DNA from: Tragulus kanchil
Taxonomy: Eukaryota; Chordata; Mammalia; Artiodactyla; Tragulidae
Direction of reading: 5' to 3'
Length of the DNA: 64,000 nt
Assembly: GCA_022376925.1 (NCBI GenBank)
Contig: JAIOJX010000031.1
Coordinates: 140,014,854-140,078,853, forward strand
The position numbers and the translations under genes were made by a program. Shown one piece after another: positions 1 through 64,000 of the stretch. A model generated the notes under the pieces. That model did not search any database, was not told where the DNA came from, and worked only from the letters and a program-made list of their open reading frames with translations. Within the stretch, counting starts at the first letter, position 1; each line of letters opens with the position of its first letter.

Positions 1-113
1 TGCAATAGGAGAGGCCACTGCGATGGGAGTTCCACATAGGCCAAAGAACAAAGATGGAAATAAATGAAAGACCAATAAAAGTGGCCAAAAAAAAAAAGAA
101 AAAATTTTAAAAA
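1..113 (+). mobile_element. 3' part of SINE-X (window-edge truncated)
   Basis: The window opens inside the body of the SINE-X family: the ending matches the other copies (gaggccactgc, cacataggccaaagaac, aaagaccaataaaag) and runs into an A-rich tail. The 5' half lies outside the window. Confidence 0.8.
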
Positions 114-304
114 AGACTATTATCTTCAGAAAAATGAGAGAATGCTCATTCACAATTAGTTTCTGGGAGAGACCAGGACATGCTGAGGTTATTACCCCTG
201 AGACAACTCCTGGCTGAAGAATAAATGGATGATACTGCAGTTAACCATCTCATCCAATATCAACCACCACCCCAAAGCTAACCTTGAATCAAAACCCAGT
301 CATT
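114..304. other. Unassigned intergenic or intronic DNA
   Basis: No gene, splice pair or repeat I can name. It holds the left edge of the first duplication. Confidence 0.5.
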
Positions 305-622
305 GGGGCTTCCTAGTCTAGTGGTTAAGAGTTCATCTGCCAATGCAAGAATCATGGGTTTGATCCCTGATTGGTGAAGATCCCACATGCCTCAGAGCAG
401 GTAAGCCAATGTGCCATAACTACTGAGCCCACACGCTGCAACTACAGAAACTCAAATGCCCTAGAGCTAATGCTCTGCAACAAGAGAAGCCACTGCAGTG
501 AGAAGCCTGCACCACACCAAAGAGTAGCTGCTGCTCAGCGTGACTAGAGAAAAGCCCGCCCAGCAATGAAGATCCAGCACAGTCAAAAATCAATTGATCT
601 TAAAAAATAAATAAATAAAAAG
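305..622 (+). mobile_element. CHR-2-like tRNA-Glu SINE
   Basis: A tRNA-Glu-like head (gcttcctagtctagtgg, B-box-like gggtttgatccc) is followed by the characteristic series of 'ctactgagccc', 'gccctagagc', 'caacaagagaagccactgc' and 'actagagaaaagcccg' blocks and a TAAA-rich tail. Near full length, moderately diverged. Confidence 0.8.
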
Positions 623-817
623 GATCACTCAGCCTCAGTTCTCAGGCTCCGAAAAATCTGTTCTAGATCTCTCTCTTGTGTTTCTGTTTCCATTCCTGCC
701 CAGCACTTCCTGAGAAGCTGCAACAACCTCCTACCACATATTCTAGTCCTGATTCCCTTTCATACTCCAATCCATCCTCCAGGTCAGTCTGAGAAATCTT
801 GTTACGAGAATTGCTTT

Positions 818-975
818 GGGGACTTCCCTGGTGGTCCAGCGGCTAAGACCCATGCTCACAGTGCGGGTGGGTTTGACTCCTAGTCAGGGAACTAGATCCC
901 ACAAGCTGCCATGAAGATTAAAGAGCTCATGTGCTGCTGCTAGGATCCAGCACAGCCAAATTAATTAATTAATTA
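818..975 (+). mobile_element. CHR-1-like tRNA-Glu SINE
   Basis: Short SINE starting gggacttccctggtggtcc, with 'cagggaactagatccc' and 'ccagcacagccaaatt' blocks and an (ATTA)n tail. The short body distinguishes it from the CHR-2-like copies. Confidence 0.75.
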
Positions 976-1437
976 CTGCTTTCAAAAATGCCACAGTTTC
1001 AAAAACTGCCCCACATCCTGAACTCCTCACCCAAGCCTCCAAAGTCCCGGCAAGACGGGGCTCCATCCTAGGAGGTCTTGTAACCCACTGAGCTTCACAC
1101 ATCCTGTTTCTCTTCCCGGATTTAACACCTTGTGATCTCAGGACCATCAGCTTCTCGCATGTTTTTTCCAGCTGTGACTTTCTCCCATTTTCTTTGCTAA
1201 ACTCTTAGCCGTCCTCTCAAAGGCCCAGCTCAAATGTTACTAGTCCCGTTTTAAACCATTGGGCCCCATGATGGTAATGTTCTTCCTGTATGTCTACTCT
1301 GCTTAGAGAAAACTCCTTTTTTTACTGCTGAGACCCTGAACAATCCTGGCTGAAAAAATGGATGATACTGCAGTTAACCATCTCATCCAATATCAACCAC
1401 CACCCCAAAGCTAACCTTGAATCAAAACCCAGTCATT

Positions 1438-2108
1438 GGGGCTTCCTAGTCTAGTGGTTAAGAGTTCATCTGCCAATGCAAGAATCATGGGTTTGATCCC
1501 TGATTGGTGAAGATCCCACATGCCTCAGAGCAGGTAAGCCAATGTGCCATAACTACTGAGCCCACACGCTGCAACTACAGAAACTCAAATGCCCTAGAGC
1601 TAATGCTCTGCAACAAGAGAAGCCACTGCAGTGAGAAGCCTGCACCACACCAAAGAGTAGCTGCTGCTCAGCGTGACTAGAGAAAAGCCCGCCCAGCAAT
1701 GAAGATCCAGCACAGTCAAAAATCAATTGATCTTAAAAAATAAATAAATAAAAAGGATCACTCAGCCTCAGTTCTCAGGCTCCGAAAAATCTGTTCTAGA
1801 TCTCTCTCTTGTGTTTCTGTTTCCATTCCTGCCCAGCACTTCCTGAGAAGCTGCAACAACCTCCTACCACATATTCTAGTCCTGATTCCCTTTCATACTC
1901 CAATCCATCCTCCAGGTCAGTCTGAGAAATCTTGTTACGAGAATTGCTTTGGGGACTTCCCTGGTGGTCCAGCGGCTAAGACCCATGCTCACAGTGCGGG
2001 TGGGTTTGACTCCTAGTCAGGGAACTAGATCCCACAAGCTGCCATGAAGATTAAAGAGCTCATGTGCTGCTGCTAGGATCCAGCACAGCCAAATTAATTA
2101 ATTAATTA
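1438..2108 (+). mobile_element. Second copy of the CHR-2-like and CHR-1-like SINE pair (D1)
   Basis: CHR-2-like copy 1438-1755 and CHR-1-like copy 1951-2108, essentially identical to 305-622 and 818-975 including the unrelated DNA between them. They are not independent insertions. Confidence 0.8.
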
Positions 2109-3103
2109 CTGCTTTCAAAAATGCCACAGTTTCAAAAACTGCCCCACATCCTGAACTCCTCACCCAAGCCTCCAAAGTCCCGGCAAGACGGGGCTCCATC
2201 CTAGGAGGTCTTGTAACCCACTGAGCTTCACACATCCTGTTTCTCTTCCCGGATTTAACACCTTGTGATCTCAGGACCATCAGCTTCTCGCATGTTTTTT
2301 CCAGCTGTGACTTTCTCCCCATTTTCTTTGCTAAACTCTTAGCCGTCCTCCCTCAAAGGCCCAGCTCAAATGTTACTAGTCCCTGAAACCTTCTTGATCC
2401 AACTCATTGGGCCCCATGATGGTAATGTTCTTCCTGTATGTCTACTCTGCTTAGAGAAAAGTCTGTCTTCTGCTTGTTATTTATACATGTTTGACCTTAT
2501 TATCTTATTGGACTACATGTAGTCCAAATAGGGAAGGTTACTAAATTATCTTTATGTTTCCCCTCTGTGGCCAGCCCAGAGCGTTACACAGAACAGTGCA
2601 CAAAATATGTATTTTGTGAAAGAAAAATTAATACAAGGGCAGAAAGAGTGCTTCTCTGGCCATGTAGGAGAGTAAGGATGATTTCAGAAAATAAATGAAG
2701 AGGAAAACATGACATGGTTCATATTTACAGGGTGACAGCCCATGAATCCTAATGATCACATGCCCACACAACAGTAATCCAAAGCTAATTCACATCGAGA
2801 TGACACGATCTGAAAATGCATTACTGTTTTGGCATATAAAGGAAAGAATGAACCAACTAATTGATCACTACACCTATTCCTGACACTGGAAAGAGAGCGG
2901 ACGGGCAGCACGGCCTAGTTCACAAGTTCCCTAGCAGAGGCCGACCCCACAGGGCAGAGTGCTTCCGCTGCCACCACCCAGGTCCTTTTCCTTGGCTGAA
3001 TACCAGGCCTGCAGAAGGCCAGGCAGAGGAGTGGCCGCCACTCCGGATGCAGCGGGGAAAAGAGCACACGCCACAACAGCTCCTCCCCACAAAACTCTGC
3101 CCT
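2109..3103. other. Unassigned DNA
   Basis: Mostly non-repetitive by eye, with no convincing exon. Frames opening on either strand at 2861-3350 read through into the SINE and have no recognisable domain. Confidence 0.45.
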
Positions 3104-3118
3104 CAACTTACTACTGGA

Positions 3119-3397
3119 GGGCTTCCCTGGTGGTCCAGTGGGTAAAGAGTCCGCCTTGCAGTGCAAGGGACACCAGTTCGATCCCTTGTCCCAGAAGATC
3201 CTATGTGCCGCAGAGCAGCTGGACCAGAGTGTCCAATTCCGAGCCAGCGCTCTGGAGTGCATGCGCCCAGAGCTGGTGCTCTGCAACGAGAGGCCACTGT
3301 GACAGGAGGCCCACACAGCCAGAGAATAAGATGGATGAAAATAATGGATAACTAAGAAAAAGCTCAGGGCATGAAGTTAAAAAAAAAAAAAAAAAAA
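3119..3397 (+). mobile_element. SINE-X, full length
   Basis: Head gcttccctggtggtccagtg, B-box-like ggt/gttcgatccc, body with 'gagtgcatgcgcccagag', tail aaaataatgg and a long A-run. Flanks resemble a diverged target-site duplication (caacttactactg at 3104, caactttgtactg at 3398). The second copy at 4219-4496 belongs to duplication D2. Confidence 0.85.
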
Positions 3398-4218
3398 CAA
3401 CTTTGTACTGACGATGGGAAGGCAGCCAGAAGATCAGGGCTGGGAAGGTGGAAAGGCAGCTGGAGTCACTCCTGATCCTGTAAGAAGGGGTTCTTGATCC
3501 AACTCATTGGGCCCCATGATGGTAATGTTCTTCCTGTATGTCTACTCTGCTTAGAGAAAAGTCTGTCTTCTGCTTGTTATTTATACATGTTTGACCTTAT
3601 TATCTTATTGGACTACATGTAGTCCAAATAGGGAAGGTTACTAAATTATCTTTATGTTTCCCCTCTGTGGCCAGCCCAGAGCGTTACACAGAACAGTGCA
3701 CAAAATATGTATTTTGTGAAAGAAAAATTAATACAAGGGCAGAAAGAGTGCTTCTCTGGCCATGTAGGAGAGTAAGGATGATTTCAGAAAATAAATGAAG
3801 AGGAAAACATGACATGGTTCATATTTACAGGGTGACAGCCCATGAATCCTAATGATCACATGCCCACACAACAGTAATCCAAAGCTAATTCACATCGAGA
3901 TGACACGATCTGAAAATGCATTACTGTTTTGGCATATAAAGGAAAGAATGAACCAACTAATTGATCACTACACCTATTCCTGACACTGGAAAGAGAGCGG
4001 ACGGGCAGCACGGCCTAGTTCACAAGTTCCCTAGCAGAGGCCGACCCCACAGGGCAGAGTGCTTCCGCTGCCACCACCCAGGTCCTTTTCCTTGGCTGAA
4101 TACCAGGCCTGCAGAAGGCCAGGCAGAGGAGTGGCCGCCACTCCGGATGCAGCGGGGAAAAGAGCACACGCCACAACAGCTCCTCCCCACAAAACTCTGC
4201 CCTCAACTTACTACTGGA

Positions 4219-4496
4219 GGGCTTCCCTGGTGGTCCAGTGGGTAAAGAGTCCGCCTTGCAGTGCAAGGGACACCAGTTCGATCCCTTGTCCCAGAAGATC
4301 CTATGTGCCGCAGAGCAGCTGGACCAGAGTGTCCAATTCCGAGCCAGCGCTCTGGAGTGCATGCGCCCAGAGCTGGTGCTCTGCAACGAGAGGCCACTGT
4401 GACAGGAGGCCCACACAGCCAGAGAATAAGATGGATGAAAATAATGGATAACTAAGAAAAAGCTCAGGGCATGAAGTTAAAAAAAAAAAAAAAAAA
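4219..4496 (+). mobile_element. SINE-X, D2 duplicate
   Basis: Same insertion as 3119-3397, including flanks, offset by the D2 unit. Confidence 0.85.
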
Positions 4497-4589
4497 CAAC
4501 TTTGTACTGACGATGGGAAGGCAGCCAGAAGATCAGGGCTGGGAAGGTGGAAAGGCAGCTGGAGTCACTCCTGATCCTGTAAGAAGGGG

Positions 4590-5100
4590 AAACTCTTGTT
4601 ACAAGTTGTGAGAACACTAATGCCATTGAAGGCTAATGTGGTTTCCCTGGCTGATGCCGAGTGTGGCAGTAAAGTTGCCAAATGTTGAGGGAAAACAAAG
4701 TTACAAGGCATGCTGAGTCTTTCCTGCCTCTGGGTTCAAAATCAGTTTAAATTACTACATGATCAAATTAATCCAGGGCACGCTTGGTTGTCTTTCAATT
4801 ATGAAAGGGACATTCCATAGTTTTCTAATGTAAAGGGAACCGGCCTCTCCCACCCTCCCCACGCTAGGACTGACCTCATTTCTTCCAGTGTGCCGTCTCC
4901 CAAGGTCCAACCCAAATCACGCTCTAAAGGGAACGGATCTGTGATTCTGCTTCCACAAACTTAGAGAAAAGATGCTATCTACATATAGCTTGCCATAGAG
5001 GAGATATCACAGAATAATAATTCCAACTCAAGTCTAAATGGTGTATTTTCTTTTTAAAAAAAAAAATTCTGTCTTTCTTTCTTCGAGTACTCGAGTTTCA
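4590..5100. other. Unassigned DNA
   Basis: No repeat family or exon recognised. Confidence 0.4.
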
Positions 5101-5110
5101 GTTTTGCTTT

Positions 5111-5388
5111 GCTTTTTAATATGTATTTATTTACGTGTTTATCTGGCTGCATCAGGTCTTAGCTGTGGCACATGGGATCCCTATTGTGTCACGTGGGGTC
5201 TCTTGTTACAGCACCTGGATCCTCTAGGTGCGGAGCCTTGGCTCCTGAGAATGCAGGCTCTGTAGTTCCAGCACACTGGTTCCGTTGCTCCTTGGCGTGT
5301 GGGATCTGACTTCCCCAACCAGGGATCAAACCCACGTCTTCTGCATTGCCAGGTGGCGTCTCAACCACTGGACCATCAGGGAAGTCCC
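5111..5388 (-). mobile_element. tRNA-Glu-derived SINE, reverse orientation
   Basis: Reading rightwards it begins with a T-rich (ATTT)n tail and ends in 'ggaccatcagggaagtccc', the reverse complement of the gggacttccc head; 'agggatcaaaccca' is the inverted B box. Diverged body of CHR type. Confidence 0.7.
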
Positions 5389-5829
5389 ACAGATTGCATA
5401 TTTTCATATTTAAAAAAGTGAGAACATCAGTGCCACCTTACTGATGGTCTCCTGTTCAGGAATTATTAGTTCTCATCATGTCTGGGTCTTCCCTATCAGT
5501 ACCTTCTGGAGTAACCGTGCCTGCCTCCGGTCCACCACTGGTCTACGTGACTCTCTGCCAAACAGCATGAAACCTGACATAATCCAGAGACATGGCTAGC
5601 ATCACAGACTAAGTCCCCGTAGGCCCTGAAGCAATAGCCAATGGAATTCAGGATCAGGGCACGACGGGGGCCCACATGATGGGCTGGACACTGACCAGGC
5701 TGCAGTTGTGCTGAAGTGACCCGCGTGAGTCAGGCAAGTGGAGAAGAGGGGAAAAGCATCCCATGTTGAAACCAAAACAGCACAAAGGCTGAGAGGAAAT
5801 CAACGTGCAGTGAAGAAATGAGAGGACCC

Positions 5830-6110
5830 GGGCCTCCCTGGTAGGGCTGTGGAGAAGATTCCCTAGCCAATGCAGAGACACGGGTTCGATCCAGGAAGAT
5901 TCCATATGCTGTGGAGCAACTAAAGTCTGTGCACCACAGCTCCGGAGCCGGGGCCGCGAGAGCCTGTGCTCTGCAAGAGGAGCCTCCGCAACGAGAAGCT
6001 CATGCACCTCAGCAAAAAGCAGCCCCTGCTCACCGCAACTCGAGAAAGCCCCTGGGCAGCAACAAAGACCACTGCAGCCAAAAGTAAATAAATCATGTTT
6101 AAAAAGAACA
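5830..6110 (+). mobile_element. CHR-2-like SINE with target-site duplication
   Basis: Head 'gggcctccctggtagggc', blocks 'cgcaacgagaagctc' and 'gcaactcgagaaagcccc', tail 'ccaaaagtaaataaat'. Flanked by a direct repeat aagaaatgagaggacc (about 5814-5829 and 6111-6126), evidence of target-primed insertion. Duplicate at about 6972-7252. Confidence 0.8.
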
Positions 6111-6971
6111 AGAAATGAGAGGACCTCCCTCTGAAGATCAGTGAGAGCGACTCTCTGGCACACTCTATCAGACGGTCATTGCCCCGAGCATGGGTTTGCC
6201 TATTATGTTCACCCAAATAGCCGCAGAGCCTAGATCTACACCTGACACATGGGCCCCAACCTCCAAAACAGCTTCGGGCTTTTTTTCTGATTATAAAATG
6301 AATATCATAAAATACTAGATGCGCACTGTAGAAGACCCGGGCCATACAGAAAAGCTGAACGCGACGGTCATCATCAGAAGTCTCCCCGGCCACAGAATAC
6401 CTCTACCACCAGTTTGGTAAACCCAGCCTAGTGAGCTGGCCATCCCTTTTAGACTTCCCAACCAGGGATCAAACCCACGTCTTCTGCATTGCCAGGTGGC
6501 GTCTCAACCACTGGACCATCAGGGAAGTCCCACAGATTGCATATTTTCATATTTAAAAAAGTGAGAACATCAGTGCCACCTTACTGATGGTCTCCTGTTC
6601 AGGAATTATTAGTTCTCATCATGTCTGGGTCTTCCCTATCAGTACCTTCTGGAGTAACCGTGCCTGCCTCCGGTCCACCACTGGTCTACGTGACTCTCTG
6701 CCAAACAGCATGAAACCTGACATAATCCAGAGACATGGCTAGCATCACAGACTAAGTCCCCGTAGGCCCTGAAGCAATAGCCAATGGAATTCAGGATCAG
6801 GGCACGACGGGGGCCCACATGATGGGCTGGACACTGACCAGGCTGCAGTTGTGCTGAAGTGACCCGCGTGAGTCAGGCAAGTGGAGAAGAGGGAACAGCA
6901 TCCCATGTTGAAACCAAAACAGCACAAAGGCTGAGAGGAAATCAACGTGCAGTGAAGAAATGAGAGGACCC

Positions 6972-7252
6972 GGGCCTCCCTGGTAGGGCTGTGGAGAAGA
7001 TTCCCTAGCCAATGCAGAGACACGGGTTCGATCCAGGAAGATTCCATATGCTGTGGAGCAACTAAAGTCTGTGCACCACAGCTCCGGAGCCGGGGCCGCG
7101 AGAGCCTGTGCTCTGCAAGAGGAGCCTCCGCAACGAGAAGCTCATGCACCTCAGCAAAAAGCAGCCCCTGCTCACCGCAACTCGAGAAAGCCCCTGGGCA
7201 GCAACAAAGACCACTGCAGCCAAAAGTAAATAAATCATGTTTAAAAAGAACA
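6972..7252 (+). mobile_element. CHR-2-like SINE, D3 duplicate
   Basis: Same insertion and same flanking direct repeats as 5830-6110. Confidence 0.8.
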
Positions 7253-7567
7253 AGAAATGAGAGGACCTCCCTCTGAAGATCAGTGAGAGCGACTCTCTGG
7301 CACACTCTATCAGACGGTCATTGCCCCGAGCATGGGTTTGCCTATTATGTTCACCCAAATAGCCGCAGAGCCTAGATCTACACCTGACACATGGGCCCCA
7401 ACCTCCAAAACAGCTTCGGGCTTTTTTTCTGATTATAAAATGAATATCATAAAATACTAGATGCGCACTGTAGAAGACCCGGGCCATACAGAAAAGCTGA
7501 ACGCGACGGTCATCATCAGAAGTCTCCCCGGCCACAGAATACCTCTACCACCAGTTTGGTAAACCCA

Positions 7568-7925
7568 ACAGCCTAATTCTTGGAATTCCTAACGCAGTGT
7601 TCTAGCAGAGCATTTCGTGAGTTTCAGCTCTCAGAGACTTATGTAGGTAAGGCTTAATACTTCATTATTTGGTTTGACACAACCTCATGCTAGAGAGAAA
7701 TAAATCCGCCTCTGCTCTCTGTTTCTGCTCGACAGAAACAATAATGCAATCTGAAGGCCGCCCTCCATCACCCTCTTTCTGAATCACTTGATAAAAGTGC
7801 TGGAAAAGTCCCTCTTTCTGAGCGTCCGTGCCATCGGCATCGTCTGGAAAATATTGATGTATTCATGCTTTTTGCAAGGCCAGAAACAATGCACCGGTGA
7901 GCAAAAGCTCTCCAAAAGAAAGGTC
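7568..7925. other. Unassigned low-repeat DNA
   Basis: No repeat recognised. A 67-residue plus-strand frame at 7788 runs partly into the downstream L1 poly-T and is not supported as a gene. Confidence 0.4.
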
Positions 7926-8778
7926 TTCAGGCTTTCTTTTTTTATTTTTTTTGATTTACTAAGAGATAGCATAGTTTTATTAAGTCAGTAATGAGCTCAG
8001 TATAATTCACATTTTTTTTTAACTTTTACTTTACTTTTAACTTTTACAGAGTTTTGTTGTTTACAGATATGTATGTTCCCAGATTAGTCATATGTATATC
8101 CCCCCTTCCCACCCCTCCCAACCATCACACAGCACACCTGAAGGATCCCCTTTTCTCACAGAGCAATGACTAGAGCTAGTTTCTTCACTTATGATAGTAC
8201 AGGCCTTCATGCTACTTCCTTTACGCCTCCCACCCTCTGTTCCTTCCCCACAATGTCCATATGTCCACTGTCCATGTCTGTCTTTCTGTCGCTTCACTGT
8301 GTGTGCCATCATCACCATCCTACTAGATTCCATATATATGTGTTAATATACTGTATTTGTCCTTCTCTTTCTGACTGACTTCACTTTTGATGATACGTTC
8401 TAGATCCAGTCACCTCATGAGGGCTGATTCTTCTGCATTTCTCTTTACAGCTGTGTAGTATTCCATTGTATATATGGACCAGAGCTTTTGGATCCATTCG
8501 TTCGTCGACGGACATCTAGGTTGCTTCCATGTTCTAGCTACTGTATAGAGAGCTGCAATGAACATTGGGGTACAGGTGCTTCTTTCAGATTTAATTTCAT
8601 CAGAGTATAAGCCTTAGAGTGGGATTGCTAGGTGCTTTTATTTTTAGTTTTTTAAGAAATCTCCGGACTGTCTTCCACAGCGGCTGTATCAACCTACATT
8701 CCCTTTTCTCTGCACCCTCTCCAGCATTTATTGTCTGTTGATTTGTGGATGATGGCCATTCCTTCAGGCTTTCTTACA
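7926..8778 (-). mobile_element. 5'-truncated L1, 3' end, with 14-bp target-site duplication
   Basis: Antisense to the top strand: T-rich 3' end, L1 3' UTR, then the ORF2 C-terminus read in reverse ('ctgtgtagtattccattg', 'agagagctgcaatgaac', 'gtcttccacagcggctg'). Direct repeats cttcaggctttctt at 7926-7939 and about 8765-8778 bound it. The ORF2 frame is broken, so the element is dead. Confidence 0.85.
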
Positions 8779-9026
8779 AAAGTGTAAATGAAAGACAAGA
8801 ATAGACAAGGAAAATATAAGGTGATTCTCAACATGACTCCTACCTGAGGGTACTGGCATTACACATGACTATCTTCATTCCCTTTGGAATAATCAGTCAC
8901 CTTCCACCATTGTTCTTCAATGCTTTTGGATGCATGAAAATACAATAGTTTGTGCAAACATAGTCTCCCTCTAAACATGTCCTAAAAGCCAAAAAGTAAA
9001 TACCAGATCACAAAGCAAAATATTTG

Positions 9027-9242
9027 TTGTTGTTTAGCCACTAAATTGTGTCTCACCCCTTTGGGGCTTCATGGACTGTAGCCTTCCAGTAATCTGTTCA
9101 TGAGATTCTCCAGGAAAGAAAACTGGAGCAGGTTGCCATTTCCTTCTCCAGGGGATCTTCCTGACCTAGGTATCGAACCCGTATCTCCTATGTCTCCTGC
9201 ATTGGCAGGCAGATTCTTTATCACTGAGCCACCAAGGAAGCC
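9027..9242 (-). mobile_element. Bov-tA SINE, reverse orientation
   Basis: Begins with ttgttgttgtttagccac (reverse of the Bov-tA tail), contains 'ggatcttcctgacc' and 'cctgcattggcaggcag', and ends with the inverted tRNA-like head 'gagccaccaaggaagcc'. Confidence 0.85.
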
Positions 9243-9257
9243 AAGCAAATATTTGTT

Positions 9258-9570
9258 ATGCAATCGCTAAGTCTTGTCTGACTCTTTGTGACCCCATGGA
9301 CTGCAGCACGCCAGGATTCCCTGTCCTTCACCATCTCCCAGAGTTTGCTCAAACTCATGTCCATTGAGTTGGTGATGCCATCGCTTCCCCAGCATCATAT
9401 TGGACATCTATCGACCTGAGGGGTTCATCTTTCAGTGTCATATCTTTTTGCCTTTTCATACTCTTCATGGGATTCTCAAGGTAAGAATGCTGAAGTGGTT
9501 TGCCATTCCCTTCCAGCATCTTGGGTGGCCCTACACGGCATGTCTCATAGTTTCATAATTAGGCAAAGTT
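9258..9570 (-). mobile_element. BovB/ART2-derived RTE fragment
   Basis: Shows gtcttgtctgactctttgtg, 'cagcacgccaggattccctg' and 'gtccattgagttggtgatgc', the reverse complement of the BovB 3' region. The distal part near 9420-9570 is more diverged. It abuts the Bov-tA at 9027-9242. Confidence 0.75.
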
Positions 9571-10363
9571 GTGGTCTCTGTGATCAGAATATACAGCAAC
9601 TAAATAAAGTCTGTGTCAACTCAGAGGTAAACCTACACTCAGTAATCTCTTCTCATTGTAGAATACCATTAATATTTGTTTCTGGGGTTTTCTGCCCTTT
9701 TCCACTCATTCCTTCTCGTCTGTTACAACAAAAAGCACTAACGGAGCCATTGATCTTTGTCAAGGAAGAGCGGATACAGACAGCGTGATTCATACTTTCA
9801 GGTGTTTATTCTAAAGGATATGAGGCCATTTTATCTGAAGTGTTCACCTTTTACAGAAGGGGTGGTTATCTCTGAAGGCAGTCATTAGATATGGGTACAA
9901 AATGAATCAACAAGAGCTGCTCACATGACTCCTGAACGCTCCACAGCTCCTGTGAGCAGGCTGTGTTCCCTTGCTAAAGGCACGCAAGAGCGCACAGATG
10001 CTGGGTAATCCATCAGCCATCCAAAGTAGTCCCCTTTGCTGTGATTTAACAAGAAAGGGTGCATTCGATGCAAGATGTCCCCTAAATCAGGCATTTTTAC
10101 TGCGGCTCCCCGGCATCCAGGCACCCATGTTCCTGTCCACGAGGACCGTCCTGCCCAGCAGAGAACCACCTGGGCAGGCAGCAATTAGCTCCTTCTCACC
10201 AGAGACCTCGGCTGCCTGGCAGAGTGCACAGAACACCTCTGTCAGACCATGACTACTCAGCAAGCTGCCAACCAACGTCGAACCCGTATCTCCTATGTCT
10301 CCTGCATTGGCAGGCAGATTCTTTATCACTGAGCCACCAAGGAAGCCAAGCAAATATTTGTTA

Positions 10364-10675
10364 TGCAATCGCTAAGTCTTGTCTGACTCTTTGTGACCCC
10401 ATGGACTGCAGCACGCCAGGATTCCCTGTCCTTCACCATCTCCCAGAGTTTGCTCAAACTCATGTCCATTGAGTTGGTGATGCCATCGCTTCCCCAGCAT
10501 CATATTGGACATCTATCGACCTGAGGGGTTCATCTTTCAGTGTCATATCTTTTTGCCTTTTCATACTCTTCATGGGATTCTCAAGGTAAGAATGCTGAAG
10601 TGGTTTGCCATTCCCTTCCAGCATCTTGGGTGGCCCTACACGGCATGTCTCATAGTTTCATAATTAGGCAAAGTT
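10364..10675 (-). mobile_element. BovB/ART2 fragment, D4 duplicate
   Basis: Second copy of 9258-9570; only the last part of the adjoining Bov-tA (10278-10346) is repeated with it. Confidence 0.75.
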
Positions 10676-11103
10676 GTGGTCTCTGTGATCAGAATATACA
10701 GCAACTAAATAAAGTCTGTGTCAACTCAGAGGTAAACCTACACTCAGTAATCTCTTCTCATTGTAGAATACCATTAATATTTGTTTCTGGGGTTTTCTGC
10801 CCTTTTCCACTCATTCCTTCTCGTCTGTTACAACAAAAAGCACTAACGGAGCCATTGATCTTTGTCAAGGAAGACGCGGATACAGACAGCGTGATTCATA
10901 CTTTCAGGTGTTTATTCTAAAGGATATGAGGCCATTTTATCTGAAGTGTTCACCTTTTACAGAAGGGGTGGTTATCTCTGAAGGCAGTCATTAGATATGG
11001 GTACAAAATGAATCAACAAGAGCTGCTCACATGACTCCTGAACGCTCCACAGCTCCTGTGAGCAGGCTGTGTTCCCTTGCTAAAGGCACGCAAGAGCGCA
11101 CAG

Positions 11104-11676
11104 ATGCTGGGTAATCCATCAGCCATCCAAAGTAGTCCCCTTTGCTGTGATTTAACAAGAAAGGGTGCATTCGATGCAAGATGTCCCCTAAATCAGGCAT
11201 TTTTACTGCGGCTCCCCGGCATCCAGGCACCCATGTTCCTGTCCACGAGGACCGTCCTGCCCAGCAGAGAACCACCTGGGCAGGCAGCAATTAGCTCCCT
11301 TCTCACCAGAGACCTCGGGCTGCCTGGCAGAGTGCACAGAACACCTCTGTCAGACCATGACTACTCAGCAAGCTGCCAACCAACGTCGTCCCTTTGCTCT
11401 TTCCCTGGACGATTTTCATTCGGGTTCTTGTCCACAGCCGACCTCCTGACAGCGCAGAGTTGCAGCCTCCCTCCCCCAGCAGGCTCCATCTCTGTCTGCT
11501 GTCTCGGACAAACACCTGCCCCTGACGCCAAAGGCCATTCCTCAGGCTGCCTGCTTTCTCCAGCCTTTGCTACACGGCTTTTGCTTGCTGGCTTTCACTC
11601 AAACGTCATACACTTACTTTCTTTTAATGAAGTGGCATGTAAACAACTCCCCCTCACCACTCCCCTAAGCAATTAG
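11104..11676 (+). other. Unrecognised 190-codon open frame, probably non-coding
   Basis: The longest ATG-started frame here that is not built from a recognised repeat. It is rich in Ser, Leu and Pro and I recognise no domain, signal peptide or membrane segment in it. The duplication copy at about 12175-12747 has the same frame. The copy before 10278 is cut by a junction. GC-rich composition lowers stop frequency, so chance is plausible. I see no promoter, and no splice pair was established around it. Confidence 0.2.
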
Positions 11677-11715
11677 AGGGGAGTGTCCCAGAAGCTGGTT
11701 CATCCTGGAAAGTCA

Positions 11716-12099
11716 GGGTATTGGTAACACTGCAACTTCCTGGGTCTGAATCACTTACTAACCAAGAAAGCCTGAATGAAATATTAATACTGAACATCGT
11801 TATGCCTCAGTTTCCTCATCTGTGAAATGAGGATAATAGCTCAGTTGGTAAAGAATCTGCCTGCAATGCAGGAGACCTGGGTTCAATCCCTGGGTTGGGA
11901 AGATCCCCTGGAGAAGGGAAAGGCTACCCACTCCAGTATTCTGGCCTAGAGAATTCCATGGCTTGTCCACGGGTCACAAAGAGTCAGACACGACAGAGTG
12001 ACTTTCACTTTCACAAGCCCCAAGTGTTGCTATGAGGATTTCATGAGTTAATATAGGCCAGTCCCACACAATGGTGCCTGACGAGAGTAGGCCCTCAGT
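11716..12099 (+). mobile_element. MIR split by a Bov-tA insertion
   Basis: The MIR core 'tgcctcagtttcctcatctg' (about 11811-11830) ends at 'aatgaggata'. After the Bov-tA it resumes with 'gttgctatgaggatttcatg' and ends in 'cctgacgagagtaggccc', the MIR 3' end. Repeated at about 12788-13173 and partly at 13900-14255 by duplications D5 and D6. Confidence 0.85.
11837..12016 (+). mobile_element. Bov-tA SINE inside MIR
   Basis: Head tagctcagttggtaaagaat, B box gggttcaatccc, then the BovA monomer 'ggaagatcccctggagaag', 'ccactccagtattctgg', 'gagtcagacacgacagag'. Appears three times (also about 12907-13087 and 13979-14167) because of duplications. This copy differs at ctggcctagagaattcc against cttgcctagagaatgcc in the other two. 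Confidence 0.9.
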
Positions 12100-12824
12100 A
12101 CATGACTCCTGAACGCTCCACAGCTCCTGTGAGCAGGCTGTGTTCCCTTGCTAAAGGCACGCAAGAGCGCACAGATGCTGGGTAATCCATCAGCCATCCA
12201 AAGTAGTCCCCTTTGCTGTGATTTAACAAGAAAGGGTGCATTCGATGCAAGATGTCCCCTAAATCAGGCATTTTTACTGCGGCTCCCCGGCATCCAGGCA
12301 CCCATGTTCCTGTCCACGAGGACCGTCCTGCCCAGCAGAGAACCACCTGGGCAGGCAGCAATTAGCTCCCTTCTCACCAGAGACCTCGGGCTGCCTGGCA
12401 GAGTGCACAGAACACCTCTGTCAGACCATGACTACTCAGCAAGCTGCCAACCAACGTCGTCCCTTTGCTCTTTCCCTGGACGATTTTCATTCGGGTTCTT
12501 GTCCACAGCCGACCTCCTGACAGCGCAGAGTTGCAGCCTCCCTCCCCCAGCAGGCTCCATCTCTGTCTGCTGTCTCGGACAAACACCTGCCCCTGACGCC
12601 AAAGGCCATTCCTCAGGCTGCCTGCTTTCTCCAGCCTTTGCTACACGGCTTTTGCTTGCTGGCTTTCACTCAAACGTCATACACTTACTTTCTTTTAATG
12701 AAGTGGCATGTAAACAACTCCCCCTCACCACTCCCCTAAGCAATTAGAGGGGAGTGTCCCAGAAGCTGGTTCATCCTGGAAAGTCAGGGTATTGGTAACA
12801 CTGCAACTTCCTGGGTCTGAATCA

Positions 12825-14992
12825 CTTACTAACCAAGAAAGCCTGAATGAAATATTAATACTGAACATCGTTATGCCTCAGTTTCCTCATCTGTGAAATG
12901 AGGATAATAGCTCAGTTGGTAAAGAATCTGCCTGCAATGCAGGAGACCTGGGTTCAATCCCTGGGTTGGGAAGATCCCCTGGAGAAGGGAAAGGCTACCC
13001 ACTCCAGTACTCTTGCCTAGAGAATGCCATGGCTTGTCCACGGGTCACAAAGAGTCAGACACGACAGAGTGACTTTCACTTTCACAAGCCCCCAAGTGTT
13101 GCTATGAGGATTTCATGAGTTAATATAGGCCAGTCCCACACAATGGTGCCTGACGTAGAGTAGGCCCTCAGTAGATGGAAGCCCTTATTATCCATCTCTG
13201 CCTTTAGGTTTCTGTTAGGCCCAGGGCTAAGAAAATCTCTCCTTAGAAGCTTAGAAGATCATGTAACAGTGCAAGCATCCTACGTCTCCTTTTCAGGAAA
13301 TGCTACCTGAGAGAGGCTAACCTCCATTAATACTCACTCCTGAATTCTATACTTCCAAGCGCTTCTGCAGTTGAGGAAAGTATTTTTCAATTGTGAATTA
13401 TTAATCTAATCTGACACAAATCTCATCTTTAATGCAGGCAAGAGAGAGGCCCTGTCAAGGACCATACATTCAAAAATCAATTCAAATACAGTTCAAGGTA
13501 ACATGCTTTTACTAAAACTACAGAGGTAGATCCAAGCCAAGAATCTTGAACTGCCATGTTGCTTTACCCATTTCACTTCTTAGAAGAACTCCAGTGTTCA
13601 ATGTAGTAAGACTGAGTAAACTAAATAAAATAACCTTCAAAACTGGTTGACTTATTTTGGGATACTAGAACGATCAAAAACAATGAGGATGAATAATCCT
13701 CCATGACATACCATTAAAGGAAGGAAGTTCCAGAAGAATACATCAGTGTCAGCCATTTAAGCTACAGGCAAGCAGAAAATAATTGGGAGAGTTTTGAAAA
13801 GGAATTTTCCATTTTTATTATCAGATATTTTTCCATCTATTTATCCATTTCTAGGGATAAAAAAATAAGTGGGTTTCCTGGTGGTCCACTGGGTAAGAGT
13901 CTGCCTTACTAACCAAGAAAGCCTGAATGAAATATTAATACTGAACATCGTTATGCCTCAGTTTCCTCATCTGTGAAATGAGGATAATAGCTCAGTTGGT
14001 AAAGAATCTGCCTGCAATGCAGGAGACCTGGGTTCAATCCCTGGGTTGGGAAGATCCCCTGGAGAAGGGAAAGGCTACCCACTCCAGTACTCTTGCCTAG
14101 AGAATGCCATGGCTTGTCCACGGGTCACAAAGAGTCAGACACGACAGAGTGACTTTCACTTTCACAAGCCCCCAAGTGTTGCTATGAGGATTTCATGAGT
14201 TAATATAGGCCAGTCCCACACAATGGTGCCTGACGAGAGTAGGCCCTCAGTAGATGGAAGCCCTTATTATCCATCTCTGCCTTTAGGTTTCTGTTAGGCC
14301 CAGGGCTAAGAAAATCTCTCCTTAGAAGCTTAGAAGATCATGTAACAGTGCAAGCATCCTACGTCTCCTTTTCAGGAAATGCTACCTGAGAGAGGCTAAC
14401 CTCCATTAATACTCACTCCTGAATTCTATACTTCCAAGCGCTTCTGCAGTTGAGGAAAGTATTTTTCAATTGTGAATTATTAATCTAATCTGACACAAAT
14501 CTCATCTTTAATGCAGGCAAGAGAGAGGCCCTGTCAAGGACCATACATTCAAAAATCAATTCAAATACAGTTCAAGGTAACATGCTTTTACTAAAACTAC
14601 AGAGGTAGATCCAAGCCAAGAATCTTGAACTGCCATGTTGCTTTACCCATTTCACTTCTTAGAAGAACTCCAGTGTTCAATGTAGTAAGACTGAGTAAAC
14701 TAAATAAAATAACCTTCAAAACTGGTTGACTTATTTTGGGATACTAGAACGATCAAAAACAATGAGGATGAATAATCCTCCATGACATACCATTAAAGGA
14801 AGGAAGTTCCAGAAGAATACATCAGTGTCAGCCATTTAAGCTACAGGCAAGCAGAAAATAATTGGGAGAGTTTTGAAAAGGAATTTTCCATTTTTATTAT
14901 CAGATATTTTTTCCATCTATTTATCCATTTCTAGGGATAAAAAAAAAATAAGTGGGTTTCCCTGGTGGTCCACTGGGTAAAGAGTCTGCCTT
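12825..14992. repeat. Direct duplication pair D6 (offset about 1080-1085 bp)
   Basis: Left unit about 12825-13909, right unit about 13905-14992. The left unit stops inside a SINE-X head and has lost homopolymer bases there (gggtttcctgg and gggtaagagt at 13871-13900, against gggtttccctgg and gggtaaagagt at 14954-14984). Confidence 0.9.
13174..13870. other. Unassigned low-repeat DNA
   Basis: No named repeat. A weak acceptor-like tttaatgcag (about 13437) and donor-like aaggtaaca (about 13500) bracket 60 bases open in one frame; too little to call an exon. Repeated at about 14255-14950. Confidence 0.35.
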
Positions 14993-15228
14993 GCAATGCA
15001 AGGGGCACCAGTTTGATCCCTGGCCGGGGAAGATCCCACGTGCCGTGGAGCAGCTGGACAAGTGTGTCCAATGACCAACCAGCACTCTGGAGCACATGTG
15101 CCCAGGGCCAGTGCTCTGCAACGAGAGAGGCCACTCCAATGGGAGGCCCACACAGGCCAAGGAATAAAGATGGATGAAAATAAATAAATAAACAAATAAA
15201 AATAATAAAAGAGCCCCCCCCCCCCGCC
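14953..15228 (+). mobile_element. SINE-X ending in a C-tract
   Basis: Full head and body (B box, gagcacatgtgcccagggcc, aggaataaagatggatg) with a TAAA-rich tail and a C-run at about 15213-15226. Flanks aaataagtg (about 14945) and aaattaagtg (about 15229) look like a target-site duplication. Confidence 0.85.
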
Positions 15229-16015
15229 AAATTAAGTGACTTTTATGTATATACCAGGCTCTGGAGTATGGATCTGTCTCATAATGAAATAAATCTGCAT
15301 TTTTGGAGCACATACCTATGGCTAGATGGTAGCAGAGAGATGGCATGGAGGCATGAGAGAGGAGAATCTTAGAAGAGAGTCTAGGACCTGCTACCGAAAA
15401 CCCATCAGGTGGGCTGCCCACATGGAGCTGATGAATAAACCCACAAAGAAAAGGCCTACGGGCTGGTCCCCACGGGCTGCCCAGCTGTTTTAGCTCCGAG
15501 AGCCCACATGTCTGTGAAAAGGTAAAAGTTAAGGCAGAATGGCTAAATATGATCAAGTTGACCTGAGGGACTTCCCCAAAAGCAAATATTAATAACATCA
15601 ATTTGAACAAACACCTAAGTCTGCACAGTAAGACCACATCTAAATGATTACTAAAGCTTTTAGCAAATTGAGCAACAATGAAATTTTACCTTAGCAATGT
15701 CTTCACCCTCCTTTAAGTAGCCCTCTTGGGAGAATAAGAAATCGTGGAAAAGGTTTCTACTGCTAAATAAAATAACCTTCAAAACTGGTTGACTTATTTT
15801 GGGATACTAGAACGATCAAAAACAATGAGGATGAATAATCCTCCATGACATACCATTAAAGGAAGGAAGTTCCAGAAGAATACATCAGTGTCAGCCATTT
15901 AAGCTACAGGCAAGCAGAAAATAATTGGGAGAGTTTTGAAAAGGAATTTTCCATTTTTATTATCAGATATTTTTTCCATCTATTTATCCATTTCTAGGGA
16001 TAAAAAAAAAATAAG

Positions 16016-16300
16016 TGGGTTTCCCTGGTGGTCCACTGGGTAAAGAGTCTGCCTTGCAATGCAAGGGGCACCAGTTTGATCCCTGGCCGGGGAAGATCCC
16101 ACGTGCCGTGGAGCAGCTGGACAAGTGTGTCCAATGACCAACCAGCACTCTGGAGCACATGTGCCCAGGGCCAGTGCTCTGCAACGAGAGAGGCCACTCC
16201 AATGGGAGGCCCACACAGGCCAAGGAATAAAGATGGATGAAAATAAATAAATAAACAAATAAAAATAATAAAAGAGCCCCCCGCCCCCGCCCCCCGCCAA
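16016..16300 (+). mobile_element. SINE-X, D7 duplicate
   Basis: Same insertion as 14953-15228, with a longer, interrupted C-tract. Confidence 0.85.
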
Positions 16301-16840
16301 ATTAAGTGACTTTTATGTATATACCAGGCTCTGGAGTATGGATCTGTCTCATAATGAAATAAATCTGCATTTTTGGAGCACATACCTATGGCTAGATGGT
16401 AGCAGAGAGATGGCATGGAGGCATGAGAGAGGAGAATCTTAGAAGAGAGTCTAGGACCTGCTACCGAAAACCCATCAGGTGGGCTGCCCACATGGAGCTG
16501 ATGAATAAACCCACAAAGAAAAGGCCTACGGGCTGGTCCCCACGGGCTGCCCAGCTGTTTTAGCTCCGAGAGCCCACATGTCTGTGAAAAGGTAAAAGTT
16601 AAGGCAGAATGGCTAAATATGATCAAGTTGACCTGAGGGACTTCCCCAAAAGCAAATATTAATAACATCAATTTGAACAAACACCTAAGTCTGCACAGTA
16701 AGACCACATCTAAATGATTACTAAAGCTTTTAGCAAATTGAGCCGCAACAATGAAATTTTACCTTAGCAATGTCTTCACCCTCCTTTAAGTAGCCCTCTT
16801 GGGGAGAATAAGAAATCGGCGGAAAAGGTTTCTACTGCTA

Positions 16841-17070
16841 AAAAACCAACAAAGACAAAATTACACTTAAGAAGAAATTATTGCCCATCGTCCTCACATC
16901 GGTTTCCATGGTTCTGGTACACTCAGAGGTGATTAAGTCTTCCGTTCAACGGGGTTTTGGAAACTCGAACAATGGTTTTTCTCCACACTTTTTTTCCCTA
17001 GAACCCCTGTGTTACTGTGTAACGCTTACTTCTATTTTTGTCTAGTTTGTTTGCTCAACTGCTTCTGCAG
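16841..17070. other. Unassigned low-repeat DNA
   Basis: No named repeat. A pyrimidine-rich stretch leads into the acceptor-like cttctgcag at 17070. Confidence 0.4.
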
Positions 17071-17186
17071 AGTTGACAACTGAAGGCTCAGTTCTGTCAC
17101 AAGAAACGACCATTATAAACTCAGTGACCACAAGCAACCCACACAATGAGCCCTATTTGCCCCACCGAGCTGAACTAAACCTCCAA
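17071..17186 (+). other. Exon-like segment, plus strand
   Basis: A T-rich pyrimidine tract ends in actgcttctgcag at 17070. A strong donor, ccaa then gtaagtatg, begins at 17187. The 116 bases between are open in only one frame (2 bases plus 38 codons, peptide rich in Thr and Ser with a Pro/His/Glu stretch at its end). No protein recognised. Open length alone is not significant; the support is the splice-site pair. Confidence 0.25.
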
Positions 17187-17442
17187 GTAAGTATGTGAGG
17201 CTGGTGGTGTTTGGCGATTATGAAAAATAACAATAACAATAAATCACTCTTGTGTTTTTGTAAAGCTTTTCTTTGCCAGATGCTCCATCAATATCACCAT
17301 AAATTTGTGGAGTACCTGCCACCTTTAACCTATCTGACGCTATCTCCACAATGGAGCTTACGAGAGTAAATTCCCAAGATTCACGTGTGTCAATTGCAAG
17401 TAGTAAACATCCTCGATTAAGACTGCTGTTATAAAAACTTAC

Positions 17443-17582
17443 ACACCAAGTGCATTTTTGACATACATAGCAACCTTTCTCCTCACTCAACGCTGGGTGG
17501 TTAACAATCAACGTAGGTCTGAACCGAAGGCCAAAATATGAAGCAAACTCTAAGGAGAAGGTGTGTGCTCCAAATTGTTTCG
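17443..17582 (-). other. Exon-like segment, minus strand
   Basis: On the minus strand, acceptor tgtttcttccag precedes 17582 and donor gtaagt starts at 17442. The segment is 140 bases (2 plus 46 codons), open, with a Cys-x2-Cys-x2-Cys cluster near its end. It lies in a longer open frame (17218-17607). No family recognised, and it is on the opposite strand to the candidate at 17071. Confidence 0.25.
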
Positions 17583-18310
17583 CTGGAAGAAACAAGGGAT
17601 GAAACAAGACAAACTGTTATAAATTCGGACCGAGAGGGTTAAAGAGTTACTAGAAAGATTTCTATTTCCAAAATGGATAAGGAGCAGATGCTCCACTCGA
17701 CCCTCTCCTCAACAATCCTAGCCAAGTTTGAAGGCCATGAGAAGGAAGAAGCAGATGGCTCAATGTGATAAGTCAAAAGGAAGTTGCATTTGCCTTATTC
17801 GGCTCCCTAGCAACTAGACTGAAGGATGCCAAGAAAGCCAGCCGGCTCTGAGGAGAAACGCTGCAGGATACTTGGAACCCAGCGGTCGGGCAGGGGAGAA
17901 CAGGCCTCCAGACACCCCCACCTGGCAAAACGAACCCTGTGCCTGCCGACACTCACGTCTCCCCCTTCACGAGGTCCTCCCCTTTCCCTCCAGGTTCCCG
18001 CTCCAGCTGACCTGGCCCTGCTAATGGCCACCCCCCCCCCGGTGACACCAAACTCTTTCAGGACCACCTTTCAAATGGCAGTGATAGCAGAGGAGCGGTC
18101 TGGCCCGACCATCAAAGAATAACATCTACTTCTCCACAGGAGGGAAGGCTTTGTGAACTCCTCATGCACCTTGGCCAGCTGGACAGAAGGCTAACAGGCC
18201 AAAAGGCCGGTGCTGCAGCACTGCTGGCCAAGCACTGAGAAGGCGGGCACACGCATCAGCAAGCATCCCGGAGGCCTGAGGAACATCCCTCCTCCAGCGA
18301 GAAGACTTAC
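17583..18310. other. Repeat-poor, moderately GC-rich DNA
   Basis: No repeat named. Open frames on both strands at 17807-18122 share a Pro/Arg-rich composition but have no recognised domain. A C-run of 10 lies near 18031. Confidence 0.4.
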
Positions 18311-18384
18311 ACTCAGGAAGGAAGTGCCTTTGTGGGAGACCATAAACACGCACATGGAGAACATCCCCATGATCACACAAATGG
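18311..18384 (-). other. Exon-like segment encoding a hydrophobic stretch, minus strand
   Basis: The minus-strand acceptor ccaggcttcctgcag ends just before 18384 and donor gtaagt starts at 18310. The 74 bases carry 2 bases plus 24 codons: a run of Ile, Val, Met, Phe and Cys resembling a membrane helix, then Ser-His-Lys. It has the same phase pattern as the segment at 17443-17582, so the two could be joined in one reading frame. No protein recognised. Confidence 0.25.
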
Positions 18385-18707
18385 CTGCAGGAAGCCTGGA
18401 ACAGTATTAAATGTTGCAAGGTCACCCTGAGCCCTGGCAACTCCACTGCAGTTTGCCAGGTTCTCATGTTCTCCCTCTAACTGGTGGCACCCATTAAACT
18501 TGAGTTCCTCTCCTACTCACTTCATGAACAGCAAATTAACAACTGTCAGTCAGAAAATGGAACTTATAAATATATTCCAGGCAATGAATACAGTTTCTCA
18601 GATGTTCAAGGAAGATGTTTTCAATGTGTTATCTGTAAGCCTTATACCATACAACCTGGGTAACAGCAACCTTCCCACATACACTTCCTAAAAAAACATG
18701 AGGAGGA

Positions 18708-18767
18708 AATTCCCTGGCTATCCAGTGGTTAGGACCCAGTGCTCTCCCTGCCAGGGGCCTCGGTTGA
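18708..18767 (+). mobile_element. Fragment of a tRNA-Glu SINE head
   Basis: gaaattccctggctatccag and ggttaggacccagtgctc match the CHR-1-like head only; the rest is absent. Confidence 0.6.
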
Positions 18768-18787
18768 AAATAAACCCATGAGGAATG

Positions 18788-19156
18788 GGGCTTCCCTGGT
18801 AGCTCACTGGTGAAGAGGTCACCTGCCAATGCAGGAGACACAGGTTCGATCCCTGATCCAGGAAGATCCCACATGGTGTGGAGTAACTAAGCCTGTGAGC
18901 CACAACTAGTGAGCCTGTGGTCTAGAGCCTCTGAGCCTTAACTATGGAGTCCTTGTGCTACAACTACTGAAGCCTGTGTGCCCTAGAGCCCGAGTTCCAC
19001 AACAAGAGAAGTCACTGCAGCAAGAGGCCTGCTCCCCTCAAGTAGAGAGTAGCCCCGACTCCCTGCAACTAGAGAAGAGCCTATGGCAGCAGTAAAAACC
19101 CAGGATAGCCAAAAATAAAATAAATAAATAAAAATTTAAAAATTTTTCAAAAAAAA
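18788..19156 (+). mobile_element. CHR-2-like SINE, full length, with target-site duplication
   Basis: Head gcttccctggtagctcactg, 'ccacaactagtgagcc', 'ctagagcccgagttcc', 'actagagaagagcc', and a long TAAA/A-rich tail. The flanking sequence aataaa[c/t]ccatgaggaa occurs before (about 18770) and after (about 19157). Confidence 0.85.
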
Positions 19157-19259
19157 AATAAATCCATGAGGAACTGAAGCTCCAATCATATGACTTGCCA
19201 CACAGCTCAGCCGGAAAGCTGAAATCCAGGTGAGTCTGACTCAAAATCCATATTCCTTT

Positions 19260-19530
19260 TTTTTTTTCTTTAATTTTTGGCCTCTATTTTTTTAAATTGA
19301 TTTTTATGTATTTTCACCCATCTTTATTCTTCGGCCTGTGTGGGCTTCCCATTGCAGTGGCCTCTCTTGTTGCAGAGCACAGACTCTGGGCGCGTGTGCT
19401 CCAGAGCACTGACTCATAATTGGACACACTGGTCCAGAGCGGCACATGGGATCTTCCCGGGCCAGGGGTCGAACCAGTGCCCCTTGCACTGCAAGGCAGA
19501 CTCTTTACCCACTGGACCACCAGGGAAGCC
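19260..19530 (-). mobile_element. SINE-X, reverse orientation, with target-site duplication
   Basis: A T-rich tail, 'catctttattcttcggcctg' and inverted B box 'ggggtcgaaccagtgcc' lead to 'ggaccaccagggaagccc'. Perfect 13-bp flanks ccatattcctttt at 19247-19259 and 19531-19543. Confidence 0.9.
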
Positions 19531-20110
19531 CCATATTCCTTTTAATATGTCACAGGCTAGAGTTTCTAGGATGAACCCAGTAAGTCTGCAAATAAAAAAG
19601 TTAGGAAGAACAATGAAAGAACGGTGAGCAAAAGGAATAAAGATTCTATTAATAAATCATCCTACATTTTGATGAAAATTTAATTCACATACGCACAAAA
19701 GCATCTCACTTGAGGACATAAGGAGTGGGAGGGAGGAGGGCTCCACAGGGCTGGGGATGCCTCTCAGGGCCACGGTGAAGAGTCTACCTCCACACACCTG
19801 GGTGGACCACTTACATAAGAACAATTCAAACTTAACATCTCAAGACTGATGTGGAGAAACTCATACACTTCTGGTAGGAATGTAAAATGGTACAATCACC
19901 TCAGAAAACAATTTGGTAGTTTCTTAAAAAGTATAACACATAACCAAGCCACACTACACCTAGATTTTTAACCAATAAAAAGGAAAGCACACGTCTACAC
20001 AAAGACTTACGCGTGAGTGTTCTCAGCAGCTTTATTTGTAACAGTCCAAACGTGGAAACATCCATCGAATATCCATGTTAACGAAAAAACAAACTGTAGT
20101 ATATCCACAC

Positions 20111-20500
20111 GTCTTAGCTGCTCAGGCTGCCATAACAAAATGCCATAGCCTGGGTAGCTAAAACAACAGAAACTTATTTTATCGGACTCTGAAAGCTCAA
20201 AGTCCAGAATCAGGATGTCAGCATGGCTGAGCTCAGGCGAGCTTCTCCCCAGCTTGCAGATGGTCACCTTGTTATGTCTTCACATGGCCTTTCTGGGTGC
20301 ATGCACATGCAGAGATAGATCTCTCTGTGTGTGTTCCTCTTCTTAAAAGGTCACCAATCCTACGGGATTATGACCTCACCCTTTGGACCTCATTTAACCT
20401 TAATCAACCCCTAAAAACTCTGTCTCACAGTATAGTCACATTGGGGGTTAAGGCTTCAACCTATGAATTATAAGGGGAAGCCAATTCAGGCCACAGCATC
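20111..20500 (-). mobile_element. MaLR-type LTR (MST/MLT1-like), reverse orientation
   Basis: Reads 'ctgccataacaaaatgcc', 'taaaacaacagaaacttat', 'cttgcagatggtcacc', 'gtcttcacatggcc' and 'cattgggggttaagg', the reverse complement of ERVL-MaLR LTR consensus segments. It is inserted between adjacent L1M sequences. Repeated at about 21191-21576 and, partly, about 22588-22706. Confidence 0.75.
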
Positions 20501-20540
20501 ATAAAACAGAATACTCCTCGGCAACAGAGAAACAAAGCAA

Positions 20541-20718
20541 GGCCATGCACCACAGCTCGAGAGCCCAGGTGCTGCAACTGCTGAGCCACGTTCTCCAGAG
20601 CCCGTGCACCACAAGTGCAGAGTCCATGCACGACAGCAGAAGGTCCCTCAAGATGCCACAAAGATCCTGCCTGCAGCAACCAAGACTCGAGGCAGCCAAA
20701 TATATAAATAAAGACTTT
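20541..20718 (+). mobile_element. CHR-2-like SINE fragment
   Basis: 'caccacagctcgagagccc', 'tgctgcaactgctgagc', 'ccagagcccgtgcacc', and a tail of ATATAAATAAAG after 'gaggcagccaaa'. The head is missing. Copies at about 21622-21795 and 22754-22925 are duplication products; this one lacks a base (gagccacgtt against gagcccacgtt). Confidence 0.7.
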
Positions 20719-21887
20719 TTAAAAAAGAAAGTACTAATCCACCTGACATGGATGAAAATTTAATTCACATGCACAAAAGCATCTCAGAGGACATAAGGAG
20801 TGGGAGGGAGGAGGGCTCCACAGGGCTGGGGATGCCTCTCAGGGCCACGGTGAAGAGTCTACCTCCACACACCTGGGTGGACCACTTACATAAGAACAAT
20901 TCAAACTTAACATCTCAAGACTGATGTGGAGAAACTCATACACTTCTGGTAGGAATGTAAAATGGTACAATCACCTCAGAAAACAATTTGGTAGTTTCTT
21001 AAAAAGTATAACACATAACCAAGCCACACTACACCTAGATTTTTAACCAATAAAAAGGAAAGCACACGTCTACACAAAGACTTACGCGTGAGTGTTCTCA
21101 GCAGCTTTATTTGTAACAGTCCAAACGTGGAAACATCCATCGAATATCCATGTTAACGAAAAAACAAACTGTAGTATATCCACACGTCTTAGCTGCTCAG
21201 GCTGCCATAACAAAATGGCATAGCCTGGGTAGCTAAAACAACAGAAACTTATTTTATCGGACTCTGAAAGCTCAAAGTCCAGAATCAGGATGTCAGCGTG
21301 GCTGAGCTCAGGCGAGCTTCTCCCCAGCTTGCAGATGGTCACCTTGTTATGTCTTCACATGGCCTTTCTGGGTGCATGCACATGCAGAGATAGATCTCTC
21401 TGTGTGTGTTCCTCTTCTTAAAAGGTCACCAATCCTACGGGATTATGACCTCACCCTTTGGACCTCATTTAACCTTAATCAACCCCTAAAAACTCTGTCT
21501 CACAGTATAGTCACATTGGGGGTTAAGGCTTCAACCTATGAATTATAAGGGGAAGCCAATTCAGGCCACAGCATCATAAAACAGAATACTCCTCGGCAAC
21601 AGAGAAACAAAGCAAGGCCATGCACCACAGCTCGAGAGCCCAGGTGCTGCAACTGCTGAGCCCACGTTCTCCAGAGCCCGTGCACCACAAGTGCAGAGTC
21701 CATGCACGACAGCAGAAGGTCCCTCAAGATGCCACAAAGATCCTGCCTGCAGCAACCAAGACTCGAGGCAGCCAAATATATAAATAAAGACTTTTTAAAA
21801 AAGAAAGTACTAATCCACCTGACATGGAAGAATCTCAAAATAATTATGTTGCATGACACCAGAAACCTCCTCTCCAACAAAATATAT

Positions 21888-22571
21888 AGTAGTCTGCTCT
21901 TATCTGTATGGGATGCATTCCAAGACCCCCCTGTGGCCTGAAACCTCAGGCAGCACCAAACCCTTCTATACCATGTGTTTCCTATACATGCATATTTATG
22001 TTCAGTTTATAAATTAGACACAGACAGAGATTAACAATAACAACAATATACATTAATTATAACACACTGTCATGAAAATTCTGTGAATGCGGCCTTCTTC
22101 TCGAAATATCTTATTGTACTGTACTCACCCTTCTTGTGAGGATGGGAGATGATAAAATGCTCGCATGATGGGATAGAGTGAGGGGAATGATATAGCACTA
22201 TGCAGCATCAGGCTACTCCTCCTGACCTTTTGATGAAAGAGGAGGATGATCTGCTTCCAGTGATCCTGGATAATGGAGGCGGGAGACACTGATGGTTATG
22301 GGCTGACGGGAGCACAGCTGTAATAGGGAGAGACCTCATCACACTACTCAGAATGGCACACCACTTAAAACTTCTCCATGGGTTAGTTCTGGAATTTTCC
22401 AGGGAAAATAAAACAAAAAATAAAATAAAATAAAATAAAAATTTCTGGAAATAAACCTCCGGTTTCTTTCTGGGATTTTCTGAAAGATTTCAGTTTAATA
22501 CTTTTGGACTGTGGTTAACTACAGTAGCTAAAGCCACAGAAAGGAAAACTGCAGATAAAAAGGACCCACTG
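21888..22571 (-). mobile_element. Tigger-type (TcMar) non-autonomous DNA transposon
   Basis: The left end agtagtctgctcttatctgt and right end ctgcagataaaaaggaccc are imperfect terminal inverted repeats next to TA. Internal 'tccaagacccccctg', 'cttattgtactgtactcacc' and 'ggaattttccaggg' match the Tigger-group pattern. No transposase frame remains. Inserted in L1M. Duplicate at about 23020-23703. Confidence 0.75.
22405..22441 (+). repeat. (AAAAT)n-like simple repeat
   Basis: A short run of AAAAT/AAATA units inside the Tigger-type element; repeated in D9. Confidence 0.7.
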
Positions 22572-23935
22572 TATTCTGTTTAAAAAATTTTGGACCTCAT
22601 TTAACCTTAATCAACCCCTAAAAACTCTGTCTCACAGTATAGTCACATTGGGGGTTAAGGCTTCAACCTATGAATTATAAGGGGAAGCCAATTCAGGCCA
22701 CAGCATCATAAAACAGAATACTCCTCGGCAACAGAGAAACAAAGCAAGGCCATGCACCACAGCTCGAGAGCCCAGGTGCTGCAACTGCTGAGCCCACGTT
22801 CTCCAGAGCCCGTGCACCACAAGTGCAGAGTCCATGCACGACAGCAGAAGGTCCCTCAAGATGCCACAAAGATCCTGCCTGCAGCAACCAAGACTCGAGG
22901 CAGCCAAATATATAAATAAAGACTTTTTAAAAAAGAAAGTACTAATCCACCTGACATGGAAGAATCTCAAAATAATTATGTTGCATGACACCAGAAACCT
23001 CCTCTCCAACAAAATATATAGTAGTCTGCTCTTATCTGTATGGGATGCATTCCAAGACCCCCCTGTGGCCTGAAACCTCAGGCAGCACCAAACCCTTCTA
23101 TACCATGTGTTTCCTATACATGCATATTTATGTTCAGTTTATAAATTAGACACAGACAGAGATTAACAATAACAACAATATACATTAATTATAACACACT
23201 GTCATGAAAATTCTGTGAATGCGGCCTTCTTCTCGAAATATCTTATTGTACTGTACTCACCCTTCTTGTGAGGATGGGAGATGATAAAATGCTCGCATGA
23301 TGGGATAGAGTGAGGGGAATGATATAGCACTATGCAGCATCAGGCTACTCCTCCTGACCTTTTGATGAAAGAGGAGGATGATCTGCTTCCAGTGATCCTG
23401 GATAATGGAGGCGGGAGACACTGATGGTTATGGGCTGACGGGAGCACAGCTGTAATAGGGAGAGACCTCATCACACTACTCAGAATGGCACACCACTTAA
23501 AACTTCTCCATGGGTTAGTTCTGGAATTTTCCAGGGAAAATAAAACAAAAAATAAAATAAAATAAAATAAAAATTTCTGGAAATAAACCTCCGGTTTCTT
23601 TCTGGGATTTTCTGAAAGATTTCAGTTTAATACTTTTGGACTGTGGTTAACTACAGTAGCTAAAGCCACAGAAAGGAAAACTGCAGATAAAAAGGACCCA
23701 CTGTATTCTGTACAATTCCATTTAAATAATTTACATAGATTATATATAATAATATATCACATATAAAATTCTTGAAAATGCAAACTACTCCATAGTAATA
23801 AAAGGAATAGATCAGTTGGTGTCCAGAGAAGGGGGGATTATAAGGAGCGATGAGGTAACTTTGGAAAGTAATAGGTATATTCATTATCTTTATCGTTGTG
23901 CTGGTCTGACATCCACACGTCAGAACTCAAATTGT

Positions 23936-24195
23936 GGGCTTCCCTGGTGGTCCAGTGGGTAAGGACACCGCCTTGCAGTGCAAGGAGCGACGGTTTGATC
24001 CCTGGCAAAGGAGGATCCCGCGTGCCGCGGAGCGGCTGGACCGATGTGTCCAACTATGAGCTGGTGCTCTGGAGCGCATGCGCCCAGGGTCGGTGCTCTA
24101 CAGCGAGAGAGGCCGCTGCAATGAGAGGCCCACACAGGCCAAAGAACAAAGATGGAAATGAAAGACTAATAAAAGTGACCAACAACAACAACAAT
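23936..24195 (+). mobile_element. SINE-X with 10-bp target-site duplication
   Basis: Complete head, 'gagcgcatgcgcccaggg', 'tctacagcgagagaggcc', tail with CAA repeats. Perfect flanks ctcaaattgt at 23926-23935 and 24196-24205. Duplicate at about 25030-25289. Confidence 0.92.
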
Positions 24196-24247
24196 CTCAA
24201 ATTGTATATTTTGAATATGTGTGTGTATATTATTATACAGCCATAAG

Positions 24248-24406
24248 CTCAGTTCAGTTGCTCAGTCGTGTCCGACTCTTTGCAACTCGATATGGACGGC
24301 AGCACACCAGGCTTCCTTGTCCTTTACCATCTCCCGGAGCTTGCTCAAACTCAAGTCCATTGACTCAGTGATGCCTCCAGCCATCTCATCCTCTGTCCTC
24401 CCCTTT
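24248..24406 (-). mobile_element. BovB/ART2 fragment
   Basis: 'ctcagtcgtgtccgactctt', 'cagcacaccaggcttccttg' and 'gccatctcatcctctg' are the reverse complement of the BovB 3' region. Duplicate at about 25342-25500. Confidence 0.85.
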
Positions 24407-24734
24407 ATACATCAATCACTATACATCAATAAAGCAGGAAAAATCCAAGCCTCTTTACTGCTTCATTTTTTTTCCTTCTTTAATATCAATAGGTTTCAAG
24501 GTATTTCCGTTTTTAATGCTGGTCAGGAATTATGTAGGTTGCAATGTCTTTACACAGAAAGAACTTTATGTCATGGAGAGAGAGAGTCTAAACACTTCCC
24601 TCCCAAATGCAAATTAAATGTACATGTTACTCCTCGGGCCTCCAGGAATGCTAGTACAATTATTTTTTACGTTTTACTATTGTATCTTAATCACTCAAGT
24701 TATTCGACAGCTGATCTATTAAGTTCTCCGAATA
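24407..24734. other. Unassigned AT-rich DNA
   Basis: No repeat named. Repeated at 25501-25828 and in part again at 26721-26940. Confidence 0.4.
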
Positions 24735-25608
24735 CTGTGGTTAACTACAGTAGCTAAAGCCACAGAAAGGAAAACTGCAGATAAAAAGGACCCACTGTAT
24801 TCTGTACAATTCCATTTAAATAATTTACATAGATTATATATAATAATATATCACATATAAAATTCTTGAAAATGCAAACTACTCCATAGTAATAAAAGGA
24901 ATAGATCAGTTGGTGTCCAGAGAAGGGGGGATTATAAGGAGCGATGAGGTAACTTTGGAAAGTAATAGGTATATTCATTATCTTTATCGTTGTGCTGGTC
25001 TGACATCCACACGTCAGAACTCAAATTGTGGGCTTCCCTGGTGGTCCAGTGGGTAAGGACACCGCCTTGCAGTGCAAGGAGCGACGGTTTGATCCCTGGC
25101 AAAGGAGGATCCCGCGTGCCGCGGAGCGGCTGGACCGATGTGTCCAACTATGAGCTGGTGCTCTGGAGCGCATGCGCCCAGGGTCGGTGCTCTACAGCGA
25201 GAGAGGCCGCTGCAATGAGAGGCCCACACAGGCCAAAGAACAAAGATGGAAATGAAAGACTAATAAAAGTGACCAACAACAACAACAATCTCAAATTGTA
25301 TATTTTGAATATGTGTGTGTATATTATTATACAGCCATAAGCTCAGTTCAGTTGCTCAGTCGTGTCCGACTCTTTGCAACTCGATATGGACGGCAGCACA
25401 CCAGGCTTCCTTGTCCTTTACCATCTCCCGGAGCTTGCTCAAACTCAAGTCCATTGACTCAGTGATGCCTCCAGCCATCTCATCCTCTGTCCTCCCCTTT
25501 ATACATCAATCACTATACATCAATAAAGCAGGAAAAATCCAAGCCTCTTTACTGCTTCATTTTTTTTCCTTCTTTAATATCAATAGGTTTCAAGGTATTT
25601 CCGTTTTT

Positions 25609-27825
25609 AATGCTGGTCAGGAATTATGTAGGTTGCAATGTCTTTACACAGAAAGAACTTTATGTCATGGAGAGAGAGAGTCTAAACACTTCCCTCCCAA
25701 ATGCAAATTAAATGTACATGTTACTCCTCGGGCCTCCAGGAATGCTAGTACAATTATTTTTTACGTTTTACTATTGTATCTTAATCACTCAAGTTATTCG
25801 ACAGCTGATCTATTAAGTTCTCCGAATAGGACCCACTGGGAATAAATTTTAAAATTAAAAAGATTTTTAAGAATCTACTCTTAGAAGTTCCATCATCATT
25901 TCAAATTTCACTGAAAACAATTTGAATTTGAACACTCCTCGAGAGAAATTTCCATCAAGCTGCTGGAAACAGAAAAGAGTTCATACATGGCCCTGTTTAA
26001 GGGACACAAAACAAGTCATGGGTCCCTTCCGCAAGTCTAAAAAGCAGGGTCCGTGTAAAAGCTTAACAGTGCCATCATGCAAGTTAGAAATCACACCCAA
26101 CTGAGGTGAAAATGTATGTCCACATAAAAACAGCCACACAGGCAGTAAGCAACAAAACTCCATACAAAAATAAAAATAAAATAAAATAAAAAATAAAATG
26201 CTTTGAAAACCAAAAAAAGGGGGAAAAAATCCACACAAATGGTTACAGCAGCTTTATTCATAAGTGCGCCAAAACTGGATGTGACCAAGAAGCCCTTACA
26301 TAGGTGAACACACTGTGGCATATTAATACAAAGATTTTTAAGCAATAGAGAAATGAGCTATCCATCTACAAAAGACTAAGAGGAATCTTAAATGTGTATC
26401 TCTTAAGTCCAAGTAGTTGATCTAAACAGGCTACAAACTGTACAGTTCCAATTATAAGACATTTTGGAAAAGGCAAAACTGTAGAGATGGGGAAAGGATC
26501 AGTGGTTGGCGGGGCAGGGGGTGGGGGGTGCGGGTGACAGGAAGGAAAGGAACTGAGTCATGAAGCACACTCTCTTTCCAGGCAAGAGATTATTCTGCAA
26601 GATACACGCATGACACGTTTGTCAAAACCCACTGAATAGGGCACAAAAGTGAACCTTAACATATGCAAATTTTCCATTTAGGAAGTCAAAAGGATCCCAG
26701 GATAGAGTTTCAGTTTTATTAATGCTGGGGAGGAATTATGTAGGTTGCAATGTCTTTACACAGAAAGAACTTTATGTCATGGAGAGAGAGAGTCTAAACA
26801 CTTCCCTCCCAAATGCAAATTAAATGTACATGTTACTCCTCGGGCCTCCAGGAATGCTAGTACAATTATTTTTTACGTTTTACTATTGTATCTTAATCAC
26901 TCAAGTTATTCGACAGCTGATCTATTAAGTTCTCCGAATAGGACCCACTGGGAATAAATTTTAAAATTAAAAAGATTTTTAAGAATCTACTCTTAGAAGT
27001 TCCATCATCATTTCAAATTTCACTGAAAACAATTTGAATTTGAACACTCCTCGAGAGAAATTTCCATCAAGCTGCTGGAAACAGAAAAGAGTTCATACAT
27101 GGCCCTGTTTAAGGGACACAAAACAAGTCATGGGTCCCTTCCGCAAGTCTAAAAAGCAGGGTCCGTGTAAAAGCTTAACAGTGTCATCATGCAAGTTAGA
27201 AATCACACCCAACTGAGGTGAAAATGTATGTCCACATAAAAACAGCCACACAGGCAGTAAGCAACAAAACTCCATACAAAAATAAAAATAAAATAAAATA
27301 AAAAATAAAATGCTTTGAAAACCAAAAAAAGGGGGAAAAAATCCACACAAATGGTTACAGCAGCTTTATTCATAAGTGCGCCAAAACTGGATGTGACCAA
27401 GAAGCCCTTACATAGGTGAACACACTGTGGCATATTAATACAAAGATTTTTAAGCAATAGAGAAATGAGCTATCCATCTACAAAAAGACTAAGAGGAATC
27501 TTAAATGTGTATCTCTTAAGTCCAAGTAGTTGATCTAAACAGGCTACAAACTGTACAGTTCCAATTATAAGACATTTTGGAAAAGGCAAAACTGTAGAGA
27601 TGGGGAAAGGATCAGTGGTTGGCGGGGCAGGGGGTGGGGGGTGCGGGTGACAGGAAGGAAAGGAACTGAGTCATGAAGCACACTCTCTTTCCAGGCAAGA
27701 GATTATTCTGCAAGATACACGCATGACACACGTTTGTCAAAACCCACTGAATAGGGCACAAAGAGTGAACCTTAACATATGCAAATTTTCCATTTAGGAA
27801 GTCAAAAGGATCCCAGGATAGAGTT
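25609..27825. repeat. Direct duplication pair D11 (offset about 1112-1116 bp)
   Basis: Left unit about 25609-26709, right unit about 26721-27825. A transition separates copies (acagtgccatcatgc near 26067 against acagtgtcatcatgc near 27179), and there are small indels at the right end (gcatgacacg against gcatgacacacg). Confidence 0.9.
26236..26708 (+). mobile_element. L1M 3' region fragment
   Basis: 'ggttacagcagctttattca', 'tacataggtgaacacactg', 'aagcaatagagaaatgagc' and 'gatggggaaaggatcagtgg' follow old L1 3' sequence. Preceded by an (AAAAT)n run (26166-26200). Duplicate at about 27348-27824. Confidence 0.7.
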
Positions 27826-27873
27826 CAAAAGGTGACAAAACAGTTACAAACTGTACTTCAAATGAAAGAAACA

Positions 27874-28208
27874 GGGCTTCCTCTGGTGGTCCAGTGGGTA
27901 AGGACACTGCCTAGCAGTGCAAGGGGCGCCGGTTCGATCCCTGGCCTGGGAAGATCCCACGTGCCGCGGAGCGGCTGGACTGATGTGTCCAAGTACCAAG
28001 CCAGAGCTCTGGAGCGCATGCGCCCAGAGCCAGCGCTCTGCGACAACAGAGGCCACTGCAATGGGAGGCCCACAGGAGCCAAAGAACAAAGACGGATAAA
28101 AATAGAGACATGAAAGACCAACAGAAGTGGCCTGCCAGCTCCCCTCCCTTCCCAACCCTCGCCCAAAAAATAAATAAATAACTAAATAAATCTTAAAAAA
28201 AAAAAAAA
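27874..28208 (+). mobile_element. SINE-X, long subfamily, with target-site duplication
   Basis: Has the linked features 'ctctgcgacaacagaggcc' and a pyrimidine-rich extension (ccagctcccctcccttccc) before a TAAA/A tail. Flanks aatgaaagaaaca at 27861-27873 and about 28208-28220. Confidence 0.9.
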
Positions 28209-28255
28209 ATGAAAGAAACAATGCCAGTGCTGGGAGAGAGGGAAAAGGCACAGGC

Positions 28256-28345
28256 TCACCTTCGTAGAATTTTGTACAGAAACGGACGGGATAGGATTTG
28301 GCCTCAAACGTGTAGTTTCCCAGCCCCTGCTCTAAAGCCTAACGA
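28256..28345 (-). mobile_element. Possible old hAT-type DNA transposon fragment
   Basis: On the minus strand 'gggctgggaaactacacg' and 'ggccaaatcctatcccg' resemble the end of an old hAT non-autonomous element. Weak and short. Confidence 0.3.
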
Positions 28346-28559
28346 TGCCCTCAAGTGGTAGCTTTCAAAGCCTGTGAAAGGCAGGCCACAGGGATGTGGG
28401 ATCCCTGCCACAGGGAAGAAGGCCAGATCCATGACTTTGCCTGCATCTGGCCCACAGACGATGCCAAAGTCCTGACCAGGACTTAAAAGCATCCCGAGGC
28501 CCGGCCCCCTCCCTGACTTGCGTCCACCGCCCATCTGACCTAGTTCCCCACCTTGACCT

Positions 28560-28805
28560 ACTCTTCACAGGCTCCCCCAAGGCAGCCAGCACACCTCCTA
28601 CTCTATCGCTCCTGCAGGGCCTTGTCCCTTGCTGGTCCCCCTCTCATGAACACACATCCCCGAAACCCCGGGGGCCAGCTCCCTCGCACCCATCGAGGGC
28701 TCGGCCCAACTGTCACTTGCTCCTTCCCTTTCCCCGGCACCCACACTTCCCGCCCCTCTGACTTGTATTTTATTTGTCTTCATGTCACTCATCAACATCT
28801 GATAT
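28560..28805 (+). mobile_element. Possible L2 3' fragment
   Basis: 'ttgtattttatttgtcttc' and 'gtcactcatcaacatctga' near 28760-28800 fit a diverged LINE-2 3' end after a C-rich stretch. Low confidence. Confidence 0.35.
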
Positions 28806-28988
28806 CAAACATACACACACCTTTTTAAAATAAACTTTCTGTTTTTAGAACAGGTTTAGATTTTCAGAAAATCTGTAAAGAGGTATGTAAAATAGCTCCC
28901 ATGTAACTCATATCTAGCTTCTCCTGTGACTAACATCTTACACCAGCACAGCATATCGGTCACATCTAGTGAACCACTGCTATTAAAT

Positions 28989-29205
28989 AAGGGCTTCCCA
29001 GGGGGCTCAGGGATAAAGAATCCTCCTGCCAATGCAGGAGACACAAGAGACGTGTGTTCGATTCCTGGGTCAGGAAGCTCTCCTGGAGAAGGAAATGGCA
29101 ACCCACTCCAGTCTTCTTACGTGGAGAATTCCATGGCCAGAGAAGCCTGGTGGGCTGTGGTCACAAAGAATCGGATGAAAGGAAGCAACTTAACAACAAC
29201 ACATG
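28989..29205 (+). mobile_element. Bov-tA SINE
   Basis: Head gggcttcccagggggctcag, B box tgttcgattcc, 'ctctcctggagaaggaaatg', 'ccactccagtcttcttac', tail aacttaacaacaacac. Full length. Confidence 0.9.
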
Positions 29206-29367
29206 CCACATAAAACCAGAACACAGTCTATTCCTTCAACTACTACCTAGTTATCAGCTTATGATCCCAAGAAAATCTGACTAACAAAGCTGTCAGCAAG
29301 ATGAAAAACAATGCTAAGCAACTCTACAGAGATGCTGGGGCTTAATGGTCACCAATCAATCCCCTGT

Positions 29368-29540
29368 CTGTGTGTGCTCAGTCACTCAGTCATGTCTGAT
29401 TCTCTGGGATCCTCTGTCCACGGGATTTCCCAGGCAAGACTACTGGAGTGGGTTGCCGGTTCTTCCTGATCCAGGCAATGAACCTGTATCTCCTTCACTG
29501 GCAGGCAGATTTTCTACCACTGTGCCACCTGGGAAGTCCC
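29368..29540 (-). mobile_element. Bov-tA SINE, reverse orientation
   Basis: 'gtgctcagtcactcagtc', 'ggagtgggttgccggttc' and inverted head 'tgccacctgggaagtccc'. It lies 160 bases from a plus-strand Bov-tA, giving an inverted pair. Confidence 0.88.
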
Positions 29541-29887
29541 TCAATCAATCCCATAGGCAGAAACAATTCATACCTTTAACCTCCCTAAGGGCTAGGAAAT
29601 TAATGTATTCTACTGAAATGATGAAAAAAAAATATGACCTAAGGAAAGAACAAAATACCAGATATTAAAGCAAACACTCTCTAGATATACAGAAGTGTTC
29701 TCTGCCAAGCCTATATTCTGAGATAATCTATAAACTTCAAGCATGTCAAACATAGACTCAAAGAAGTTTTTTACTTATGTGTTTTTACTCTATTTTGTTC
29801 CAAAGTGTTAGGGATTCCACCTAAAATACGCGATTCCCATATGGTAGCATCTGATTATCCAGTATTATTGGGTTACAAAGTAGTTTT

Positions 29888-29911
29888 CACACACACACAC
29901 ACACACACACA
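29888..29911 (+). repeat. (CA)n microsatellite
   Basis: About 11 CA units in a uniform run. Confidence 0.9.
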
Positions 29912-30041
29912 ATACCAAAGCTTTTCATTTTTTTTTTACATTGTTTTTACCTTTTACTTTTACAGAGTTTTGTTGTTTCCAGATATGTATGATCCCCAAT
30001 TAGTCATATGCACATCCCCCCAGCCCACCCCTCCAGGTCAT

Positions 30042-32251
30042 CGCACAGTGCCCCTGCAGGATCCCCTTTTCTTACAGCGCAATGACAATAGCTATTTTTT
30101 TCACATATGACAGTATAGATTTTCATGCTACTTCCTTTATGCCTCCCGCCCACTGTTCATTCCCCACAATGTCCGTATGTCTATTCTCCATGTCTGTTTT
30201 TCCATTGCTTCACTGGGTGTGCTATCATTACCATCCTACTAGATTCTATATATATGTGTTAGTATATTGTACTTGTCTTTCTCTTTTTGACTTACTTCAC
30301 TTCTTATGATAGGTTCTAGATCCAGCCACCTCATTAGGGCTGATTCTTCTGCATTTCTTTTTACAGCTGTGTAGTATTCCATTGTATATATGTACCCGAG
30401 CTTTTGTATCCATTCATTCATCTATGAACATCTAGGTTGCTTCTATGTTCTAGCTATTGTATAGAGTGTTGCAATAAACACTGGGGTACAGGTGCCTCTT
30501 TCAGTTGTTTTTTTTTTTTAAATGTGATTTAAACAAATTCTTCTTTCTTGGCGGGGAGTGGGTTGGGGAGGGAACGGGGTGGGCAGGCCACTTCTATTGG
30601 TCTTTCATTTATCTATTTTTCATCCATCTTTGTTCTTCCGCCCGTGTGGACCTCCCACTGCAGTGGCCTCTGTTGTCACAGAGCACTGGCTCTGGGCGCA
30701 TGAGCTCCAGAGCTCCCGCTCGGTAATTGGACATATCGGTCCAGCTGCTCCGCATCACGTGGGATCTTCCGAAGCCAGGGATCGAACCGGCGCCCCTTGC
30801 ACTGCAAGGTGGTGTCCTTACCCACTGGACCACCAGGGAAGCCCCCTCTTTCAGTTTTGATTTCATCAGGGTATAAGCCTAAGAGTGGAATTGCTGGGTC
30901 GTATGGTGCTTCTATTTTTAGTTTTTAAGGAATCTCCATACTATCTTCCATAGCGGCTGTATCAATTTACATTCCCATCAGCAATACAAGAGTGTTCCCT
31001 TTTCTCCACACCCTCTCCAGCATTTATTGTCTGTAGATTTTTTGATGATGGCCATTCTGACTGGTGTGAGGTGATGTCTCATTGTAGTTTTGATTTGCAT
31101 TTCTCTTAATAATAAGCAAGGTTGAACATCGTTTCATCCAGGATCCCATTTTCTTCCCGCACAGTGCCCCTGCAGGATCCCCTTTTCTTACAGCGCAATG
31201 ACAATAGCTATTTTTTCACATATGACAGTATAGATTTTCATGCTACTTCCTTTATGCCTCCCGCCCACTGTTCATTCCCCACAATGTCCGTATGTCTATT
31301 CTCCATGTCTGTTTTTCCATTGCTTCACTGGGTGTGCTATCATTACCATCCTACTAGATTCTATATATATGTGTTAGTATATTGTACTTGTCTTTCTCTT
31401 TTTGACTTACTTCACTTCTTATGATAGGTTCTAGATCCAGCCACCTCATTAGGGCTGATTCTTCTGCATTTCTTTTTACAGCTGTGTAGTATTCCATTGT
31501 ATATATGTACCCGAGCTTTTGTATCCATTCATTCATCTATGAACATCTAGGTTGCTTCTATGTTCTAGCTATTGTATAGAGTGTTGCAATAAACACTGGG
31601 GTACAGGTGCCTCTTTCAGTTGTTTTTTTTTTTTAAATGTGATTTAAACAAATTCTTCTTTCTTGGCGGGGAGTGGGTTGGGGACGGAGTGGGTGGGCAG
31701 GCCACTTCTATTCGTCTTTCATTTATCTATTTTTCATCCATCTTTTGTTCTTCCGCCCGTGTGGACCTCCCACTGCAGTGGCCTCTGTTGTCACAGAGCA
31801 CTGGCTCTGGGCGCATGAGCTCCAGAGCTCCCGCTCGGTAATTGGACATATCGGTCCAGCTGCTCCGCATCACGTGGGATCTTCCGAAGCCAGGGATCGA
31901 ACCGGCGCCCCTTGCACTGCAAGGTGGTGTCCTTACCCACTGGACCACCAGGGAAGCCCCCTCTTTCAGTTTTGATTTCATCAGGGTATAAGCCTAAGAG
32001 TGGAATTGCTGGGTCGTATGGTGCTTCTATTTTTAGTTTTTAAGGAATCTCCATACTATCTTCCATAGCGGCTGTATCAATTTACATTCCCATCAGCAAT
32101 ACAAGAGTGTTCCCTTTTCTCCACACCCTCTCCAGGATTTATTGTCTGTAGATTTTTTGATGATGGCCATTCTGACTGGTGTGAGGTGATGTCTCATTGT
32201 AGTTTTGATTTGCATTTCTCTAATAATAAGCAAGGTTGAACATCGTTTCAT
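30042..32251. repeat. Direct duplication pair D12 (offset about 1114-1117 bp)
   Basis: Left unit about 30042-31137, right unit about 31159-32251. About 21 bases at the join (31138-31158) match neither flank well. Copies differ in the SINE tail (gggaacggggtggg against ggacggagtgggtggg). Confidence 0.9.
30507..30844 (-). mobile_element. SINE-X, long subfamily, inside L1, with target-site duplication
   Basis: Flanks cctctttcagtt at 30495-30506 and 30845-30856 are L1 sequence, so the insertion postdates the L1. Reverse orientation; the tail includes about 50 bases between the C-rich extension and the poly-T at 30507-30521. Duplicate at about 31622-31959. Confidence 0.88.
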
Positions 32252-32577
32252 GTGTTTTTTGGCCATCTGTATGCACTCTTTGGAGAGGTGTCTGTTTAGG
32301 TCCGTTTCCTATTTTTTGATTGGGTTGTTCATTTTTCCGATGTTGAGTTGCCTGTTGACTTGTCTGAGTTGCTTGTAGATTTTGGAGATTAATTGAAAGC
32401 TTTTCATTTTAAGCTTTTTCTAATGGGCCTTTCTAAAACATACTAGACCCATCCCATTCTTCTTAACAGCCGAAGTAGTCTGATTATTTATCTGTCTTTT
32501 TGACTATTTAAGGTCAATTATCACCATCAGTACTTCTTTTCCAAATGTAAGACTTACAATTTTCCTCTTTTCAAACA

Positions 32578-32886
32578 CTTTATTTATTTTTGGCCACACT
32601 GTGTCTTTGTTGCTGCACATGGGCTTTCCCCAGTCGTGGGGAGTGAGGGCTACTCCTCACTGGAGTGTGCGGGCTTTTCACTGCAGTGGCTTCTCTTCCT
32701 GCAGAGCCTGCATTCCAGGAGCACAGGCTCAGTAGCTGCAGTTCCCCGGCTCCAGCGCATGGCTCAAGCAGTTGTGCTGCCCAGGCTGAGTTCACAGCAT
32801 GTGGGGTCGCCCCAGACTTGGGATCAAACCCGTGTCCCCTGCATTGGCAGGTGGATTTTTAACCACTGGACCACTAGGGAACGCCT
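32578..32886 (-). mobile_element. CHR-2-like SINE, reverse orientation
   Basis: Starts tttatttatttttggcc; contains 'ctcttcctgcagagcctg'; ends with inverted B box 'gggatcaaacccgtgtcc' and 'ggaccactagggaacgcc'. Copies at 33696-34004 and 34924-35098 are duplication products. Confidence 0.78.
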
Positions 32887-33107
32887 CAGTTTTTCTTTTT
32901 TATATCTAAAATTACAGGTGAATGGTTTTTGTTTCCAACTGGAAATGCATTTCAGAATAACCAAACAGTTTATAAGGGTAGCATAGAAGCAGTGCAATTA
33001 GTCAATAAGAGACTCGTAGACTTGGTTATCAATATCTTAACAACACCTAATGAACTAAAACTCTAAACAGTTCTTAACAATGTAAGGAGAGATGCATTAG
33101 AAATTAT
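32887..33107. other. Unassigned DNA
   Basis: Sequence after the SINE that reappears at 34005-34213 and 35099-35308. No gene or repeat named. Confidence 0.4.
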
Positions 33108-33524
33108 AGCCTAAGAGTGGAATTGCTGGGTCGTATGGTGCTTCTATTTTTAGTTTTTAAGGAATCTCCATACTATCTTCCATAGCGGCTGTATCAATTT
33201 ACATTCCCATCAGCAATACAAGAGTGTTCCCTTTTCTCCACACCCTCTCCAGGATTTATTGTCTGTAGATTTTTTGATGATGGCCATTCTGACTGGTGTG
33301 AGGTGATGTCTCATTGTAGTTTTGATTTGCATTTCTCTAATAATAAGCAAGGTTGAACATCGTTTCATGTGTTTTTTGGCCATCTGTATGCACTCTTTGG
33401 AGAGGTGTCTGTTTAGGTCTTTTTCCCATTTTTTGATTGGGTTGTTCATTTTTCCGATGTTGAGTTGCCTGTTGACTTGTCTGAGTTGCTTGTAGATTTT
33501 GGAGATTAATTGAAAGCTTTTCAT
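33108..33524 (-). mobile_element. L1 ORF2 C-terminal region (D13 duplicate)
   Basis: The minus-strand frame 33210-33524 is a continuous L1 ORF2 stretch with motifs [17 protein letters not shown] and [14 protein letters not shown]. It duplicates 31992-32409, where a few bases differ (ggtccgtttcctatt against ggtctttttcccatt). Confidence 0.85.
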
Positions 33525-33824
33525 TTTAAGCTTTTTCTAATGGGCCTTTCTAAAACATACTAGACCCATCCCATTCTTCTTAACAGCCGAAGTAGTCTGA
33601 TTATTTATCTGTCTTTTTGACTATTTAAGGTCAATTATCACCATCAGTACTTCTTTTCCAAATGTAAGACTTACAATTTTCCTCTTTTCAAACACTTTAT
33701 TTATTTTTGGTCACACTGTGTCTTTGTTGCTGCACATGGGCTTTCCCCAGTCATGGGGAGTGAGGGCTACTCCTCACTGGAGTGTGCGGCTTTTCACTGC
33801 AGTGGCTTCTCTTCCTGCAGAGCC

Positions 33825-36017
33825 TGCATTCCAGGAGCACAGGCTCAGTAGCTGCAGTTCCCCGGCTCCAGCGCATGGCTCAAGCAGTTGTGCTGCCCAG
33901 GCTGAGTTCACAGCATGTGGGGTCGCCCCAGACTTGGGATCAAACCCGTGTCCCCTGCATTGGCAGGTGGATTTTTAACCACTGGACCACTAGGGAACGC
34001 CTCAGTTTTTCTTTTTTATATCTAAAATTACAGGTGAATGGTTTTTGTTTCCAACTGGAAATGCATTTCAGAATAACCAAACAGTTTATAAGGGGTAGCA
34101 TAGAAGCAGTGCAATTAGTCAATAAGAGACTCGTAGACTTGGTTATCAATATCTTAACAACACCTAATGAACTAATGGACCTGGGCAAAGATAAACAGTT
34201 CTTAACAATGTAAACAGAAAGACTACTAGGCATTAAGTAAAGAAGTGAATATCATCTATGAAATTATGTTGCCAAAAAAGAACCTGAACACAACTGGCAG
34301 AATCTAGGCTGTACGAGACTCTAGAGGAGAGAAGATCTGCTTCAAAAATAATAAAATACTTAAAAAAAAATTAATTAAGAAGGTTTAAGAGAATTCAACC
34401 GGTACAGAATATTTCACCCAACAGTAGCAGACCACACATTTTTCAAGTGCACATTGAACAGTATCAAAACTAAACCATATTCAGCCACAAAATGGTCTTA
34501 ATAAATTTAAAGACACTGAAGTCACATTAAGATTCTTTTCTGATAACAAGGGAATAAAACGGCACCAATAACAGAAGCAAAACTGGAAAATCCACATATA
34601 GGTGGAAATGCACACTTTTAAGCAACCAATGGGTCAAAGAAGGAAACACAAGGAAAGGTAGAAAATACCTTGAGACAAATGAAAATACAACAACCAAAAC
34701 TTATGAGATATAGTGTGGTGGCAGGAGAAAAATTTAGAGTAAATGCATTTTAAAACCAACAACCTAAATTTACAGACTAGATTTTGTAAGAACTTTTAAG
34801 AAACTAGAAAAAGAAGAATAATGCTAAGCTAGCAAAAGGAAGGAAATAATAAATAGTAGATCAGAGATGAATAAAGAGAGACTTGAAAAGTCAATGAAAC
34901 CAACAGTTGGTTCCTCAAAAGCATGCATTCCAGGAGCACAGGCTCAGTAGCTGCATTCCCGGCTCCAGCCATGGCTCAAGCAGTTGTGCTGCCCAGGCTG
35001 AGTTCACAGCATGTGGGGTCGCCCCAGACTTGGGATCAAACCCGTGTCCCCTGCATTGGCAGGTGGATTTTTAACCACTGGACCACTAGGGAACGCCTCA
35101 GTTTTTCTTTTTTATATCTAAAATTACAGGTGAATGGTTTTTGTTTCCAACTGGAAATGCATTTCAGAATAACCAAACAGTTTATAAGGGGTAGCATAGA
35201 AGCAGTGCAATTAGTCAATAAGAGACTCGTAGACTTGGTTATCAATATCTTAACAACACCTAATGAACTAATGGACCTGGGCAAAGATAAACAGTTCTTA
35301 ACAATGTAAACAGAAAGACCACTAGGCATTAAGTAAAGAAGTGAATATCATCTATGAAATTATGTTGCCAAAAAAGAACCTGAACACAACTGGCAGAATC
35401 TAGGCTGTACGAGACTCTAGAGGAGAGAAGATCTGCTTCAAAAATAATAAAATACTTAAAAAAAAATTAATTAAGAAGGTTTAAGAGAATTCAACCGGTA
35501 CAGAATATTTCACCCAACAGTAGCAGACCACACATTTTTCAAGTGCACATTGAACAGTATCAAAACTAAACCATATTCAGCCACAAAATGGTCTTAATAA
35601 ATTTAAAGACACTGAAGTCACATTAAGATTCTTTTCTGATAACAAGGGAATAAAACGGCACCAATAACAGAAGCAAAACTGGAAAATCCACATATAGGTG
35701 GAAATGCACACTTTTAAGCAACCAATGGGTCAAAGAAGGAAACACAAGGAAAGGTAGAAAATACCTTGAGACAAATGAAAATACAACAACCAAAACTTAT
35801 GAGATATAGTGTGGTGGCAGGAGAAAAATTTAGAGTAAATGCATTTTAAAACCAACAACCTAAATTTACAGACTAGATTTTGTAAGAACTTTTAAGAAAC
35901 TAGAAAAAGAAGAATAATGCTAAGCTAGCAAAAGGAAGGAAATAATAAATAGTAGATCAGAGATGAATAAAAGAGAGACTTGAAAAGTCAATGAAACCAA
36001 CAGTTGGTTCCTCAAAA
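33825..36017. repeat. Direct duplication pair D14 (offset about 1097-1099 bp)
   Basis: Left unit about 33825-34920, right unit about 34924-36017. Right-unit edge errors: agctgcattcccggctcc against agctgcagttccccggctcc, and ccagccatggc against ccagcgcatggc. One allele-like difference: gactactaggc against gaccactaggc. Confidence 0.9.
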
Positions 36018-36025
36018 AGGTTGAC

Positions 36026-37008
36026 ATATATTATTATTATTTATTATATATGAGCATATAAATAATATATATATTACATATACTATATGTATAATATATA
36101 ACTAATTGTTAATATATAACATATATAATATATAACAATATACAATATGTAACACAATATATATACTATATAATATATATTATGATATATAATAATTATA
36201 AGCATATATATAATTATATATATAACATGCAGTATATGCCTTATATAGAAAATACCTTGAAATATAGATATAAATATAATATACAAGATTATATTATTAT
36301 GATTATATATATCATTATATATACATATAATATACAATATATGCATAATGTGTATGTATACAATATAATATATAACTATATAATATATATTTAGTTATGT
36401 ATCACATATATATAGTGTATATAATATATAATATATAATTATACATATATATAATTATATATATAACATGCAGTATATGCCTTATATAGAAAATACCTTG
36501 AAATATAGATATAAATATAATATACAAGATTATATGATTATGATTATATATATTATATATACATATAACATATAATATATGCATAATGTATATGTATACA
36601 ATATAATATATAACAATATAATATATATTTAATTATTAATCTCTTATATATATAGTAAATAACATAAAATAAATAATTATATATATCAATAATTTTTATA
36701 AATATTACATATTATGCATATTAGATTAATAAAAATTATATATGTTATGTATAGTATATATTATATGTTATAATGTATATTATATATAGTGTATATAATA
36801 TGCATTGTATATAAGATACAATTTATATGTGTAAAATACATGCATAATGTATTATATTTATGTCTATATGTATACAATATACATAATGTAATGATATACA
36901 TTATTATGATAGTATATAACATAATGTTATATATTATATAATGTGCATAATTATTACTAATTATATATATTATTAATATATGTAATTATATATTATATAT
37001 CACAAGTT
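36026..37008. repeat. AT-rich low-complexity tract, about 1 kb
   Basis: Almost only A and T in TATA/ATAT patterns with rare G and C. It splits the L1 ORF2 between the 'ttggttcctcaaaaagg' and 'ataatctacatgaaagagc' segments. Open frames here are composition artefacts (Ile/Tyr-rich). Confidence 0.9.
36197..36655 (+). repeat. Two-copy imperfect tandem repeat (about 238 bp) inside the AT tract
   Basis: The segment containing ataacatgcagtatatgcc and 'agaaaataccttgaaat' at about 36223-36260 recurs at about 36461-36497 with scattered substitutions and indels (ttatattattatg against ttatatgattatg). The divergence contrasts with the near-identical 1.1-kb duplications, so this one is probably real and older. 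Confidence 0.75.
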
Positions 37009-37147
37009 CAATAATCTACATGAAAGAGCTAACTCCTTTAAATGTAAAACCTACCAAGACTGAACCATGAACAGATAAAGAGAAGTCTGAATTGACTTGA
37101 AACTAAATAGTAAGGAGACTGAATCAGTAATTTAAAACCTCCACGGA

Positions 37148-37480
37148 GGGCTTCCCTGGCGGTCCAGTGGATAAGGACACCGCCTTGAAGTGCAAGGGGC
37201 GCCAGTTCGATCCCTGGCCTGGGAAGATCGCACGTGCCGCAGAGCAGCTGGACCCATATGTCCAATTACCGAGCTGGAGCTCTGGAGCGCATGCGCCCAG
37301 AGCTGGCGCTCTGCGACAACAGAGGCCACTGCGATGGGAGGCCCACACAGGCCAAAGAACAAAGATGGATGAAAATAGAGAAATGAAAGACCAATGGAGG
37401 TGGCCCACCCGCTCCTCTCCCTCCCCAACCTGCCCCCGCACCAAAAAAAATTAAAAAAAAAAACAAAAACAAAAACAAAG
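37148..37480 (+). mobile_element. SINE-X, long subfamily, inside L1, with target-site duplication
   Basis: Flanked by aaacctccac[g/a]ga at 37135-37147 and 37481-37493. 'ctctgcgacaacagaggcc', C-rich extension (cgctcctctccctcccc) and A-rich tail. Confidence 0.92.
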
Positions 37481-37965
37481 AAACCTCCACAGAGAACAAC
37501 CTGTGACCAGATAGCTTCACTGGTGAAATCCACCAAATATTTAAAGACTTAACACCCAACTTCTCAAACTCTTTCAAAAACTGAAGATAAGAAAACATTG
37601 CTTCATTTACTGTATAAGACTAGCATTACCCTAATACCAAAGTCAGACACAGACATTACAAGAAAACTATAGACCAATGTCCTTTATGAATATTGATGCA
37701 AAAATCCTCAATGAGATATGAACTACAGAATTTAGCAGCACATTAAAATTATACACTATAGCCAAGTGGGATTCATTCCTTTAATATAAGGATGGTTCAA
37801 CATGAGAAAAAAATACACCGCAGTGACAGAATGAAGGAAAAATCACATGAGCATCTCAACTGATGCAGAAAGCATTTGACAAAATTTAACACACTTTCAT
37901 GATTAGGAAAACACCCCACAAACTAGAAATAGAAGAAAACTACCTCAACCTTTGTTAAAAAAAGA

Positions 37966-38341
37966 CCCATATAGTCAAAGTTACGGTTTTTCCAGTAGTC
38001 ATGTACTGATGCGAGGGTTGGACCATAAAGAAGGTTGAGTGCCGCAGAATTGATGTTTTTTAACTGTGGTGTTGGAGAAGACTCTTGAGAGTCACTTGAA
38101 CTGCAAGGAGATCAAACCAGTTAAATCAGTCCTAAAGGAAATCAACCGTGAATGTCCACTGGACAGACTGATCCTGAAGCTGAAGCTCCAATACCTTGGC
38201 CACCTGATGTGAAGATAGAAGTCACTGGAAAAGACCCTGAAGCTGGGAAAGACTGAGAGCAAGAGGAGAAGGGGGCAACAGAAGGTGAGATGGTTGGATG
38301 GCATCACTGACTCAATGGACATGAGTTTGAGCAAACTCAGG
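37966..38341 (+). mobile_element. BovB RTE 3' fragment
   Basis: 'gacccatatagtcaaagtta', 'ggaccataaagaaggttgag', 'ggtgttggagaagactcttg' and 'gatggttggatggcatcac' are sense BovB sequence. Inserted in the L1 chain and lacking its extreme 3' end. Duplicate about 38680-39053. Confidence 0.88.
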
Positions 38342-38410
38342 GGGAAAAAATGTTGCACTTCTATATAATAACAATGAACAATGTGAAAGGAAATTAAGAA
38401 TACAATTCCA

Positions 38411-38551
38411 GGGCTTCCCTGGTGGTCCAGTGGGTAAAGAGTCTGCCTTGCAGTGCAAGGGGCACCGGTTCAACCCCTGGTTTGGGAAGATCCCACGTGC
38501 CGCGGAGCAACTGGACCAGTGTTCAATTAGGAGCATGTACCAGCCAGTGCT
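38411..38551 (+). mobile_element. SINE-X cut short by the D15 junction
   Basis: The same insertion as 39121-39388, ending abruptly in error-rich sequence. Confidence 0.8.
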
Positions 38552-39120
38552 GAAAAATCACATGAGCATCTCAACTGATGCAGAAAGCATTTGACAAAAT
38601 TTAACACACTTTCATGATTAGGAAAACACCCCACAAACTAGAAATAGAAGAAAACTACCTCAACCTTTGTTAAAAAAAGACCCATATAGTCAAAGTTACG
38701 GTTTTTCCAGTAGTCATGTACTGATGCGAGGGTTGGACCATAAAGAAGGGTGAGTGCAGAATTGATGTTTTAAACTGTGGTGTTGGAGAAGACTCTTGAG
38801 AGTCACTTGAACTGCAGGAGATCAAACCAGTTAAATCAGTCCTAAAGGAAATCAACCCTGAATGTCCACTGGACAGACTGATCCTGAAGCTGAAGCTCCA
38901 ATACCTTGGCCACCTGATGTGAAGATAGAAGTCACTGGAAAAGACCCTGAAGCTGGGAAAGACTGAGAGCAAGAGGAGAAGGGGGCAACAGAAGGTGAGA
39001 TGGTTGGATGGCATCACTGACTCAATGGACATGAGTTTGAGCAAACTCAGGGGGAAAAAATGTTGCACTTCTATATAATAACAATGAACAATGTGAAAGG
39101 AAATTAAGAATACAATTCCA

Positions 39121-39388
39121 GGGCTTCCCTGGTGGTCCAGTGGGTAAAGAGTCTGCCTTGCAGTGCAAGGGGCACCGGTTCAACCCCTGGTTTGGGAAGA
39201 TCCCACGTGCCGCGGAGCAACTGGACCAGTGTGTCCAATTAGGAGCATGTACCCAGAGCCAGTGCTCTGCTACAAGAGAGGTCACTGCAATGGGAGGCCC
39301 ACACAGGCCAAAAAACAAAGATGGATGAAAATAAATAAATGAAAGACCATAAAAAAAAAAAGAGGCCAAAGTTTTTTTTTTTTAGAAA
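39121..39388 (+). mobile_element. SINE-X with target-site duplication
   Basis: Flanks agaatacaat[t/c]cca at 39107-39120 and about 39390-39403 are L1 sequence. Complete head, body and A/T-rich tail. Confidence 0.9.
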
Positions 39389-39775
39389 AAGAATACAATC
39401 CCATTTTCAATAACACCAAAGAGAATAAAATACTCAGGAATAAATTTAAAGAGGTAAAAGACTCGTAGCTGAAAATTACAAAATGTTGTTAAAAGAAAGA
39501 CAAAGCCAATAACTGGAAAGATATCTTATGTTCATGAATCCAAAGACCTAATATTATTAAGATGCCAGTACAGTGCAAAGCAATCCCCAGATTTGATGCA
39601 TTTCCTATCAACATCTCAATGAGGTGTTTTGCAGAAGTTGAAAACCCCATCCTAAAATTCACATAGAATTTCAAGGGATCCCAAATAGCCCAAGTAACCC
39701 TGAAAAAGAAGAACAAAGTTAGAGGCTTCCCACTGACTGATTTCAAAACTTACTACAAAGTTATAAAACCGTGTG

Positions 39776-39895
39776 GGAGGATTTCCCTGGGGATCCACTG
39801 GTTAAGACTTCTTCCAATGCAGGGCATGCAAATTTGATCCCTGGTTGGACAACTAAGATCCCACATGCTTTGTGCACACCCTCCCCTGAAAAAAA
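39776..39895 (+). mobile_element. CHR-1-like SINE fragment
   Basis: 'ggaggatttccctggggatc', 'gcaaatttgatccctgg' and 'caactaagatcccacatgc'. Inserted in L1; no clear tail. Confidence 0.6.
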
Positions 39896-40191
39896 CATAA
39901 AACAGAAACAATATTTTAACAAATTCAATGAAGACTTTAAAACATACACACAGACCAACAGAGCTGAACAGAAGCCAAGAAATATACCCTCACATGTAGA
40001 TTTAAAGGACTTCTGACAAAGTGTCAAGATTATTCAGTGGACAAAGAACAATCTTTTCAACGAAATTCTGGGAAAACTGGATATTCACATGACAAAAAAA
40101 AATGAAGTTACACCCTTTAATGCCATGTGCAAAAAATTAACCTACAGTAAAACAAAAACCTAAATATAAGACCTAATACTATTGAACTCTT

Positions 40192-40425
40192 AGGGCTTCC
40201 CAGGCAGCGCTAGTGGTAAAGAACCCTCCTGCAATGCAGGAAACTAAAGAGATGCAGGTTAAATCCCTGGGTCGGGAAGATCCCCTGGAGGAGGGCATGG
40301 CAGCCCACTCTAGTATTCTTGCCTGGAGAATCCCCATGGACAGAGGAACCTGGTGGGCTACAGTCCATAGGGTCAGAAAGAGTCAGACACAACTGAAGCA
40401 ACTAAGCAGCAGCAGCAGGCTAGTT
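40192..40425 (+). mobile_element. Bov-tA SINE
   Basis: Head gggcttcccaggcagcgcta, 'gatcccctggaggagggc', 'gtattcttgcctggagaatc', 'gtcagacacaactgaagc', tail of CAG repeats. Duplicate at about 41351-41584 with transitions (gggtcgggaag/gggttgggaag, ggcagccc/ggcaaccc). Confidence 0.92.
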
Positions 40426-40635
40426 GAATAGGTCTGTGATGGGGGCTACCTAAGAGCCTGGTGTGCCCACTCAGATCTACAGCGGTGCTCACACTGGCTT
40501 TAGTTACAAGCACCCTGACTCCAACCACTAGTCACCAGCGATGGGTCACGTGCTGGGAGTGGCTGAGCTTAGCAGAGATTCCTCGGTAACTGGGACCTGC
40601 ACAATTTGATGGTGCAGGATTCTTAAAGCAATTTT

Positions 40636-40761
40636 CAGACAAGAGTGGGTTGCCATGCCCTTCTCCAGGGGATCTTCCTGATCCAGGGATTGAACCTGCA
40701 TCTCTTTAGTTTCCTGCATTACAGGTGGGTTCTTTACCACGAATGCCACCTGGGAAGCCCT
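40636..40761 (-). mobile_element. Bov-tA SINE 5' part, reverse orientation
   Basis: 'caagagtgggttgccatgcc' to 'tgccacctgggaagccc'. Together with 40192-40425 it forms an inverted pair about 210 bases apart. Duplicate about 41797-41920. Confidence 0.88.
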
Positions 40762-40894
40762 GAGCATTCAATTCCAGGAGGAGGCTCTAGCAGGAGTCAC
40801 CTGAGCCGTATCTTTAAACAAGCCCCAGATCTTAAAAACAGCATGGAAAAAAAAAAAGAAAACCCAGCATGAATGGAGCCTAGGAGAATGCATT

Positions 40895-41220
40895 TTTTAA
40901 ATTAATTATTTATTTATTTTCTTTACAGAGTTTTGTTGTTTACTACTACACATCAACCTGAATCCGCCATAGGTACATGTCTCCCCTCTCCCAAACCTCC
41001 CTCCCATCTCCCTCTCCATTCCACCCCTCCGGGTCGCCACAGAGCCCCTGTTTGAGTTCCCCTAGTCCCACAGCAAATTCTCCTCCCTCCCCAATGTCCG
41101 TAAGTCTGTTCTCTATGTCTGTTTCTCCACTGCTGCTCTGCATATACTTTCATCGGTACCATCTTTCTAGACTCCACATACATGTGTCAGTATACAATAT
41201 CTATCTTTCTCTTTCTGACG
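40895..41220 (-). mobile_element. L1 3' UTR fragment, reverse orientation
   Basis: 'tttacagagttttgttgttt' followed by a C/T-rich UTR and 'gacgtacactactctgtatg' (complete only in the second copy, about 42056-42465). Confidence 0.75.
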
Positions 41221-42465
41221 TTATTCAGTGGGAAAATTTTGGGATATTCACATGACAAAAAAATGAAGTTACACCCTTTAATGCCATGTGCAAAAATTAA
41301 CCTACAGTAAAACAAAACCTAAATATAAGACCTAATACCCTTTAACCCTTAGGGCCCCCCAGGCAGCGCTAGTGGTAAAGAACCCTCCTGCAATGCAGGA
41401 AACTAAAGAGATGCAGGTTAAATCCCTGGGTTGGGAAGATCCCCTGGAGGAGGGCATGGCAACCCACTCTAGTATTCTTGCCTGGAGAATCCCCATGGAC
41501 AGAGGAACCTGGTGGGCTACAGTCCATAGGGTCAGAAAGAGTCAGACACAACTGAAGCAACTAAGCAGCAGCAGCAGGCTAGTTGAATAGGTCTGTGATG
41601 GGGGCTACCTAAGAGCCTGGTGTGCCCACTCAGATCTACAGCGGTGCTCACACTGGCTTTAGTTACAAGCACCCTGACTCCAACCACTAGTCACCAGCGA
41701 TGGGTCACGTGCTGGGAGTGGCTGAGCTTAGCAGAGATTCCTCGGTAACTGGGACCTGCACAATTTGATGGTGCAGGATTCTTAAAGCAATTTTCAGACA
41801 AGAGTGGGTTGCCATGCCCTTCTCCAGGGGATCTTCCTGATCCAGGGATTGAACCTGCATCTCTTTAGTTTCCTGCATTACAGGTGGGTTCTTTACCACG
41901 AATGCCACCTGGGAAGCCCTGAGCATTAAATTTCCCAGGAGGAGGCTCTAGCAGGAGTCACCTGAGCCGTATCTTTAAACAAGCCCCAGATCTTAAAAAC
42001 AGCATGGAAAAAAAAAAAGAAAACCCAGCATGAATGGAGCCTAGGAGAATGCATTTTTTAAATTAATTATTTATTTATTTTCTTTACAGAGTTTTGTTGT
42101 TTACTACTACACATCAACCTGAATCCGCCATAGGTACATGTCTCCCCTCTCCCAAACCTCCCTCCCATCTCCCTCTCCATTCCACCCCTCCGGGTCGCCA
42201 CAGAGCCCCTGTTTGAGTTCCCCTAGTCCCACAGCAAATTCTCCTCCCTCCCCAATGTCCGTAAGTCTGTTCTCTATGTCTGTTTCTCCACTGCTGCTCT
42301 GCATATACTTTCATCGGTACCATCTTTCTAGACTCCACATACATGTGTCAGTATACAATATCTATCTTTCTCTTTCTGACGTACACTACTCTGTATGATA
42401 GGTTCTAAATTCTTCTGCCTCATTAGAACTGACTCAAATGCATTTCTTTTTACAGCTGGAGACTG

Positions 42466-43270
42466 CATTTTAATAAGCTCCTCAAGTGATTCTTAGGGAT
42501 CCTAAGGCAGACGCCACACCACAGAGGGGCAGGAGGCCCCATTTCAGCTCTCTGGAAGCAACCAGGCTCTGAGTAAGGGCCACGGAGCCTGTAAGTAATG
42601 TATACAAACAATACTGAAGGGGAGAAACCAAACAAGAGTGCTGAGACATGGTGGTATCCATTTCAGTGTTTGCAGAGGTAAAATGTATAATAAGCATGGA
42701 AGTTTGCAGCCTGCCTTCCAGCATGCAAAAATTGAGAGTTTAGTTTATTCCCAGATTTCTCTGGTAACATAATAAGAAGCCTAAAGAACACATATCAGAC
42801 TGTTAATACCAGCAAATGCTCAGGGGTAGGATTACAGAGGATTTCCACTTTTTGTACAATGCATTTTCGTATTGTTTGAATATTTAAAAACAAATATTTA
42901 ATGTGAACTCCTGAGTCGATAATTATTCTAAAATGAAAGTTTTTTTAATGTATTACTTTTGCTGTCAGAAAACATTTAAGATTAAAAGGATCGTTTTTCA
43001 ATTATATAAATGAAAATTAAAGTGAAATCAGCAAAATTGCTAAAATTAACTTTTAATACCTGCATTTATGTCCTCATCGACTTCTGATATTTTATCATTA
43101 GAGCACCTAAAAACAATACACTAATTTCAAAATATTTCACTTTACCTTCTAGCTACTGAAGAGCTATCATATTGTCTTCTATGAAGTCTGACCAACAAAG
43201 ACATCTTAAATGCTAGAAAAATAAATTGCTTTCTTTACTGAGGATTAAGGACAAAAATCACCATCACAGT
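42466..43270. other. Unassigned DNA
   Basis: No named repeat or exon. The part after about 42818 recurs from 43953 through D17. Confidence 0.4.
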
Positions 43271-43274
43271 ATCA

Positions 43275-43641
43275 GTTTTCAGGTACTCAGTCATGTATGA
43301 CTTTGCAATCCCATGAACTGCAGCAAGTCAGATTTCCTCGTCCTTCACCATCTCCCCGAGTTTGCTTAAACTCATATCCATTGAGTTGGTGATGCCACCC
43401 AACCATCTCATCCTCTGTGGTCCCCTCATCCAGCATCAGGGTCTTTTCCAACCAGTCAGCTCTTCCCATCAGGTGGCCAAAGGACAGGCGTTTCACCTTC
43501 AGCATCAGTTCTTCCAGTGACTATTCAGGGTTGATTTCCTCTAGGATGGACTGATTTGTTTTCCTTGCAGTCTAAGGGACCCTCCAACGTCTTCTCCAGC
43601 ACCACAGCTCGTAAGCCATCAGTTCTTTCACTCTCAGCCTT
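43275..43641 (-). mobile_element. BovB RTE fragment, reverse orientation
   Basis: The minus-strand frame 43287-43505 carries the BovB C-terminal motif EDEMVGWHHQLNGYEF; the nucleotides 'gggtcttttccaaccagtc' and 'cttctccagcaccacagctc' agree. Interrupted at its end by a CHR-1-like SINE. Duplicate about 44410-44776. Confidence 0.88.
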
Positions 43642-43782
43642 TTATTTTTTTAAACATTTATTTATTTGGCTGTGCTGAGTCTTAGTTGTGGTATGTGGGA
43701 TCTAGTTCCCTGACTAGGGATTGAACTCAGGACCCCTGCATTAGGAGCACAGAGTCTTAACCACTGGACCACCAGGGAAGTC
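43642..43782 (-). mobile_element. CHR-1-like SINE inside BovB, with target-site duplication
   Basis: Starts tttattttttt, contains 'ggctgtgctgagtcttag' and ends 'ggaccaccagggaagtc'. Flanked by cagcctt at 43635-43641 and 43783-43789. Duplicate about 44777-44917. Confidence 0.8.
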
Positions 43783-43789
43783 CAGCCTT

Positions 43790-45128
43790 CTATATAGCAC
43801 AGTGAAATTTTAAGTGGCAAAGCTTGTTTCCAATGCCCATCTTGCACCTCAATACACTGGTCTTCAAGCAAACACAACAATGAAGACCAAGCTAATCATA
43901 GCCCATGGATGCCCTCCCAACTCTATGTCTCTACTAAGAAAAGTTTTAAAGGGCTCAGGGTAGGATTACAGAGGATTTCCACTTTTTGTACAATGCATTT
44001 TCGTATTGTTTGAATATTTAAAAACAAATATTTAATGTGAATTCCTGAGTCGATAATTATTCTAAAATGAAAGGTTTTTTTAATGTATTACTTTTGCTGT
44101 CAGAAAACATTTAAGATTAAAAGGATCGTTTTTCAATTATATAAATGAAAATTAAAGTGAAATCAGCAAAATTGCTAAAATTAACTTTTAATACCTGCAT
44201 TTATGTCCTCATCGACTTCTGATATTTTATCATTAGAGCACCTAAAAACAATACACTAATTTCAAAATATTTCACTTTACCTTCTAGCTACTGAAGAGCT
44301 ATCATATTGTCTTCTATGAAGTCTGACCAACAAAGACATCTTAAATGCTAGAAAAATAAATTGCTTTCTTTACTGAGGATTAAGGACAAAAATCACCATC
44401 ACAGTATCAGTTTTCAGGTACTCAGTCATGTATGACTTTGCAATCCCATGAACTGCAGCAAGTCAGATTTCCTCGTCCTTCACCATCTCCCCGAGTTTGC
44501 TTAAACTCATATCCATTGAGTTGGTGATGCCACCCAACCATCTCATCCTCTGTGGTCCCCTCCTCCAGCATCAGGGTCTTTTCCAACCAGTCAGCTCTTC
44601 CCATCAGGTGGCCAAAGGACAGGCGCTTCACCTTCAGCATCAGTTCTTCCAGTGACTATTCAGGGTTGATTTCCTCTAGGATGGACTGATTTGTTTTCCT
44701 TGCAGTCTAAGGGACCCTCCAACGTCTTCTCCAGCACCACAGCTCGTAAGCCATCAGTTCTTTCACTCTCAGCCTTTTATTTTTTTAAACATTTATTTAT
44801 TTGGCTGTGCTGAGTCTTAGTTGTGGTATGTGGGATCTAGTTCCCTGACTAGGGATTGAACTCAGGACCCCTGCATTAGGAGCACAGAGTCTTAACCACT
44901 GGACCACCAGGGAAGTCCAGCCTTCTATATAGCACAGTGAAATTTTAAGTGGCAAAGCTTGTTTCCAATGCCCATCTTGCACCTCAATACACTGGTCTTC
45001 AAGCAAACACAACAATGAAGACCAAGCTAATCATAGCCCATGGATGCCCTCCCAACTCTATGTCTCTACTAAGAAAAAGTTTAAGTCAATATAACATCTA
45101 AGTAAGATGCAGGGACATTGGCAGAAAG
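43790..45128. other. Unassigned DNA (partly duplicated)
   Basis: Outside the D17 and D18 repeats no gene or named element is seen. Confidence 0.4.
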
Positions 45129-45134
45129 TCTCAT

Positions 45135-45630
45135 TGTCCGGGACCGCAGACCGACCATACTCTATAGCCTCTCACGCATGAATGCTGCAATGCGCCACTT
45201 AAGATGGCGCCTAGCAGAGCCTCCCACGCATGAGCCCTGGCCGCACTTTACAGCCTCCAGCATAAGAGCATCGTCATGTTTTCACAAAGATGGCGCCTAG
45301 TGGATGTAGGGAGGTGTGGTTTAAGGCGTGTGCACATTGCTCTGATAGGCTGTTCCTAGTGTCCGTGCTCCGTGATCAGTGCATGCTTCCCTGCATTGCT
45401 ATGGTGTCTGAAGCACGTGCACATCTGACCTTTTACATGATTGGCTTATGAGTAGGTCCTTCCTGTTTCTGTATAGTATAACTACCTCCTTGTTTCTGCA
45501 ATAGAACGAGACTTGATCAGACTCTTGTCTTGTCTCCGTTTCTCGTGTCTCTTGTCCTCTCAATTCCCACTCCCCCCCTTTCGGGCCTGCATTGATGAAT
45601 CTGCGCTGACGAAGCCCGCGGGTCGGGACA
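45135..45630 (+). mobile_element. Solo LTR of a class II (ERVK-like) endogenous retrovirus
   Basis: 496 bases starting tgtccgggacc and ending gtcgggaca, so TG...CA with short inverted ends. Exact 6-bp flanks tctcat at 45129-45134 and 45631-45636; 6-bp duplications are typical of class II ERVs. A TATA-like tatagtata lies near 45475, followed by a T/C-rich U5-like stretch. Two 'aagatggcgcctag' motifs lie inside. No viral internal sequence flanks it. Strand inferred from the TATA and U5 order. Confidence 0.8.
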
Positions 45631-45636
45631 TCTCAT

Positions 45637-45822
45637 CACACAGAGAAAAAAAAGGAGGTCAGTAGGAACTTAAAAACACAGTGAAATGTGTAATTAAAGA
45701 AACATGAATTTTATTTCCCTGATTTCAGTTTCATTTTGATGTCCTCTGTCTTCCTTCGGAACCACATGCATCCTGAGAAGGAGCCAAAGAAAAGCCAAAC
45801 CACCACCAAACTCCACTCCTCT
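45637..45822. other. Unassigned DNA between LTR and SINE
   Basis: The minus frame here reads a hydrophobic stretch followed by a basic tail, but it starts in the SINE and has no acceptor, so it is not called. Confidence 0.4.
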
Positions 45823-46004
45823 GGGCTTCCCTGGTGGTCCAGTGGGTAAAGAGACCACCTTGCAGGGCAAGGGGCACTGGTTTTATCTCTGGCCCGGGAA
45901 GATCCCACATGCCATGGGACAGCTGGACCGGTGTGTCCAATTATAGGCCAGCGCTCTGGAATGCATGCACCCAGAGCCAGAGCTCTGCAATGAGAGAGGC
46001 CACT
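45823..46004 (+). mobile_element. SINE-X cut by the D18 junction
   Basis: Head and body up to 'gagagaggccact', then foreign sequence. The complete copy is at 46927-47177. Confidence 0.85.
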
Positions 46005-46238
46005 GGACCACCAGGGAAGTCCAGCCTTCTATATAGCACAGTGAAATTTTAAGTGGCAAAGCTTGTTTCCAATGCCCATCTTGCACCTCAATACACTGGT
46101 CTTCAAGCAAACACAACAATGAAGACCAAGCTAATCATAGCCCATGGATGCCCTCCCAACTCTATGTCTCTACTAAGAAAAAGTTTAAGTCAATATAACA
46201 TCTAAGTAAGATGCAGGGACATTGGCAGAAAGTCTCAT

Positions 46239-46734
46239 TGTCCGGGACCGCAGACCGACCATACTCTATAGCCTCTCACGCATGAATGCTGCAATGCGCC
46301 ACTTAAGATGGCGCCTAGCAGAGCCTCCCACGCATGAGCCCTGGCCGCACTTTACAGCCTCCAGCATAAGAGCATCGTCATGTTTTCACAAAGATGGCGC
46401 CTAGTGGATGTAGGGAGGTGTGGTTTAAGGCGTGTGCACATTGCTCTGATAGGCTGTTCCTAGTGTCCGTGCTCCGTGATCAGTGCATGCTTCCCTGCAT
46501 TGCTATGGTGTCTGAAGCACGTGCACATCTGACCTTTTACATGATTGGCTTATGAGTAGGTCCTTCCTGTTTCTGTATAGTATAACTACCTCCTTGTTTC
46601 TGCAATAGAACGAGACTTGATCAGACTCTTGTCTTGTCTCCGTTTCTCGTGTCTCTTGTCCTCTCAATTCCCACTCCCCCCCTTTCGGGCCTGCATTGAT
46701 GAATCTGCGCTGACGAAGCCCGCGGGTCGGGACA
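46239..46734 (+). mobile_element. Solo LTR, D18 duplicate
   Basis: Same length, same tctcat flanks and same neighbours as 45135-45630; it is the same insertion seen twice. Confidence 0.85.
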
Positions 46735-46926
46735 TCTCATCACACAGAGAAAAAAAAGGAGGTCAGTAGGAACTTAAAAACACAGTGAAATGTGTAATTA
46801 AAGAAACATGAATTTTATTTCCCTGATTTCAGTTTCATTTTGATGTCCTCTGTCTTCCTTCGGAACCACATGCATCCTGAGAAGGAGCCAAAGAAAAGCC
46901 AAACCACCACCAAACTCCACTCCTCT

Positions 46927-47177
46927 GGGCTTCCCTGGTGGTCCAGTGGGTAAAGAGACCACCTTGCAGGGCAAGGGGCACTGGTTTTATCTCTGGCCCG
47001 GGAAGATCCCACATGCCATGGGACAGCTGGACCGGTGTGTCCAATTATAGGCCAGCGCTCTGGAATGCATGCACCCAGAGCCAGAGCTCTGCAATGAGAG
47101 AGGCCACTGTGATGGAAGGTCCACACAGGCCAAAGAATAAACATAGATGAAAATAAATGAATAAAAAAATCAATAAA
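46927..47177 (+). mobile_element. SINE-X
   Basis: Complete head, 'ggaatgcatgcacccagagc', 'gccaaagaataaacatag' and TAAA/A tail, running directly into the next SINE. Confidence 0.85.
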
Positions 47178-47830
47178 AGGGCTTCCCTGGTAGCTCAGTG
47201 GTAAGGAGTTCGCCTGCTAATGCAGGAGACATGGGTTCGATCAGGGAAGATCCCACATGCTGCGGAGCTACTAAGCCTGTGAACCACAACTACTGAGCCT
47301 GTGCTCTAGAGCCTCTGAGCCAGGACTATGGAGCCCATGTGCCGCAACTACTGAAGTCCATGAGCCCTAGAGCCTGAGTTCCACAACAAGAGAAGTCACC
47401 ACAACAAGAAGTCTGTTCGGGGCTCCCCTGGTGGTCCAGTGGGTAAGGACACCACCTTGCAGTGCAAGGGGCGCCAGTTTGATCCCTGGCCTGGGAAGAT
47501 CCCATGTGCTGCAGAGAGGCTGGACCAATGTGTCCAATTACCGAGTCGGAGCTCTGGAGTGCATGCGCCCAGAGCCAGTGCTCTGCGACAACAGAGGCCA
47601 CCGCGGTGGGAGGCCCATGCGGGCCAGGGAACAGAGATGGATGAAAATAGATAAATAAAAGACCAATAGAAGTGGCCTGCTCACCCCCCTCCCTCCCCAG
47701 CCCGCTCCTCCCCCCACCCCAAAAGAAGCCTGCTCACCTCAACTAGAAAGGAGTCCCGACTCCCTGCAACTAGAGAAGAGCCTGTGACAGCAGTGAAAAC
47801 CCAAAATAGCCAAAAATAAATAAAAGAGGC
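47178..47830 (+). mobile_element. CHR-2-like SINE split by a SINE-X
   Basis: Left part 47178-47418 (head to 'caagaagtctgttc') and right part 47724-47830 ('gaagcctgctcacctc', 'actagagaagagcc', 'ccaaaaataaat'). The break is duplicated. Confidence 0.88.
47419..47723 (+). mobile_element. SINE-X, long subfamily, nested in CHR-2-like SINE
   Basis: Flanks agaag[t/c]ctg[t/c]tc at 47407-47418 and 47724-47735. 'ctctgcgacaacagaggcc' and C-rich extension (cacccccctccctcccc). Confidence 0.9.
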
Positions 47831-47837
47831 CAAAATT

Positions 47838-47840
47838 TTA

Positions 47841-47874
<34 letters not shown>

Positions 47875-47880
47875 TATTTA
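47838..47880. repeat. Poly-A followed by (TA)n
   Basis: An A-run and about 10 TA units after the CHR-2-like SINE tail. Confidence 0.8.
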
Positions 47881-47914
47881 AAGAAAGAAAAAAAAAAACC
47901 TTCACCCCTACTAA

Positions 47915-48735
47915 GACGGAGCTAATCCAAAGGAGAAGGCTTCTTAAAGATGTGAAAAAGCAAGCGCCCTCACGTAATGCTGGTGGGAGTGTAAAACGGT
48001 GCAGCCTCTTTGGAAAGCTCTTCAGCAGGTTCTAAACTGACCATACAACCCAGTTAGTCAAGCCACGTATTGAGCAGAACTGAAAAATATGTTCACACAA
48101 AGACTCAGATGTGAATGTTCACATGGGCATTATTCACAATAGTCAAAAAACAGAAACAATTTCAAAGTCCATCAACTGGCATAGGGATAAGAAGTAAAAC
48201 TGCAGTATATCCACACAGTGAAATATTATTTGGCCATAAAAAGGAAGTATTGAAAAATGTTACTCAGGAAGATCCCCTGGAAAAGGGCATGGCAACCCCC
48301 CCCCCAGTATTCTTGTCTGGAGAATCCCATGGACAGAGAAGCCAGGCGGGCTACAGTCCACAGGGTCGAAAAAGAGTCGGACATGACTGAGTGACTAACA
48401 CCCTCATTGTCGGTGATATATGGTACAACATGAATGGCCCTCAAAAAAATTTATGCTAAAGTAAAAGCCAGTCATGAAAGACTACATACCATATCATGAC
48501 TCCATTTATATGAACCATCCAGAAAATGTGAATCCATTGCAACAGAAACAAAATCCTTAGTGGACAGGGTGAAATGAGGAGTGACTGAAAATGGACATGG
48601 TATATTTTTGGTGTCACAGAAATGTTCTAAAATTGATTGTGGTGATAACTTACGGAGTTTACTAACAATTAAGAAATTTAAAATAAGTAGATTCTATGGT
48701 GTATAAATGATACCTCAATAAGCTATATTTTGAAA
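47915..48735 (+). mobile_element. L1M 3' end interrupted by a Bov-tA fragment
   Basis: 'ctggtgggagtgtaaaacgg', 'gtatatccacacagtgaaat', 'catgactccatttatatgaa' and 'gataacttacggagtttac' follow an old L1M 3' UTR. Repeated in part at about 49185-49831. Confidence 0.75.
48266..48402 (+). mobile_element. 5'-truncated Bov-tA/BovA monomer
   Basis: 'aggaagatcccctggaaaag', a C-run, 'gtattcttgtctggagaatc' and 'gagtcggacatgactgag'. Lacks the tRNA-like head. Duplicate about 49362-49498. Confidence 0.85.
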
Positions 48736-48885
48736 ATGAAATCAGATTTCTTGTTTGGAACAGGAGGGCCGGTTTGTCCAATTAAGTGCTCTGGCAGACG
48801 ATTTCCATAAACTAAATGGGCTCAGTTTACAACTCCTGGATTTTGCTCAGCATATAGTTAAAATTTGCATATAATAAACAGGCAA

Positions 48886-49127
48886 GGGCTTCCCTGGTGG
48901 TCCAGTGAGTAAAGAGTCCTCCTTGCAGTGCAAGGGGCGCTGGTTGGATCCCTGGCCTGGGAGAATCCCACCCACCGAGCGGCTGGACCGGTGTGTCTAA
49001 TTAGGAGCCAGCCCTCTGCAACGAGAGAGACCATTGCAATGATAGGCCTACCCAGGCCGAAGAATAAAAGTGGATAAAAAATAATAATAAAAAAAATAAA
49101 AGAGGCCAAATTTAAAAAAAAAAAAAA
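48886..49127 (+). mobile_element. SINE-X with internal deletion
   Basis: Head and B box present, but the block around the usual gcatgcgcccag is missing (gccagccctctgcaacg). Tail AATAATAAAAAA. Duplicate about 49982-50223. Confidence 0.85.
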
Positions 49128-50280
49128 GTGAAAATGGTAAGGATAATCTCCGCAACCTCTTTAGAAGTACAATGGAAAATACCTATGTTCACACAAAGAC
49201 TCAGATGTGAATGTTCACATGGGCATTATTCACAATAGTCAAAAAACAGAAACAATTTCAAAGTCCATCAACTGGCATAGGGATAAGAAGTAAAACTGCA
49301 GTATATCCACACAGTGAAATATTATTTGGCCATAAAAAGGAAGTATTGAAAAATGTTACTCAGGAAGATCCCCTGGAAAAGGGCATGGCAACCCCCCCCC
49401 CAGTATTCTTGTCTGGAGAATCCCATGGACAGAGAAGCCAGGCGGGCTACAGTCCACAGGGTCGAAAAAGAGTCGGACATGACTGAGTGACTAACACCCT
49501 CATTGTCGGTGATATATGGTACAACATGAATGGCCCTCAAAAAAATTTATGCTAAAGTAAAAGCCAGTCATGAAAGACTACATACCATATCATGACTCCA
49601 TTTATATGAACCATCCAGAAAATGTGAATCCATTGCAACAGAAACAAAATCCTTAGTGGACAGGGTGAAATGAGGAGTGACTGAAAATGGACATGGTATA
49701 TTTTTGGTGTCACAGAAATGTTCTAAAATTGATTGTGGTGATAACTTACGGAGTTTACTAACAATTAAGAAATTTAAAATAAGTAGATTCTATGGTGTAT
49801 AAATGATACCTCAATAAGCTATATTTTGAAAATGAAATCAGATTTCTTGTTTGGAACAGGAGGGCCGGTTTGTCCAATTAAGTGCTCTGGCAGACGATTT
49901 CCATAAACTAAATGGGCTCAGTTTACAACTCCTGGATTTTGCTCAGCATATAGTTAAAATTTGCATATAATAAACAGGCAAGGGCTTCCCTGGTGGTCCA
50001 GTGAGTAAAGAGTCCTCCTTGCAGTGCAAGGGGCGCTGGTTGGATCCCTGGCCTGGGAGAATCCCACCCACCGAGCGGCTGGACCGGTGTGTCTAATTAG
50101 GAGCCAGCCCTCTGCAACGAGAGAGACCATTGCAATGATAGGCCTACCCAGGCCGAAGAATAAAAGTGGATAAAAAATAATAATAAAAAAAATAAAAGAG
50201 GCCAAATTTAAAAAAAAAAAAAAGTGAAAATGGTAATGATATCCTCCGCAACCTCTTTAGAAGTACAATGGAAAATACCT

Positions 50281-50613
50281 GAGCTGTCAACTTAATAAGT
50301 GTGCAAGGAGGAAACAGCTTTTCCTCCATGAGCTTGGGGAAAGGGTGACTTTACCAGCCTAGCAAAAGGACACCTCATCCTAGGAGGTACTCGTTGCTCA
50401 GTCAAAAGCAAGTGCTGGGGATACCAGGAATTCTCAACCCCGGGGGCAGTATTTGAAAGCCAACAGGGCACTGTGGGTGGCCTCCTGTCTCATTTCTCCA
50501 CCACAAAAGAGCCAGAGCAGGAGGCATCTTCTTTGGCCTCTATCGTCTTGAAACTGGGACAAGATTGAAATACGAAGATGACTCGAAAGAGTAAATGTCA
50601 ACTTGGGGCTTTC
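50281..50613. other. Unassigned DNA
   Basis: No gene or repeat named. Confidence 0.4.
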
Positions 50614-50626
50614 AAGATCCACTTCC

Positions 50627-50884
50627 GGGGCTTCCCTAGTGGTCCAGTGCGTAAGGACAGCGCCTTGCGGTGCAACGGGCGCCGGTTGGATCCCTGGCCT
50701 GGGAAGATCCCAGGTGCAGCGGAGTGGCTGGACAGGTGTGTCCAATAGAGCTGGTGCTCTGCAACGAGAGAGGCCAGTGCAATAGGAGGCCCACACAGGC
50801 CAAAGAACAAAGATGGATGAAAACAAATAAATGAAAGACCAATAAAAGAGGCCAAAATTAAAAAAAAAAAAATCTTAAAAAAAA
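50627..50884 (+). mobile_element. SINE-X with target-site duplication
   Basis: Flanks a[g/a]atccacttcc at about 50616-50626 and 50885-50895. Internal loss between 'ccaatagagctggtgctctg' and the head region shortens the body. Confidence 0.88.
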
Positions 50885-50895
50885 AATCCACTTCC

Positions 50896-51864
50896 TTCAA
50901 GAGTAATCTTGACCTAACTGATTTTCCTCAGGCCCTGAGCTCCCAAACGAGACCAGCCCTGCTAACCCTGCTATCCTTGTTCAGATGCCTCTTTCAGACG
51001 AGAGCAGAACGGTCTTGATCGCTCCTACACACCCAGCCTAGCCAACGCTGGCTTCAGACCCCACTCAGACACCAATCTAGATGCGAAGGATACAAGATGA
51101 ACAAACATAAGAGCACTAGCCTGGGAAAAATTATTAACAAACATTAAGCAGTCAAAAGAGTTATTAAATTACAGAAGCAACATCACAACTGTGCGTAGCC
51201 AGCAAGGATGTGGAGGCCGGAGGCTAATGGTGCAACAGGAGGATACCAATGCCTGAAAACTTTATCCATATGAACTGCTTTAAATATCAAAATATCCTAC
51301 CGGTAAGTTCTGTTACTAACCCATTTTAAGGAAGATAAAACGGAGGCACAGAGAGGTTCTGGAACTCAGCGGAGGTCACACAGCTCAAGGGATCTACCCA
51401 GATGCCTAACTACCCTGACTCCAGAAAGAAGCCCGGTGTCCTCGCCAAATTTGCTGTCTCAGTAAATGTGGGAGGAAGGAAGGAAAGGACGCAGCCACAG
51501 CAGATTAGCAGGAGTTCTGTTAAATACTTAAAGGGGCAGCGGGCTAAGGAAAGGCTGATCCAGACAGCCCCGGCCTGCACCAAGCAAGGACTTGCCAAGA
51601 CAGGAGGGAAAGGGGACTTGCTAGAGTGTAAAAGGAGGCAGGAGGGACCCTGAGTGGCTGCTGGAGCTGCCAAATTCTCTCCACCCCCAACTAGCCACTT
51701 CCCAGATGGGGAAACTGAGGCCTCCAAGGAGCGGAAAACCGAGATTCTGAGGCACTAGCTCCGCCTGGGCCTCCCTGAGCTTCTATCCTCGAGGTCACTT
51801 GGGGCACTGGAACTGGGCTGCAGCGAGGCCAGACCAGACCCGCCTGTCCTTGGAGACAGCTTAC
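50896..51864. other. Mostly unassigned DNA with short MIR/L2-like traces
   Basis: 'ggcacagagaggttctgg' and 'gaggtcacacagctcaag' (about 51346-51390) match the antisense MIR/L2 phrase; 'gatggggaaactgaggcc' at about 51705 is similar. A minus frame of 105 codons (51410-51727) has no recognised domain. Confidence 0.4.
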
Positions 51865-52093
51865 CTGGCCGCACAGTGTTCCCACAGCGCCCTTCCTGCA
51901 GCTTCTCCCGTTCCTCCTTGTCCGCCTGCCTTTGGCCCCGCCCAGAGGCCCCGCCCCTAGGGGCGGAGGCACCTCCCGGAGGCCCCGCCCACGGGATTTA
52001 CCTGGCCAGCAAAGCTGCCAACAGCGCCCCTGTCCGCGGGGAGGCGCAGATCCCGCACAGCTTTGTCCACAGCTCGTTTCCACTTCTCGCGAG
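51850..52093 (-). promoter_or_regulatory. CpG island with GC boxes: candidate promoter and 5' exon
   Basis: CpG-dense, TATA-less. GC boxes ggccccgccc and ggggcgg cluster at 51934-51990. On the minus strand actcgcgagaag at 52083-52094 is 9 of 10 for the TCTCGCGAGA core-promoter motif. Two minus-strand donors follow, ccag/gtaaat (exon end 52002) and ccag/gtaagc (exon end 51865). No ATG lies between motif and donors, so any exon would be 5' non-coding. The gene is not identified. Duplicate about 52994-53238. Confidence 0.5.
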
Positions 52094-52195
52094 TTTTTCT
52101 CTTTCCTCTTCTTGTTACTTCTTCCTTTCCCTATATCTCTGTCACTCCTTTCCCTTCTCTCCCTTTCTTTTGTTTCCTTTGTCTTTCATTTTTTT
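52094..52195 (+). repeat. Pyrimidine-rich tract
   Basis: About 100 bases almost entirely C and T next to the CpG island. It appears three times because of D20 and D21. Confidence 0.75.
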
Positions 52196-53158
52196 CAACC
52201 AAAGAGCCGCTGTTTCATTCAGAAAGTATCTGTGTGCCAGAAACTCGTCAAGACATTGAGGGATATACTGCAGAAAAGACAAAATGTATTCTAGTAGATG
52301 CACGGCTTTTAATCATTTTACCAACATCACAACTGTGCGTAGCCAGCAAGGATGTGGAGGCCGGAGGCTAATGGTGCAACAGGAGGATACCAATGCCTGA
52401 AAACTTTATCCATATGAACTGCTTTAAATATCAAAATATCCTACCGGTAAGTTCTGTTACTAACCCATTTTAAGGAAGATAAAACGGAGGCACAGAGAGG
52501 TTCTGGAACTCAGCGGAGGTCACACAGCTCAAGGGATCTACCCAGATGCCTAACTACCCTGACTCCAGAAAGAAGCCCGGTGTCCTCGCCAAATTTGCTG
52601 TCTCAGTAAATGTGGGAGGAAGGAAGGAAAGGACGCAGCCACAGCAGATTAGCAGGAGTTCTGTTAAATACTTAAAGGGGCAGCGGGCTAAGGAAAGGCT
52701 GATCCAGACAGCCCCGGCCTGCACCAAGCAAGGACTTGCCAAGACAGGAGGGAAAGGGGACTTGCTAGAGTGTAAAAGGAGGCAGGAGGGACCCTGAGTG
52801 GCTGCTGGAGCTGCCAAATTCTCTCCACCCCCAACTAGCCACTTCCCAGATGGGGAAACTGAGGCCTCCAAGGAGCGGAAAACCGAGATTCTGAGGCACT
52901 AGCTCCGCCTGGGCCTCCCTGAGCTTCTATCCTCGAGGTCACTTGGGGCACTGGAACTGGGCTGCAGCGAGGCCAGACCAGACCCGCCTGTCCTTGGAGA
53001 CAGCTTACCTGGCCGCACAGTGTTCCCACAGCGCCCTTCCTGCAGCTTCTCCCGTTCCTCCTTGTCCGCCTGCCTTTGGCCCCGCCCAGAGGCCCCGCCC
53101 CTAGGGGCGGAGGCACCTCCCGGAGGCCCCGCCCACGGGATTTACCTGGCCAGCAAAG

Positions 53159-55435
53159 CTGCCAACAGCGCCCCTGTCCGCGGGGAGGCGCAGATCCCGC
53201 ACAGCTTTGTCCACAGCTCGTTTCCACTTCTCGCGAGTTTTTCTCTTTCCTCTTCTTGTTACTTCTTCCTTTCCCTATATCTCTGTCACTCCTTTCCCTT
53301 CTCTCCCTTTCTTTTGTTTCCTTTGTCTTTCATTTTTTTCAACCAAAGAGCCGCTGTTTCATTCAGAAAGTATCTGTGTGCCAGAAACTCGTCAAGACAT
53401 TGAGGGATATACTGCAGAAAAGACAAAATGTATTCTAGTAGATGCAGACGGCTTTTAATCATTTTTACCACCTCCTACAGTTGCAATACATTTTACATCA
53501 CTTTCTAGTAAACACAGACACATACACATGCACGTATATGAAACGGAAACTCAGTTCACAAAACGGTCCTTACCTTGCAGACTATGAGCATCTCCAAAGA
53601 TGACCAGGAAACCTGCTATCAAGCAAAGCTAATTTTGCTAAACTTGCTGCAGTTATGGAGAATACCACCTCCACAATCTGAGTAGGAGAGGTGAGGAAAG
53701 GAAATTTATAGGGTTGGGGTCTGGACTTAGGTAGTTCAAAGCAGGTCTTTCCAGAAAGGAATCAATTGTAATTAGGCAAATGCCACGACATAGTATTTTA
53801 GGATTGGTGAACACAGCAAAGCAAAGATCTTAAAGCAAGTTAAATAAGTAAAACTGCTGTTCAGTAGGCAAGCTGTTTTCCCAGACAACCAACCCTGATG
53901 GAGATCCTGGTGGGAGAGTCCATCTAGCAAATCCTCCAGATAAATAGGCTTGGATGAAATCCCTAGTATTCATTGGTTTACAGCCTTTCTTAACTGGGCA
54001 CAGATTCATTTTTTCTGTAGTCTATAGGTCAAAGCAAGAGTAGAGAGCACCCAGATGGATGAGTATGAGATGCAGACAGACCTCTTGATGTAGGAACGTC
54101 AAAGAATTGGTGACCATCTTAAATGCCCCCTACTCAGGTTATTTAGAAAAGAAGGAATTCTTTCTTCTGAGCTAAAGAAAAAAGAGGGATCTGATAGACT
54201 GTGTGGCTTGCTTGGGCATTGCAGTTAAACGTTCTTCCACGAACACCTAAATGTGAGTTTTGGTCCACTTTCTAGTGCCAACTTTAGTCTCAAAGACTTT
54301 CTTCTGCCAACAGCGCCCTGTCCGCGGGAGGCGCAGATCCCACAGCTTTGTCCACAGCTCGTTTCCACTTCTCGCGAGTTTTTCTCTTTCCTCTTCTTGT
54401 TACTTCTTCCTTTCCCTATATCTCTGTCACTCCTTTCCCTTCTCTCCCTTTCTTTTGTTTCCTTTGTCTTTCATTTTTTTCAACCAAAGAGCCGCTGTTT
54501 CATTCAGAAAGTATCTGTGTGCCAGAAACTCGTCAAGACATTGAGGGATATACTGCAGAAAAGACAAAATGTATTCTAGTAGATGCAGACGGCTTTTAAT
54601 CATTTTTACCACCTCCTACAGTTGCAATACATTTTACATCACTTTCTAGTAAACACAGACACATACACATGCACGTATATGAAACGGAAACTCAGTTCAC
54701 AAAACGGTCCTTACCTTGCAGACTATGAGCATCTCCAAAGATGACCAGGAAACCTGCTATCAAGCAAAGCTAATTTTGCTAAACTTGCTGCAGTTATGGA
54801 GAATACCACCTCCACAATCTGAGTAGGAGAGGTGAGGAAAGGAAATTTATAGGGTTGGGGTCTGGACTTAGGTAGTTCAAAGCAGGTCTTTCCAGAAAGG
54901 AATCAATTGTAATTAGGCAAATGCCACGACATAGTATTTTAGGATTGGTGAACACAGCAAAGCAAAGATCTTAAAGCAAGTTAAATAAGTAAAACTGCTG
55001 TTCAGTAGGCAAGCTGTTTTCCCAGACAACCAACCCTGATGGAGATCCTGGTGGAGAGTCCATCTAGCAAATCCTCCAGATAAATAGGCTTGGATGAAAT
55101 CCCTAGTATTCATTGGTTTACAGCCTTTCTTAACTGGGCACAGATTCATTTTTTCTGTAGTCTATAGGTCAAAGCAAGAGTAGAGAGCACCCAGATGGAT
55201 GAGTATGAGATGCAGACAGACCTCTTGATGTAGGAACGTCAAAGAATTGGTGACCATCTTAAATGCCCCCTACTCAGGTTATTTAGAAAAGAAGGAATTC
55301 TTTCTTCTGAGCTAAAGAAAAAAGAGGGATCTGATAGACTGTGTGGCTTGCTTGGGCATTGCAGTTAAACGTTCTTCCACGAACACCTAAATGTGAGTTT
55401 TGGTCCACTTTCTAGTGCCAACTTTAGTCTCAAAG
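53159..55435. repeat. Direct duplication pair D21 (offset about 1140-1145 bp)
   Basis: Left unit about 53159-54295, right unit about 54304-55435. Right-unit start errors: cgccctgtccgcgggagg against cgcccctgtccgcggggagg, and atcccacagc against atcccgcacagc. Confidence 0.92.
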
Positions 55436-55824
55436 TTGGACTTAGTGGCCCTGAACAGTTTTTCCCTTTCTGTGAATCACATCAGACAGTGAATCAGGCT
55501 GGTGTTGCTCAGGTCTATTGTTGTATCGACGTTCAAAGACATCATTAGTTTTTTTATTTAAAAATCCTTGTTCTTGTCTCTGAGAGAGGTGTTTTACTTG
55601 TCTGGGCTATGGAGTGGGGAATAACGGGGAGTGGCCAGCCTACAAAGCAACATGAAATATACATAGCAATCAGAGGTGTTTCTTTCTTTTTGCGGGGCGG
55701 GTAGGGGAGTAGCTATTGGCTATTGAGCGAGCTACTTGTAACTAATAATATCATATCCAGAAATTACTCCCCATAAAACTCATAAACCTAGGGAAAAAAG
55801 GTTAACATAAAAGCAATTATTTGG
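53471..55824. other. Unassigned DNA, partly duplicated
   Basis: Between the CpG-island copies and the next SINE I recognise no repeat family or exon. Collapsing D21 leaves about 1.3 kb. Confidence 0.4.
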
Positions 55825-56047
55825 GGCTTCCCAGCTGGCTCAGTGGTAAAGAAACCACCTGACAAGGAAGGAAACACGAGTTATATCCCTGGTCCAGGAA
55901 GATTCCACATGCCACAGAGCAACTAAGTTTGTGTGCCCTAACTACTAAGCCTGTGCTCTAGAGCCCGGGAATCGCAACTACTGAGCCCAGGTGCTGCAAT
56001 TACTGAAGCCTGTGTGCTCCAGAGTCCATGCTTTACAACAGGAGATT
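55825..56047 (+). mobile_element. CHR-2-like SINE, 3'-truncated
   Basis: Head gggcttcccagctggctcag, 'gtgctctagagcccggg', 'caactactgagcccagg', ending near 'tttacaacaggaga'; no tail. Confidence 0.8.
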
Positions 56048-56049
56048 CT

Positions 56050-56207
56050 ATGTTTTCAACTCCCCTAGGTACTTCATATAAGTGGAATCATACAATGTTT
56101 GCCCTTTTGTAACTGGCTTATTTGACTTAGCATAATATCCTCAAGGCTGATCCCTGTTTTAGCATGTGTCAGAATTTCCTTCTTTTTAAGGCTAAATAAT
56201 ACTCCAC
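56050..56207 (-). mobile_element. L1M fragment, reverse orientation
   Basis: 'catataagtggaatcataca', 'gtaactggcttatttgac' and 'ggctaaataatactccac' are antisense L1M 3' sequence. Confidence 0.75.
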
Positions 56208-56595
56208 TGTGATATAGGCTGAATATTCATGTTCCTCCCGAACTCATATACTGAAGCTCTGACTCCCATTGTGGGCATATTTGGAGAAAGACCCTTTGAA
56301 GAGGTAAATGAGGTTAAACGAGGTCATAAGGGTAGAGCCCTGTTCCTATAGAATTAGTGTCCTTATGAGAAGAGACATCAGAGAGTCCTCCCTCCCTCCC
56401 TCCCTCCCTCCCTCTCTCTCTCTCATACCTCCACCTACCCACCTTCCTATGACTGCCACTCAGCAAATACACACCTGTGCTCACACGCACACACAGGCAC
56501 AGCCATGGGAAGACCCAGTGATAAGCAGGTGTCTGCAATTCAATCAGAGAACTCTCACCTGGCACTGAATCAGCTGGAGCCTTGATCAGCCCTGT
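56208..56595 (+). mobile_element. MaLR-type LTR containing a (CCCT)n/(CT)n microsatellite
   Basis: 'gatataggctgaatattcat', 'catatactgaagctctgac', 'taaacgaggtcataaggg' and 'gtccttatgagaagagac' match MST/MLT1-like LTRs. It is interrupted at 56387-56424 by CCCT then CT repeats; the 3' part is weak. Duplicate about 57292-57680. Confidence 0.65.
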
Positions 56596-56687
56596 AGGTC
56601 AGCGTAAGAGCAGAGTCATCAGACCAGTATCCAGTCTCTTGCCTTGGAACTTCCTCTTATAGACTCCCAGTAAAAAGTGAGGAGAAT

Positions 56688-56944
56688 AGGGCTTCCCTGG
56701 TGGCCCAGTGGGTAAGGACACCGCCTTGCAGTGCAAGAGGCACCGGTTTGATCCCTGGCCTGGGAAGATCCCACATGCTGCTGAGCGGCTGAACCGGTGT
56801 GTCCCATTAAGAGCCGGAGCTCTGGAGCGCATGCGCCCAGAGCCAGTGCTCTACAACGAGAGAGGCCACTGCGGTGGGAGGCCAGGAAATGGAGATGGAC
56901 GAAAACAGGTAAGTGAAAGACCAATACAAGTGGCCAAAAGAAAC
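56688..56944 (+). mobile_element. SINE-X with target-site duplication
   Basis: Flanks aagtgaggaga at 56675-56685 and 56945-56955. 'gagcgcatgcgcccagagcc', short tail without a long A-run. Duplicate about 57772-58028. Confidence 0.9.
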
Positions 56945-58364
56945 AAGTGAGGAGAGCAGACAGAAATCATGCAGTAACACTGTTACCAACAAGAAAGGTT
57001 TCTACCAAGAAGAAAAGGTTTCAAACCGGAGGTCATCAGAGATTCCTAAAACAGTTCCCTCCTTCTTAAGACAAACTGAGGTCAACGTTTAAGAACTCAG
57101 CAACAAGAAATCAGCTCTTGTGAGACACGCAGACTGTCAGGGTCACAAAAACTCCTGAGCAGGAGGGGCCAGAGGCCTAACCTACTTGAGAGTCTAAAAT
57201 TATCCCTGGGAGGCGTCCTCAGCTGAGTCCTGGGGAGTGTCAGTGCCTGAGAAGACCACCAGAAAACCCACTGACCTAAATAATACTCCACTGTGATATA
57301 GGCTGAATATTCATGTTCCTCCCGAACTCATATACTGAAGCTCTGACTCCCATTGTGGGCATATTTGGAGAAAGACCCTTTGAAGAGGTAAATGAGGTTA
57401 AACGAGGTCATAAGGGTAGAGCCCTGTTCCTATAGAATTAGTGTCCTTATGAGAAGAGACATCAGAGAGTCCTCCCTCCCTCCCTCCCTCCCTCCCTCTC
57501 TCTCTCTCATACCTCCACCTACCCACCTTCCTATGACTGCCACTCAGCAAATACACACCTGTGCTCACACGCACACACAGGCACAGCCATGGGAAGACCC
57601 AGTGATAAGCAGGTGTCTGCAATTCAATCAGAGAACTCTCACCTGGCACTGAATCAGCTGGAGCCTTGATCAGCCCTGTAGGTCAGCGTAAGAGCAGAGT
57701 CATCAGACCAGTATCCAGTCTCTTGCCTTGGAACTTCCTCTTATAGACTCCCCGGAAAAAGTGAGGAGAATAGGGCTTCCCTGGTGGCCCAGTGGGTAAG
57801 GACACCGCCTTGCAGTGCAAGAGGCACCGGTTTGATCCCTGGCCTGGGAAGATCCCACATGCTGCTGAGCGGCTGAACCGGTGTGTCCCATTAAGAGCCG
57901 GAGCTCTGGAGCGCATGCGCCCAGAGCCAGTGCTCTACAACGAGAGAGGCCACTGCGGTGGGAGGCCAGGAAATGGAGATGGACGAAAACAGGTAAGTGA
58001 AAGACCAATACAAGTGGCCAAAAGAAACAAGTGAGGAGAGCAGACAGAAATCATGCAGTAACACTGTTACCAACAAGAAAGGTTTCTACCAAGAAGAAAA
58101 GGTTTCAAACCGGAGGTCATCAGAGATTCCTAAAACAGTTCCCTCCTTCTTAAGACAAACTGAGGTCAACGTTTAAGAACTCAGCAACAAGAAATCAGCT
58201 CTTGTGAGACACGCAGACTGTCAGGGTCACAAAAACTCCTGAGCAGGAGGGGCCAGAGGCCTAACCTACTTGAGAGTCTAAAATTATCCCTGGGGAGGGG
58301 CGTCCTCAGCTGAGTCCTGGGGGAGTGTCAGTGCCTGAGAAGACCACCAGAAAACCCACTGACC

Positions 58365-59060
58365 AAGCCCAGCTGAATGTATTAATATCAGACTGCTGCA
58401 GAGAAGGGGTTCACCACCTTCCCAGTCTTGAGGGTGCCCCAGAAGGGGGAGGCCTGGAGAGGACGTGTACAAGACTCAGGGATAAAACCTCAAATGGTTC
58501 AAGGTGAGACATGCAAGGGGAGGCACTGATTAGGACTGGACAGAAGTCAAGACCTTAGAATGGGCAGCCGCACGCGGTGAGGATTTTGAGAAAGGGCTGT
58601 GTTAAACATTCATAGAGGAGCTGTTTGCCTGTATGAGCAAACTCTATGCCCCAACAAATGGGTCGACAGAAATTTCTTAACGCATACAGTGAAGTCATTT
58701 ACTGGTTTCTAGCCTTATCTTCCCAGACAAGCCTTCCCAGGAACAAATAATTAAACCATGTAACCTCAGTTCTCAATCCTGATGTTCAAGATCAATACGG
58801 ATACAGATGGTCTCGTCTCTCACCCTTAGTATATGCGGTAGCCTCCAATATGGTCTAGCGTAGGTTTTTTGTTTGTTTGTTGTGTTTGTTTGAAAACAGT
58901 ATCACCCAACCTGTCTATTCAACTTTTTGAATGCTAGTCTAAACTCTAGACACTTCATAACTCACCCATGGGTCATAATCAGCAATTAGAAAACGTCAGT
59001 CAACTAGATTATTTCAGATGTGTGTGCTGGGAAAAAAGAAGAGAGAGGATAATTTTATAG
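58365..59060. other. Unassigned DNA
   Basis: No repeat family, exon or RNA gene recognised. A (GTTT)n-like stretch lies near 58868-58892. Confidence 0.4.
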
Positions 59061-59482
59061 AGTGGGTCATGGTTACTGGCGCCCACCCAAAAATAGACGT
59101 CTGTCCGGAACCTGTGAATGTAAAAAAAGTGTCTGCCAATGTAATTAAGGATGTTGAGATGAGATCACTCTGGATTACCAGGGTGGACCCTAAATCCAAT
59201 GACAAATATCCTTAGAAGGGAAGGGAAGAAGACACATAGAGAAGGTGACTTGAAGACAGAGTGAATGTTGGAGCCATGCAGCCACAAGCCAAGAAATGCA
59301 GCAGCCAGCAGAAGCTAGGAGAGGCCTGGGACAGATCATCCCGCAGTGCTGCCAGAAGGAACCAAACCGGCCTGCAGCTTCATGTCAGAGGTGGGTCCAG
59401 AACCATGAAAGAATAAATTGCTGTTGTTTGAATCACTCGTTTGTGATACTTTGTTATAGCAGCCCTACCAAATGAATACAAA
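59061..59482 (+). mobile_element. MLT1-like MaLR LTR
   Basis: 'ggaacctgtgaatgtaa', 'gttgagatgagatcactctg', 'ggtggaccctaaatccaatg', 'gcagaagctaggagagg' and 'actttgttatagcagccc' are in MLT1 LTR order and orientation. Confidence 0.8.
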
Positions 59483-59844
59483 AGGGGGTTTGGAAGGCGG
59501 AACTGTCCTAGATGGATAGTCAGGAAGACTTTCCTGAAGTGGTAATATTTACACGAAGTTTTAGATGAGACATTGTCATCCAAGCACAGAGGACAGTAAA
59601 TGCAAAGGCTCCGAGGCTGGAGAAGACGGGCATGTGCCAGGAGCTAGTCAGAGGTCCAGCACTCCTAGGGGCTAGAGGTGAACCCACAACCACATCCAGG
59701 GATAACATGCTCACCACGAAGAAGAGCAGGAACTTGTGAAGGAGCTTAAAGAGGGGATGCTGATGGCAGCAGAGGGAGGGAGGTAAATTTGTGTAGAGCA
59801 GCAGCAAGTCTCCTGGAGACAAGTGAATTCTATGTTGCTAGGCA

Positions 59845-60063
59845 TGTGCATGTGTGCGTGGTCAGTTATGTCCGACTCCTTTGCAGCCTCATGGATTGTA
59901 GCCCACGAGGCTCCTCAGTGCATGGGATTTTCCAGGCGAGAATACTAGAGTGGGCTGCCATTTCCTTCTGCAGGGAATCTTCCCAACTCAGGGACCGAAC
60001 TCATGTCTCCTGTTTCTCCTGCATTGCCGGTGGATGCTTTACCACCTGAGCCACAGGGGAAGT
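59845..60063 (-). mobile_element. Bov-tA SINE, reverse orientation
   Basis: 'ggtcagttatgtccgactcc', 'gggctgccatttccttctg' and inverted head 'tgagccacaggggaag'. Duplicate about 60930-61146. Confidence 0.9.
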
Positions 60064-60135
60064 TTCTAAGTAGCACATTGCAAAGGCCCCGAAGCAGAAA
60101 AAGCAGAAATTTGGAGGAACATACACTCAAAGTGA

Positions 60136-60327
60136 GGCTTCCCAGGTGGCATTAGTGGTAAAGATCCCGCCTGCCAATGCAGGAGACATATGAGATATGG
60201 GTTTGATCCTGGGTCAGGAAGATCCCCTGGAGAAGGAAGTGGCAAGCCACTCCAGTATTCTTGCCTGGAGAATCCCATGGACGGAGGAGCCTAGCAGGCT
60301 ATAGTCCATGGGGTTACAAAGAGTTGG
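60136..60327 (+). mobile_element. Bov-tA SINE with target-site duplication
   Basis: Head ggcttcccaggtggcattag, 'gatcccctggagaaggaag', 'gtattcttgcctggagaatc'. Flanks ta[c/t]actcaaag before and after. Forms an inverted pair with the copy 70 bases upstream. Duplicate about 61219-61411. Confidence 0.9.
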
Positions 60328-61639
60328 AGGTATACTCAAAGAGATTTGCCCTTAGACCAGGTTCAGACATGCCCACCTGGCTCTCACATACTTTTGAAGG
60401 AAGGCTGCATCTCTTAATCCGTGCCTTGTTGGGAGAATAATGAGACAGTATCTATCTATCAACATTTAAATGTTTAATAGTCCTTGAAACAGCCATCCCA
60501 TTGCTAGAAATACAGTTCATATAAAATTTATGCATAAGCACAAAGATCCATGTTCATGAATGTGATGGTTTATTTGGGGTCAGTCTAAAATCCCAAGATG
60601 CCCAGATAGTTTATGAACTGTTATTCTAGATTTTTCTGTTTTAGGATAAGATTTACATTTAAATGGACATTGAGTAAAACAGACTGCCCTCCATAATGTG
60701 GGTGGGTCTCATCCAATCAGCTGAAGGCCTGAATAGAGGTCCAGCACTCCTAGGGGCTAGAGGTGAACCCACAACCACATCCAGGGATAACATGCTCACC
60801 ACGAAGAAGAGCAGGAACTTGTGAAGGAGCTTAAAGAGGGGATGCTGATGGCAGCAGAGGGAGGGAGGTAAATTTGTGTAGAGCAGCAGCAAGTCTCCTG
60901 GAGACAAGTGAATTCTATGTTGCTAGGCATGTGCATGTGCGTGGTCAGTTATGTCCGACTCCTTTGCAGCCTCATGGATTGTAGCCCACGAGGCTCCTCA
61001 GTGCATGGGATTTTCCAGGCGAGAATACTAGAGTGGGCTGCCATTTCCTTCTGCAGGGAATCTTCCCAACTCAGGGACCGAACTCATGTCTCCTGTTTCT
61101 CCTGCATTGCCGGTGGATGCTTTACCACCTGAGCCACAGGGGAAGTTTCTAAGTAGCACATTGCAAAGGCCCCGAAGCAGAAAAAGCAGAAATTTGGAGG
61201 AACATACACTCAAAGTGAGGCTTCCCAGGTGGCATTAGTGGTAAAGATCCCGCCTGCCAATGCAGGAGACATATGAGATATGGGTTTGATCCCTGGGTCA
61301 GGAAGATCCCCTGGAGAAGGAAGTGGCAAGCCACTCCAGTATTCTTGCCTGGAGAATCCCATGGACGGAGGAGCCTAGCAGGCTATAGTCCATGGGGTTA
61401 CAAAGAGTTGGAGGTATACTCAAAGAGATTTGCCCTTAGACCAGGTTCAGACATGCCCACCTGGCTCTCACATACTTTTGAAGGAAGGCTGCATCTCTTA
61501 ATCCGTGCCTTGTTGGGAGAATAATGAGACAGTATCTATCTATCAACATTTAAATGTTTAATAGTCCTTGAAACAGCCATCCCATTGCTAGAAATACAGT
61601 TCATATAAAATTTATGCATAAGCACAAAGATCCATGTTC

Positions 61640-62036
61640 ATGAATGTGATGGTTTATTTGGGGTCAGTCTAAAATCCCAAGATGCCCAGATAGTTTATGA
61701 ACTGTTATTCTAGATTTTTCTGTTTTAGGATAAGATTTACATTTAAATGGACATTGAGTAAAACAGACTGCCCTCCATAATGTGGGTGGGTCTCATCCAA
61801 TCAGCTGAAGGCCTGAATAGAGCAAAAGACTGACCTCTTTGAGCAAGAGGAAATTCTCCAAACAGATGACCTTCAGGCTTTAACTGCAGCCTTGACTCTT
61901 TTCCTGGGTCCCGCGCTACAGATTTTAGCCTCCAAAAGCACATGGGCCAATTCTTTAAAATACATCTCTCCCTATGTGTATATATCCAACTCATTCTGTT
62001 TCTCTGGCAACTGGTTACATAGCTATCTTAACGGAA
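61640..62036 (+). mobile_element. Old ERVL/MaLR-type LTR
   Basis: 'tgatggtttatttggggtca', 'gatgcccagatagtttatg', 'ctccataatgtgggtgggtc', 'catccaatcagctgaaggcc', 'ttctgtttctctggcaac' follow a widespread mammalian LTR; family name not assigned. The first 180 bases also occur at about 60556-60738. Confidence 0.65.
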
Positions 62037-62264
62037 ACCAAAAGAGCTCCTTAGCACATTATTAAATGAAGAAAGCACTTCACACAAGAACTAGTAAGAT
62101 ACGACTCTATTCATGATTTTAAAAAATGAAAATTCTCCATGTATGTAGATGTACTAAGATATTTGCCAAACCAGCAGTAAATAGTGGTTACCCTTGAAAT
62201 GAGGAGTGAGTTTGAAGAGGGGATGGTAAAAGGAAACTAAAACTTCTATTTCTTTTTTTTTTAA

Positions 62265-62618
62265 CATTTTTTCTTGCATTTTATTTATTCATTTTTGACT
62301 ATTCTGGGTTTTCACTGCTGCCACAGGCTCTTCTCTACTTGCAGGGAGTGGGGGCTACTCTCTGGTTGAGGTGAGCAGACTTGTTGCGCTGACTTCTCCT
62401 GTTGTGGAACTCTGGCTCCAGGGCTCACGGGCTTCAGTAGTTGTGGCCCATGGGCTCCATCATTGCGGCTCCGAGGCTCTAGAGCACAGGCTCCATAGCT
62501 GTGGCTCACGGGCTTAGCTGCTCTGTAGCTTGTGGGATCTTCCCGGATCAGGGATCGAACTCATGTCTCCTGCATTGGCAGGCGAACTCTTCACCACTGA
62601 GCTACCAGGGAAGGCCAA
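62265..62618 (-). mobile_element. CHR-2-like SINE, reverse orientation, near full length
   Basis: T-rich (TTTA)n start, 'ggctcttctctacttgcagg', 'cttcagtagttgtggccc', 'ctctagagcacaggctcc', inverted B box 'gggatcgaactcatg' and end 'gctaccagggaaggcc'. Confidence 0.88.
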
Positions 62619-62709
62619 AAACTTATGTTTCTTATGCTCCTGTATTATTTGATTCTTCAACCACTAGAACACTTCTAGAATGCATTCCACATTACATTAA
62701 TGATGTAAT

Positions 62710-63112
62710 TTTTTTTCCTGTATCCATTCTCCCCCAAAAGTCCCTCCCATCCAGGCTGGTACATAACATTAAGCAGAGTTCCATGTGCTGAACAATAGTT
62801 TTTGTTACTTATCCATCTCAAACATGACAGTGCGTATTTGACTTTCCCAAAGTCCTCAACCATCCCCTCCCCTCTTCAACCATGAATTCGTTTACTAAGT
62901 TTGTGAGTCTCTGTTTTGTAAATAAGTTCATTTGTATCATTTCTTTTTAAAATCCACATAAAAGGGATGTCATGTGATATTTATCCTTCTCTGTCTGACT
63001 TACTTCACTCAGTATGACATTCTCTAGGTCCATCCATATTGCTGCAAATGGCCTTATTTCATTCTTTTTAGTTCCCAAGTAATATTTCATTATACACACA
63101 CACACACACACA

Positions 63113-63143
<31 letters not shown>

Positions 63144-63405
63144 GCACATACCACATCTTCTTTATCCATTCCTCTGTCGATGGACATTTAGATTGTTTCC
63201 ACGTCTTGGCCATTGTGAACGGTGCTGCAGTGACCACTGGGGAGCATATATCTCTTCAGGTCATGTTTTTCTCTAGATATATGCCCAGGTGTGGGATTGC
63301 AGGGTCCTATGGTAGCTCTATCTTTAGTTTTTTAAGAAATCTCTACACAGTTCTCCATAGTGGCTGTACCAATTGACATTCCTACCAGCAGTGCAGGGAG
63401 GTCAT
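62710..63405 (-). mobile_element. L1 3' end, reverse orientation, with microsatellite in ORF2
   Basis: The minus frame 62947-63237 is L1 ORF2 C-terminus ([19 protein letters not shown], then a repeat-encoded run, then [18 protein letters not shown]). A CA/CGCA microsatellite sits between the two halves without breaking the frame. 3' UTR and A-tail region at 62710-62940. Confidence 0.82.
63093..63149 (+). repeat. (CA)n(CGCA)n compound microsatellite
   Basis: About 10 CA units followed by about 8 CGCA-type units inside the L1 ORF2 region. Confidence 0.9.
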
Positions 63406-63503
63406 TAAGGATGTAATTATTTAAAGTTCTAACCACCAAGGCCCATTACTACCTTTTTAAAATCCTGCCCATTTTTACTCCTAATGTCCTTTCATTATTT
63501 GAT

Positions 63504-63820
63504 CTCCAAGGAGATCAAACCAGTCAATCCTAAAGGAAATCAACCCTGAATATGCACTGGAAGGAAAGATGCTGAAGCTGAAACTCCAATACTTTGGCCA
63601 CCTCATGTGAAGAGCCGACTCACTGGAAAAGATCCTGACGCTGGAAAAGACTGAGGACAGGAGAAGGGATGATAGAGGAAGAGAGGGTTGGATGACATCA
63701 CTGAGACAATGGGCATGAGCTTGAACAAACTTTAGATGGTGAAACACAAGGAAGCCTGGCATGCTATAGTCCATGGGGTCACAGAGTCAGACATGACTAA
63801 GGAACTGGACAACAACAACA
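63504..63820 (+). mobile_element. BovB RTE 3' end with (ACA)n tail
   Basis: 'gagatcaaaccagtcaatcc', 'aaactccaatactttggcc', 'gatgacatcactgagac', 'gtccatggggtcacagagtc' and a tail of caacaacaaca: a complete 3' terminus. Confidence 0.9.
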
Positions 63821-64000
63821 TATATCCCTTATTTGGCTTTGCTTCTTCTTTCCCATCTGTGGGATGGAAGTTCTGACCTCCCTTCCTCTTTTCTTTCCTT
63901 TCTTCCTTTAACAAGCATTTACTGAGTATCTATTACATGCTAAACAAGGCACCAGATGCCTTGGTGAACCATGGCCAAGGTCCCTCAGGGAGGTTGCAGG
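63821..64000. other. Unassigned DNA with an L2-like phrase
   Basis: 'aacaagcatttactgagtat' near 63911 resembles the reverse L2 3' phrase; otherwise nothing recognised. Confidence 0.35.

Follow-up and report, generated by a model that had tools for sequence, protein, structure and literature searches.

Regular head-to-tail repeats of about 1.1 kb in a 64-kb mammalian sequence as probable untrimmed assembly overlaps

Among the false homotype duplications distinguished in the available text of Rhie et al. 2021 (PMC8081667), one type is named 'overlapping sequences at contig boundaries'; in the cases treated there, the duplicated length often equals that of a corrected read and a gap lies between the copies after scaffolding. 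How false duplications alter gene counts, with false gains of genes and exons, is the subject of Ko et al. 2022 (PMC9516828), as far as the text at hand goes. Here we analysed a stretch of 64 kb of DNA (the window), in which a first-pass annotation had reported 23 direct duplications and read them as overlaps left untrimmed when pieces were joined. This reading was supported by the nearly constant length of the overlap, its occurrence at unrelated sequences, the head-to-tail joins, triple overlaps and directional indels, and judged from the letters of the window we consider it very probable that the pairs are untrimmed overlaps between successive assembly pieces. About 25 of the 64 thousand letters are thus probably spurious repeats introduced by assembly software.

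Head-to-tail pairs across the window

Self-comparison of the window with 20-mers gave 48 direct-repeat runs longer than 100 bp, and their offsets were 1063-1161, 710-715 or 2142-2285 bp without exception, the last group being present because adjacent pairs overlap. The 48 runs make up 23 pairs, direct and head to tail, that are 96.9-100% identical (indels counted by base, end-anchored alignment). All 23 pairs of the first-pass annotation were found again by self-comparison and alignment, and its figures held closely: for offsets given as ~1063-1163 bp (22 pairs) and ~715 bp (one pair), end-anchored alignment measured 1063-1158 bp in 22 of 23 pairs (mean 1108.5, s.d. 27.0) and 715 bp in the one outlying pair, and for a spacing of 1.8-5.0 kb, successive junctions lay 1805-4988 bp apart (22 intervals). 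That the left unit ends where the right begins also agreed with local alignments in windows around each seed pair, which placed the unit-to-unit gap between -6 and +21 bp for every one of the 23 pairs, in a test that is not wholly free because the left window stopped where the core match on the right begins; the end-anchored alignment fixes the junction and makes the gap 0 by construction. The pairs occupy about 178-61,822 of the window and their offsets sum to 25,103 bp of 64 kb, matching the ~25 kb of false sequence estimated earlier. The window holds no N bases, and no gap marks the seams.

Boundaries of the pairs were taken from local together with end-anchored alignment, and are given here by end-anchored alignment as left and right unit, offset and identity, with no strand assigned. 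Identity was lowest in pair 1 (178-1323 and 1324-2478; 1146 bp, 96.9%) and complete in pair 10 (23640-24733 and 24734-25827; 1094 bp, 100%) and pair 18 (44896-45999 and 46000-47103; 1104 bp, 100%). Apart from the short pair 15 (37837-38551 and 38552-39266; 715 bp, 98.2%), offsets ranged from that of pair 7 (14700-15762 and 15763-16837; 1063 bp, 98.8%) to that of pair 16 (40064-41221 and 41222-42382; 1158 bp, 98.0%). Upstream of pair 7 lie pair 2 (2391-3490 and 3491-4589; 1100 bp, 99.9%), pair 3 (5297-6430 and 6431-7575; 1134 bp, 98.5%), pair 4 (9173-10277 and 10278-11385; 1105 bp, 99.7%), pair 5 (11029-12099 and 12100-13172; 1071 bp, 99.5%) and pair 6 (12825-13904 and 13905-14989; 1080 bp, 99.4%). 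Between pairs 7 and 15 the series continues with pair 8 (19671-20750 and 20751-21826; 1080 bp, 99.3%), pair 9 (21457-22588 and 22589-23730; 1132 bp, 99.0%), pair 11 (25598-26707 and 26708-27823; 1110 bp, 99.1%), pair 12 (30032-31136 and 31137-32250; 1105 bp, 98.2%), pair 13 (31986-33103 and 33104-34241; 1118 bp, 97.1%) and pair 14 (33821-34919 and 34920-36016; 1099 bp, 99.5%). The remaining stretch carries pair 17 (42817-43951 and 43952-45085; 1135 bp, 99.2%), pair 19 (48088-49183 and 49184-50279; 1096 bp, 99.7%), pair 20 (51178-52321 and 52322-53468; 1144 bp, 99.7%), pair 21 (53159-54303 and 54304-55443; 1145 bp, 99.0%), pair 22 (56192-57275 and 57276-58363; 1084 bp, 99.5%) and pair 23 (59650-60734 and 60735-61818; 1085 bp, 99.7%).

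Repeated 100-mers cover 36,369 positions of the window. As a chance control, none of 20 mononucleotide shuffles contained more than three repeated 16-mers. The window yielded 30 direct BLAST pieces but no inverted match above 95% identity and 200 bp. Removal of one copy per pair left 38,904 bp, and in this collapsed sequence none of 326 self-matches exceeded 97% identity and 100 bp; 30 of the 60 best-scoring ones had 76-88% identity, as expected of ordinary dispersed repeats.

Several other elements were seen along the window. A query that we take to be the end of the ruminant tRNA-type SINE had eight matches with up to three mismatches (none expected by chance), at 11979, 13050 and 14130, at 24256 and 25350, at 29380, and at 48372 and 49468. 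Given the pairs, these eight come down to four loci, an example of an inflated repeat count. An open frame at 30239-30421 (minus strand) is similar to the C terminus of LINE-1 ORF2 (E 1.7e-9); a second diverged, LINE-1-like 3' end lies around 8410-8613 (minus strand), called by eye from the reading frame, and the two are ~86% alike over 579 bp of collapsed sequence mapped by hand. Together with the SINE matches, the ORF2 match suggests that the DNA is nuclear and from a ruminant. An AT-rich array of ~0.95 kb extends over 36056-37000, where Tandem Repeats Finder reports several overlapping periods, the best-scoring of 238 bp. It stands ~0.8 kb before the 715-bp overlap and, at a guess, may have affected how a unit was placed there. 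A (CACG)n microsatellite of ~12 copies is found at 63095-63143, and an Rfam search of the whole window at gathering thresholds gave no match.

Tiling of the pieces and the side of the differences

Cut at its 23 junctions, the window yields 24 pieces, of which 22 are complete. The overlaps hardly vary in length, with a coefficient of variation of 2.4% (22 of 23 overlaps, the 715-bp pair left out), whereas that of piece length is 34% (22 complete pieces). Complete pieces span 1.8-5 kb, the shortest measuring 1805 bp, and five of the 22 cluster at the short end, at 1805-1858 bp. Half of them (11 of 22) fall below twice the mean overlap in length, which leaves a stretch of 88-421 bp that is covered by three pieces in each case. 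Such nested overlaps are what a tiling path gives. Short pieces also follow one another: pieces 4-5-6, 8-9-10 and 12-13 form consecutive runs in which every piece is below 2217 bp.

If the pairs are overlaps, one piece would terminate with each left unit and its successor would begin with the right unit. The copy at a piece end, where support is thinnest, should then be the worse of the two. Across the overlaps, local alignments showed in the outer quarters 56 indels where the terminal piece lacked bases and six where the other copy did (p 3e-11), whereas in the inner half there were 15, split 8 to 7 between the copies. End-anchored alignments gave 72 indels on the predicted side against 17 within 150-bp zones; the bias was 48 against 5 where the left unit ends and weaker, 24 against 12, over the 150 bp with which the right unit starts. 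Counted by terminus (n = 46), 23 were for the predicted side, three against, and 20 tied or without indels. These sign tests take indels or termini as independent. We infer from the indels that the joins are piece boundaries.

The kind of difference also bears on its origin. Homopolymer runs of three or more account for 9% of runs and 22% of bases but held 35 of the 77 indels, a bias such as long-read errors would produce. As far as the indels go, the differences appear to reflect consensus error and not haplotypes. The 44 substitutions, which did not enter the counts by side given above, were spread evenly, with 24 in the outer quarters and 20 in the inner half, and some of them may be heterozygous sites. 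Clusters of substitutions between copies were seen at 40180-40198 and 32303-32310 and may mark heterozygous positions or a local fault of the consensus.

The triple overlaps allow the odd copy to be named. Across 11 sites, 2851 columns agreed and 136 disagreed; the odd copy was the end of the left piece in 114 columns, the start of the right piece in 20 and the middle piece in one, and all three differed in one, so that piece ends were odd in 134 columns versus one for the middle. By site, an odd piece end occurred in 11 of 11 and an odd middle in one. The columns are uneven, 49 coming from piece 1 (88-bp overlap, poorly aligned) and 36 from piece 13, yet with both pieces left out the count was still 50 versus 1 for piece ends. 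The pattern suggests that piece ends carry errors of sequencing and consensus rather than mutations.

Alternative origins and a candidate assembler

Young tandem duplications would also be head to tail and highly identical, and the even spread of substitutions between copies would agree with real duplication. For the window, this would mean many recent duplications of ~1.1 kb by a fixed-step process of replication or repair, and no mutational process with such an outcome is known to us. Near-identical lengths in 22 of the 23 pairs, at unrelated sequences, overlap between consecutive duplications in 11 of 22 pieces, the directional indels at seam-side ends and a middle copy that is almost never odd in the triple overlaps all speak against it, and we give this explanation practically no credence.

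Two technical origins were also weighed. Gap filling, in which short contigs alternate with long-read fills that each keep a flank of ~1.1 kb on both sides, would likewise produce a fixed overlap and error-rich ends of the fills. The fills would, however, measure at least ~2.2 kb, and triple overlaps should be absent or occur at most at every second piece, whereas the short pieces noted above (4-5-6, 8-9-10 and 12-13, each below 2217 bp) follow directly on one another; this origin is very unlikely. Tiled PCR amplicons or clones concatenated untrimmed would have an overlap that is constant by design and products of variable length, but ends defined by primers should be clean, whereas here the ends hold most of the missing bases, and no other sign points to amplicons; the chance that they are the source seems equally slim. 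All three alternatives, namely real duplication, gap filling and amplicons, were rejected on these grounds.

In the reading that we favour, the window consists of 24 pieces of one mammalian, ruminant-like locus, joined end to end so that each overlap of ~1.1 kb appears twice. Most probably, a long-read assembler laid out short units of 1.8-5 kb, successive units having a fixed-length node in common; a consensus was made per unit, and the shared ends were neither aligned nor trimmed at joining. We infer both the nature of the units, as assembly pieces, and the step at which the failure came, the joining of consensus sequences. The first-pass annotation had proposed the joining of overlapping fragments. 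The joining of overlapping pieces stands, but with complete pieces of just 1.8-5 kb and no N at the joins, they resemble consensus units inside a single contig more than separate contigs that a scaffolder has joined.

As to the program, we see about an even chance that an assembler of the wtdbg/wtdbg2 kind lies behind the artefact, an identification that is weak. In these programs, a node is 1024 bp and neighbouring nodes share at most 256 bp, hence the shortest unit has 1792 raw bp; unit lengths come in steps of 256 raw bp, and one consensus is made per edge between nodes. As Ruan and Li are said to have described in 2020, each unit shares a fixed-length node with its neighbour, so that trimming is needed at joining. 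The limits of 1024, 256 and 1792 bp are roughly close to the 1108, 88-421 and 1805 bp of the window. The overlap of the window is nevertheless ~84 bp longer than the node, its triple overlaps (up to 421 bp) exceed 256 bp, and no single scaling or fixed extension accounts jointly for the overlap, the shortest piece and the triple overlap. A 256-bp step was not detected in the piece lengths (Rayleigh P = 0.28), and the best period within 200-319 bp was 228 bp (P = 0.28). Simulated power was 0.9-1.0 at 1% length scatter, 0.23-0.51 at 2.4% and 0.06-0.08 at 4%; this null result says little either way because power is low if the lengths scatter like the overlaps. Programs of the wtdbg family were used for the genomes of mule deer (PMC9650288) and sika deer (PMC10372904), according to the available text of these reports, and nothing ties the window to either. 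The word wtdbg is absent from the main text of Ko et al. 2022 (PMC9516828).

Consequences and relation to known false duplications

If the reading as untrimmed overlaps is true, counts of genes, exons and repeats from the scaffold are inflated and distances are stretched by about 64/39. We regard it as possible, though rather doubtful, that a public ruminant assembly has nearly all of its unit joins untrimmed, genome-wide or over long regions, with up to ~39% of the length there being false. The signature at piece ends, a fixed overlap with directionally missing bases and odd ends in triple overlaps, might serve as a read-free detector of such assemblies, and the present case suggests that artefacts of this kind can be recognised without reads.

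By title and opening of the abstract, none of the literature matches listed evidently described untrimmed joins of ~1.1 kb, and we claim no novelty. The tandem duplications of PMC8228171, in the text available from it, are a different matter from the pairs of the window. The situation resembles that of Ko et al. 2022 (PMC9516828) in that sequence is counted twice, and the survey, as its accessible text describes it, concerns other assemblies. There is a close likeness to the boundary overlaps in the available text of Rhie et al. 2021 (PMC8081667), where one locus likewise stands twice in tandem with overlaps at the boundaries left unmerged. Unlike the cases described there, the overlaps of the window are near 1.1 kb (22 of 23), lack N and recur once every 1.8-5 kb, and from their sequence the pairs very probably belong to false homotype duplication, in a dense and regular form.
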